Shown one piece after another: positions 1 through 64,000 of a stretch of 64,000 bases of DNA; position 1 is the stretch's first letter; the number at the start of each line of letters is the position of its first letter. The DNA comes from Chondrosia reniformis (Eukaryota > Porifera > Demospongiae > Chondrillida > Chondrillidae). The stretch is from NCBI GenBank assembly GCA_947172415.1, contig OX359201.1:5303501-5367500 (forward strand). Direction: 5' to 3'. The notes beneath the pieces were generated by a model. It worked only from the letters and a program-made list of their open reading frames with translations. It did not search any database and was not told the DNA's origin. Both the position numbers and the translations under genes were made by a program.

Positions 1-228
1 CTACCACTATCGACCAATCACTGGACAGCTACCACTATCAACTAATCACTGGACAGCTACCACTATCGACCAATCACTGGACAGCTACCACTATCGACCA
101 ATCACTGGACAGCTACCACTATCGACCAATCACTGGACAGCTACCACTATCGACCAATCACTGGACAGCTACCACTATCGACCAATCACTGGACAGCTAC
201 CACTATCGACCAATCACTGGACAGCTAC
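1..228. repeat. 28-bp minisatellite
   Basis: About eight head-to-tail copies of a 28-bp unit that begins CTACCACTATCGACCAATCA. One unit carries two substitutions (CAACT for CGACC). The array runs off the left edge of the window, so its full length is unknown. Confidence 0.95.
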
Positions 229-1070
229 TATAATTATACCACCTGTTGGCAATTGGTTGTGTCTGTCCACAAGCTATGAACGAAAGACAGTCACCCAGCT
301 TGCTACAGCCATGGAATTGCAATGCTATTGGAATGAGGGTCACTCACCAGTTCTATAAGCGTAGAGAGTAAATCTAATAATGCACAAGACATTGGTTACT
401 GTAGCTTACTGCATATAGCCTAAACTGCTAGTGAATGATTCCCATATTTTCCTAAAACGTTGATGACTCAATAGTTGTGGTTACCCTGCTCAAGATAGGA
501 ATGTCTAATATCAATAAGAGGCTTCTACACTAAAATACAATCTGTAGTGACTGTCAAGGTTGGCCATTTAGAATTAGATGATGAAATTTGAGACTCCAAG
601 AAGGAACTTGTATACTTCCAGTTGGTCTTCAAGTTCAGCCTTAAATACACTCCTCAATCCTCACTGAAGATGAGGTCCACAAGGCAAAAAAGGAAAAAAA
701 TAACAATTGTATACATTTAGGTCTTCAGATAATTGAATTGCTAGAGAAATGAAGCAGTAGAAGTTGGAATAACAGATTCCTAAACTACTCTCTACAGAAA
801 GTGCAATGAAGTAAGGAGAGTAACTCTTGAAGTGGAGCTAGCATAGTTTGTCACTTTAAGGTTGGTGTTTCAGTCCATGGCCCTCCTCCACCCCTCAACA
901 GAATGCAAACAGCAGCTTCATCAGGCGTGACAGTAATGTATTCATGGGATTCCACAGAGTGGATATAGATTACCATTCACATGTGCTCCAATACATGAGA
1001 TATGTATCAGACTATCAGTTGCACCAACTTATAAAACACACAAGTGGGGATGTAGAGGTTAGTTACTATC
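229..1070. other. No gene recognised
   Basis: AT-rich sequence between two minisatellites. I looked on the minus strand for the remaining PTPA exons and found no match. No RNA gene is evident. Confidence 0.5.
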
Positions 1071-1240
1071 TTGCGACACAGTCTTGGAAAGGACATATCT
1101 TGCGACACACTCTTGGAAAGGACATATCTTGTGACACAGTCCTGGAAGGACATATATTGCGACACAGTCTTGGAAAGGACATATCTTGCGACACAGTCCT
1201 GGAAAGGACATATCTTGCGACACACTCTTGGAAAGGACAA
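1071..1240. repeat. 29-bp minisatellite
   Basis: Six copies of a 29-bp unit built on TTGCGACACAGTCTTGGAAA followed by GGACATATC. Several frames stay open across the array because the unit has few stops. Those short ORFs are repeat artefacts, not genes. Confidence 0.95.
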
Positions 1241-1931
1241 TATATGTTAACATCCCAAGTTTGTAAATGTAGCATTGAATCAAATTGAAATTTTGAATTA
1301 CAGATCATGTAGGCAAATATACTGCTGGACTAATATCTAGTACTAGAAGTATGTAGGCATTTCACCCAGTGCTACCTATAAGTACATAAGTTCATTATTA
1401 TTACATATAATTAATAAAAATTACATATATGTAAATGCAATGGGTACTTGTCTTTCAATTTTCTATCATATCCTTTGCTAAACCCTACCACTATGATGTT
1501 GTTTTAGAGGCTGTTATTGTATACAGATTGTTTTTCTACATATTTCACATCCAAGCATTCCTTATGGTATATAGATGGTAAACATTACATTGAGATAGGA
1601 ATGTTAACGATAATAGGAATGCAGCAAGTAGTTATATTCCTTTATGGGAATATACCTGCTGTGTATCTAAATGACGGCATTTCCTTTAAAACTATGTTTA
1701 CAATAAGCCAATAGCATTGAGCATACGAATAGCCAGCCCGATCTATTCACTGATTCATGTATGGGGTGATACAGTGTGAAACACATATATGCAATAGACT
1801 ATGATATTGGATGCACAACAGAATATGATAACTTGGCTAATTTAGCATCAGTAACATTTAGTAAATGACCCGAAGGTCTCCATTATAGTGAACACAACAA
1901 AAATCTTTTCATTTGAAAACAGAATATGTAA
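1241..1931. other. No gene recognised
   Basis: AT-rich spacer. A 65-codon plus-strand ORF at 1517-1714 has no recognisable domain and no supporting context. It is probably intronic or intergenic relative to PTPA. Confidence 0.4.
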
Positions 1932-4486
1932 GTCAGTCAGATCTACAGATAGCATACGGAGGACACATCAGACAGTCAGATCTACAGATTGCATATGGAG
2001 GACACATCAGTCAGTCAGATCTACAGATAGCATACGGAGGATACATCAGTCAGTCAGATCTACAGATAGCATACGGAGGGACACATCAGTCAGATCTACA
2101 GATAGGATATGGAGGACACATCAGACAGTCAGATCTACAGATAGCATACAGAGGACACATCAGACAGATCTACAGATAGCATATGGAGGACACATCAGAC
2201 AGATCTACAGATAGCATACGGAGGACACATCAGACAGATCTACAGATAGCATATGGAGGACACATCAGTCAGTCAGATCTACAGATAGCATACAGAGGAC
2301 ACATCAGACAGATCTACAGATAGCATACGGAGGACACATCAGTCAGATCTACAGATAGCATATGGAGGACACATCAGACAGTCAGATCTACAGATAGCAT
2401 ATGGAGGACACATCAGACAGATCTACAGATAGCATACGGAGGACACATCAGATAGATCTACAGATAGCATATGGAGGACACATCAGTCAGTCAGATCTAC
2501 AGATAGCATACGGAGGACACATCAGTCAGATCTACAGATAGCATATGGAGGACACATCAGTCAGTCAGATCTACAGATAGCATACAGAGGACACATCAGT
2601 CAGATCTACAGATAGCATACGGAGGACACATCAGACAGATCTACAGATAGCATATGGAGGACACATCAGTCAGTCAGATCTACAGATAGCATATGGAGGA
2701 CACATCAGACAGATCTACAGATAGCATACGGAGGACACATCAGACAGATCTACAGATAGCATATGGAGGACACATCAGTCAGTCAGATCTACAGATAGCA
2801 TACGGAGGACACATCAGACAGATCTACAGATAGCATACGGAGGACACATCAGTCAGATCTACAGATAGCATACAGAGGAAACATCAGTCAGATCTACAGA
2901 TAGCATATGGAGGACACATCAGACAGTCAGATCTACAGATAGCATATGGAGGACACATCAGACAGATCTACAGATAGCATACGGAGGACACATCAGACAG
3001 ATCTACAGATAGCATATGGAGGACACATCAGTCAGACAGATCTACAGATAGCATACGGAGGACACATCAGTCAGTCAGATCTACAGATAGCATACGGAGG
3101 ACACATCAGTCAGATCTACAGATAGCATACGGAGGACACATTAGTCAGATCTACAGATAGCATATGGAGGACACATCAGACAGATCTACAGATAGCATAC
3201 GGAGGACACATCAGACAGATCTACAGATAGCATATGGAGGACACATCAGTCAGACAGATCTACAGATAGCATACGGAGGACACATCAGTCAGTCAGATCT
3301 ACAGATAGCATACGGAGGACACATCAGTCAGATCTACAGATAGCATACGGAGGACACATCAGTCAGATCTACAGATAGCATATGGAGGACACATCAGTCA
3401 GTCAGATCTACAGATAGCATACGGAGGACACATCAGTCAGTCAGATCTACAGATAGCATATGGAGGACACATCAGTCAGTCAGATCTACAGATAGCATAT
3501 GGAGGACACATCAGTCAGTCAGATCTACAGATAGCATACGGAGGACACATCAGACAGATCTACAGATAGCATACGGAGGACACATCAGTCAGTCAGATCT
3601 ACAGATAGCATACAGAGGACACATCAGTCAGATCTACAGATAGCATATGGAGGACACATCAGTCAGTCAGATCTACAGATAGCATACGGAGGACACATCA
3701 GACAGATCTACAGATAGCATATGGAGGACACATCAGTCAGTCAGATCTACAGATAGCATATGGAGGACACATCAGTCAGTCAGATCTACAGATAGCATAC
3801 GGAGGACACATCAGACAGATCTACAGATAGCATATGGAGGACACATCAGTCAGTCAGATCTACAGATAGCATACGGAGGACACATCAGTCAGTCAGATCT
3901 ACAGATAGCATATGGAGGACACATCAGTCAGTCAGATCTACAGATAGCATATGGAGGACACATCAGTCAGTCAGATCTACAGATAGCATACGGAGGACAC
4001 ATCAGTCAGATCTACAGATAGCATACGGAGGACACATCAGTCAGTCAGATCTACAGATAGCATACAGAGGACACATCAGTCAGATCTACAGATAGCATAT
4101 GGAGGACACATCAGTCAGTCAGATCTACAGATAGCATACGGAGGACACATCAGTCAGATCTACAGATAGCATACGGAGGACACATCAGTCAGTCAGATCT
4201 ACAGATAGCATATGGAGGACACATCAGTCAGTCAGATCTACAGATAGCATACGGAGGACACATCAGACAGATCTACAGATAGCATATGGAGGACACATCA
4301 GTCAGTCAGATCTACAGATAGCATACGGAGGACACATCAGTCAGTCAGATCTACAGATAGCATACGGAGGACACATCAGTCAGTCAGATCTACAGATAGC
4401 ATATGGAGGACACATCATTCAGTCAGATCTACAGATAGCATACGGAGGACACATCAGACAGATCTACAGATGGCATACGGAGCACA
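1932..4486. repeat. Large 35/39-bp minisatellite
   Basis: Roughly 68 tandem units of CAGATCTACAGATAGCATAC followed by GGAGGACACATCAGT. Units come in two lengths, 35 and 39 bp, differing by one extra CAGT. Point variants (tacgg, tatgg, tacag) are scattered through the array. Every unit carries AGATCT, the BglII site. The array lies just 3' of the third PTPA exon on the minus strand, so it falls in the next PTPA intron if that gene continues leftwards. Confidence 0.97.
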
Positions 4487-4937
4487 TGTAAGATACATGT
4501 CCACTCACCTGTGCCATAGTCAATTCTAGTTGGGTTCCCAAAACTTCCTAAATGTACAAACAGACAGACTCTAAATCACACATATACGTATGTCTCCAAG
4601 TTCCTAATATGGCAATGGACATAAACATCTGCATGTTAATAGGAGCAGAAATATCTCCACACTACATCAAGACTGACTATAATATTACACATAAATATAC
4701 ACATGATTGACGACACTAAAATATAAAAAATATTGAGATTTTCAGAATCTTTGTTAACATTTAATACATAATATTAATGACAGCTGCCTAAGCAATAACA
4801 TTTGTTTCGTACTAATACTGATCTTATATATTACGCCAATTAAGCCAACCGAGGGATTAAGGTCTCATCTACTACTGCATGTATAAAGTACATAGTAGAA
4901 GAGTCAAACTTCAGTTAAAGACTCTTCTTCAACTAAC
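4487..4937. other. Probable PTPA intron sequence
   Basis: AT-rich, non-repetitive sequence between the minisatellite and the third PTPA exon. No further feature seen. Confidence 0.5.
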
Positions 4938-6330
4938 CATTAAGATAAGTAGAGATTTCCTTTATATGCTCCTTGTGCTCTTCTGGAACAAGATCAACAA
5001 GTAAACTTTCAGAAGTTTCAACAAGTTTCTCCTGCCATTTTCTGAAAGCCTTATTTCCAAACCGCTGGTGTGGCTGGTCAAGTGGAGGAAACACCTTCAA
5101 CCAAGCCTTCAGAGTATCAAGAATGTCTAAAACCTTCTGGACACTCTATAACCGAAGAAGACAAATGAAAAAAGTTTAAAAATGTAAATTTACAAAATGA
5201 AAACCCTTTCAGTTTAGTAAAATATAATCCTTGTTTCATGTCTCGTGGTGGCTTACAGTATGTAACACCTACCTGAAATGGTACCTACGATTTTTATTCA
5301 TTTTATATATATGCATATTTGTCTATTTGTTGAATGCATTTTGCGTAAGAAATTTAAGTTACCCATGTTTATGTTGGCAAGTTTTTATGTAATGATGAAA
5401 CCATCAAGTTAGCTTGAATGTTACACATACACAATAGCTTAGGCTTTGAGGCAATATGAGTATAAAAGGGGGGCTATAAGATCTAAAGATGGCATAAGAT
5501 ATGTGATACATGTCTATGACAGTCAAACTGTTATTATAATAGTGTTTATGACACTTCTATGGTTTGGGGACATCCCCTTTGACAAGCAATGTGATTATTA
5601 GTCTGGATTAAGGGAATATTTCAAGTTAAGTTACTGTCTACATTTGGTTTTATACACACAAGCCTATATACAAAATATTCAGTAAATGTATTTGTATAAA
5701 AATTTGATAGAGAGGTGATGACAATCTTAAATTAGTCCAAAGGGAAAGTCCCTTCTTGTACATAATCACACAACCTAAATGTACAGTAGGAAACATCTTA
5801 TTCAATTGACTACATACAGTCAACACTTCAAGAAGCTATTATTAGTAACTGTGGATCTTTACTAAAAATGGCAAATTTACATTCTAACCTAACTTGATAA
5901 GATATGTGCTACACGACACATTCAAAAACACTGAACCATCAACTACCTATAAAACATAGTTCATTCAGTTTGTAGTTCTACAGACTTCCCATGAAATGTT
6001 TGGAATTATCACAATTGAACAGAAATAAATCGACAGACACAAGGGTTTGGTCGCTCACTTCTGACGTCGACTTTTTAGCATCCGAAATTTTCTTTCCTTT
6101 AACAGCGTCGTTCACCAGCAGTATAAAGGCAACAAAGTCATGGTGTGCCTAGCACAAGGGAGAAGAACACATTAATAAATGTATTTTCATTGGACAGAAA
6201 TCAAATCCAATGCTCAAACCTGCGAATTCAGCCATTTTTCCAAATCTTCTGGCTTGTGGACTTTTTTCGAAGGTCTGTTAGGATCTTGTTCAAGTTTAGG
6301 CACTTTTGCTTCTTTCAAACTGTCGGCCAT
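4938..6330 (-). CDS. PTPA: PTPA, PP2A phosphatase activator (5' part)
   Basis: Serine/threonine phosphatase 2A activator, a cytosolic and nuclear factor that switches PP2A catalytic subunits to the active form. Three minus-strand exons were reconstructed: 6220-6330 (starts ATG, MADSLKEAK), 6059-6148 and 4938-5145. All have GT-AG borders and phases 0, 0 and 1. Recognition rests on VHKPEDLEKWLNSQ, then VNDAVKGKK, then the hallmark LDQPHQRFGNKAFRKW, which match the N-terminal half of animal PTPA in order and spacing. The reconstructed part is about 136 residues. The remaining C-terminal exons, with the YGTGHE region, were not found and must lie left of the window, beyond the 2.5-kb minisatellite. 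Intron 2 (5146-6058) holds no other feature. The gene is head-to-head with the membrane-protein gene at 7560. Confidence 0.9.
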
Positions 6331-7559
6331 TTTTGCATAACCTTTAACCTTTGTGTAATTACTATTTCAATCGGATATACAGTGCAAATGTGATACATGG
6401 TAAATCACTTAGCTACATACACTATCACTATCTTGTGATAAGTATATCATTTATTTAATACACTATCATTTTTTGCGTTTCATTAGGGCCGGGTATTTTC
6501 CCTCCAACCCAAAATGAATTGCACTGATTAGGCCTAAAATTGTTATTTACCAGTCTAACCTTCAGAAGCATATAATAAACTCTAACTTATACAATTAGCT
6601 ATACTCTCAGTCTGTAAGGGCCTGTTTTCCCCTCGGAAGCTGTGTAAACAAATTTAGGAATTTCACTCGCATACGTATGTATATACGTACACTCTGACTT
6701 CCGTTTCCTGCATTCCAAACCCATATACAAAAGCTACGAGACTTCACATCAGTGGTCTCACGTTAGGGAATCTTTTGTTTAGTAAGCCAAAAAGCAGGAT
6801 TAGTGATTTATCATTATACTGCCCTGAAGCAAGTCGCTGCCTATAGCAAGAGTAACAATATCCGTAGGTAGGTGTTATTTTTGTGATCATGTTTATCTAT
6901 CTAAATCCACCGTGTCACAACTTTTTCCTATATAACCCATAATTGTTCCGCTTTTCTGACTGTATTATCTACTGTGGTATTATTGTTGATAGAAATTTAA
7001 TCCAAATCAGAAATAATATATAGTGCGACAATATATATCCGAGTACGATCGTTTCTTGTATTAAATATTTTCGTTACTACTACGAAGGCGCCTATACATT
7101 CAAAATACATTAATGTATTGTATACGTTATTTTGAGAAAAATGGTCAGGTTGGACAATTACTATAAAAGAAACTATGTTACAAAACAAGTTTCAGTAACT
7201 TCTATACAGTATATATATACAAAGCCATATAGTTTGCTGAACCAGAAATATATGACTCCTACATAAGAAAATACTATCATAAATGCACTTCACCAATGTT
7301 TTATCTGCCAAACTGCATAATCCATCGACCTTCTTCTGTATGAATTCATTTGTGCAATGATTTGTGACACTGTATATTATGAACAAATGCCATGGTTTTG
7401 GCTGCATGTGGTTTGTTTTGGTGGTATGACTTTTAATGATATTCATTGAGAGTTAACACTTAAACAAAACTTCTATAAAATATTCCCTTACAAATTTAAT
7501 AAAAATACCTTACTTTTATTTGTAGCCTGAAATCTACTCCAAAACAAGTTAGGAAATTC
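6331..7559. other. Intergenic, divergent promoter region
   Basis: AT-rich spacer between the PTPA start and the first membrane-family gene, which point away from each other. Both promoters and probably a 5' untranslated exon should lie here. TTTATTTGTAG just before 7526 is a plausible splice acceptor upstream of the ATG at 7560. Two minus-strand ORFs (6997-7188, 7192-7446) have no recognisable content and look like chance. Confidence 0.5.
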
Positions 7560-9680
7560 ATGGAGACAGAACCAGTCTCTCCATCTGGTCAGAAACCTGT
7601 CATAAGTAGTGGAAGCAAAGCTATCAAAATGGATCACCAACAATCCTCAGTGGATCATCCAATTGAGGATGAGAAAGTACTCCACAACATTGCAATGAAG
7701 GCACCCATGATTAATCCAGATAATCCAAGATTCCTCTCCCGTGAATTAGGACTACCAGAAGTAGATATCCAAAACATTATTTATCAAAACAAAGACAACC
7801 CAAAAGAGCAAATATTTCAACTTTTGCTGAAGTGGTTTCAGCAGGCTGAGATTGAGAATCGTACATATGAAATCCTAATAGAGGCAGCAGTTAATATCAA
7901 AGTACAGCCACTAGCAGACTTTCTTAGGAAGAAGGCCGGAATACGTAAGATAAGCCAGGATAGCATTCTTGAGTCTTCTTGTGAAGAAAACAGAAACGGA
8001 TGTGACACAATCAAAGAACATTTAGAAGGTGACCAAATGTTCTTTGATCCGGTCCCAGACTCGGGTCTTTCAGAGAGGCTTGTTGCCAGTGCTACTGAGA
8101 TAGCTGGTCAAGATGAGCCTCCTGTACCTCCTGACCCTCCACTTGAGCCTACTCCACCCCCTACACCAGATCCACCAGTGCCACCAGAACCTGCTATTCT
8201 TAGTTTAACGAGGTTCTTTGAGTACCGTTTGCTGGGGTATGTTAGCAAGCATCCACGAGCAACCAAACTGGGTAGAAATATTGTTCTCATGATGATATAT
8301 GCCTTTATCATCATTCAATTGGTGGAAACAGCTCTGGTTTCACGTCTTCTAGAAAACAAAGTTTCTTTTCCATCCAAGTGCTACCACAGTGGCCTTGCCT
8401 TTGTGCTAACAGTAACGTTACGTTCTCTGACCCGTTGTCTCTTTCCTCTTGTGTTGAGCATGAATTTTCACCATGTAATCAGTAAAAGGTTCATGAAAGG
8501 ACAGTTCTTCGATGATCAGTCGCATAAAACATTTATTTGGAAAATTGAGCAAGAAGAGAACTTTGATGTTGTGAGAAAAGTCATTTATCTGTTTGGAGAC
8601 GAGCTACTTGCCATGGCGGTCAAGAGCAAAAAGGACATTAAAGTGTTGTTGACCCATTTACGGAAGGAGTTTGAGGCAGACATGCATGTGATGTGCATTA
8701 CGTCAATCCTTGAAGGAGTAATACTGACATTAGGAATAATGTCTCTTGGAGCTTTGGAATACTCAGTGGCAGATATACCTAACAAAATGACAATGAATGG
8801 AACAAATATTTTGAAACTGTTTGACGTTGCATCCTGCCTTTTCTTGAACATATTTGGTGGTCTGATGTTGTCCATCTTTTTCTTTGAATTTAAAATCAAA
8901 TTTCTCATTTCTTCCATCATCAATGCTGAATCGCTTAGCTGCAAGCATAAGGAGATTGATACTAAAGCTAAGCTGAATGACGATTTGAAAAAGAAATCAA
9001 TGTTTATGGTTGATGCTATATCATCCAACTGGTGTTTTGTGGAGATCCTCCTTTATCTTGGCTGTGCATTTTATTCCGTCTTGCTAGTGATTGCATCAGC
9101 CTCTGGCTTACCTCTCAGTTGCGGTATAGTCATGGAGAAGGCAGATTTCTACGAAGAATTGCAAGTCCATTGGCTTTGGACTGTTATACTCATCACCTTC
9201 TTCCATTTGTTGGCCACCTCTATATTTGCCATACCACTCGTGCGTCCAGTTGGTATCATCTTGGAAGTGGCTGGAATTCTGTTTCTTTATGTGACCTTTG
9301 AAGGCAGCGCGACCTCCTTCACAAGATACATGCAGATCCTTTATGCCATCTTCCCCCTGTGCTACATCTTTTGGTATCAGGTAGTGACTATTGTCCACGA
9401 GTTTGCCTTTGCCTACTGCACCAAGGGCTTCATATATGTCCATGTTCGCAGACTGGCCTTCTGTATCACACTGTTGATGGCCATGGTTGTTGCAGTTGGG
9501 TTTAGCATATACAATGAATACTTACTCCTGGGCATGCAAGGAAGTGATTCCTTTGATAGAAACACTCCTCAGAAAACCTTTAATCGCATTTGTGACACGG
9601 GTGCTGGCATCTTTTCGGAATATTGTATATGTAATAGTGACAGAGACCCATTTTGCTCTTGTCTCTCAAAGCAGATTTAA
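7560..9680 (+). CDS. Death-domain multi-pass membrane protein, paralog 1
   Basis: An uninterrupted 706-residue frame. Residues about 36-128 read as a death domain: a RELGLPEVDIQNI helix pair, PKEQIFQLLLKWF, and a last helix LADFLRKKAG. A proline-rich linker follows (186-211). Nine hydrophobic segments lie near 240-262, 278-300, 377-398, 420-443, 490-512, 537-560, 563-582, 590-612 and 630-653. The tail has five cysteines in its last 30 residues. Signatures shared with the other paralogs are SASGLPLSCG after segment 5, QILYAIFPLCYIFWY in segment 8, and an acidic residue ending segment 9. With a cytosolic death domain, an odd number of segments puts the cysteine-rich tail outside the cell (inference). 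I do not recognise the membrane module; it does not look like a GPCR. It is the left member of the 4.58-kb tandem duplication. Confidence 0.88.
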   Translation: METEPVSPSGQKPVISSGSKAIKMDHQQSSVDHPIEDEKVLHNIAMKAPMINPDNPRFLSRELGLPEVDIQNIIYQNKDNPKEQIFQLLLKWFQQAEIENRTYEILIEAAVNIKVQPLADFLRKKAGIRKISQDSILESSCEENRNGCDTIKEHLEGDQMFFDPVPDSGLSERLVASATEIAGQDEPPVPPDPPLEPTPPPTPDPPVPPEPAILSLTRFFEYRLLGYVSKHPRATKLGRNIVLMMIYAFIIIQLVETALVSRLLENKVSFPSKCYHSGLAFVLTVTLRSLTRCLFPLVLSMNFHHVISKRFMKGQFFDDQSHKTFIWKIEQEENFDVVRKVIYLFGDELLAMAVKSKKDIKVLLTHLRKEFEADMHVMCITSILEGVILTLGIMSLGALEYSVADIPNKMTMNGTNILKLFDVASCLFLNIFGGLMLSIFFFEFKIKFLISSIINAESLSCKHKEIDTKAKLNDDLKKKSMFMVDAISSNWCFVEILLYLGCAFYSVLLVIASASGLPLSCGIVMEKADFYEELQVHWLWTVILITFFHLLATSIFAIPLVRPVGIILEVAGILFLYVTFEGSATSFTRYMQILYAIFPLCYIFWYQVVTIVHEFAFAYCTKGFIYVHVRRLAFCITLLMAMVVAVGFSIYNEYLLLGMQGSDSFDRNTPQKTFNRICDTGAGIFSEYCICNSDRDPFCSCLSKQI

Positions 9681-9970
9681 CTATGATTAAGACTGTTGGA
9701 CAATTTTTATTATAATAATGAATTCAAAACTTATTTGCGTGATAATAATTTTATAAGTTTTTGTACTAATTTGTAGATATGATTAATTACTGTGCAATTT
9801 CATATGTACGACTCCTGTATATATGTTCAGCCATCTCCAATTGTGGTCTAACAGGTATGCAACGTATTTCGCATATGTTACGCGCCAGCTCTTATACGCG
9901 AAGTGCTTGGAGATATGCGGTCAGGTGAACGGATAAAGTCGACCTACCTAATATAGTTTGCCTGTGAGCC

Positions 9971-11596
9971 ATGGCTAGCTATAGCGGAGTAAACGTAACC
10001 AGCATTTTGAGAAAAACATTTTCTTGGCTGACGAAGAATTTGGCCATTAAATGTATTCTTTCAGAGCTTTTTAGTAGTTATTTAATTGATTTGGATCTTT
10101 TGAGGGAATTGGAAGCCTGTCATTCCTCAGAAGCGGCAAATAAGAAATTTTGCACTCACCTTTTTGAGAGAGCTACACCAGAAAACTTTGACACCTTCAT
10201 CGATATTCTGAGAGAGAGCTACCCTGACTGCCCAAAGCATAAAGATGTCGTAGAAAAACTTGAAGCAGAATTAGGAGCAGGTATTTATGACCTGTGGTGT
10301 ACTCTATATATTTAGTAAATTTTGGTTTTATTCAAATTCCCATGTAGGTATAAAGACAATTTGTCCCGAATCTAGGCCTATGCAGCTGCAAGACTTAGCT
10401 TATAATAAAGATAATTATAAATGTAGTTTGATAGGTCATTTAAGATCAGAGCAATGCAATGCAGAGGATGTCCTGAAATCTCTTTATGTTGGACCATACA
10501 CCATAATTGTGCAACTTTTGAATCCCCATCTCACTAAAACCCAAGAGATTGTCAATCAATTAATCTCACTTGGTAGAATTGAAGATAAGAAATCAGAGGA
10601 AGTTAACCAAAGAAATTCTGTTGCCGAGCTTTCCAAGTATTTAGAGTTAGATAAGAAGTGGAATGATTTATCATGCTTGTACAACCTGATCTCTTGCCTC
10701 TATGTGCCAAATAAGGAAATGTACCATGAAGCATTTGAGCTGCTAGATCACTATAATGAACACTTAATTGCTTACCGATACGTTATTGCTGCAGTAAAGA
10801 AGAGGCTTAAAGCACTACGTTGATCAAGTTGTCCTCCACCAAAAGAAGGTATGATTAAAGTGGAAATAACTGTCAGAGACAGCATTTCTGAGCTGACCTA
10901 CAAAGACTGCCTGGATCTCTGGAGGATGATACTGGTGGAAGGAGCTGGCATACCTAGAGATGAGATAATTTGGGGATCTGCAAGGACTACACAGAGCACC
11001 ACAGTCACCTTTTATGTCTCACAGGTGTATAAGCAGGCAATAATTGTTACAGTAACAAGGGGATCAACACTTTGGGCAATGCTGGATTTAGGAGTGATCA
11101 AAGTAGCTATTCCTGGCATAGTTGAATTTAGCATCAATTGGAGTATGGCCAGCAGCTATATCAAACAAGCATTGCTATCTGAGGAATATCTTATGAAAAA
11201 TACAAAGGTTAGACTGTAAAACAATTAAGAATTACATATCACTTTATGGTTTTTGATATGATTGTGGTTTGAATATCACTTCCATTATTGATAAACGTAC
11301 TTGACATACATACTGTATTTGAGCCATGTGTATTTCCATACAGCCAATAACTATGTAGATATATCTGTCTTTATTACTATTTTTGCAGCTGTCAAATATT
11401 AGGAGATTCTATGATTCCTATGGATCTCCCCGAAGTGTTTATATATCTGTCTCTTGCACCAGTAAGTATATAGGATACAAATAGCTACTTAAAATAGTCT
11501 GCATTTACATTACCAGAATTTCTGATGTAAAAATATGTTTATGCAGATACAGATGTTATGTTTTGCTCATCATCGGAGAAACTTGAAAATTTTTAG
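9971..11596 (+). pseudogene. CARD-containing gene A, one premature stop
   Basis: Four exons fit: 9971-10280, 10348-11207, 11389-11461 and 11547-11596, with phases 1, 0 and 1. They give about 430 residues ending SSSEKLENF. The first exon carries a CARD-like helical bundle: ILSELFSSYLIDLDLL, then FCTHLFERATPENFDTF, then IDILRESYPDC, then a final KDVVEKLEAELG helix. The rest is a helical region plus a domain starting KVEITVRDSISELTYKDC that I do not recognise. The reading frame has one TGA at 10821-10823 where copy B has CGA (Arg). This is a C-to-T nonsense change after the helical region. The intact coding potential downstream argues for a recent lesion or a polymorphic stop. The gene lies 290 bp downstream of paralog 1 on the same strand. 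Confidence 0.75.
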
Positions 11597-12135
11597 GGCT
11601 TTGCCAAAAATGTAACAGCTCTACATTACAAGTATCCATTCTGTTATGGGAATTTATAAACTTTTTATTATGGCTTGATTGTATATACACATTTGAAGCT
11701 GTATACACTACAGACTACCAATTGTGGGCATAAGTTCAGCAAATCCCAGACTAAATAGTGAGATACCTCCATGGATACAGTTTACCACATGTAGATAAAT
11801 GGTCCTAGGAATTAAAATGAAAAATTTATAATTGGCCTCTAGATATGCACTTATTCCCAAGTATTTTCATGACAGAGACATGCTGGTATACCTAGGTTGC
11901 AACAGCTAGAAATATGCAGGTTTCACTGTAGTAAAGATAGCTTCAAATGTGTTTTCAAGCATTATGGTGGAAATTCCATCTGCAAGTATTAACAAGTGTC
12001 TGTGTCCCAGGCAGCCTCTCTTAAAGGAAGTCTCCCTTATCAAAGTCCCAAGTAGTTTACTGTAGAGTACATATATTGCATATAAATATATAAATATATA
12101 AATATTCATTTCATATAATATGTACGTACATATAA
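11597..12135. other. Duplicated noncoding spacer
   Basis: Part of the tandem duplication (its twin is 16178-16716). It contains AT-rich runs of ATATAAAT before 12135. The minus-strand ORF at 11906-12172 is low-complexity and not supported. Confidence 0.5.
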
Positions 12136-12485
12136 ATGTCTCTATTTTCACCACTATTAGATAATGACTCAAGATCAGAATGCCATAAATTCACTTCTAT
12201 GGACCAGCTACCAATTGTTGCACCTACAAAGATAATTAGACGAAAGACAAGTCCTAGAGTTTCAGAGATTATGTCGCATTTGTATCAAGGACTAGACCCC
12301 AAAGAGCAGATCTACCAACTCTTTTTGAAATGGTTTGAAATGAGCGAGATTGAAGATTACACATATGACACCTTAATGAAAGCAGCAGGGACATTAAAGC
12401 ACGCCTGTTGGCCGATTACTTCAAAGAGAAAGCAAGAGTGGAGGAAAACAAAACCTTTGATCTGTCCCCTTCCCCATTGGAAAGC
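12136..12485 (+). pseudogene. Death-domain exon relic, copy A
   Basis: Encodes a death-domain stretch similar to that of paralog 1: DPKEQIYQLFLKWFEMSEIE and YDTLMKAAGTLK. The reading frame then shifts at about 12396-12402. The last helix (LLADYFKEKA) is only found in the next frame, so one base appears to be missing. The relic runs directly into paralog 2 but cannot be read through into its membrane module. It is not clear whether it began as part of paralog 2 or of a lost gene. Confidence 0.75.
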
Positions 12486-12536
12486 CTTCATACAATTGAG
12501 AAGAGAAAGCTCCACAGCATTGCAATAAATGCACCC

Positions 12537-14261
12537 ATGATTAATCCAGATATTCCAAGTGTCCTCCATTTTAGGAAGAAGGCTGGAAATTTTAGAGAAC
12601 ATTTAGAAGGTGACCAAATGTTCTTTGATCCGGTCCCAGACTTCAGTCCTTCAGAGAGGCTTGTTGCCAGTGTTACTGAGATAGCTGATCTGCCTCCTGT
12701 GCCTTCACTTGAGCCTACTCCACAGCCCCCAACCCCTACACCAGGTCCCCATCCACCAGTGCCACCAGAACCTGCTATTCTTAGTTTAACGAGGTTCTTG
12801 GAATACCGTTTGCTGGGGTATGTTAGCAAGCATCCACGAGCAACCAAACTGGGTAGAAATATTGTTCTCATGATGATATATGCCTTTTTCATCATTCAAT
12901 TGGTTGAAACAGCTCTGGTTTCGCGTCTTCTAGAAAACAAAGTTTCTTTTCCATCCAAGTGCTACCACAGTGGCCTTGCCTTTGTGCTAACAGTAACATT
13001 ATGTTCTCTGACCCGTTGTCTCTTTCCTCTTGTGCTGAGCATGAATTTTCAACATGTAATCAGTAAAAGGTTCATGAAAGGACAGTTCTTCGATGATCAG
13101 TCGCACAAAACATTTATTTGGGAAATTGAGCAAGAAAAGAACTTTGATGTTGTGAGAAAAGTCATCTATCTGTTTGGAGACGAGCTACTTGCCATGGCGG
13201 TCAAGAGCAAAAAGGACATCAAAGTGTTGTTGACCCATTTACGGAAGGAGTTTGAGGCAGACATGCATGTGATGTGCATCACGTCGATCCTTGAAGGAGT
13301 AATACTGACATTAGGAACAATGTCTCTTGGAGCTTTGGAATACTCAGTGGCAGATATACCTAACAAAATGACAATGAATGGAACAAATATTTTGAAACTG
13401 TTTGACATTGCATCCTGCCTTTTCTTGAACATATTTGGTGGTCTGATGTTGTCCATCTTTTTCTTTGAATTTAAAATCAAATTTCTCATTTCTTCCATCA
13501 TCAATGCTGAATCGCTTAGCTGCAAGCATAAGGAGATTGATACTAAAGCTAAGCTGAATGACGATTTGAAAAAGAAATCAATGTTTATGGTTGATGCTAT
13601 ATCATCCAACTGGTGTTTTGTGGAGATCCTCCTTTATCTTGGCTGTGCATTTTATTCCGTCTTGCTAGTGATTGCATCAGCCTCTGGCTTGCCTCTCAGT
13701 TGCGGTATAGTCATGGAGAAGGCAGATTTCTACGAAGAATTGCAAGTCCACTGGCTTTGGACAGTTATACTCATCACCTTCTTCCATTTGTTGGCCACCT
13801 CTATATTTGCCATACCACTCGTGCGTCCAGTTGGTATCATCTTGGAAGTGGCTGGAATTCTGTTTCTTTATGTGACCTTTGAAGGCAGCGCGACCTCCTT
13901 CACAAGATACATGCAGATCCTTTATGCCATCTTCCCCCTGTGCTACATCTTTTGGCATCAGGTAGTGACTATTGTCCACGAGTTTGCCTTTGCCTACTGC
14001 GCCAAGGGCTTCATATATGCCCATGTTCGCAGACTGGCCTTCTGTATCACACTGTTGATGGCCATGATTGTTGCAGTTGGGTTTAGCATATACAATGAAT
14101 ACTTACTCCTGGGCATGCAAGGAAGTGATTCCTTTGATAGGAACACTCCTCAGAAAACCTTTAATCGCATTTGTGACACGGGTGCTGGCATCTTTTCGGA
14201 ATATTGTATATGTAATAGTGACAGAGATCCATTTTGCTCTTGTCTCTCAAAGCAGATTTAA
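12537..14261 (+). CDS. Multi-pass membrane protein, paralog 2, death domain lost
   Basis: The membrane module is nearly identical to paralog 1 (nine hydrophobic segments, the PLSCG signature, the same cysteine-rich tail). The N-terminus is collapsed. Only the first death-domain helix (APMINPDIPSVL) and the end of the last (FRKKAG) remain, joined by an internal deletion. A second deletion precedes EHLEGDQMFFDP, and the proline-rich linker is rearranged. The frame is open upstream to 12408, but the first in-frame ATG is 12537, giving 575 residues. It may be a membrane-only protein, or its N-terminus may come from an unseen upstream exon. The membrane part has no frame break, which suggests it is still under selection or very recently duplicated. 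Confidence 0.75.
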   Translation: MINPDIPSVLHFRKKAGNFREHLEGDQMFFDPVPDFSPSERLVASVTEIADLPPVPSLEPTPQPPTPTPGPHPPVPPEPAILSLTRFLEYRLLGYVSKHPRATKLGRNIVLMMIYAFFIIQLVETALVSRLLENKVSFPSKCYHSGLAFVLTVTLCSLTRCLFPLVLSMNFQHVISKRFMKGQFFDDQSHKTFIWEIEQEKNFDVVRKVIYLFGDELLAMAVKSKKDIKVLLTHLRKEFEADMHVMCITSILEGVILTLGTMSLGALEYSVADIPNKMTMNGTNILKLFDIASCLFLNIFGGLMLSIFFFEFKIKFLISSIINAESLSCKHKEIDTKAKLNDDLKKKSMFMVDAISSNWCFVEILLYLGCAFYSVLLVIASASGLPLSCGIVMEKADFYEELQVHWLWTVILITFFHLLATSIFAIPLVRPVGIILEVAGILFLYVTFEGSATSFTRYMQILYAIFPLCYIFWHQVVTIVHEFAFAYCAKGFIYAHVRRLAFCITLLMAMIVAVGFSIYNEYLLLGMQGSDSFDRNTPQKTFNRICDTGAGIFSEYCICNSDRDPFCSCLSKQI

Positions 14262-14551
14262 CTATGATTAAGACTGTTGGACAATTTTTATTATAATAAT
14301 GAATTCAAAACTTATTTGCGTGATAATAATTTTATAAGTTTTTGTACTAATTTGTAGATATGATTAATTACTGTGCAATTTCATATGTACGACTCCTGTA
14401 TATATGTTCAGCCATCTCCAATTGTGGTCTAACAGGTATGCAACGTATTTCGCATATGTTACGCGCCAGCTCTTATACGAGAAGTGCTTGGAGATATGCG
14501 GTCAGGTGAACGGATAAAGTCGACCTACCTAATATAGTTTGCCTGTGAGCC

Positions 14552-16177
14552 ATGGCTAGCTATAGCGGAGTAAACGTAACCAGCATTTTGAGAAAAAAAA
14601 ATTTCTTGGCTGACGAAGAATTTGGCCATTAAATGTATTCTTTCAGAGCTTTTTAGTAGTTATTTAATTGATTTGGATCTTTTGAGGGAATTGGAAGCCT
14701 GTCAGTCCTCAGAAGCGGCAAAGAAATTTTGCACTCACCTTATTGAGAGAGCTACACCAGAAAACTTTGACACCTTCATCGATATTCTGAGAGAGAGCTA
14801 CCCTGACTGCCCAAAGCATAAAGATGTCGTAGAAAAACTTGAAGCAGAATTAGGAGCAGGTATTTATGACCTGTGGTGTACTCTATATATTTAGTAAATT
14901 TTGGTTTTATTCAAATTCCCATGTAGGTATAAAGACAATTTGTCCCGAATCTAGGCCTATACAGCTGCAAGATTTAGCTTATAATAAAGATAATTATAAA
15001 TGTAGTTTGATAGGTCATTTAAGATCAGAGCAATGCAATGCAGAGGATGTCCTGAAATCTCTTTATGTTGGACCATACACCATAATCGTGCAACTTTTGA
15101 ATCCCCATCTCACTAAAACCCAAGAGATTGTCAATCAATTAATCTCACTTGGTAGAATTGAAGATAAGAAATCAGAGGAAGTTAACCAAAGAAATTCTGT
15201 TGCCGAGCTTTCCAAGTATTTAGAGTTAGATAAGAAGTGGAATGATTTATCATGCTTGTACAACCTGATCTCTTGCCTCTATGTGCCAAATAAGGAAATG
15301 TACCATGAAGCATTTGAACTGCTAGATCACTATAATGAACACTTAATTGCTTACCGATACGTTATTGCTGCAGTAAAGAAGAGGCTTAAAGCACTACGTC
15401 GATCAAGTTGTCCTCCACCAAAAGAAGGTATGATTAAAGTGGAAATAACTGTCAGAGACAGCATTTCTGAGCTGACCTACAAAGACTGCCTGGATCTTTG
15501 GAGGATGATACTGGTGGAAGGAGCCGGCATACCTAGAGATGAGATAATTTGGGGATCTGCAAGGACTACACAGAGCACCACAGTCACCTTTTATGTCTCA
15601 CAGGTGTATAAGCAGGCAATAATTGTTACAGTAACAAGGGGATCAACACTTTGGGCAATGCTGGATTTAGGAGTGATCAAAGTAGCTATTCCTGGCATAG
15701 TTGAATTTTGCATCAATTGGAGTATGGCCAGCAGCTATATCAAACAGGCATTGCTATCTGTGAGGAAGATCTTATGAAAAATACAAAGGTTAGACTGTAA
15801 AACAATTAAGAATTACATATCACTTTATGGTTTTTGATATGATTGTGGTTTGAATATCACTTCCATTATTGATAAACGTACTTGACATACATACTGTATT
15901 TGAGCCATGTGTATTTCCATACAGCCAATAACTATGTAGATATATCTGTCTTTATTACTATTTTTGCAGCTGTCAAATATTAGGAGATTCTATGATTCCT
16001 ATGGATCTCCCCGAAGTGTTTATATATCTGTCTCTTGCACCAGTAAGTATATAGGATACAAATAGCTACTTAAAATAGTCTGCATTTACATTACCAGAAT
16101 TTCTGATGTAAAAATATGTTTATGCAGATACAGATGTTATGTTTTGCTCATCATCGGAGAAACTTGAAAATTTTTAG
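14552..16177 (+). pseudogene. CARD-containing gene B, two frameshifts
   Basis: Duplicate of CARD gene A with exons at 14552-14859, 14927-15788, 15970-16042 and 16128-16177. Lesions differ from copy A. An adenine run near 14591-14600 is one base longer, which shifts the frame before the CARD. Near 15760-15770 a net two-base gain ends the frame early at 15777. There is also a three-base in-frame loss in the CARD exon. Unlike copy A, the codon at 15402-15404 is CGA, so the long middle exon is open from 14866 to 15777. The CARD helices remain readable in the shifted frame. It could still make a truncated protein from an internal start; otherwise it is a decaying copy. Confidence 0.75.
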
Positions 16178-16716
16178 GGCTTTGCCAAAAATGTAACAGC
16201 TCTACATTACAAGTATCCATTCTGTTATGGGAATTTATAAACTTTTTATTATGGCTTGATTGTATATACACATTTGAAGCTGTATACACTACAGACTACC
16301 AATTGTGGGCATAAGTTCAGCAAATCCCAGACTAAATAGTGAGATACCTCCATGGATACAGTTTACCACATGTAGATAAATGGTCCTAGGAATTAAAATG
16401 AAAAATTTATAATTGGCCTCTAGATATGCACTTATTCCCAAGTATTTTCATGACAGAGACATGCTGGTATACCTAGGTTGCAACAGCTAGAAATATGCAG
16501 GTTTCACTGTAGTAAAGATAGCTTCAAATGTGTTTTCAAGCATTATGGTGGAAATTCCATCTGCAAGTATTAACAAGTGTCTGTGTCCCAGGCAGCCTCT
16601 CTTAAAGGAAGTCTCCCTTATCAAAGTCCCAAGTAGTTTACTGTAGAGTACATATATTGCATATAAATATATAAATATATAAATATTCATTTCATATAAT
16701 ATGTACGTACATATAA
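16178..16716. other. Duplicated noncoding spacer
   Basis: Twin of 11597-12135 in the other copy. No gene seen. Confidence 0.5.
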
Positions 16717-17066
16717 ATGTCTCTATTTTCACCACTATTAGATAATGACTCAAGATCAGAATGCCATAAATTCACTTCTATGGACCAGCTACCAATTGTT
16801 GCACCTACAAAGATAATTAGACGAAAGACAAGTCCTAGAGTTTCAGAGATTATGTCGCATTTGTATCAAGGACTAGACCCCAAAGAGCAGATCTACCAAC
16901 TCTTTTTGAAATGGTTTGAAATGAGCGAGATTGAAGATTACACATATGACACCTTAATGAAAGCAGCAGGGACATTAAAGCACGCCTGTTGGCCGATTAC
17001 TTCAAAGAGAAAGCAAGAGTGGAGGAAAACAAAACCTTTGATCTGTCCCCTTCCCCATTGGAAAGC
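16717..17066 (+). pseudogene. Death-domain exon relic, copy B
   Basis: Appears identical to 12136-12485, including the single-base frame lesion at about 16977-16983. The lesion therefore predates the duplication. No membrane module follows it; the sequence diverges at 17067. It is an orphan fragment. Confidence 0.8.
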
Positions 17067-20000
17067 CTATAATAATATAGATCATTATATGTACCAATCT
17101 CATCAATTATCAGTTATCAACAAACTGCAGCTGGGATTGACAATTATGAATTACAATTGTACATGTATATTAATAAAATTAAAAAAATGTTCAAATTGAA
17201 GCTCTTAAATTAGTTCTATAGCTTTGTTTCTTCTCCTTTTGAGTGGCTACTAAATTGTCGCTAGTACTTCGTTTTGCATCACTTTACTGAATGTAAAGAT
17301 GATCCCAGGGCACACCACGTGGAGGTAGAAGTACTTCGTGCCCCAAATGGCCTCCGGTTTCTCAACTCTGTTTGACACTTCCACTACTTGCGTCGTAAGA
17401 GAAGTTGCTCGGGAACGGTCCGGCGTACCTGACCGACCTGTGACCAGTTACTAGACTTGCACTGCCTCACGCTACGGACAGAACAAGCCCGACCCTGGCG
17501 GACCACAAACTCCCACCAATGAGAATCATCATGTGCACACAACGCAGCTTGAGAGCACTGTACACAGACTTTAGCTCATTAGGATCGGCCAGGATGCTTT
17601 AGAGTAGGGACCCATCGATGAACTACAAGAAAGAATTAGATAATACATAATTACCAGCATATATATAGACGTACATATACGGACATAAAGATTGAGCACA
17701 TGCGCATGCATGTAAAATTCCAAATGCAAATGCAAATGCTTCCAAACCAACCTGATGTGGCAGCCTACAATAGCTTCCTGACCGACTACGTAGTGGCACT
17801 GGACCACACCAACCTCCAGGTACGGGTCGTATAGCAAGAATCCGCAAGTGCCAATTTAACACACAAGCAGGATTAATAGTGAGATACATCTCCAGGCACT
17901 AACCCATTGGTAGAGAGACCACCCCACTATACGAACACCGATGACCCTTCGGATAGGCATGTACCATTACTCGTACTCCAAGAATGGTTGGCGCATCGAT
18001 CCACACCAAAGTAGACCTCCAGAGTTGATAGCCCGGAGGCCAAAGACTGAAAATTTGTTCGACTATTTATTAGAAATTGTCGGCGGGAAACCTCCTGCAC
18101 TTGGCGGAAAATCGTGGAAGCTAAATTTTGTTTTTTGTTTTCGATGTCATGTTCGAGAACAATAGATAGCATCACGTCAGCATGTAGTACATGACCCGGA
18201 ATATTCAACAAGTCTTTAATTATTGTACATGTTATATTTAATTAAGACACGAAAACATGCATGGCTATCCAGCGAAGCAAATCATAGCATGTCAGTGACC
18301 CCTATGTATAGAAGTGCTTAATTAAAAACAAACTATCAATCTCTTAATGAACATTTAATTGTTTCAGCAGTAATCGCTTTGTTTTAAACATATGCATAAG
18401 CTCATGAATTGACAATGACATATCAAGCGGCATGTTTCATGCACAATTAAGACATTGAGAATAAAGGATAAGTATTTCGAGTTTAAAAACCCCCGCACCC
18501 CCTAAAAATCACAGGTATTAATGGATCTTTATTATATGTACATATACGTAGCTAAATCATTATGCCACAAGTTTGCACGTTACAGGCTATAACCTATTGT
18601 CAGTACTAAAATTATACAACATTTTTGTACTGACACAATGATGCGAATGATTGTTGCTCAATCCAAAATGGCCGTTGCTAAATGAGAAACTTCTGCGTTG
18701 TACGAACATGCCTTAAGCTACACTGATTGGTAGGTCATCTTGTTTAGGGAATCAGACAAACTCTATAGCCGCTTTAAATGAAGTCAAGTTATGAATATAT
18801 AACATATTAGCTCTTTATACCTCTAGTAAGAATGCTTCTTGTGAAGTGTAAGTTTTGTACTTCAGGTAAACTAACATTTATTCACATGCTTGTGTAGCCT
18901 ATTGCTGTGGCTATATTCATATGATCTATTTACAGAAAAATTGTCATGGACATCAAATGTCAGTTACCTAGCAACATGTCCAATTAGAAAAGATCATTTG
19001 GGGTGTAGTAAAAGTGCTCTGGCAATGTGTAAGTGTAGCAATTTTAACTTGTCTTAAACTGTTATATATACTGTTTGCTTCTGTATAGCCTACCTACACT
19101 TTTATATATAATAGAAAAGTCTCCATAACAACCTCCTAGCAACCATTCTATTGAAATTTAAAATAATTTCTCTTACTGGTAGAACAAACTTCACAATGTG
19201 TACATCTTGTTTAACTTACATTTTACATAAAAAAAGTCTCCATAACAACCAGGTGCAGTTCCCTGGCAACCATTCAATTGGAAATAAAGTAATCAATTGT
19301 TCATGTGGCTCTCACTTGTAGAACAAACTTCACACATTTAGGTCAAGTGGTACTTTCACCTTGTCAGCTGATCCTAATTGAGATCAGGCAGTTTCTCCAA
19401 AATCATTTTTAGTGGATGTACATAAAAAACACTTTAATTTGTTATATCTAAAAGTGATGTAATACTTCATGTACATATCCTTTTACAGGACCTATCTGTG
19501 ACTGCTATATGTAGAAAAATACGTTGTAGATTTTATCATTGACACTTTAATTTTTATCCAACTGTTTCACTGTAACAGCACATGACAGTGGTTGATGCAT
19601 TAACATGTTTTGGCAGGATTTATAATCCCTTAAACTATAACAAAAATACAGTGCTCACATGCATTATATTTGTAAATACAGTTCTACTGACATTAATAAC
19701 TGTATTATTCACTGTAGTCAATGCTCCAGAAATTACTAAGAAACCAAAAAGATCTAATTTATAGACATAGTTTTTATTTTGATCTTATAAATGTCTATGG
19801 GACTAATGGTCACATCAATTAGCTAACACCAATTGAATTGATATATGGATTGTACTTTAGTGAGTACAAACTATATACATGTAAAACAAGGAGCATCTGT
19901 TGGTGGATGGAGTTAGAGAGGAGTAATGTGGATATGAAGATGTACAGAAATAAGGATAATCTCACAGAGAAGGAATTGTTGAAGGCAGTCAAGACAAGTA

Positions 20001-21203
20001 GGGCAAGTGATACAGGTAAAGTAAAGGAAGACTTAGAAAGCATTGGACGCGTTTTTCATTGTAGCATTAATAAAAATAACATAGATTTAACTACAAAAGC
20101 CTAAAAAATCATTGATGCATATCTCAATCCAGACCAAGTACATTTTCAGCCATATTTATTCCTAGTTTCCCTTTATTTCTATAGAACTAGCTATAGCAGG
20201 AGATTGTATGAAATACACATTTGGGATTCCTTTGGTTATAACCTACTTTCATTTAATTAATTAATTTAAAAATCTTAAAACTTTGTCTCTATTCTGTAGC
20301 TCTCAGCTAATGTTATTCAGCTAAACAGAAAGTGGTGTTGCTCAGCTTGAGAGCCCTTAAACCATTTATCTCAGTTCTCTATCTCAATATTAATCAAGGT
20401 CTCCTGCCCTGGAGTAGTCTGATGAAATGAGACCCTTTCATTGTGCAATCACCGCTTTTATCAGACTAGCCCTGGAGTGGTATCTGATTGTTATGATGTA
20501 ACTGTCAAAATATTTGTTTTAAAGTGGAGTTTGTTTGTGTTATTATCTAAAATATTAAAAATGTATCATTTAAATACATTGAAATACAAGTGATTTGCAA
20601 GTGCTACATGATGTACAGTGAAGTGTAGGTATTTAAATATTAGACTGAATCAGTGAAAGGCCAAAGAGACTGGAAGTGCAAAAAATACTTGGTTAGTGAG
20701 TATATATATGTCTATAATTGCATGTGTATGTACATTAATGACCTTTCCTGCTTATAGTAGTCTCATTGTCCAACTGTAGTGTCTGACTAGTCTGTGTTGT
20801 AATGATATTATCATGATATTAAAATACTTTGAATGGCAGGAATAAATTGCTAGTGATTCCTCAATATCAATACTGATGATGTACATAGTCCCGATCTAAC
20901 AGCAGTTAATCCCGATTGTAATTTACCATCTCGGAGTGGGATCCCAACCTTCAAGCTAGCGATGGTAAGCCTAATTTATAATTTTGAATAACAATATTTG
21001 TTTACCTAACTGTGGCAGTTCTGAGGCTATGTTTTCCAAACAAAGTGGCCATTTAGGTTAGGTTAGTTAGAGTTACTTATGGTTAAAACACAAGGCTTTC
21101 TTACGTAATACAAGTTGCTCTACTGTAGACTAAGCGGAAGAACACAAAGCTTAAGAGCGCGAAGAAGAGGTCAAGCTCATTTCCCACATCACTAAAAACC
21201 TTG
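17067..21203. other. Gene-poor interval
   Basis: About 4.1 kb with no gene I can support. A GC-richer patch at about 17280-17560 contrasts with its AT-rich surroundings but has stops in all frames. Two short minus-strand ORFs (17571-17837, 17927-18211) have no recognisable domain. An imperfect direct repeat sits at 19121-19345 (AGTCTCCATAACAACC and GTAGAACAAACTTCACA each occur twice). Plus-strand ORFs at 19582-19764 and 19838-20104 are unsupported. Confidence 0.5.
19121..19345. repeat. Imperfect direct repeat pair
   Basis: Two copies about 110 bp apart share AGTCTCCATAACAACC, AGCAACCATTC and GTAGAACAAACTTCACA in the same order, with indels between them. They may be a local duplication or two copies of a short mobile element. 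Confidence 0.7.
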
Positions 21204-24200
21204 ATGGTTCAGGAAAGGGATTTAAAGGACATCGCTGCTTGCTTGACGCACAAAGTTTGGAAGCGCCTTGCTAGGACGATAGGCGTTAAGGATCGAGATA
21301 TTGAAGATATTGAGGAGAAAGAAAATGACCCGAGCGAAAAACGATATCAGATGATTCGTCGGTGGTGGGACGGCCAGGATCAGCCACTCTTTTGGACTCT
21401 GTATTCTGCGGCGAAAGGGAAGTTGCAAAACGTTCAATTAGCAAAGAAAATACAAGGCGTTGCGCAAAAAACACATCTTCTTGCTTCCGACGATGATAGT
21501 GGTAAGTCACGACAAGTGTATGTTGTACACAAGTACACGTACAGCTTTGTGCCTCTATTGTGACGCCATTTTACTACATTTGAACAGTAGATACAGACAT
21601 CTTAATTATCAGATACTCAGAAGCCATCCAGGAAGAGTGGAATTTAAGGGTTTAGATTAAATTGTTTTGGAGAAGGCCTGATGTTGAATATTTATTTCCC
21701 AGGCCAGTTTTGGAGGCCTGCCCAATCCCTTAGACTGATTAATTAGGCATCTACTTGTTATGCTTTTTCTACCAATTATTCTTTTAAGTTTTTATACCAA
21801 ATATGCACAATAACTACCCCCTATTATGCCACATTGCTCTTTATAAATCATAAATGTAACTAAGTTAGGTTTTGTACTGATACAACACTACTAAGATCTG
21901 CCAATTTTAGCTCAGCCGTAGGACACTAAAAATGTTGAAAATTCTCTGAAGAATCAGTAAATATTTAAATAGCACTCCTCAACAGAATAATATCAATTTT
22001 TGATGCAGTTAGAATGTAAACTTGAAGGGACAGATAGTATATTGAAGCCAACTACCTCTCTGTAGTAAGGTAACTTTAGAGTAGGTATGTGTTTTGTTAT
22101 CTTTGGTAAGCTACTAATTGTAACCCCATAGTATCATCCAAAATTCTTGTAATGCTTAGACGCCCACATAGTGGATAGAAAAGGACTTACCATTAAATTT
22201 TCGTTTCAGTTAAAATGTAAACTTGAAGGCCCAGATAGTATATTGAGGCTCTGTAGCCCAGATAGTATATTGTGGCCAACTACCTACGTATCTGTAGCTA
22301 CTAATTGCAATCTTCTTGTAACGCTTAGACACCCACACAACAGATAGAAAAGGACTAACTAAACAGTTTTCCATTGATGAGGAAAGTGAGGAATATGAAG
22401 AGGAAGTAACTGAAGATTTTTCAGAAGCAGAGTCTCTTAAAAATCAACAAACTGGTACTCCTAAGCGTTTGAGTATTGCAAGCACAATGCCAGATTCAGA
22501 CACTGAAGGTAAGCAATATGAAGATATAATTGGAGAAGTAAATTACTTTGCGTAGGCTTTAGTACAATTTACTCCTTCACTTCAAAGATGTGATGGCAAG
22601 ATCTGGTGGAATATCCACTGGCTGATACTCACACTGGAGGAAATTGACATTTGAAGCTTTTAAAACACCTGCAAATAATAACTTTTTTGTAGCTAGCATA
22701 ATAGGGGAAACACGAAGGAGGCATTGCTGTGGAAATTGTAGCTCATTGGCAGAGCACTGGTGGTCATAACCAGCTGTCTTGGGTTTAATTCCCGGCAATT
22801 GCTTCTTTCATGTTTTCCCTTTTCATGATATTTGAGGATGATTGTAGTTACTTGTGGTTGGATTATTATTTCAATTAGTGAAAGGACTTATTTTAATAGG
22901 CCCCTTCTTTGCAATCCTTTTTCCTCATGTTGTAGAACTGTTTCTGTAAAAGAAACATAATAGGATGTTTTAAGCACACTGACTGGAGGTTAATAATAAC
23001 CTTTTTCTCTGCCACATTGTGAGGTATTATGATAGAATATCTTTTTTGCAGTATATCAGACATCTGTAATGTCTACAAAGAAGAGTGTGTCTCTTCCGCT
23101 TGGCTCTCCACCGAAATTAACAGAAGATGCTAGATCTAATTCTGCCCCCAATGCATGCAAGCATGAAAACAAAGACGATGAATCTATTCTTGGTAAGAAA
23201 TTCTTGCCACAGAATAAGGATTTTCTGAATACATCTTTAGATGGTTCATCTTTTTACCTCTTTGAACATCTACAGATGCAGGTTTACTTACTCTTTTGTC
23301 AACATTGCTTAATGAGATCTGGAGCTTCTTTTAGTATGTATATTGGGTTGTCATTTAAATAATGGGGTGAATTAAGAAGATTGTAGGGGGGTTGGTTACA
23401 TTGGATTGTGATAGTCTAAGAAAAAAAGTATAAGGTGGTTTGGCTAGTGATTTGCTAAAAGTCTAATACGTATGTATACCACAAACTCAAACTAAAAGGG
23501 GTTGTATCAGGACCCTAAGCACCCCTCCCTATCCACCACTGCTTAAGTTTTTATATTAGAGTGTCATCAACTATCTATAACAGTTACTTACAATTTATAT
23601 TGTACACACATGATGATTGGTATACTAATGCATTTGCTACTCTGTCTTATAGAAAATGAAAATAATGATAAATTTGAAAGATTGTCAAGTGAGGACGTAC
23701 AATGGTTGACATCAGACATACAGTCCAACAAAATCTGCTGGATTCTTGATCAAATGAATGATAAGAGAGCTGTCTTCTATGTCCTATTCTTTGTTATTAT
23801 TTTGTTTGAGTTGGCACTGTGTTTGAAGTACTTCTTCTCCAATTCTGATTGCTCAATCCAAGTTTCTAGCAGCAGACACTCGTGGCAAGTCAAGTGTGTC
23901 ATTCGTTCTCTGACAAGATTAGTGTTGCCTGCGTTCATGATTTATGCATTTTTGGATTTTGCACATTCTCGGACTAAAAATGCTGAAAACTTTAAGACAT
24001 TAGAAACAGCCCTATTGGGATCCCCAACCGATAACCAAAAGACCTTTCGGAAGAAATTTGAATACCTCAGACGTAGGCAAGAATATAGTCTCAGATCAAC
24101 CTCTCATGAATATCTTATCTCGGGTCTAGTGTACTCCATTGTGAAGGCTGCAGTCACACTCTTTGCTTTGTATTACAGTCGACTATTTCAATCCACTTGT

Positions 24201-25130
24201 GACAGTTGGAAGGTTATGAATTTTGTTTGTTCTGTTGTCCTTTTTGCACTCAGTGAGTGCACCAGGAGTTTCTACTTTAATGATATGAATCTCATTTACT
24301 GTATGCGTTCCTTACGAGTATACTGTAGCATAAAGAAGAAAGATGAAACTGACCTAGACAGGGCAATCAGAAAAGTTGAATTCTGTCTAAATGAACGGTG
24401 GTACAAGCTAGAATTATGTTTTCGTTCTATGGCCCTAACGTACTCCATTTTACTTCTAATGAACTGGTCAGCCGGTAAATCCCTAACATGCTTTACTTCC
24501 GAAGCTCTTGAGGCTAATGCCTGGCTGTATTGTGTCCTGCTAGTCATATCGTCTCACTGCTTGGGCACCCTCTGGAGGTTTGGATGGCTGCAGCTCCTAT
24601 TTCCTGTTGCCGAAGCTGTCATTTTTGCTATAATCTTCAACTACCATTCCATATCCAGTGCATGGATGGGCAGTACGGGAATCTTCTATGCTATAGTCCC
24701 TATGATCTCCACACTTCATTACCTAATGACGTCGATTGAACGTCAATGGGTGGCTATTAACTCCTCCTTAGGGAATGCAACACACCTCTCGAGGATGTTG
24801 TCACGTATTGCTCTAGTTGTACTAATAATCCTATCGTTGTGTTTAACTGTCCACTCAGAATATTACTTTGTCAAGGACCCATCAACTCTGACTACCTCAT
24901 GTCCCTTGGATGGGGAAGATGCATCAAGGGACACTGTGCAGCAGGTTCAAAGCCTTGCTAGCAGAGTTTGCAACACTGTTGTTATTCCTTCACAACGTAC
25001 TCATCTGCTGCAGGAGATCTTCCAGTCCTCCCAGCCATGCACCTTTATATCTGCACAAGTTAAGGAGACGCTTAGTCCAGTAATTGCACAACTGATAGAA
25101 CTTTATGACAGATTACAGGGTAAACTGTAA
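21204..25130 (+). CDS. Death-domain multi-pass membrane protein, paralog 4
   Basis: Four exons fit GT-AG borders and phase 1 throughout: 21204-21501, 22344-22508, 23052-23192 and 23653-25130. They give 693 residues. Exon 1 is a death domain (residues about 5-85): VWKRLARTIGVKDRDIEDI, then QMIRRWWDGQDQPLFWTLYS. Exons 2 and 3 encode an acidic and serine-rich linker (EESEEYEEEVTEDFSEAES). Exon 4 holds the membrane module of about nine hydrophobic segments, with divergent family signatures: SAGKSLTC in place of SAGxPLSC, and a segment-9 end LTVHSEYYF. Two late cysteines match the tail pair of paralogs 5 and 6. Intron 1 contains an internal duplication and intron 2 a SINE-like element. The start at 21204 is the first ATG before the death domain. 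Function is inferred only from the domain. Confidence 0.85.
22014..22360. repeat. Imperfect intronic duplication
   Basis: In intron 1 of paralog 4, 22014-22190 and 22208-22360 resemble each other (AAATGTAAACTTGAAGG, CAGATAGTATATTG, GATAGAAAAGGACT). The second copy supplies the start of exon 2 (ATAGAAAAGGACTAAC); the first carries a decayed version. An exon boundary has therefore been duplicated. Confidence 0.75.
22735..22890 (+). mobile_element. tRNA-derived SINE-like element, copy 1
   Basis: TGTAGCTCATTGGCAGAGCA resembles an internal A box, and GGGTTTAATTCCC 40 bases further resembles a B box. This is the layout of a tRNA-derived pol III promoter. The 3' part (ACTTGTGGTTGGATTAT) is shared with the element at 36833. 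It lies in intron 2 of paralog 4. Confidence 0.65.
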
Positions 25131-25985
25131 TTTTAGAATTTAGATATATACATAGCAATTTTACTTTGTTTAGAATTTCTTACAATTTATTTTATTTATT
25201 TCTGTGTATATTTGATGCTTTATTTTTATCATTCAAATGAATATATAGTATGTAATGTTGGTAGTAAATTTCCAAACTTTAAAAGATACAGCTATTTAGC
25301 AATTGCAAACTGTATACAGCTCTAAACGAGTCTTGTATGAATGTCAACCTTATCGTTAGGCTACGGTTTACAAGCATGTGAGATATAGATCATTCCTATA
25401 TACAGGTATCATTCACTACACAAATAAATATTTCAAAAACAAGAATTATGGTTTCAAATATAAGGGAATTTATTATTATTATTATATATATAGCTGTCCA
25501 TTTGACAGAGTTGCAGCTCTAAAAATGTACATCAAATTCTGGTATACCAACTTAAGAGATACGTAAGGCACATGTGAGTGAACATTAGAATTGGCAAAAC
25601 TCTTTTGATATGATGTATAGACGTCTGTAAATACATGGCACCAGATTTCAGCTTCTTATATATTTGTAAATGCATATACGTACATGCCTATGTTAATTTT
25701 CATATCATGTAATACAAGCAAATAATTACACTCTCTTTAGATAAACATGAATATAATTAATTAATGCTCATGTAGTTGAAAATTTAGTCACACCATCAAT
25801 TGATAATTATACATACATGTATAAAATAAAGTATAATATACATTGATTTGTGTATGTGCAAAATAGAGGAACTCAAAGTTATAATACAAAACTTACAATA
25901 TAATAAAAGCATATGTACACAATAAGAGTGTATTCATATCATAGTATATGTGTGTATTGTCTGTAGGCAATTGTGCAAGTCACGA
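25131..25985. other. Convergent intergenic spacer
   Basis: Very AT-rich region between the 3' ends of paralogs 4 and 5. It should contain both polyadenylation sites (several AATAAA-like strings). No gene seen. Confidence 0.6.
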
Positions 25986-27952
25986 TCAAAGGATGTGAAT
26001 TTCAGTTTGTATCACATTTAAAATGTGCATTACACTTTTTGCCTTCTCATTAGTCAAGCTTGAGAAATCCAAAAAGTGACAATACTTAGGTTCTGAATTA
26101 ACACCTGTGGTTTGCAATGTGTTGCAATATTTGTTTACTAGCTCTTGCAGGCGTTCGTATTCTTTTTGGTCAAATGGATGTTGGATAGCCAAAGAATTGG
26201 CTTTACTAAGTGAATCTACATGGCGGTACTCAGTGTATGTTGATAGAAGAAGTGAGAGAATTATCAGAACTGACAAACCAGAGCAAGATGCAAATCTTGA
26301 AATATGAGTTGGGTTGCCATCCGCACGTTTTGAGTCAATACATATCCACTGTCTCTTAGCTGATGCAAAATGATACCAAAGCAAATAAGTAAGAGGCACA
26401 ATGGCATAGAGAATGTGCGTGTATGAAGACCAATGAAAGCTATCACAGGTAAACCAAAGCATGATCATGGCAGCAATTTCCGCGGCAATAGCCACATATG
26501 GTACCATAGTTACATCTATTGAATTGAATACAGCTATCTGCCCAATTAATATAATGCATACAAACAAACCCCAGTACTTTGATGAATTAGCTGTTGGGAC
26601 TAATTCCGCTGAGACTCCACAGCTCAAAGGTGTACCAGAAGCCCAGCTTAATAGCAAAATAATTGGAATTATCACTGAGAGGAATCGGAAAACTATTTCT
26701 AACTTGTACCAACGATTTGTGATGTAGTCTTCAGCTGCTTTGCTGACACGTCCAATCTTCTTGGAGGCATCGTGCATAATTTTGATTTCTCGGATACCAT
26801 GTTTGATGTGCATCTCAGTGAAATAAAGGGAAACGATTATTCCATAAAGGGCTAGTGTAAACCCAAACGACACCAGATCACACCAACCAAGCAAGGTCAT
26901 CCAGAAGCTTGACCCTTGCTGAACACCAAAGAACATCATAACTGCCATGAGGAAGACGGATTGGAAGAATGAGGTAAAGCATCTAGCATTAAGATTGCTT
27001 TCATTTTTCCTCTTTATTGTGTTTAGGAGTTCCTTCAGTTCACTATTCTTCCTAACACTCCATGGCCAGTACTTTTTGACATAAGCATTGACTAGTTTAA
27101 AATTGGAATCTTTCTCCAATTCCATGGCGAAGTCATCTAGAAACTTATTTGTGTCACTTTGACCTGTGATAAACTGTCTCCAGAATATGTAAGACAGTGG
27201 GATAATAAGACCGCAACGACTGAAGAATCGAAGGAGGATAGGGAAAAACCAACTGTAAAAGTTGGTACATTTCTTAGTATGGTTGGGATGCTTCATAAAA
27301 TCATTTTAGCTATCAACCCCTGTAAGGAAGATCTGAGTGAATACCAGAAGTAATAAGGATAATTTAATTCTTGCCGCATAACGATGCTCCTTTGAATATT
27401 CGATTACTTTGTATACTGTGAAGTCCTTTACACTCAAGATCGATCGAGACTGTGGCGGCGGTGTGTCGTTTTGGCCATCATCGAAAGTTGGTTCAATATC
27501 GGTTTCATCGTTTGGTTCAGGTTTTGTGGTTCGGGGCTAGTCCGTATACGGGTGTTAGTTTTATTAGCTCCCTTCTTGCGTTTCTTCCGTTTACGTGGAA
27601 CGCTAGGCTGTGTATTCTCGTTCTCTTTCTCCTCAGGTTCCGTTTGTATTGTCTTATCCAAAACTGGGGATCTCGAGCTGCTCACTTCTGGGCATGACTG
27701 GGATCTACTGTGAACGTTTTCTTTGAAGGGTCGCACTTGAAGGGTAGACTGACTAGGACATTCATTGTCCGTTGCTTCCTCGAAATTGTGAAAATCGCCG
27801 AGCTGACCGCTGCTGTTTCTTCTTGGAGTACTTGTGTTATCGGGCTGTTGCTGTTGCTGCTCTGTCTCACTTTCTTCGTTCTGGTTTTGCCTAGCAACAG
27901 AACCTAAAACCATAGGCTCATTCTCTGGCACACGAGCGAGTTCACCACTCAT
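25986..27952 (-). pseudogene. Multi-pass membrane protein, paralog 5, in-frame TAA
   Basis: Two minus-strand exons fit: 27686-27952 (MSGELARVPE, ending before a GTGAGC donor) and 25986-27536, both phase 0. The predicted 604-residue protein has no death domain. Its N-terminus is disordered and acidic, with a glutamine run, leading to PPPQSRSILSVKDFTVYK, which matches the juxtamembrane region of paralogs 1 and 7. The membrane module is complete: WASGTPLSCGVSAE, HILYAIVPLTYLLWYHFAS and a late cysteine pair. One codon at 27306-27308 is TAA, exactly where gap-free alignment to paralog 6 has Tyr (AYND versus S-stop-ND). Everything after it stays open for 436 codons. It could be a recent null allele, a sequence error, or part of a 54-base in-frame intron with a weak acceptor. 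Confidence 0.75.
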
Positions 27953-28357
27953 GGTTGCCGCTGAGTATCGCTTCAGTCAATCCTTCGTGTATATATACAT
28001 ACAGATCCACGATATAGGTGTTTTCCCTTAGAAAACACCGCAGTGTCCCCCACTAAGGCCATGAATTTTATCAACTCGCATGTTTTGTTCAACAACTATC
28101 ACAACATTTTCACAAGCAAATGAACAAATAAGTACACAAGTTCAGAGCTTAAGACTACACTGTAGAGTTTTTCATAGGCTTGCAAAATCTTTAATATAAA
28201 TACATTGTAAAGTAATTACAAGTTTAGTACATTGATAGACAAAAATTGTCCATGTTAATAACTGTACGTGTAATAATTCATAAGTATTAAGAGTCTCTGC
28301 CGAGTCAAAAACAAAATACATGCATCGGTTACAATAGGCAAGCTAGTCTGTGCTATT

Positions 28358-30271
28358 TTAACCATTACTCATGGTCATTAACTCTGCAGATTGGGCATAT
28401 CTTTTATCAGCAGGCTGTTCTTCTTTGTTATTTGTACGAAAAAATCCATGGACCATTTGAGCTGCAAATCTAACTGGCAGTTCATCATGACTACCCTTCA
28501 TCAGAGTTGGATCCAAATAATAACAAGAGGGGTTTTCCATTCTAGTTCCAGTGGATGGACCTAATTCACAAATCTTAGTAGCTAGATCCCGCAACATCTC
28601 TACATCTTGGTTGTCATAGGAACGGGATACCTGCAACGAGGAATCGCTCAATATTTTCAGGTACTTGTGTTCCATGTATACTGATGCACACAGTGAGAGA
28701 AGGAGGAGAAGAAGTAAACCTATACGAGAGAAAAAACGTGAAACTGTGGTTGGATTATTATCTGTATTCTCTCCTTCAACATTGATACCAATCCAGTTTC
28801 TCCTTAGAGAAGCAGCATGGTACCAGCATAGGTAAGCAAAGGGTATCACTGCATAGAGAATATGAGTGTAGCCTGACCACTGGAAGTCATCACAGGAAAA
28901 CCAAAGGATGATTAAAGCCATTGCCTCCATACTTAACCCCACTATAGGAACCACTTCTGTTTCAAAAGGATTTGTCACCATAAACTGACCAATGGCTATA
29001 ACTGCAACAAAAAGAAACCAAAATCGTGCAGATGAGTCTTTCATGGCTCCATTAAGCGATACTCCACAGGTAAGAGGTACTTCGGCAGACCAGCTAAGGA
29101 ATAGGATTATTGGGAGTATAACAGAAGCATATCGACACATGATTTCTAGGGTGTACCAACGCTGTGTGATACAATCTTCTGTACTCTTCAATTTCTTTCT
29201 ATCAATTGGGCTGGTTTCACTCCAATTTCTTATCTCACGTACATAGTGCTTCATCTTAGCTTCAGTGAAATAGACAGCTAGTATAGCCCCAGTCAGTACC
29301 AATGCAAATCCAAAGGAAGCAAGATCTATAACACCCAATATCTTCCAAAATACACTAGATGTTTCATAGACTTGAAAGGTGGCTAAAGCTAGTGTAACAA
29401 TTCCAGCTTGACACAATGCAAAAACACTCATGTAATTCAAACCTTTCTCTGTATTTGTCTTAACGACCTTCAATAATTCCCTTTGGTCATTTATACCTAC
29501 ACTATTGGGCCAATGCTTATTAACAAATCTTTTTACAAGTTCAAAACGTGAAGGATTCTCCATCATGGAACTCAATCCACTGCCGTCTATAACTTTAGTC
29601 ACAGCCCTCTTCCAAAACACTATGGACATTGATAGAACAATCCCAACCCTGATGGAGAACCTTAATCCAGAAGACAGTATCCAGGCATAGATGCCAGTGC
29701 ACTTTGAATAAAAGGAATTTTGGCTGTTGTAATCATTGTAAGCATTCAATACACTCAAGAAGATGTGGACTGCAGCCAGAAAAATTAAAGCAAGCTTGAT
29801 ACAACCAGACCTTTCCTGGATGCACCGATATCCTTTCCAATTCTTGATAACCAGAATAAACTCGTTAGTGCCCGGTCTGGATGGCTGATCTATTTCACTC
29901 TCTGACGAATTTTGGGCCCTGACCTTTGCGTTACTGGTATTGCTAGGCACACCTGGCCGGTTGTAATCTGTAGGCCTATTGGGAGGAGGAGGAGGAGGAG
30001 GAATTTCGGTGCCTTCTCTACTCAGTGATCTATTGTGCATCAAATTATCGTTATCCGATAGAGGGACTGATGATGTTGCAGTTAATACATTTCCAGCAGG
30101 GTGCTGCGAAGGTGGTCTGTTTTCTGAGGTTGCGGTATACCTTGCACTCGAGCTAGCATCCGGATAGATAGGGTGATTAATGCTTCCACGCCCTCCTTCG
30201 TTGGCTACTCGCTCTGATGGTCCATTCTTCGTAGACTCAGTTTCGGAAGTTAAAACCGAGTCGTCTGCCAT
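28358..30271 (-). CDS. Multi-pass membrane protein, paralog 6, no death domain
   Basis: Single-exon minus-strand gene. The frame is open from 30397, but the ATG at 30271 (MADDSVLTSETES) starts the disordered region cleanly and gives 637 residues. I prefer it; the upstream 42 codons look like leader sequence. Residues 1 to about 140 are serine- and proline-rich, including a proline run, with no death domain. The membrane module of about nine segments follows, with WSAEVPLTCGVS, HILYAVIPFAYLCWYHAAS and a segment 9 ending in ASVYMEHKY. Two tail cysteines match paralog 5. It is the nearest relative of paralog 5, its downstream neighbour on the same strand. It is divergently oriented to paralog 7. 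Confidence 0.85.
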   Translation of the reverse strand: MADDSVLTSETESTKNGPSERVANEGGRGSINHPIYPDASSSARYTATSENRPPSQHPAGNVLTATSSVPLSDNDNLMHNRSLSREGTEIPPPPPPPNRPTDYNRPGVPSNTSNAKVRAQNSSESEIDQPSRPGTNEFILVIKNWKGYRCIQERSGCIKLALIFLAAVHIFLSVLNAYNDYNSQNSFYSKCTGIYAWILSSGLRFSIRVGIVLSMSIVFWKRAVTKVIDGSGLSSMMENPSRFELVKRFVNKHWPNSVGINDQRELLKVVKTNTEKGLNYMSVFALCQAGIVTLALATFQVYETSSVFWKILGVIDLASFGFALVLTGAILAVYFTEAKMKHYVREIRNWSETSPIDRKKLKSTEDCITQRWYTLEIMCRYASVILPIILFLSWSAEVPLTCGVSLNGAMKDSSARFWFLFVAVIAIGQFMVTNPFETEVVPIVGLSMEAMALIILWFSCDDFQWSGYTHILYAVIPFAYLCWYHAASLRRNWIGINVEGENTDNNPTTVSRFFSRIGLLLLLLLSLCASVYMEHKYLKILSDSSLQVSRSYDNQDVEMLRDLATKICELGPSTGTRMENPSCYYLDPTLMKGSHDELPVRFAAQMVHGFFRTNNKEEQPADKRYAQSAELMTMSNG

Positions 30272-30397
30272 CTCTGATACAGTGTGTGCGGCTTCCCACG
30301 AAATGCTTGAGGGGTTATGTTGTAGGAGTAATATGAGTCCCCTGTGAATAAGATCCGGGAGGGCTAATTTCCTAGGAATCTGCCCCCCCGGATGCAA

Positions 30398-31203
30398 TTG
30401 ACTAGAAAAATGGCTGCCATTGTTAAAGTAATTTGGGCCCCCTTCTGAACGATTAGGAATTTAGGCCCCCCTTCCCCATTTGTCAGAAATTATGTTTGCA
30501 TGAAGCAAATTAAGGAACAATAAATTCACTATTATAGTATATTGAAATTTTGAGGTACAAGATAATCAGAATAGTGACTTAATTTTAGGTTTATAGCTAA
30601 GATCTGGCAGGGACATTGTATCGAGTCTTTATCCTGACTTAAGGCTGATGAGTTAGGAAGCTTTTGAAATTTCTGTTTAATAAGGTTAAAGAATATTACT
30701 TATTTCAACTATAGCTACACTGCAACACTGCATATATTCTTGCTAACTTCTGGATAATTTCCTGTTTCGAGGTAACAGTAAACATCAGAGTATGAGAATT
30801 GGCCTCCTGGAGCTTTTACTGCTTCTTCCTCGTTAGTAGCTATTCAGCTTTCAAGTGAAATAAGTCGTTTTTTTACGAATACTAAACACTGCGTATACGT
30901 ACGTACGTCTAGCTTAATCACTGAAGCGATTGATTGCGTACTTTCATTCGAAGGCCTATAGCGCTGTGCGCATGCCGGCTGATCTGCTCTAAGCAAAGGG
31001 GACTATTTTCCCAGACCCTATTTACGGGGGTGGTTTATATTACTGATACTCCTACAACGTCATGGTGGTTTTCAAGGCAAAAAACCCATGCATTCTTGTC
31101 TATATAAACACAGACGACGGGGATATATAGCCATCAGTTAATTATTGTATAAGTAAGTAAGCATTAACAAAATTAGCTAGAAGAACCTTAAGACTGAGGC
31201 ACG
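30398..31203. other. Divergent intergenic region
   Basis: Spacer between paralogs 6 (minus) and 7 (plus); both promoters should be here. It includes ACGTACGT and a GC-richer stretch near 30950-31030. No gene seen. Confidence 0.5.
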
Positions 31204-33272
31204 ATGGCAGTAAGTTTAAGGCTATTAAATCCTTTATTATAATATTATTCACAGAGTGCCGTTTGCAATCAGACATTAGACCGGGTTCCAACCGAAAGAG
31301 AACGTGCTCAAATAGCGGAACGTCTTCCTTCTGATATATGGCGAAGGTTCGGCACGGCACTGGACCTTAAGAGAACTACCATGGACCAGATAGACTGTAA
31401 AGCAACCGGAAGAGGTGAAGACATTGTCGAACGATACTGTCAACTCTTTCAGATCTGGATCGAAGAGGATGAAAATCCAACATGCCAGAAACTGATAGAA
31501 GCTCTTCGTTCTTTAAAAAAGTGCGGGTTAGCAAAAATGGTTAAGAAAATTGTAACCAATAAAGAAGATAGTAAGTCACTGTTGCAGTGCGCTATATATA
31601 TAGCATTGCCATCTCTATAGACCTTCATTTTTTAGTGTTTTATTTTAATTATATACATTACAGTTTAACTTGCATAATATAATGGATAACAATGGTTGGG
31701 GATGCACAGGGGTTCATAGTTATGATATAGGTATGCAACTTGTTTTGGTTCCCTCTTGTACTTGGAATTTTTATTAAGGTCTCAAGCGTCTAGCACAGGT
31801 CTTGCTAAGGACTAAATAAGGTGGTCGTTGACCTCAAATTGTAGCTGTATATGTTGATTGAAAAGGGAGCACTAGTTGCATAATGGTCTGATTTCTTCAG
31901 CATTGTTTACTATCTTTCTTAATGTATAGGGGACCCGAATCATTCTCCAACAAGAAATATGGATAAATATGAGCCAATCTTAAGCCTTCATAAATTCACA
32001 GTTTACAAGTTGATTGGTAATTTCTTAAGTTACCCAGTGCTTGGAATAGTCACCAAAGTTGCACTTGCATTAATCCTAGTATGCAACTTTCTACTGAGCA
32101 TATTCTTGAAGTACAGCAGTGGAAAAATGCATTCAGCCTTACAATGCACAAACAAGAATATAATTATTCTTTTGTACATTCTAACATATGTGGCTGTACC
32201 TTCCATCTTAATATGGATAGTGGCACGAAACACTAGTAAGAGATTTCTCAGAAGGCGTTGGAAATTTAGCCAAAATGCAGAAGATGAAAAAAATGCTGAC
32301 TTTATGAAGAAAGTTATTGAACTCTTTTGGGACAGCGATATTGCAGATGACAGTAATGGCAAAAGTCATAAAGAAAGATTGAAAGAATTGATAAAAGATA
32401 TAAATAAAGAACTCAATGTCATGTTTGTGACTTCAATCCTGCAGGCTATACTAATGTTGATTGTTGATTACATGCAGCTAACCAACCAGGGACCAGTGGA
32501 TCATGAAATGCGTGATCATGAGCTTCATTTGTCAAGGATTATAATTTCTTTTCTCCTAAATTGCTCAACTGGTGTACTGTTTTCAGTTTTTCTGATTGAA
32601 ATTAAAATCAGACACTTAATTGCTGCTATCCTGAAGCTGCCCTATCCGTCTTCTACCAATGAAGAAACAGATGAAAAGAAAAGAATTAGTGTAAATCAGT
32701 TGAAATCACAGGCAAAAGTGATTCTGGACTGTCTCCTTCAGGGTTGGTGTATATTGGAGCTGGCTATATATCTTGGTGTACAGGTTTACACCATAATCCT
32801 GTTTATGTCAGTTTCTGCTGGTCAGCCATTGAGCTGTGGGAGTTCAAATGTCACAATTTCTAATCAAGAAAATCTGAATTTCTGGTTGCTCTTCATTGTA
32901 TCTTTCACAGTGATCCATTTACTCTCCACAACTCCCTATCTTGTTTGTACACTTAGAATAACTAGCTCCATAGTAGGAAGTGTGGGAATCTTTCTACTCA
33001 GTAGATACAATGGATTTGCAGATCTCCTGGACTTCAATCGCATTCTTGATGCCATTGTTCCTTGCTGCTTTCTCTTCTGGTATTTATTTGCTATGATAAG
33101 ACATGAATACATTATTATAGTGTGTACAGATGGAAGGGATAGCAAGCACTGGAAAAGGTTGGCTAGAAGACTTGGTCTTTTGGTTCTTCTCTCTGTTGCC
33201 ACGTGTCTAGCTGTGTGGCAAGAATATCAGGCACTGAATGCATTAAAGGAGCCAAAAGATTTGAATAAATAA
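31204..33272 (+). CDS. Death-domain multi-pass membrane protein, paralog 7
   Basis: Three exons: 31204-31209 (just ATG GCA), 31255-31570 and 31930-33272, with phases 0 and 1. The first intron is only 45 bp. They give 554 residues. The death domain spans residues about 25-105: SDIWRRFGTALDLKRTTMDQ, then CQLFQIWIEEDENPTCQKLI, then a last helix LAKMVKKIV. It connects by a short linker (DPNHSPTRN) straight to the membrane module, without the proline-rich spacer of paralog 1. Family signatures are SAGQPLSCGSSN and RILDAIVPCCFLFWYLF. The tail stops soon after segment 9 and lacks the cysteine pair. Like paralogs 1 and 4 it is plus-strand and has a death domain. It ends 283 bp before PMPCA. Confidence 0.87.
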
Positions 33273-33555
33273 ATTAATCTTTTCCATTGTGAGAAAGTAA
33301 ATTTCTGACCTTATGAGGATAATGTATCATTGATCATTTTATGTGTATTTTTGTATTTTATATAAACTTTGTATGCTAGAATCGAAGTTTTTGCTTTATG
33401 GATGTCTGTGAATATACTGACATCAATTGCAAGTTAATATCTGTCCATTTGGTGGAGTTTCAGCACTAAAGTACAGTTTTGATAAATTTGCCCCATACAT
33501 TAAAATTGAGACCTGAAAACGTAGAAAAACGCACTTGCAAATATATTAACGCACA

Positions 33556-36500
33556 ATGGCGCACATGTACCGTTGGTTAGGACTGCCCAAACTTGTGAGG
33601 AGTCTCTCGTATCCTAAGGTACCGCTGAGCGAACCTCTACCTCAGTTCGAAGGAGATAAACAACACTTACTATACGACCCCGCTCGTGCAACGCCCACTC
33701 AGATTACGCAGTTGGAAAATGGTCTTACAGTTGCCTCGGAAAGTGCCTTGGGACAATTGAGTACAATTGGAGGTGAGTGGAACGGAAAGGCATCTTACAT
33801 AGCACAATTGCAACATATATAGGGGAGTAGTGACCGCTTTATGTCCTTTATCACGGAGTCCATAGGCGGTAGTACATGCCATCCAGTGAGATTGTCACAG
33901 GATTGTATGATGATGTTGTGTATATAGATCTCACAAACAAGCATTAATGGACAGTGCATGCGGTAGCGTCTTATAGTTTTAAATTGAATGCACTCATTTT
34001 TTGAGAAACTGTTTCAAATTAAGATGATCCCTGTCTATGGCGTATAAATTAGGAGTGTCCCTGTTATAATAGATGGATAAATAGATATTAAAAGTTTATT
34101 CATAATAGGAAATGTTCCTTCTGAAGGACATTCTGGTCTGACAGGTAATGATTTCAAGATAACTGATAATCTGAGGTGTCCTTTAATATTCTCTCTTCCA
34201 CAGTCTTTGTAGATGCTGGCTCAAGATATGAAGTGAGGTACACCAGTGGAGTGTCACATCTCATGAGTAAACTGGCCTTTAACAGCACGGAAAGGTTTGA
34301 GCATCGGGAGGCCATCTCAGATGTTATACATGACCGTGGAGGGATCATGGACTGCCAGCCCTTCAGGGACACCATTGTGTATGGGGTGTCACTGTTCTCT
34401 GACAGTGTGGAGCAGGCTGTGGAGGTGCTGGCTGAAGCCTTATGGAGACCTAGGCTTACTGCAGAAGAGGTACTTATAGCCCTTTCAGGTGCCATTTGGG
34501 GGATTTCCCTAGTGTATAGTAGTTATATATTAAATACAAATAGATTTCACTTATTTCTTGCAATCAACCAATTTTCAAATACACAGTTTGTTTGTCCTGT
34601 TATGAGAATGAACACTGTATGTTACACTCAAGTTAGGTCTGTTGTACACAAGAATAAACTTGCTCACCATTTTTCAACATGCTATACATACGTATATATT
34701 CTTAAGAGTAAAAGGCCTATAAGGGAACTTAACCTATTAAGGCTTTTGGGTGAGGATACAAGAGTCTTCTTCTTCTCCACTGGGCCAGACAGCAGTTTCT
34801 GGAAATTCCACCCTTCATCAGTTACCCTGGGAGAGTCTTTGTCTTCTTTCTGATCTTTTGTGAGCCCTTGGCTAGTACCAGTCAAACATAACTCACACTT
34901 TAAGTGGTTGTATGTTCTTCAGTGTTTATTTTTAATGTTCTGTTTAGTTGGAGCTGGGGAAGATGAGTCTATCCTTTGAACTGCAAGATATTCACATGAA
35001 AGCTGATCCCGAGCAACTGATGCAAGAACTAATCCATCAAGTCAGCCATTTTCTTCTTCACCTTGGAGGTCTTCTTCAGCATAATCATATTCATGAACAC
35101 AACAAACACCCCACATTATATACACTCAAACGAAATAGCTAACTTTACGTATATTATTCTTTGGAATCTTACGCAGATTACACCTAGACTCTAATTGTAC
35201 AGTATGTAGTTTTCAAAAGAAGAACCTTAGTTTGAGTTAGGTGCCACTCTACCCAGAAATTACCAATTATTCCTACATCATAATTTCTAAAAATAGTAAC
35301 ATTGTCATATGACCCTAATTTTACTCTCAGGCTGCATACAGAAGTAACACTCTCGGACTGAGCTTCTTCTGTCCAGAAGAGAACATCCCCAAGTTGACAC
35401 GGGCAGAGTTACAACAGTACATGGCATCCCACTTCACACCAGATAGGATGGTCATCTCAGCTACAGGAGTTCAGCATGATCACGTTGTGGAGCTGGTAAA
35501 GAAGCACTTTGTCAATCCAAGGAGATCTTATGAAGGTGTGGACACGAAACCGGTTGATGGATCCATTGCTCAATACACTGGAGGGGAGAATAAGGTTAGT
35601 TTGAACATTTCCTGTTATGAATAAACATTTATCTGTCTATCTAGCTATCCATCTATTACACCAGGGACACCCCTACTTTATAAGCCACAGGCAGGGATCA
35701 TCTTAATTTGATATAGCTTCTCAAAAATGAGTGCATTCAATTTAAAAATATGAGGCTACCACATGCACTGTCCATTAATGTTTGTGATATCTATGTATAT
35801 ACACAAAGTCATGTGACAATCACACTGGCCTGTACATATGTACTTCCACTTATTGACTCCCTGATGAGAGATAAAGGCACTTACATGCATAAAGCGGACA
35901 CTATTCCCTTAAAATGTTCCTATTGTACTACATTGGATGTCTTTCCATTCCATTCACCTCAAATGCAATAAAAGAGTTTCACAATTTTTGCAACCCAGTA
36001 ATGTAGTTAGTTTTAATCTAATGCGTTTGGCTAAAAGGTCACTATTTTATAAATAGCTTTTCTGGTTCCTTTGCTACAGCTGCAGAGAGAAGCTCCTCCT
36101 GTGATTGGCCCCAACCCTCTACCAGATTTGAATAGTGTTGCCATAGCGATGGAGGCAGTTGACCACACACATGATGATATATATGCCTTCCTGGTGCTCG
36201 GCTCCATGATGGGTGGGGGAGGGTCCTTCTCTGCAGGTGGTCCGGGGAAGGGCATGTACACCCAGCTGTATCGGGATGTCCTCAACCAACATCACTGGAT
36301 ATATTCTGCCTTGGCACAGAACTTTGTTTACAAAGATGGAGGAATCTTCAGTTTATTTGGATCAGCCAGTCCTAGAAATGTAAGAAGTGAATCCTCATTG
36401 GTTAATGGTCATATGCACATTGCCATGGTAATCATTTAACTATATTCCTTATGGCTATGCTGTACATACTTTTAGAAAATCCACAGATTTATACCATTTT

Positions 36501-37556
36501 ATGTACATGTACTAGGCACTTCTTTATATGTGTTTATATACCAGTTTTAATTAATATATATTTATTTGAATTGAAAATTGAAACTAATGAAGGTTTAGAT
36601 GTCAGTCAATGGTTGGTGAGACTATATTTGCAGTGATTTCTATCTTCATACATTTGAGATTGCTATAATTCTCCTTGATCAGATGCTACCTCTTCCTGTT
36701 TGCCTCCCACAGACCAGGTCGTTAGTTGAAGTGTTATGTAGACAGTTCTTTCAAATGGCAACAAGACCTGATATTGTAAGTGTGTAATGCGGTGTGAGGT
36801 TGTTTGGTTCATCAAACCAAACTAGCATTAACATTCTTGCTCAGTGGCAGAGCACTGATGATCATAACCACTTGTCCTGGGTTTGATTCCTACATATCAT
36901 GTTTGCACCTGAATGATTATACTTGTGGTTTGATTATCACTTTGGCCATTCATGGACAATGGAATTAACTAAATTCTGAAAAATGCCTTCAAGTAGACAT
37001 ACGTAGGACTCTCATAAAGATCTACTTTTCAACATTTTCATTTCATCTTTAGGGTCATTTAAACCGTGCTAAGCAACAACTGAAATCAACCATCTTAATG
37101 AATCTGGAATCTCGCCTTGTTCAATTTGAAGATATAGGAAGGTGTGGCAATTCTCTCTTTATATGCTCTCTTTTTGTCCAAATGTTTGGGCATTATGCCC
37201 CTAGCTTTAAATACTTGTGGTTTATACTATCTGCAGGCAAGTTTTGATGTTGAAAAAGAGGTTACCTCCTGAAGTTTTGATTGAAAAGATAGGTATATAA
37301 TTTTAAGTAGTGCATGGTATAAGTTAATATATACATACATATATCAGTTGAATAGGATTACTCCTATGTATGTATATACATAGATCAGGTTACACCATTG
37401 GACATTGAGAGGATAGGACAGAGAATGCTGTGTTCACGAGTGTCATATGCAGTACTTGGGAACCTTCAGCATGCACCTTCCTTTCAGGATGTAGAGAAGG
37501 GAATGATTAATGATGGAAAATTACCTAAATTAAACAAATTATTTACATTTAGCTAG
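33556..37556 (+). CDS. PMPCA: PMPCA, mitochondrial processing peptidase alpha
   Basis: Alpha subunit of the matrix peptidase that removes mitochondrial targeting presequences. Nine exons: 33556-33772, 34204-34469, 34948-35040, 35331-35594, 36080-36379, 36713-36775, 37053-37141, 37237-37292 and 37384-37556. They give 506 residues. The M16 fold is recognisable: YTSGVSHLMSKLAFNSTERF sits where the beta subunit has its HxxEH zinc site, and the zinc ligands are absent as expected for alpha. HDRGGIMDCQPFRDT and the substrate-binding glycine loop GSMMGGGGSFSAGGPGKGM (residues about 321-339) are intact. The basic N-terminus fits a targeting peptide. Introns carry two inverted copies of a short element, a SINE-like copy and an interspersed repeat. 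The gene is an ordinary housekeeping locus enclosed by the membrane-family array. Confidence 0.95.
33821..34095 (+). mobile_element. Short interspersed element, inverted pair, copy 1
   Basis: In PMPCA intron 1. About 270 bp, from AGTGACCGCTTTATG to GTCCCTGTTATAATAGATGG. Its reverse complement recurs in intron 4 at 35637-35905. Shared strings include AAATTGAATGCACTCATTTT and TTAATGGACAGTGCATG. It is probably a non-autonomous DNA transposon; no coding capacity. Confidence 0.8.
34739..34795 (+). repeat. Interspersed repeat, copy 1 of 3
   Basis: GGGTGAGGATACAAGAGTCT, then CTTCTTCTCCACTGGG and CAGACAG. Related copies are at 52696-52752 and 58556-58636. It lies in PMPCA intron 2. Family unknown. 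Confidence 0.7.
35637..35905 (-). mobile_element. Short interspersed element, inverted pair, copy 2
   Basis: Inverted partner of 33821-34095, in PMPCA intron 4. A transcript spanning both could form a long intramolecular duplex around exons 2-4. Confidence 0.8.
36833..36960 (+). mobile_element. tRNA-derived SINE-like element, copy 2
   Basis: CTTGCTCAGTGGCAGAGCAC (A-box-like) and TGGGTTTGATTCC (B-box-like) match the element at 22735, as does the 3' ACTTGTGGTTTGATTAT. It lies in PMPCA intron 6. Confidence 0.65.
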
Positions 37557-37925
37557 TATTCCATAGCTTTATGTAGTTTATATATAGTTGTGGAATGGAA
37601 GTAGTATGTACAATACTTTTATACTTATACAGTGCATTTTTCATGGTTTAATATATATGTTCAATCTGTAACAATATAATATGTATTACGTGACACTGAA
37701 AATTACTTCCCTGCATGCCAATTAACTTTAAATTGCTATGCAGCTATGCAAAAAACAGTGAAGAGTACTACATGAATTATCAGCTATATAATAGAAAAAT
37801 TAATAACTATGTATATACATAGAATTTAAATTCAGAATAGCATATTTGAAATGTATATAATACAACATGAAGATATAAAATGTTTCAGATAATTAAGTCA
37901 TTTTACACCAATACGCTAGAATACA
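37557..37925. other. Convergent intergenic spacer
   Basis: AT-rich region between the 3' ends of PMPCA and paralog 8. No gene seen. Confidence 0.6.
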
Positions 37926-39578
37926 TTACGACATATGTCTTGCTGAATTGCTCATTGACAATATGTAGTAGAATTCTGTGAAGAAGGATGCAGCTAAAGT
38001 GCAGATTATCAGCACAAAGAAGCCAATTTGAGAAGCAAAGTTTGGAACATGGACAGCATTTCCGTCAGCTCTACTAGACTGATTAATACTCATCCACTGA
38101 CGTGTAGCAGACACCAGATGATACCAAATAAGGTAGGTCAGTGGAATTATTGCATATAGTACATGTGTGTAGGCTGACCATGTGAAGTCTTCACATACTA
38201 GCAACAGCATGATAAAGGCTGAGACCTCTAGTATTATACCAGTAAGATGCACAGTTCTGACTTGAAATGGGCATGAAATTAACAGTTGTCCTATGAAAAC
38301 TGCTATAATGTAAATACTCCAATAATACACAGCCTCCTTGGGCAAGTCATGTTTTGGCTCCATACTGCCCAAAGGAATTTGGGAAGCAAAACTGGCAAAG
38401 AGAATCAAAGGTAGCAAAAGAGAGTAATAGTTGCATAAAATTTCCAACCCGTACCATCTGTCTATTAGCTGGTGATCCACAGTTTTGGCTTTTTGTCTGA
38501 GTTTCTTGTTGGCCTCTGGAAGGAGCCGAATCTCTCTTGCAATGTGCATAATTCTGGCTTCAGTAAAATAAAATTCGAGAGTTATGCTAGAGAAGACCAA
38601 ATTAGTAAAAAATGAAAGGATATCAAGAACACCAATTACCATATTAACCATTGTGATTGTATCTTGTCCATTTGTACGAATAAGCATTATCATCAAAATA
38701 GTTGAAAGGAATACGGATTGCAATATTGATGTCAAGCAAGTAATGTTCAAGCTGTCCACTATCTCGCTTTGCATCTCTTGAAGAAAGTCATTTTGTTGAG
38801 TCACTTTCTTCAATACTCTACCCCGATGTTTCTCGGCATACACCTTAATTAGGTTAAAATTTCTGGGCCGCTCCAATTCATACGTTAAAGGATCTCCCTT
38901 CAATCGTTTGTTGAAAAATTGATTCCACAAACTCAGAGACAGGCACAGTGTGAGCACAAAACGAACTAGCCCCCTCAACAGTATTAGCAATATCCAAGGA
39001 GGATATGGAGCTTCGGTGGTTCTGTCAGCGGTATCATAAAACCTATAAATATCTTTCCCGCAATGGATGACCGTAAGAACCAGTTGGACGTTGCTCAAGA
39101 AGACTAGTAATCCTCCCAAGATCCATTTATGTTTACTTATTTTATGAACGGCACAATAAACGAAGGTTTTCTTCACATTTAGAACGACATTGGCAGTGTT
39201 TGGCTCGTCTTGGTCCGAATCGCACGAGTGATTGCCTTTATCACGATCAGTAGCTGTAGTATCGTCCTGCGGAGGTACATCTTCCACCGTAGCGCCTCTA
39301 GGTCCAGATTTTCGTCTTGGCCGAATACCGTCTGCTTGCGGATCCACTGTTGGAGTCTCTTCTAAATCCCTAGACTGCTTCGTAGTAGGTATCGCACTGG
39401 CACCTTCCGGACAATTTACCTGAGCTGATGTAGTCGGTGGATTAGCTCCAGATACGACCATTTCATCGCTTCTTCCCTCATGATCAGTTTCCTCCTGTGA
39501 TTTCAACAGTTTGTCATGATCACTTAATGGGCTGTTGTCTCCCTCTCCTCCAAAGTTAGTATCATCGGGAGTACTCAT
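37926..39578 (-). CDS. Multi-pass membrane protein, paralog 8, no death domain
   Basis: Single-exon minus-strand gene. The frame opens at 39590 (MFFI), but the ATG at 39578 (MSTPDDTNFGGEGD) is four codons in and also plausible; from it the protein is 550 residues. The N-terminal 140 residues are acidic and disordered, with no death domain. The membrane module shows about nine segments and conserved family blocks: THVLYAIIPLTYLIWYHLVS, and segment 9 ending in TLAASFFTEFYYI. The post-segment-5 signature is altered, FASQIPLGS, and has lost the cysteine found in all other members. The tail cysteine pair is also missing. It is the most divergent member and the only one right of PMPCA. Confidence 0.85.
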   Translation of the reverse strand: MSTPDDTNFGGEGDNSPLSDHDKLLKSQEETDHEGRSDEMVVSGANPPTTSAQVNCPEGASAIPTTKQSRDLEETPTVDPQADGIRPRRKSGPRGATVEDVPPQDDTTATDRDKGNHSCDSDQDEPNTANVVLNVKKTFVYCAVHKISKHKWILGGLLVFLSNVQLVLTVIHCGKDIYRFYDTADRTTEAPYPPWILLILLRGLVRFVLTLCLSLSLWNQFFNKRLKGDPLTYELERPRNFNLIKVYAEKHRGRVLKKVTQQNDFLQEMQSEIVDSLNITCLTSILQSVFLSTILMIMLIRTNGQDTITMVNMVIGVLDILSFFTNLVFSSITLEFYFTEARIMHIAREIRLLPEANKKLRQKAKTVDHQLIDRWYGLEILCNYYSLLLPLILFASFASQIPLGSMEPKHDLPKEAVYYWSIYIIAVFIGQLLISCPFQVRTVHLTGIILEVSAFIMLLLVCEDFTWSAYTHVLYAIIPLTYLIWYHLVSATRQWMSINQSSRADGNAVHVPNFASQIGFFVLIICTLAASFFTEFYYILSMSNSARHMS

Positions 39579-39701
39579 GATAAAGAACAAGTTAACAAAG
39601 TTTGCACCAGTCCACCCTATTAACTATATTCATTTGCTCTTTTAACTCTATTCATTTACCCTTGTAACTATATTCATTTGCAATGCATGCATTTTTGTAT
39701 A

Positions 39702-39868
39702 TCATAGAGTACGGTAGTACTCTCATAGAGTACGGTATCATAGAGTACGGTATACTCTCATAGAGTACGGTAGTACTCTATAAGTAGGTAGAGTACGGTA
39801 GTATAAGTAGGTAGAGTACGGTAGTACTCTATAAGTAGGTAGAGTACGGTAGTACTCTATAAGTAGGG
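39702..39868. repeat. Tandem repeat with TAGAGTACGGTA core
   Basis: Several irregular copies of ATAGAGTACGGTAGTACTC alternating with TATAAGTAGG. It ends at AGTAGGGATGG, a string that recurs inside the palindrome at 40633. Confidence 0.85.
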
Positions 39869-40071
39869 ATGGCCGAAAAAAAACATGGCCGCCCTATTCA
39901 ATGTATTATCAATTAACACCTCATAAATCAACAACGTTCAGATTTTCGGTTGCATTCGTGTGTTTGCAGTCGTTTTTGCATGCTTTTCTAAACGCCAAAA
40001 CATGTTACGATGCTCTACAACCTTTGCAAAGTGGTTAAACCGAAATAGGCCAAATTCTGCAATTCCTCATT

Positions 40072-40106
40072 TTTTCTTCTTCTTCTTCTTCTTCTTCTTC
40101 TTCTTT
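40072..40106. repeat. (TTC)n microsatellite
   Basis: Uninterrupted TTC/TCT trinucleotide run of about 35 bp. Confidence 0.95.
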
Positions 40107-40598
40107 TTTCAAATGAGCTAGCGCTAACATGCGAACTTACGCAGGTACATACAAATACGAAATCGTCATGAATGTTTCCGAACTAGGGAATAGGCTACCC
40201 TAGATTTCAACGCGCTCCAACCGAAGCGTGTTACTTTTGAAAGTGCCAAATTTAGGGCCTCTTTGAACGCCATTTTTTAATTAAGTTTCAAATTCTCTGT
40301 ATATAAAATAAGTAACCCGAATGAGTAATATTTGTGGTACTGCCGTTACCCGCGATCGAATTTCTTAGTCGCTTTGCAGGGCCTATATACAGTCGTATTC
40401 TTAACGATTATGGACCCTTTAATATCCTAAACTGAATGTTAAAGAACGGTAGAAAACATCTTATCAAATTTGGGATCTTTTCGGACGCCATTTTTTAATT
40501 TAGAGCTCTCTATTATATCGTCTATTCTGCTACTTTATTTCGAGTTTTCGCCAAGAAAACTTTCAAAACAAATATTAACAAGAAAAAAGGAGCAATAC

Positions 40599-40972
40599 AA
40601 GTTAAATAAAAACATTCAAAAATGAAGTTAAAAGTAGGGATGGCACTATAACAGTGATTGGCACATCTAGAAAAAGTAACAAAACAAGAAAGTGATCATA
40701 TGGTAAGGCTAACATTGCAGAAGTGGCATACTGAAACTTAACTATACACATCACTTCTATGTTTGGGCGCATCGATCCCTACTTCTAGTATATCCATGAT
40801 GCGCCCAAACATAGAAGTGATGTGTATAGTTAAGTTTCAGTATGCCACTTCTGCAATGTTAGCCTTACCATATGATCACTTTCTTGTTTTGTTACTTTTT
40901 CTAGATGTGCCAATCACTGTTATAGTGCCATCCCTACTTTTAACTTCATTTTTGAATGTTTTTATTTAACTT
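40599..40972. repeat. Perfect 175-bp-arm palindrome
   Basis: The left arm 40599-40773 and right arm 40798-40972 are exact reverse complements by base-by-base reading. The loop is 24 nt (40774-40797). Just inside each end, TTAA is followed by AAGTAGGGATGG or its complement, which also occurs in the loop and at 39863. It may be a foldback transposon, a hairpin-RNA locus or a cloning/assembly foldback. Any ORF in one arm is mirrored in the other. Confidence 0.95.
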
Positions 40973-41305
40973 TGTATAATGTAAACGCTTGATGTAGGTT
41001 GCATATTATATAACTCTATACATCATGAAGCAGGAAAAAAATGAAAGAAACAATAGTTGTTGGGTGAATCCAGGACAGCACTGCAGCTGGTGCATGAGCT
41101 ACAATTGCCACAGCAATGCTCCATGTATATACGTTGAAATTCTATTTCATATTGTCATTGAGCATCACACACTATATGTATATATGTCTGGTCTATACAA
41201 TCTTTAATGACAAAGAATGAATAAATCAATACTGCATGATAGAATACCTTTAAAAACAAGATTACAATGGAGTTTTAGTTCTGTCTATAAATTCTGAATC
41301 AGTAC
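40973..41305. other. Intergenic spacer
   Basis: AT-rich sequence downstream of the pseudo-caspase gene. No gene seen. Confidence 0.5.
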
Positions 41306-43414
41306 TTAATGGAAAAAGTGGACTTTCTTCCTTAAGAAAGACACAATTTGAGGAAGCTGCCTTTCACCAGATCTTATAGGAGCAGTGTCACTCATCACCC
41401 CCTGTACTGTATGAAGCATGGTCATCAGGTCATGCTGCTGCGAGCGCTCTGCTAGCACATCTGTCAGTGTCCTCACAAAGAGTGTCCCATATGGACTTGC
41501 CTTGGCAACCAGAGAGTTAACGTACAAGAAATCTGCTTCATCAGGCAGTGGATTATCAGACACCAGAGATCCACTGAGAAATTCACTGTTATCAAGTTGG
41601 AGAAAAAACATCTTTGGTTTGCCTTCCAAAGCTTTACAATTTGATGGATTAAAGCAAGACATTATTTGACTCAGTGACACAGACTTGCCATCAGAGCACA
41701 CTATCTCTCTCCCATTCCCACATCCGAGGATACAGCAAATGAAACTGTCATGTTTCTGCTGCTGAGTCCTACTGGCTAACTCCTGCAACTTTCTTAACAT
41801 TTCATCACTCTCCATGTCTCTGTACTTCTCCACTCTGTAGTTTAGGTCAATGAGAGCAATCTCAAGAGAACGCTTATCAATATTGGCTGTTTTGGGGTTG
41901 ATTTCATGCGGACCAATCTCTTCTGTGCTGAATATGACTGCATAGCCATGGGGTTTGCTATTCATGACATAGGTAGAGTCCTGAATAGGGTCTGGTGGGA
42001 AACGCTTACGGTCATCATTTAAAGCTTGCAATTGATGGTTTTGACGGCTAATGACTTCTCTAGCCTTGGGGGTTATGTAATCATCTCTTGGCACATCTGC
42101 CACCCTTGGCCGATTTCTCTGATTCTTGTAAGTCGGCCTTTCTAAATAAGGCTGTGATGATACCCAAGGCTCTCTGCCAGAAACCAATGGGGCCGGCACA
42201 TGATGGCTTCTAACTGGAGCTGGTTGAGGAGGTGCTGGCTGCTGGTTCCTTGGAGGTGCTGGCTGTGTCAGGGCTGAAGGAAAGTGCTGTTCCCATCTCT
42301 CTGTCTCTTGGCTTATGAACTGGTTCTGTACAGGAGGTGTGTAAAGAACTCCTTTGCTGGCCATTGAGCTAGATGGGAAGTCGCTTGGGATGCTAGGATC
42401 AATAGAGGAGCCTTGTGAGGCAAACCCTGGATAATGACATTCTGGAGATATGATGTTAGGGTCAACCTGCCTTTGGGTCTGATGAGGATACAACATAACC
42501 TCACCTCTTGGGAAGTTGATTTCATTATCTAAAGAATTAGAGTTCTCAAGGGTACATTTCTATTTATAGTAATCAAGTTGATGATGTCATAAATCAAGTT
42601 ATAAAAAATACCTTTTTATATAAAATTTACCAAACTTCCAGCTCAATAGAACTGCATGTTATTGTATAGGAAACGTAATTAACAAGTTAACCAAACTAGA
42701 TGTAAACACATGAACAGAATAAATGGAATATAGCTGAGGCATTTCTGACCGTGGACTATTAACTTATAATTAAATTCTATGTTTTACATCTTTACCATCA
42801 AATTGCCTTCTCGTGTGAATAGGAGGTGGCTGTCTAAAGTTATCTCTTCTGTCCAACTCTTCTACTAGATCCAAACGATTTATCTCTTTCAAAGCCCAGC
42901 GCAACTGATCCAAGTTTCCTTGACAAATAATGGTACGTCGAGAAAGAGCTAAAATCAGTTCTCTCGGATTCTTCGTGAAGTCTTTAATGAGTTTGTTGGT
43001 ATTGATGCCATGGTCGCGAAAGAGATAGGCGATGTTTTTAATGTTGTCTTCGGACAATTCTGAGGCTATGTGGTTTAGAAGAACTTGCTCGCTTAGGGGA
43101 GAAACCGGCGGTATTCCTACACCGCGTGGTACCACGGGGTCTGTGAGGGATTCATCGTAACCTTCCTCAATATGCTTCATAAGGTGGCCTTTCTTAATAC
43201 CTTCAAGCAATTGTTGAAGGAAAGTGAGATTCTGCGGAGATAATTTCCCGTGGTTCTCTAGGGTTGTCAAAAGGTCCAAGACATCTCTGACATCCTCTAA
43301 GGCGCTCACAGTCAGGCTACCAGTACATATAAACTTCATATCCTTTAAGTCTTCGTCAGTCAAGTGGTCACATAGCCTTCTCAGTTTGCTTCGAAACTTC
43401 TGATTACTTGCCAT
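41306..43414 (-). CDS. Tandem-DED pseudo-caspase, c-FLIP-like
   Basis: Two minus-strand exons, 42796-43414 and 41306-42528 (phase 1), give 613 residues. Two death-effector domains fill exon 1, about residues 5-80 and 107-190; the second has the RLDLVEEL charge motif. A proline/glutamine-rich linker (about 220-385) precedes a caspase fold. The fold keeps the buried core DSFICCILGCG and GKPKMFFLQ. The catalytic His is Cys (about 476) and the catalytic Cys block QACRG reads QLDNS (Asp about 519). The DRNG and SWR substrate-arginine motifs of its neighbour are also missing. It should not cleave. By analogy with c-FLIP it would regulate DED assemblies (inference). The active paralog lies 378 bp upstream on the same strand, so it probably arose by tandem duplication. 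Confidence 0.93.
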
Positions 43415-43792
43415 GATATCGAGTTATTATCGTAGTAGTGTCGATGTTCTGTCTATCTACTTATACGTATACAGAAGACGGGACGATTATAAATCGCATT
43501 TTTAGTAATTTCCCTAATCCTGACACGTCTGATGGGAATTCCCAATTGCTATGGCCTCTACTAAACACGTGCCACATATCCAATAATAGAATACCAAAAT
43601 TTTGCAGCAAAATGGCTTTATAAATGAAGCTCTTTATAATCACAATGTAATTTCTGATGCATTTATAAAGTTGTAACTTGCACAAAAATGTACCACTCTC
43701 TGTCTCTCTACTGCAGTGTTACAATAGATGTCTTAGTTAATAGGTTCCTTACGTACAAAGTTCAGATACAACTGTAAAGTGTTGTGCAGAGG
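43415..43792. other. Spacer between caspase genes
   Basis: 378 bp between the active caspase stop and the pseudo-caspase start, both on the minus strand. It should hold the pseudo-caspase promoter. Short ORFs here are unsupported. Confidence 0.6.
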
Positions 43793-45913
43793 TTAGAGGA
43801 ATACGACTTGTTTACGAAGCATATTGACTGGTGCTGGACATTGCTTGAAGCCTTGCTTGGTGTAGGCCTGAGATACCTTATCATTCACAACGGTTAGCAT
43901 GCTCAGCAGGTCCATTCCGTCCTTGGCTCTCTGGTGAAGGACTTCACACAGCTTTGACACGTACCAGGACCCGTAAGTGGGACTTCTCCAAGAGACAAAC
44001 CCCGGGGCAGTGGAGTAGGCATACAGGAAATCAGCATCATTTGGGAGTGAGTGCCTGAGACTGGTGTCACCATCTGCATCATTCTGAAGGGGAGTCCCCT
44101 TATCTTCATCATCCCCACGACAGGCCTGAATGAAAAACATTTTTGGTTTTTCTTTAAGCGTTGGGCAGTATGACCCTCTCAGCAATCCAGCCAGCTCTGA
44201 TATGTTGCATAGTCGGCCATCAGCTCCATAAATGCCCTCCCTCTTCCCATGGGTCAGAATACAGCAGACAAAACTGTCACAATTGCTGTGATCTGAAGAT
44301 TTTATTTCATCCATTTTCTGCATTATCTGCTGTGCAGTTAGATTGGTGTACTTCATCAGCTGATAGTTGAGGCTAGTAAAGATAAAACTGAGATTATGCT
44401 CGTCCACGTGGGAGCCATTGCGGTCTGGGAGAGGGTCATCGCCATCGCAAGAGTAGAATTTGTAGTTGTTAATGAGAAGGCAGAGACCATGGGGATTTTT
44501 GTCCATGCGATAGCGTAGACTCTCGGGAACTAGTGGAAGCTTCGTCTGCTGACTTTGCAATTGCTGTAGCTGATGAAGCAAGTCATCCTTATCTGATCGT
44601 AGCCTCAGAAGGTGCTCCTCATAACGCTTTCGCAGCTGAGCTTCTTGTTCCTTTTCAAAGGACTCCTTTTCCAAATCCTGCTTCAGTTTTGCCATTTCAG
44701 AAGCCACTTGAAACAGTTGATCGTTTATTTCCCCAATTTGTTCAGAGTTATTGGCACTGCTAACTTCCATATCCTCAGTTCCTCTGATGATAGCATCTCC
44801 CTGGTACATATCTGCACCTACTCCTCCAACCTCTGATTTGGCTGAAACGGTATCATGTCTGGCTTGGATATCAAGATTGACTGACGGCTGATGTGGTTGA
44901 GCAACTGGTGGATCCAATGGCTGGTTGGTATTGTACGGCTGTCCTCTCTCTTCATTAACATGTAATCGTTTCAAGGGTCTCATAGATCCATCCAAACCTA
45001 GAAATTTGTGACCACCTTGTTCATCCCCTGTGGCCTCCTGAGGCATCTTAAGCCCTTTGCTTGATTGATCATCAGTGTTAGTGGTAGCTCTGGCTGGCTT
45101 GGGTGCATCAGGAGTGCCAGCGAAAGGATCCTCAGGGCGAGGTCCTGATTGAGGATCATGAAACTGTCGCAATGCCGCTATCGGGTCATCAAAATCATAT
45201 CGTCGTTTTTGGAGTTCAGCCGCCTCTTCTGAAGTAGTGCTAACAAAACTTTGACCTCTATATTGTAAGTTTGGGTCCATTGGGGGTGGAGCAGAAGGCA
45301 AAGGTGTTGTCTGATCATTGCTCCTAGTTTGTCCGGATTTTTCAACAAAGTTAGCAATCTTCTGAGCAAGATCTTCACGTTTTACTTCACTCAATAAAAC
45401 GTGAAGGGTGTGCAGGTACCTTGGCCCCAGTTTATTCCTTTGCTCAAGGAAGGTGAAAAACTCCAAAGCGGTACGAGATTTGGGTTGCACTCCTCGTAAA
45501 TAGTCAGCTGAGAGATAAACCATCTCGCTGACATTGAAAGGGGTCAACCCATTCGCGATGGTCACCAACAACGTCTTATAGGCCGTATCTTCACCACTGG
45601 ATACTCGGCCAATTCGAGGTCCTCCTACAGCGTTCTGTGAAGCTACTGTCCTAGGATTTGAAGTTTCACCATCATCAAGGCGCTTCATCAAGTGTTCCTT
45701 CCCTACTGAATTTAAAAGTTTACGAAGAAAATCAGTATCGCCCTCCGAAATCTTGTTTAGACGTTGTAAAATAGAAAATAATTGGATTCCATTTTTCACC
45801 TTCTCCAACTCTGACAGAGGTACAATTTCCTCGCACATGAATGACATCGATTCTATGTCTCCAGAGGAAAGCCTGTCGGCTATACTCTTCAAGGAACTCC
45901 TAAAACTAGACAT
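43793..45913 (-). CDS. Tandem-DED initiator caspase, caspase-8-like
   Basis: Cysteine protease expected to start apoptosis when clustered through its DEDs. One 706-residue exon. DED1 is residues about 4-78 and DED2 about 110-190 (KREDLAQKI). A long disordered linker follows, then a charged coiled coil at about 393-456, then the caspase domain from about 465. Catalytic residues are present: His555 in CCILTHG and Cys598 in FFIQACRGD. Substrate-arginine contacts sit in DRNGSHVD (Arg498) and SWRSPTYG (Arg643). DRNGSHVD and DHSNCDSFVCCIL are strikingly caspase-8-like. Aspartates in LQNDADGD and LPNDADF may be processing sites between the subunits. The coiled coil between DEDs and protease is unusual; vertebrate caspase-8 and -10 have none. 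The gene is head-to-head with PIGC. Confidence 0.95.
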   Translation of the reverse strand: MSSFRSSLKSIADRLSSGDIESMSFMCEEIVPLSELEKVKNGIQLFSILQRLNKISEGDTDFLRKLLNSVGKEHLMKRLDDGETSNPRTVASQNAVGGPRIGRVSSGEDTAYKTLLVTIANGLTPFNVSEMVYLSADYLRGVQPKSRTALEFFTFLEQRNKLGPRYLHTLHVLLSEVKREDLAQKIANFVEKSGQTRSNDQTTPLPSAPPPMDPNLQYRGQSFVSTTSEEAAELQKRRYDFDDPIAALRQFHDPQSGPRPEDPFAGTPDAPKPARATTNTDDQSSKGLKMPQEATGDEQGGHKFLGLDGSMRPLKRLHVNEERGQPYNTNQPLDPPVAQPHQPSVNLDIQARHDTVSAKSEVGGVGADMYQGDAIIRGTEDMEVSSANNSEQIGEINDQLFQVASEMAKLKQDLEKESFEKEQEAQLRKRYEEHLLRLRSDKDDLLHQLQQLQSQQTKLPLVPESLRYRMDKNPHGLCLLINNYKFYSCDGDDPLPDRNGSHVDEHNLSFIFTSLNYQLMKYTNLTAQQIMQKMDEIKSSDHSNCDSFVCCILTHGKREGIYGADGRLCNISELAGLLRGSYCPTLKEKPKMFFIQACRGDDEDKGTPLQNDADGDTSLRHSLPNDADFLYAYSTAPGFVSWRSPTYGSWYVSKLCEVLHQRAKDGMDLLSMLTVVNDKVSQAYTKQGFKQCPAPVNMLRKQVVFL

Positions 45914-46103
45914 CTCCTTGTCATAAAAGTCGTTCCTTCTCTTCCAGATAACTGTACTACAGTAGCGTAAGTAGACTACAAAACCTTCTTTTATAGAGCC
46001 CTAAACCATGAATATTGAAAAAGGTTCTTTCCCTACTCTGCCACCTGCTCGCCAAGTTTAGATATGATGCAACGGAACTACCTTATAAAGCGATCATTGT
46101 AAG
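45914..46103. promoter_or_regulatory. Short bidirectional promoter region
   Basis: Only 190 bp separate the divergent start codons of the DED caspase and PIGC. Both transcription starts and 5' leaders must fit here or within the genes. A CTTTTATAG string is present, but no definite core element is claimed. Confidence 0.55.
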
Positions 46104-49100
46104 ATGAGAAAAGACCCCTGGAAGAAAGTATTGTACACGAAATCAAACTATCCAGACAACTATGTAGACAGAGAAATATTTCTGAAGGAACTTAAGAAGA
46201 ACTGTGAGAGTTACCCTTCCTTTGTGTTTCTGTAATTACGGTAACCTTTGTCATCTACCCTACATATGTGGGAGTTGATGATGTGACATCACTATTATTA
46301 TTGCGCAATTGTACCAAACCACTGGTGCTACCCTCTAATGACATCATTATTACATAATTGTTAATTCGTAATTACCGAGCGAGGTTAATTTTCCAGTCGC
46401 AAATTTTAGCTACACTGACAAAAATTTAGATACGGGCCGAAAAATTTAAACTTTTTATTTATGAGGAGTTAGCCATTTAATAGAGAGATCAGGAAAGTAA
46501 CAATCATTTTATAAATTGCTTCCTTACATATCTGCAGACTGTAAAATATTGCTAGTAATTAAGATAATGCACAACTCTTGAAACATTGAAACCATACCAA
46601 CCTAGTGAAACACTTGAGATAGAATACAAGAATTCCTACACACAGACAGCTACTTTATTTTAACACTTTAGAAAATTTCACTTCAATTGATACTCTATTG
46701 TTATTTAGTGACATTGAAAACATACTTATTTGGTCATCTGGTTAAGGAGTCCTGTTCTGTTACACAAGAATTCACAAGGTAAGCAGAGATTTAAAATGAA
46801 ATAGTCACTCTGGTGACATACATTTTTCAGTGATTATTCATTTTCCCAGTTAGTGGTGTACTGCTTTGTTGTGTACGCTCCAATCTCTCTTTTGTACGCT
46901 CCAATCTCTCTTTTGTAAGCTCCAATCTCTCTTTTGTACGCTCCAATCTCTCTTTTGTACGCTCCAATCTCTCTTTTGTACGCTCCAATCTCTCTTTTGT
47001 ACGCTCCAATCTCTCTTTTGTACGCTCCAATCTCTCTTTTGTATGTTTGTGCAGTGTAGTGTTATTTGTGACACTCTTCTGTCATTTACAAGAAGATGCT
47101 ATAAATCCGAAAGTCTTGATTATGGTTGCCGGGGTAACCACCCTAACCTGTTACCTAGCTTCTAATTGTATTAATGTAAGGATATTTGAAAGTTTAACCA
47201 ATGGTAAGTCAGACAATGAATGCTACAATAGGATATGTTCTTGTATAAAAATTGTCATTGCCTCCCACACCATTGTCATTCTCACCTTGCTTGTCACCAT
47301 CATTTCCATACATTGATCATGAGTCACTTTTGTATATGAATAGAAAATAGATTACAAATGAGCATCTGCAATAGTTAATCAGAGATTGAATGGTTCAACA
47401 TGAACGTCTTCATCATCAAAAGGATGCGGAAAGGGATGGGGACCTTCGTAGTCGAAATATTCAATTGCTGATTAGCTGTTGTTGCTGGAGCTCAATTGTA
47501 ATATACTCTCTATATACATATCATGTACTTGAAATCTGTTTGGTTTTGTCTCTAAAGGTGTAATGGATAGTTTACAATCCTTCATCTTTTTATCGTTTCT
47601 GTTTGCTCTCTCGCCAATTCTAAAGACCTTAACAGAGTCAATAAGTACAGATACTATATATGCCATGACGGTGAGTCCCTCCTTAGTATCAATGTCAGCC
47701 ATTTTGAGGTTATGTTTTCATTTCATTTCAGACTGTCATGTTTATAATACATCTCCTTCTTCACGACTACAGCAGACAAGCTTCAGTGTAAGTTGCACTC
47801 AGAAGATGCTATAAGTACAGAAATATATTTTGTTCCTTAGAGCTGTGTACTTCTGTGTTGTGTTGTATAACTACTGATTGGACTGTTTTGAATTAATGAA
47901 TCACATATTAGCATGTGCAGTGTATGAAAGTGGTTTGGGAAACTTGAAACTTACAATGCCTGTGAGGTTTCATGGGGGCTCCCCCTTTGGGAAAGATAGC
48001 TGTTGCTAGGATACTGCTATAGGTTTTATTTTGTCAATATAAATTACATTGGTATATACACTGGTCCCTCAAACATAGACTTCCTATTATGCATTTTTCT
48101 AGAAATTCTGAATTATCTAAATAACATGTTATTATCCTGGACTTAGCATTCGTTCCCCTCCTCCTCCTGTGTGCATCCTTACAGATTCACACCAGTAGGT
48201 GATTGGTTTCCCTTTCCACCTTCTTTAGTCCTTCTGCAGCTGTGTCGCTGAATGCTGCAGTGTTTGGGGCTGTTTGTCTCTCTTCCAGGCTGTCTACAAC
48301 ACTCCACGTCTTCACTCTCATGTTTGTTGCCATTGTACTGTTTGCGCTGGCTCCAAGGTTCAGACAAACTCTACTAGTACGTACACATACACATGTGTCA
48401 CTGTCTTCTACTGGAGAGAATCTCTATTGTTGAGTTGCTGTTGATAAAATCAGTGAAACTTAAGAAGAATGACATTTTCTTTTACATGAGCACAAATATT
48501 TGAAATTACAGGCTTGCTCATCATACCTAATTAATTGATCTCAATTAGCCCTCCTTTATAAGGTATTACTTGTATTGCATCTATAGTATACGTATGTGTA
48601 TTGATTGAATTTTCAATCCAATACTTTCTACAGTTGTTTATAGGTTTTACTTGAATGAAAATGCACATCATGATATTTTCTGTCAGATGTAGGGATATGT
48701 TGCAACACCCTTGCTTGTATGATTCATACACAGCTAATGCTTTGCTGTGTAACATCCCTTTCTAGTTTCTGTACTTTTTGCGCCTTCCCTACATCTTCAC
48801 TATTTTTGTAGAAAATTTTTAACATTTAAGCTTATAAACTGAGATTCTCATTTTTTATATCTCTTGTGCAGAAATGGCATGTTTCAATATTTCCTAGTGT
48901 GGTCATCACTGTAACTGGAATAACTACAGTGTTGCTAGTGCTTGTATCTCTGGGAGCAGCTGCATTCTACTGTTTAGCAGTGCTGGCAATAACCTTCCTC
49001 TGTCCAGCATGGTTTGTAAGGCTTCAGCGCTTTAAGAAGTGAGTTGCCATGGTTACTAGTAGGTGTGCCCATTATGTAGAAGATAAACTTGTGTACAAAT

Positions 49101-49359
49101 GTGGAATTTAAAGTGTAATTATTAGATCATATTGCTCCATAGCCATAAGAATATCAGGACTGCAAATGCCCCTCCCCCTAGACTTTGGGAACCCCCTAAA
49201 CTGCTTCTGATATTTTTCATTTTCCCCATAACAGCCGCCTCTAGGGCGAAAGGGGAACCCCCCAGCAGCGATCTTTCAATTTTTGATTGGTTTTCGGTTG
49301 TGTTTCCTCACTGTAGCATCATTCACGGACCGTGGGACGAAGCCATGCCAACGCTCTGA
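46104..49359 (+). CDS. PIGC: PIGC, GPI-GlcNAc transferase subunit C
   Basis: ER-membrane subunit of the complex that transfers GlcNAc from UDP-GlcNAc to phosphatidylinositol, the first step of GPI-anchor synthesis. Eight exons: 46104-46203, 46709-46778, 47055-47203, 47558-47670, 47732-47787, 48229-48376, 48872-49038 and 49317-49359. All have GT-AG borders and consistent phases; they give 281 residues, close to the family length. Diagnostic blocks in order are WKKVLYTKSNYPDNYVDRE, SPILKTLTESISTDTIYAM, AAVFGAVCLSSRLSTTLHVF and the C-terminal IIHGPWDEA. Hydrophobic segments lie between these blocks. Exon 2 is short and less conserved, identified by phase and ES/SV-TQE matches. Intron 2 contains a 21-bp minisatellite ending at the acceptor. 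TSC1 starts 156 bp downstream. Confidence 0.93.
46873..47040. repeat. 21-bp minisatellite at a 3' splice site
   Basis: Eight copies of a 21-bp unit (GTACGCTCCAATCTCTCTTT plus T) in PIGC intron 2, ending 14 bp before the exon at 47055. Because 21 is a multiple of 3, all frames give seven-residue repeats (for example ERTKERL). These are not genes. Confidence 0.95.
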
Positions 49360-49515
49360 GAGTACTGTTAAAGTTTACATAATTGAAAGTGTTAATAGAA
49401 TTTTATGCAAATGGCGTCTGATAACTTTCCGAAGTGCTGTGGTATATGGATACTTAGTATTTGCTGGTAGAGTTACGTATACTGATATAAGTCTGAAGAG
49501 TGAGAGAACACTGTA

Positions 49516-52500
49516 ATGGACGATCTGTCCCTCTTTCGTTATCTGGACTCTTGTCACAAAGATGAAGTAGAGGATATAAAGAGGATAATTCGAGAAGGCT
49601 TCAAAAACCAGCACCCGTGGCTTGTAAATACTCTAGTGGATTACTACTTCCAATTCAGATCGAAAGAAGCGCTTTCCCTAATTCAATCGCTTCCCGAAAG
49701 TCAATCCCAGGTACGGAATCGCTAAGTAAATTCACTATACCATACGGCCCCTCCTATTGATTCTATTGATATCCAGATAAGGCGATGTACATTTACGATG
49801 TCTTCGAATGCATTGTGTAGTTTATGTGAAGTACCTATGTTAGTGCGTAATAAGGATCACAAGGATTTATATAGACTAGTTATTGACATTGTTTTCATGT
49901 TTTGTGTTATTTAGCACTTGTTTGAAAAGTTGAGCGACTCTTTGTCAAAAAAAGCAACTCGTCTACCAACCTTTGAACTGATTCTTCACCTTTTTACTGC
50001 TCAAGTGAGATATATATATACATAAAACGGTTATGTAACTATGTATGGATTAATTGGCTGCTACAATTACTGAGTTTTACTAAGCTATATTGATTGTGGT
50101 TGACTGTGTATATGCATATCCAAAGCTGTTTCCTTTAATAAATATCAAGTGATACTCATGTTTACATAGCACAGTTCAAGCAAGTCATTAATTGAGCTAA
50201 TAATATGAGTTTGCATTGAGACCTTTGGACAGATTTAGCTTTTTAGATATGCTTATGAATCCTTCCCTTCATCAACCAGTGTCATAGTAGTTTAGAGTAA
50301 ATTGGAGTTGGCTACTTAAGGGTATAATCCTATCATTATTTCTTTAGTGTTGAGTTGCAGCTGCAGACTACTAAAAATTCTAGCCAATAGAGTTAAATAT
50401 TAGTTCACTATAGTTGCCTGACCTAGTACAGTACAGAGTATTTAGGCGCAGACAAAAAATTAGTTATGATCTACGTATGTCTTGTTGTTTTAGTTGAGTT
50501 GGCTGTACAGGTTAGTGTCATCTGCGCTATTCAACAGTTTGTTAAAGTTTATGAAAGTGAGTGAAAATAGTTTTCAAACACACTCATCAATTTGATTCAA
50601 CCATTTCTGACCTTTCCTGTTTTACATTCCATTTCAATTTGTTCACCTCTCACATGACTTCATGCATGCCTGCTTAGTAGAAGACATCTGGGACCTAATA
50701 TAATCATTAGTTTAACCAAATTAATCAATTATCAAAGTGCATTATACTGCGTTACACACAGTTTTGCACTAACCAATCTAAATCTAAAACTTGTAATACA
50801 TTCACATATGTATTATGGTAATTCTAAGGGTTATGTTTGGTGAACCTAAAAGGAACGTATTACTCTGTTTAATTAAAGTAAAATATTGAGCAGATAACCT
50901 ACATACATACGTACAGAGTTTGCTATTAAAAATTGGGCAATTTGACTTTTTTAAGGGGAGGCAAATTCCCCCCCCCCTCCAGAACCCCTGATACATATGT
51001 ACATACGTGTACATATGTTACTTTTAAATACTGTGTCACAGTCTTAAAGGTTAGGTTAGGCTAGCTGTACCTCACATCATAAGAGATTAATTGTCAACCT
51101 CTCTGTACTCTGTTGCTAAGGTCTGTTGTAATCTGATGTTTCTTTCAACATGCAGTCCAGTACTAACGTGCTAGCCCTGACGTATGGGGTGTTCGTTGTG
51201 ACGACCATTTTGCCACTCTCTCCAATTGATATTGCTGCTCACCTGCCAGACATCTTTGAGATTTTTTCACACCTTGTGGAGCGGATGGAGAAGGAAGCAG
51301 TTGGTATGGAGACCTTACACACATCAACTAGGCTACCATGGATAGTGACTGTTGGATCATAAATTGTTTATGCAGTAATTTATGTACATGCGTACAATAT
51401 ATCTTAAAGAGCTGTGTAGGTTTTCCTTCATAATAAGGCTAGAAAGTCAGTCTTTTCTATCAATTTCTATGTACTAATATTCCTTAGTCCCCTACGTACG
51501 TATATTCCTTAGCCCCCTACGTACGTATATTCCTTAGCCCCCTACGTACGTATATTCCTTAGCCCCCTACGTACGTATATTCCTTAGCCCCCTACGTACG
51601 TATATTCCTTAGCCCCCTACGTACGTATATTCCTTAGCCCCTACGTACGTATATTCCTTAGCCCCCTACGTACGTATATTCCTTAGTCCCCTACGTACGT
51701 ATATTCCTTAGTCCCCTACGACGTATATTCCTTAGCCCCCTACGTACGTATATTCCTTAGCCCCCTACGTACGTATATTCCTTAGCCCCTACGTACGTAT
51801 ATTCCTTAGCCCCTACGTACGTATATTCCTTAGCCCCCTACGTACGTATATTCCTTAGTCCCCTACGTACGTATATTCCTTAGCCCCTACGTACGTATAT
51901 TCCTTAGTCCCCTACGTACGTATATTCCTTAGCCACCTATGTACGTATATTCCTTAGCCCCCTATGTATGTATATTCCTTAGTCCCCTACGTACGTATAT
52001 TCCTTAGTCCCCTACGTACGTATATTCCTTAGCCCCCTATGTACGTATATTCCTTAGCCCCCTATGTATGTATATTCCTTAGCCCCCTATGTATGTATAT
52101 TCCTTAGTCCCCTACGTACGTATATTCCTTAGCCACCTATGTACGTATATTCCTTAGTCCCCTATGTACGTATATTCCTTAGCCCCCTACGTACGTATAT
52201 TCCTTAGCCCCCTACGTACGTATATTCCTTAGTCCCCTACGTACGTATATTCCTTAGCCACCTATGTACGTATATTCCTTAGCCCCCTACGTACGTATAT
52301 TCCTTAGTCCCCTACGTACGTATATTCCTTAGCCCCCTATGTACGTATATTCCTTAGCCCCCTACGTACGTATATTCCTTAGTCCCCTACGTACGTATAT
52401 TCCTTAGCCCCCTACGTACGTATATTCCTTAGTCCCCTACGTACGTATATTCCTTAGCCCCCTACGTACGTATATTCCTTAGCCACCTATGTACGTACGT

Positions 52501-55500
52501 ATAATACCACTCTGCATTGGTGACCTTGGAAGCTTTACTTTGACCTTTGAACCTATCAGCTAATACACTCTGTATTAAAACCAGACCCGTAGATGCACAC
52601 GTACCATGGTTATCATGCCTATGAAGCTAAGAGAATATACTTAAAAATTAAGAACACAATTTCCTTAGACTAATGACTTAGGGCAAACCTATAGAGCTTT
52701 GGGTGAGGATACAGTTAGGCTTCTTTTCTTCCTTTCTCCACTGGGTCAGACAGTTATAATATATTCTGCTATTGACAAGGACACTTATCCATTCTCCTGG
52801 TGTTTGCTTGCTCTTTGTAGATGGTGTTCCCCGGATCCTACTTCTCCATCTACAAGTTGGATTGTATTACTTTTTTCTTCAGCTTTATGCCATGTTTCCT
52901 TGCAATGTAATCAACTATCTTAGGGTTCAGTATGGAACCAATAGAGACGTGGACACTTTTAAGAGGCATATTGAAGTGAGCAAAGAATAAGTATTTAGAA
53001 TTAAAACTTGTGATCTGCCATGGAGTGGCCTCATTCAAATAGCTTATACACTATAACACCATTTAAAGGGACATGATGAGTACCCTGGATTGCATCATAA
53101 TTAATAGTTTTGGTTATTGACATCTGTCTTTCAATTCCTGGCTAGTGAAGTTCTCAAGCTTCAGTCACGCGTAGTCCACAACAACTATTTTGTCTTAGCC
53201 TACGTAACTGCATTATTTGCAAATGTATTGCATTCATATAGCTATATACGTATATACAGTACGTATATTACATCATAGCATGCAATCCATTAGAGAATGG
53301 CATATGGCTATGTACGTATATGTATATGTATACATATATTGCATCATATATTGACCTCTAGTAATTGTCAATCACGAATCTTAGAATGTACTTATAAATA
53401 TTAAGGTCAGCCATGCAACACACAGGCTGTTAAATATAGACAATATCAGCTAATGGGCTGTACAATGTTTCCCCTAATAATTATGACTCCACTGAATATG
53501 TAATTGGATCAGATTGGATCTGTACGTATATAGATATATAAATTGCTATGGTACTGCTGATTTGAGAATGTATGTATGTACGTATGCATGCACCTTCATT
53601 ATAGCCTCTTTTACGTTATGCCAAAGTACACCCAAAGTTGATCCTTTCTAATCAAGATTTAGAGAAAGATCGTTCTCAGTAAGTCTTGTTATATGAATAA
53701 TCAATACACCATTTTTCTTATACGCTACATCTACTTTGGTATTCTTCTTCTTGATCTTTTATTAGTCCTACTGTACGTATATATGTAGTATATGCATGCA
53801 AAGCTACAATATTAATTATATGTAGAGTTGACCCCTATAACTTTATACTCAATAAGTACAGACAATCTATTTCTTATGCGACTGTAATACTGCAGGTACT
53901 ACGTAGCTCTGCATATTATTCTGTTGTGGGTAATGTGGAATTTTGTGTGCTTTGTGGGGGCAGATTGAAATGCAACATGTAGACACAGAATATTAATTGT
54001 GAAATCCAAAGATTTATAAATACTTATGTACATGATAGAATATACGTAGGTTAATTGCTATGTACGTATGTTGTTATAATGGTGAGGATTAGTTGCTGAG
54101 ATTTGTGTTGCAAATTTAGAATGTTCCGGTCCATAGACCTTCCTGTAAAAATGACCAATCAATATCACTGTTTAATAAGGATCATAATATATTCCAAAAT
54201 GATGTATGTATGTATGTTCGCCAACCTCTGAATGTAGATGGCTCAAGTTTGAGACTACAGATATAGCAGTGCTGGATCAAGAGGTTTGTTTAGATGCCAC
54301 CATTTCTCTTCCACCTCTCTCGTTACAAAGCCTTCTTCACAAGCTTGAAGTCCTGAGCCAAAATATCAGCAACAGCCAGTCACCAGAGAAGACATGTAAA
54401 ACCCCCCAAGCTGGTGGCCTAGGTGTGCAAGAGGAGGAGGAGGGAGGTTTAGTTAGTATTTTGGAGGAGGGAGATGCATCTCTCTCACAGAACTTGGGAC
54501 ACGTGGGTCGAGTGGCACCAGCTGATGGTTGGCTGAGCAACTCCTCCTCGGCCAGTTTCAAGTCTACCCAACCAACCTCCCTGGATGAGGAGAACAGCAC
54601 ATCCACTCTACAACCAGGGCAACCCAGCATCTCGTCTGTTCACTCCTTCTGGAGTCCCTCCTTGGTCATTGAGTCAGCAGAGGAAAAGTCAATCTCCCAG
54701 CAATCAAGCCACACAAGTGTCTACTCTTCACTGGGCACCAGCGGTGTTCAGAGTGCCCAAGCTTCCTGTCTTACCAGTCCTGCTCTGGATGGATCATCGT
54801 CAAGTACTTCTCTGATGAGAAATTGGCCTCTAGTTCCTGCAAGCAGTGCTAGGACAACTGGAACATACTCACCAACTACGTCCACGCTCTCCTCTGCTTA
54901 TGTTGACGATGAAGTCACCAGTAGCATAGTGGAGACCAGGCCGGCCATAACCAGGTCCAAAGAGTCACTAACAGAGCCCCTCACTCACTCCCTGCCCCCG
55001 CCCTCCAGCCACGCCCAAGACTCTCCCAGGAGCAGTTCCACTGTGACCTCTCCTTCGAGGAGCATGAAGGGGTATTCCCCTCACAACGTTCGCAGGTCCA
55101 GTAGTGGGTTGCTTGGTGCTTTGAAAAGTAGACTCAAAAGTGTTTTTCGTTCAAGCCCAGACAGTAATACTGAACCAAGCAGGAATGGTGGCGATGATAG
55201 TGATGACTTTGAGAATATCACTTTGCTGGATGGGGAGATGTGTGTTACTGTGACTGAAGTAAAGGAGAATGAAAATCTCTCTGAGGGCATGTTTACCCTT
55301 AGTCCTCACTACTCTCCAAAAGGCTCAGCCAACACCAGTCCACAGAAGCACACTGGTACTTGGAACACAGATGCAGTTTCTACCACGACCAATAATGAAT
55401 CAGTACTCTCTGCTGACTCTGCTGTAGAAGAAAGGAGTAAATCTAGGTAAGGTCTGCCTATCAAGAAATATTATATACTGTCTGGCTGGTTTAGTACGTA

Positions 55501-58500
55501 CGTACGTATGTAATAATGTTATTATTATTATGTTGTTAGTGGGAACTAATGTTTCATTGCAAAAACAAATGTTTGTTACTGTTTACGTATAAAAGAGTTT
55601 GATTTTTGGAAGAAAGATGTTATTTTGTAGATTAGCAGCATTAGACACAAATTTAACTAGAAATTGTTTATATTTAGAATGCAAAAGTAGTATTTTGTCC
55701 AAAGGAAAATAGTAGCATGTTTTTGTTTCCGTAAAAGTAACACACTGGCTTGCCATAATTAGGTCTTTTTTTAGTAACATTTCAATTAGCTGGGCATCAC
55801 TCATGCAACAAACATGAATCATGTGTACATCTAGCTAGGTTATTCACTGGTAGCTCTACTTCATTATACAGCCCTGATATTTATGGGATGGATGCTTCCA
55901 CTAAGACGGACAGAGAAGCATCACACTCAATGCCTCCCTCTCCTCGGGTAGCCATACCTCCCCGAACACACAACTCGCTGTCCCTTCCCATGGATATTGA
56001 TGACCAAGCAATTGACCCAACTCAGCTGAAGCTAAGGGCACTCTTTCGAACCAGAAGACCTTCTCTGGTGATTGACTCTTCTTCTAGGAGGGAGAAGCAG
56101 CTGAGCACGAGCTGCCCCACTCCCACTGCTACCCCAAAGCACTTGGCTGCCCTTCAGAAGCCAAAGGAGCAGTCTTCACTTGTGAAGCACCAAATGGAGA
56201 AGGAAGGAGGTCAGACGTCTCTGGATGAAAGGAAGGTTTTTGATGCGGTTGAGAGGAGCAACTCGGCTCCCAATAATGCAGCAAGGGATGGTAGATTTTC
56301 ACAATCTTCAGCTAGCTTGAATACCCTGTTGGTTCAGAGCTCTGTGACTGAGGAGTTGAAGGAGAGAAGTTCTACTTTAACTAGCAACATGGCCCAGCTC
56401 GTCTCTCCAGTTACCTTCCTGGATGCCTGCATTAAGAATGGTTCAATCCTTCACTACTACCAACCAAATGAGTAGGTCCTCTATAGATTCCTGTACCTTC
56501 ATATATTCACACGTACGTACCTCCACAGGATACCCTTACCAGACCTCGAGGCCACTTCCTGGACACACTTTGGAAGTGAGTGAATGGCATGGTTTTCTAT
56601 AGTAATTCTAATACTGCCTACGTATATACATGAATACTCTAAAATGCCATTTTCCTAAAGACTTTGTTGACATCAATATAAGGCCCATGGATATATAATT
56701 ACTAACTAATAAATTTACATTGTATTAGCATGCATGTAGCTGGCATCTGTAGGTTTTCAATAATTTATTCTTTGAAGAGTGTGGTAGGAAACTCTTAATT
56801 ACTCTCTCCTCTACCATAGTGTAGCCTTACATTATGTTCTACCAGATGTCCATCTACTTTTGAACAAAACCTGTATCCATCTCTCTTCCCATATCCATCT
56901 CTCTTCCCGTATCCCCTCGCCTTCAGCTTGCCCTCATCAAGAAGAACTGGCTATTGTCCAATGTCAGGTTTGTCTGTTAAATGCTCAGCTCTTGTTTGAG
57001 AGGTACAAATGTCTCCAGCACATCCAGCGGAACAGAAGGTTGCTAAGCAAGGCCAGCAAAGCCAATGCCTTAACTGATGAAATTAGACGGCTTGTAAGTT
57101 AATGCTTTCAGTACATTCAAAGCCTACTATTCACAATGACACTAAAATAAACCAATTAAAGCCATCTTAATTGATTCAATACTGCTTGTTACTTTACTGA
57201 ATTAGTCTTCTTTGCAATCTCATCTTTCAGCTACATCTTTTGGTGTAGATCTCACTCAGGTTTCTCATGACTGGTGCTTGTTCTTTAAGATTAAGTCTCC
57301 TCTAAATTAATTTTCTAATCCTTGCCCATCTCCATGTAAAGGAACAGAAGATTCGTGGCTTAGAGGAAACACTGAAAAGCAAAGATTTGGTCATTGGAAT
57401 AACCAAGGAAACTTACAGGTATATATTGCTGTTGTAGTGTTAACAGAGCCATTATGAACAGATCCTGAATGCAAGCAATGAAAGTGGATCCATCAGTTTT
57501 ATGAATTTTATTGAATGGTTTAGCCGTGTTCTTCGATTCAAATATTACTTGTAGTATGTCAGAATAGATCACTGAAGACCTACGGTATTAAGTTGTATCT
57601 TGTTGTTACAGGAGAGAGTCAGAGGCTAAACAACAGATTGAGAGCCGTGCCAAGAAGGAGATTCAGTGAGCATTTACACTTCTCTGTCTTTACATATTTA
57701 CACACTTAAACACTCTTACATATTTATAACACTCTTACATATTTACACACTTAAACACTCTTACATATTCATACACTTAAACACTCTTACACACTTACAC
57801 ACTCTTACATATTTCCACACTTAAACACTCTTACATATTTCCACACTTAAACACTCTTACATATTTCCACACTTAAACACTCTTACATATTTCCACACTT
57901 AAACATTCTTACATATTTCCACACTTAAACACTCTTACATGTTTATACACTTATACACACTTACACACATACACACTTACACACTTAAACACTTACGTAC
58001 TTACAGCTAATACTCACATAAGTTGGCATTAGGCACTAAATTGGCTAACTCCAGGACTAGTTTTCTGGGAATAAAGTTTAAAATTTTCTCAAAACATGGT
58101 TACATGGATAAGGTAACCACAATTAAAGTACCAGTTGTTCCTATTATTAGATAAACTTGCATCATAGGCACCTATCTGGTTGTCTGTGATGGTAATTTCT
58201 TCCTTGACCTGCAGTTCTTATCATCAGCGAATTTCAATGTTGCTGGAGGAGAATTCACACGTGAGAGAAGAGTTGAAAGTGTTAAGCAGTAGAAATCACC
58301 AGATGCTTCAGGTAATCTTTACTATATACCAATATACATATACAGTACTGCATGCAGAGCTTGGGGCCAGGGAGGTGCAAAATGAAAATTTTCAAAATTT
58401 AGGGGGGGGGGAATCAATCCTAGGGGAGGCATTTCTCTATCCAGCCCTGCATATGTACATTATAGTTACGTATATGTATGAAAAATCTAATATACCATTT

Positions 58501-61500
58501 TCCTACATGCTACGTATATGCGGCAATGCCTATTCTGTAAAAAAGCCTATAATTCCTGGCTTTGGATGATACAGGAGTCTTTTCTTTCTTCTTTTCCTTT
58601 TTTTCATCTTCTTTCATCTTCTTCTCCACTGGGTCAAGTATGTGCATTTTGCATATACATACTTATGTAATATGTGAATAAGGTATATGTATGTATACCT
58701 GTATTTACATAATATTCAAGTACATACCTGTAACAAATTGATTATGTATGTATGTATGGTATGTAAGGGTCTTATAAGGACATTTGTACAAGTTTGAAAA
58801 TGAGGAAATTTTTAAGCATTAATTTGGCATTGTTGTTTATGTGTTTGCAGAAATATGAGAAAATTATGGAAGAGAAGACAACACTAGAAAGTAGATACTC
58901 TTATTTGAAACAGCAGGTTGCCTTGGCCAAGAATGTACAAGACCAGGTTAACACTATAATTAATAGTGTAGTCATTACAGAAAACTGATTCCAAAAGCAA
59001 ATTATGGTTTGGGCTAGGATGAGCCAGCATTAGCTGGGAAGGCTGTCTGCTTAATGGACTATTAACCACTAGACGCATGTATGATGAAATTTAAACATCT
59101 CAAGTTCAGACCTTGCTTAGCTAGCCAATCCAGCAGTAGTGAGGTTACCTAGCAATGGTGAGGTTGCCTAGCAATAGTGAGGTTGCCTAGCAATGGTGAG
59201 GTGACCTAGCAATGGTGAGGTTACCTAGCAATGGTGAGGTTGCCTAGCAATGGTGAGGTTACCTAGCAATGGTGAGGTTGCCTAGCAATGGTGAGGTTAC
59301 CTAGCAATGGTGAGGTTACCTAGCAATGGTGAGGTTGCCTAGCAATAGTGAGGTTACCTAGCAATGGTGAGGTTACCTAGCAATGGTGAGGTTACCTAGC
59401 AATGGTGAGGTTGCCTAGCAATGGTGAGGTTGCCTAGCAATGGTGAGGTTACCTAGCAATGGTGAGGTTACCTAGCAATGGTGAGGTTACCTAGCAATGG
59501 TGAGGTTGCCTAGCAATAGTGAGGTTACCTAGCAATGGTGAGGTTACCTAGCAATGGTGAGGTTGCCTAGCAATGGTGAGGTTGCCTAGCAATGGTGAGG
59601 TTGCCTAGCAATGGTGAGGTTACCTAGCAATGGTGAGGTTGCCTAGCAATGGTGAGGTTGCCTAGCAATGGTGAGGTTACCTAGCAATGGTGAGGTTGCC
59701 TAGCAATGGTGAGGTTACCTAGCAATGGTGAGGTTACCTAGCAATGGTGAGGTTGCCTAGCAATGGTGAGGTTGCCTAGCAATGGTGAGGTTACCTAGCA
59801 ATGGTGAGGTTACCTAGCAATGGTGAGGTTACCTAGCAATGGTGAGGTTACCTAGCAATGGTGAGGTTGTCTAGCAATAGTGAGGTTACCTAGCAATGGT
59901 GAGGTTACCTAGCAAAGGTGAGGTTGCCTAGCAATGGTGAGGTTGCCTAGCAATGGTGAGGTTGCCTAGCAATGGTGAGGTTGCCTAGCAATGGTGAGGT
60001 TACCTAGCAATGGTGAGGTTGCCTAGCAATGGTGAGGTTGCCTAGCAATGGTGAGGTTGCCTAGCAATGGTGAGGTTGCCTAGCAATGGTGAGGTTACCT
60101 AGCAATGGTGAGGTTACCTAGCAATGGTGAGGTTGCCTAGCAATGGTGAGGTTACCTAGCAATGGTGAGGTTGCCTAGCAATGGTGAGGTTACCTAGCAA
60201 TGTCTGAAATAGCAGAAACACAGTGCTACTGATGAGTGGTGGTATTCCATGGTTTAAATTTTGTTTTTCATATTTACATAAATACACAATAATCTTTGGG
60301 ATGGTACATTAGTACGTATGTCATAAATGCTGAATTACTGATTGGTTCTGCTAAAGACAGTGATTTGATATAGAATGCACTTTTAACTGAAAACCATGCA
60401 GTTACAGTATTACTAATGATTTTTTATGTGTGTGTAGATGGTGACGCTGAAGAAGGAGAAACTTGTTTTGGGAGAGTGGCATCACAGTATTACTGAAGTG
60501 CAGCACAATGCTTTAAGTAGAGCAATGCCTCCTGGGAGCCCTCTTCCATCTTTATCAAAGACCACTGCAACAGCTGATGATAAGGGTAGGCAGAGATAAA
60601 GAGTAATTAGTTGAGTTATGATAATGTCCCTAATTGACTGTCATCAAGTGATTCTGGAGTTTACCGCTTCCACACTCATGTCCCTAAGGAGCACAGTGAG
60701 CTAATGGGTGGAACCATATTTAACTAAATGGGAACCAGGTCTCCCCTTAGCCACTCAAAATATAGTTCAGCCATAGACAGCTGTTTGTCATAATTAGGAC
60801 TCATCAGTATGGCATACCATGAAGTCAGAGTGGTAACTCTGCTCCTAAGCATCCCAAAAGCTAAAAAGCTTGTGGTTTCCTTATCAGCAGATAATTCTCT
60901 AATTGATGTGTGATATTGCTGGGTAGAAGTTGCATTCCTATTTCTTGGCCATCACTTAGACAAAGAAGTGGCTGTGAAGACATTAAAGAATCAAATTGTG
61001 TTGCTGGAGGCCCAGGTGGATGAATTAAACAGAAAGTTATCAGAGAAGGTTGTTGCCCTTGATGAAGGCAAGGCTAACTTGGAAGGTCATCTAAAACTAC
61101 ATTCTGCTGAGAAAAAAGTGAGACTATAACTGTGTACCATTTTCCTATAGATAAGTTTGACATTAATATACATAGGGCTAAGGAAAATATTTAGAGTACT
61201 GTAAAACCATTAATATTTTTATATATCGATTTCAATGAGATGCCCGCCCGCAATCATTTGCCTCTTCAGTTGCTGAAGCCGGCCTGTAATCTGCTCTTTA
61301 ACACTTAGTACATGTTCAGTGATTGACTGATTTTCCCCAAGATACTTACAATCTATTATGTTGTTATATGTTTTGAGTATTGTTGTATATATTAGCGTTT
61401 TTACATCTATGCCTTATTAGCGTCCATTAAATTTAGTGTTTTCGTTGTAATTACTCACTCCACACTCCAATTTGTCGCATAAGTATTAGTACATTTTGTC

Positions 61501-61967
61501 ATCACAACTTGGCAGCAGAAGGACGTCTGTTTTCGTTTCTGCAACTTGTTGTACAGGGAGGACACAATTTTTCATTTTTCTCACAACATGGCCCATAAAT
61601 AGCAGCAAATGATATTGCATTGCTAATTTCACTAACATTAATGGTGCGCTAATATTAATGGTTTTACAGTACTTAGTGAAAACTATAGATTCTGATAAGC
61701 CCACATGGCTACTCTTTTCCACTGCAACATTTTCTATCTATAATTTAGGCACTAGAAAACAAATTGCTTACAGAAGCCAAACGGGTTTCGCAGCTGCAAA
61801 TTTCTCTTTTAGAACTGCAAGCTTTTATTTCTAGTAAGGGCAAAGGACAGAAACAGGACACTACTCCAAATCAGAAAGTCAAGCATCGAAACAGCTTCTA
61901 TAAGAAGCATCGAAGAACTACCAGTCAACCAGCATCTGAACTGCAATTTACAGATTCCAGTACATAG
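49516..61967 (+). CDS. TSC1: TSC1, hamartin
   Basis: Scaffold subunit of the TSC complex, which stabilises TSC2, the Rheb GAP, and restrains mTORC1 at lysosomes. Seventeen exons: 49516-49710, 49915-50004, 50494-50556, 51156-51303, 52821-52975, 53605-53678, 54238-55446, 55872-56471, 56529-56575, 56927-57093, 57342-57418, 57612-57665, 58215-58311, 58851-58946, 60438-60585, 60960-61117 and 61749-61967. They give 1,198 residues (human about 1,164). N-terminal helical-repeat core: HPWLVNTLVDYYF, LQLYAMFPCNVINYLR and AKVHPKLIL. A serine-rich disordered middle occupies two large exons. ATSWTHFG introduces a coiled coil from about residue 860 (AQLLFERYKCLQHIQRNRRL) to about 1,130. The tail is basic. 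Introns 4, 12 and 14 hold minisatellites. Small exons 3 and 6 were placed by phase and conservation. Confidence 0.95.
51478..52502. repeat. 25-bp minisatellite, TSC1 intron 4
   Basis: About 41 copies of a unit reading TATTCCTTAGCCCCCTACGT then ACGTA, with 24-bp variants. Each contains the palindrome TACGTACGTA. Variants GTC, GCC and GCCAC mark sub-families. Confidence 0.96.
52696..52752 (+). repeat. Interspersed repeat, copy 2 of 3
   Basis: GCTTTGGGTGAGGATACAGT, then CTTTCTCCACTGGGTCAGAC. Same family as 34739 and 58556. It is in TSC1 intron 4, just right of the minisatellite. Confidence 0.7.
57690..58003. repeat. Low-complexity tandem repeat, TSC1 intron 12
   Basis: Irregular repeats of CACTTAAACACTCTTACATA and TTTCCA, with period about 26 bp, degenerating at both ends. 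Confidence 0.85.
58556..58636 (+). repeat. Interspersed repeat, copy 3 of 3
   Basis: GGCTTTGGATGATACAGGAG, an expanded pyrimidine stretch, then TTCTCCACTGGGTCAAG. Same family as 34739 and 52696. It is in TSC1 intron 13. Confidence 0.65.
59138..60202. repeat. 19-bp X-box-like minisatellite, TSC1 intron 14
   Basis: About 56 copies of TGAGGTTGCCTAGCAATGG, with GTTACC and GTTGCC variants. The core GTTGCCTAGCAAT differs by one base from the RFX-factor X-box form GTTGCCTAGCAAC. The array starts about 190 bp downstream of exon 14. Confidence 0.95.
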
Positions 61968-64000
61968 TATTAATATATTGTATCTTTATAAAGAGTATGT
62001 ATGTCTACTGTATCTATGTGTTTGCTGTAGAAATGTCTTTAAATTTAAATTTTTCTTTTACTTTAATTGGGCGAAAATCTCAGACAGGATCTATCACCAT
62101 ACATGATTTAGTATCCCAGAATTTAATTTATATTTAGTGCTGCAACTCTGACAATTGACAAGATATAACTTCCATAAACAATATCGAAGAATTTTGCTAA
62201 TTTTGATGTTCACTCTTATTTGCCCTATCTGTCACTATACATTAAGTTCCTATACAAGAATTTGATGTACAGTAACCAACAGCAACTCTGTCAAATTGAA
62301 TGGACAGATATGAAGCTGAAACTTGGTGTCAGCATTCACAGACATCCATCAAAGATCTAGAGTTTTGCTAATTTTGATGTTCGCTCATACTCACATGTAC
62401 CATGCAGTGTTTGATGTGAAGTTAGTGCTGATATTGGTTACCGATTTATTACCGGATATAGGTGACCCCTAAATTTTAGTCGACAAGCTCATCCGGAGAA
62501 GGCCGAATGACTAAAATTTTATGTTGACTACAGAAGAGGAACTCCTTCCTTTTCAGTCATTCGAGAAATGTCAGATACAAAAATGTTTTCGATGTTTTTA
62601 TAAATGTGTTAATTACTTAATTATCACAACATACCTAAAGAAATTGAAAATTGAATCTTGTTAGTTACGAAATTGGCTTCATTTTGAAAGGCAATAGTAG
62701 CTGGTAAAGACTTAGTTGGTCAAAATATATCGAGATGCAGTTGAGACTTTTAGCGTCTTCTTGTCATCCCCTTGCGCGCCACTGTGTTCTTGCCTACTAT
62801 AAGGGGGAGCATGGTGAGCGAAATCCTACGGGCCAAATTTACGAGAAAGTCCGATGTAGGGCAGTTGGTCTCGAATGAATGCTCCTAAGCCTTATGAGTG
62901 TAATCCGAGAATCCACGCAAATTCCACAGCTCGTGGCTTAAGAGGCTTTGACCGAGCTACATTGAATCCCGGACGCTTGGCAAGCTTGTCTGCCATGAGC
63001 TTCGAGAACGAAAGTTAAGATGAAAGTACCTCGAGTTTTTTGCAATTGGAAATTTCGATGTCACGATTGTACATCGGAGCGAGAGTAATTACAGATTTCA
63101 CGCAGGCTCTCCTTGATCGAAGGGGACTCGGTCAACACACGATAGAATCTCAAAACTCATGGGAATTAGGTGGCTGTTATGGTTGGTCTCAGGACTGAAC
63201 GAGAAGCGTACTTTCGAGATGTTTCCCATTGAGATTCAGATGCGATTGCCTTCTCTAGCTAAGGTTTGTGGTGCATCGAAGTCACATTCGAGATTTCACG
63301 GTATGTGAATTTACGTGGAGAGGCTTTCGTCAAGCAGGTCGCTTGAATACCAGTGAATGACTGGGATTTTTCGGTCTAAAATTACGATTGAATGAAGGAT
63401 CGAATGAGAGTCACTCGAGAAGGAACCGAACCAATGGCAATTTTGAAGCAGGAAAGTCATTGGCTTGTGGTGCAATGATTGCAATTGCAGTTCTCAGAAG
63501 TTTCACACGGTCGTGACAGACTCCGGTCAAATGAAACGATTAAAAACCAGACAATGAGGCGCCTTGCTGTCCTAAATACGACTGACCTACTTGACAGTGT
63601 GTCGAGAGTCATTTGTTTAGGATTTAAGGCGGCATTTTCCGAAAGTGAGTGCCGCGTTGAAAGTACCAGGAACATGTCAATATGCCTGGGCCTTCTCGGC
63701 AAGTAAACAGAAAGGGTTGGATAATTGGCTTCCGGAGTGGGAAGAGCGAGGAATGCGATAAATGGAGTGTTCGAATGTCACTCCTGAGTGAATGCTCGAG
63801 GGCTACTTGTCAAGAGTAGATTACGAGTGTTGAATGGATGAATAAGCGGATGAAGGTTGAGAAAGATTCGGCGATATGGAGGGGCTTAAAAGCCGAGCAA
63901 AGCCAAGCCACCTCCATCTAGTGGAGGAGGCGAGAGTAGAGGAGGTCGTCCTCCTTAAGCTGAGGGAATTTCGATCTGCAAAGAGCAGACGTCGATGATT
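61968..64000. other. Region downstream of TSC1, no gene recognised
   Basis: Up to about 62.7 kb the sequence is AT-rich, with the TSC1 3' end. From about 62.75 kb the base composition becomes visibly richer in G and C, with repeated CGAATG and TCGAG strings. No long ORF is present; the overlapping pair at 63457-63706 on opposite strands has no recognisable domain. Short inverted sequences occur near the right edge (CCTCCATCTAGTGGAGG). It may be part of a mobile element or a noncoding gene cut by the window end. Confidence 0.45.
62470..62522. other. Hairpin-forming inverted repeat
   Basis: AAATTTTAGTC and its complement GACTAAAATTT flank a loop of about 26 nt. It could be an element terminus or an RNA stem. 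Function unknown. Confidence 0.6.

Follow-up and report, generated by a model that had tools for sequence, protein, structure and literature searches.

Death receptors such as Fas and TNFR1 cross the membrane once and have cysteine-rich domains outside the cell and a death domain (DD) at the C-terminus. Some of the sponge proteins described here were also membrane proteins with a DD, which was closest to the DDs of Fas and FADD, but it was placed at the N-terminus, and hydropathy gave nine segments instead of the single segment of the TNF-receptor type. The tandem DED layout of the FADD/caspase-8/FLIP system was common to two sponge DED-DED fusions. However, caspase-8 ends in a caspase domain, whereas the sponge DED-DED members ended in the membrane module. 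A sponge DISC with FADD and CASP8 of Amphimedon has been studied, with the receptor given as an accession in the part of the source consulted (PMC13012725).

The module itself shared its predicted fold, and also its long loops 2-3 and 4-5, with the insect odorant and gustatory receptor (OR/GR) channels and the GRL/7TMIC proteins (Orco, OR5, OR10, OR28, Gr9, Gr43a, Gr64a, PHTF, and GrlHz). In contrast to the seven segments of the 7TMIC superfamily, nine were found by hydropathy in the sponge module. There was no detectable sequence similarity between them, and some sponge members were set apart by an N-terminal DD or DED-DED. A 2024 review named GRs in protostomes, cnidarians, and placozoans (PMC11526382). 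The 7TMIC fusions on record include the MORN-repeat GRL1 of trypanosomatids and the WD40 GrlHz of Holozoa (PMC9998090). Similar to the sponge members, these two proteins bear an interaction domain N-terminal to the receptor fold, but they carry repeats, whereas the sponge members carried death-fold signalling domains. The words "death", "sponge", and "Porifera" had zero occurrences in the main text of PMC9998090, and no combination of a 7TMIC or GrlHz protein with a death fold was found among the papers listed in our search of the open-access literature. In the sources consulted, there was no report of the insect-chemoreceptor fold in sponges.

The module family

The analysed window was a 64,000-nt stretch of Chondrosia reniformis chromosome 13 (OX359201.1, positions 5303501-5367500). 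Whole-genome searches covered the 117,379,552-base assembly in 15 contigs; the genome has been described as 14 chromosomes plus MT, 117.37 Mb in total (PMC12181767). An earlier note on this DNA claimed that seven loci encoded the same module of roughly nine segments, and this was borne out. Namely, the seven loci (m1-m7) were open stop-to-stop frames that fell into one alignment in which W, E, L, L, W, A, P, and E columns did not vary, and the hydropathy of a ten-member consensus gave nine hydrophobic segments, of which the eighth was weak. The W, L, W, P, and E columns were still invariant after two DED relatives had been added. The shared blocks named in the earlier note (SA-x-x-PLSCG, ILYAI-x-P, and a terminal Glu) were present but variable, with PLGS in m7, ILDAIVP in m6, and IFYAIVP in m3. 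Apart from the tandem pair m1/m2, pairwise identity between members was about 19-42%.

Protein searches of the genome (m7 at E<=0.001; m1, m3, m6, and m5 at E<=10) gave 6-8 places per query, all of which were window members or a copy on chromosome 6 with a 490-aa ORF. At E<=10 in the whole genome, the m1 query did not reach m3 and the m3 query did not reach m1 or m2. Since the DED relatives were missed by the searches with all five queries, the member count was a lower bound. In a tree of 10 rows, the four members without a DD or DED clustered (96/94), as did the two DED members (100/100); the DD members, m2 included, did not form one resolved group, and m3 was a long branch.

Death domains fused to the module

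Ten window frames were submitted to Pfam, and three of them scored above the 22.6-bit cut-off of the Death profile (PF00531): m1 with 30.7, m3 with 31.8, and m6 with 42.0 bits. The remaining seven frames had no Death match. The first locus, m1 (7560..9680, + strand), was an ORF of 725 aa (7503-9680, Met at 7560) with the DD at 7686..7931 (+; aa 62-143, 3.6e-7). It was decisive for the fusion because the DD and the module shared this single ORF. In m3 and m6, the two parts would be joined in frame by predicted phase-1 introns (GTAAGT/GTAAGA...AG), and both DD exons had phase-1 GTAAGT donors in a similar context. The m3 splice model consisted of the DD exon at 21132..21501 (+; 1.6e-7, a partial match to profile positions 5-55 of 86 only), a predicted linker exon at 23052..23192 (+), and the module exon at 23653..25130 (+), which was also seen as an ORF and in the genome search. 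For m6, the DD exon was at 31246..31570 (+; 1e-10) and the module exon, with the same kinds of evidence, at 31930..33272 (+). Thus, the claim that three members had an N-terminal DD was upheld at the sequence level, directly in m1 and through predicted introns in m3 and m6, and judged in this way the architecture of a DD on a polytopic module is real.

A PDB search with a profile of the m1, m3, and m6 DDs placed Fas and FADD chains at the top (1.1e-11 and 5e-11). In the structural model of m1, there were six helices between residues 7 and 95, with low pLDDT, and DD chains were absent among the best 50 structural matches of each search. The genome was rich in DDs (150 matches scored among 220 candidates). 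At the density of the DDs listed, the number expected on one strand in the 3 kb before a locus was about 0.002. Of the 150 listed DDs, about 39 (hand count) were located on C2, most of them at 0.6-3.5 Mb, and in nine of these the match contained an in-frame TAG; they formed a large array of DD genes, possibly with introns or pseudogenes.

No intact DD was detected in the other loci. The ORF of m2 (12369..14261, +) was a tandem copy of the m1 module within a 4.5-kb repeat that was 98.2% identical (8015-12487 versus 12596-17068). Over 1476 bases, m1 and m2 differed by 15 synonymous and 12 non-synonymous changes, giving a dN/dS of about 0.22 from only 27 differences. The DD region of m2 was split over two frames, with a DD-like remnant 5' of the module and in another frame (12136..12528, +), and a further DD-like copy without a module was found at 16717-17199 (+); both were recognised by eye from their likeness to the m1 DD and had no Pfam match. 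The m4 frame (25986..27305, -; ORF, Pfam, and genome search) covered the module from segment 2 onward with no DD found. An in-frame TAA was located between its segments 1 and 2 (27306-27308), and therefore m4 may be broken. No DD was detectable in m5 (28358..30460, -), an ORF with a proline-rich N-terminus that was the first member modelled, or in m7 (37926..39623, -; ORF, Pfam, and genome search).

Two further observations concerned the rest of the window. A duplicated gene without a Pfam match followed the m1 and m2 modules (9968-11219 and 14592-15777). Moreover, simple tandem repeats with several open frames were found at 860-1288, 1855-2214, 3309-4529, and 46834-47316 and were probably non-coding.

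DED relatives and neighbouring caspase genes

The whole-genome search with the Pfam DED profile (PF01335, cut-off 35.9 bits) gave nine matches, seven of them above the cut-off. Four were in the window, in a caspase-8-like gene (43793-46000) and a DED-DED frame (42770-43423). Another four, two singly above the cut-off and two just below it, belonged to two adjacent genes about 410 kb beyond the window (C13:5778488-5782981, -; L078:1480-3489 and 3820-5982). These were single ORFs of 669 and 720 aa that encoded a DED-DED followed by the module. As whole proteins, they scored 62.3 and 61.6 bits with the DED profile, in two stretches each. A module HMM built without the DED relatives scored them at 38.8 and 72.7 bits, and the best of 500 shuffles reached 4.4. 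The genome search with the longer protein gave the chromosome 6 copy (1.7e-8), m4 (2.4e-5), and m5 (0.025), as well as the window caspase through its DED (3.2e-4).

The caspase-8-like gene (43793..46000, -) had the DED-DED-caspase layout (DED 1.4e-33, Peptidase_C14 4.9e-59) and kept both the THGK and QACRG motifs. Next to it, a DED-DED frame (42770-43423) and a caspase-like frame (41306-42559) were recognised by Pfam and motifs and probably form one FLIP-like pseudocaspase gene (41306..43423, -). In the latter frame, the QACRG position read QLDNS and the THGK position read GCGN, a loss that we take to be the FLIP-like condition. The distance from m7 was about 2 kb for the FLIP-like gene and about 4 kb for the caspase-8-like gene, and the adjacency of these two genes recalls the vertebrate CASP8/CFLAR neighbourhood. 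The sole DED match off chromosome 13 was on C3, where a FADD-like candidate (C3:926821-928802, -; L077:1322-3303) had a partial DED followed, about 1.5 kb further along the strand, by a DD, with a repeat-rich stretch between them; the best PDB match of this DD was FADD (3.1e-6).

From the DED, DD, caspase, and motif results, the module, DD, DED, caspase-8-like, and FLIP-like genes were therefore linked on one chromosome. The guess of the earlier note that the module, as a receptor or channel, would pass membrane signals to death-fold adaptors was strengthened by the DED-DED fusions and by the FLIP-like and caspase-8-like neighbours of m7.

Topology and fold of the module

Proteins of the 7TMIC superfamily have their N-terminus inside the cell and have longer loops on the inner than on the outer side. 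The N flank of the sponge module contained 32 K/R versus 7 D/E. With hand-set borders, loops 2-3 and 4-5 were basic and loops 3-4, 5-6, and 7-8 acidic, which leaned to the N-terminus inside, but loop 1-2 was basic and loop 8-9 was not. In this orientation, loops 2-3 and 4-5 had means of 65.5 and 47.5 against 12.7-20.7 for the outer loops, and the inner loops 6-7 (3.0) and 8-9 (19.1) were short. The N-terminus would most likely be cytosolic.

In the 7TMIC superfamily, TM4-6 project as an anchor domain and TM7 is divided into 7a and 7b. AlphaFold2 models of m5 and m1, two members with 22% identity, contained helices of 41-47 residues. In fold searches, the insect OR/GR channels stood far above the other matches listed. 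Matches 1-18 for m5 and 1-15 for m1 were one superfamily and covered almost the full length of the module; the Z value then fell by about 6 units at the next match. Pfam 7tm_6 and 7tm_7 were absent among the hmmscan matches of the members at E<=1 and E<=10; a scan of the genome for them was likewise empty, but its controls gave no signal either. A match of the module to a named family, which the earlier note had set as a refutation, was thus half obtained, by predicted fold but not by sequence. Accordingly, the suggestion that the family was undescribed held for the DD/polytopic combination, which had no description in the literature searched, but not for the module, which had kin among the OR/GR channels.

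Possible function

We propose, with a probability of roughly 55%, that the module has the fold of the insect chemoreceptors (OR/GR/GRL, 7TMIC) in a variant with nine segments and carries death-fold tails that would recruit FADD-like and caspase-8-like proteins. This proposal was backed by the DD and DED fusions, the predicted-fold match, and the linkage to the caspase-8-like and FLIP-like genes. The N-terminal tail, which in some members is a Fas/FADD-like DD, in others a tandem DED, and in the rest neither of these, would lie in the cytosol, and the subunits would form tetramers, as insect ORs and GRs do, and may conduct ions. An extracellular or membrane-borne cue would alter, cluster, or re-order the assembly. 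The clustered DDs could then bring in a FADD-like adaptor (DED and DD) and, through it, a DED-DED caspase-8-like protease controlled by the FLIP-like pseudocaspase. The DED-DED members would join this platform one step lower, and the members without a death domain may be co-subunits or modulators.

It was conceivable, though unlikely, that proteins with the same fold and tails are membrane scaffolds, perhaps of an internal membrane, that anchor DD/DED platforms rather than ligand-gated channels. Four of the ten members had no detectable death domain, and with two segments more than the channels they resemble, the pore need not be conserved; PHTF and GrlHz are said to have perhaps an entirely different activity (PMC9998090). 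On the other hand, the strong divergence of the paralogues was as might be expected for receptors of varied cues, although this was weak evidence. It was rather doubtful that the DD and DED membrane proteins are inhibitory decoys that tie up FADD-like or caspase-8-like proteins and thereby prevent death. The DED-DED members had the layout of the FLIP and caspase-8 prodomain without the protease and a FLIP-like pseudocaspase adjoined the cluster, but the present data do not separate activation from sequestration. Still less probable was a chance likeness of a predicted helical bundle to the OR/GR channels, with the module being an undescribed membrane fold, since two such dissimilar members had one superfamily as their leading matches before the drop in Z. 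Finally, a gene-model artefact in a decaying cluster, to which the m4 stop, the split DD of m2, and the introns needed in m3 and m6 might point, was very improbable, being largely refuted for m1 and both DED members by their single ORFs and opposed by the consensus donors and single phase of the predicted introns, the low m1-m2 dN/dS (from few differences), and the small number of DDs expected upstream of a locus.

Returning to the chemoreceptor-like reading, the predicted shape together with the death-fold tails suggests receptors through which an external signal could be coupled directly to cell death. More tentatively, these proteins might be a second kind of death receptor in sponges, namely chemoreceptor-fold channels in which gating by environmental or microbial chemicals nucleates a FADD/caspase-8 complex through the DD or DED-DED tails.

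If the proposal is true, the insect-chemoreceptor fold would be present in Porifera and would gain a signalling output beyond ion flux alone. The sponge FADD/caspase-8 system would have candidate upstream receptors, and the way in which early animals coupled cues from the environment or from symbionts to programmed cell death would become directly testable with few genes. If these proteins were indeed a second kind of death receptor, chemical sensing and the execution of cell death would be combined in single proteins of an animal without neurons.
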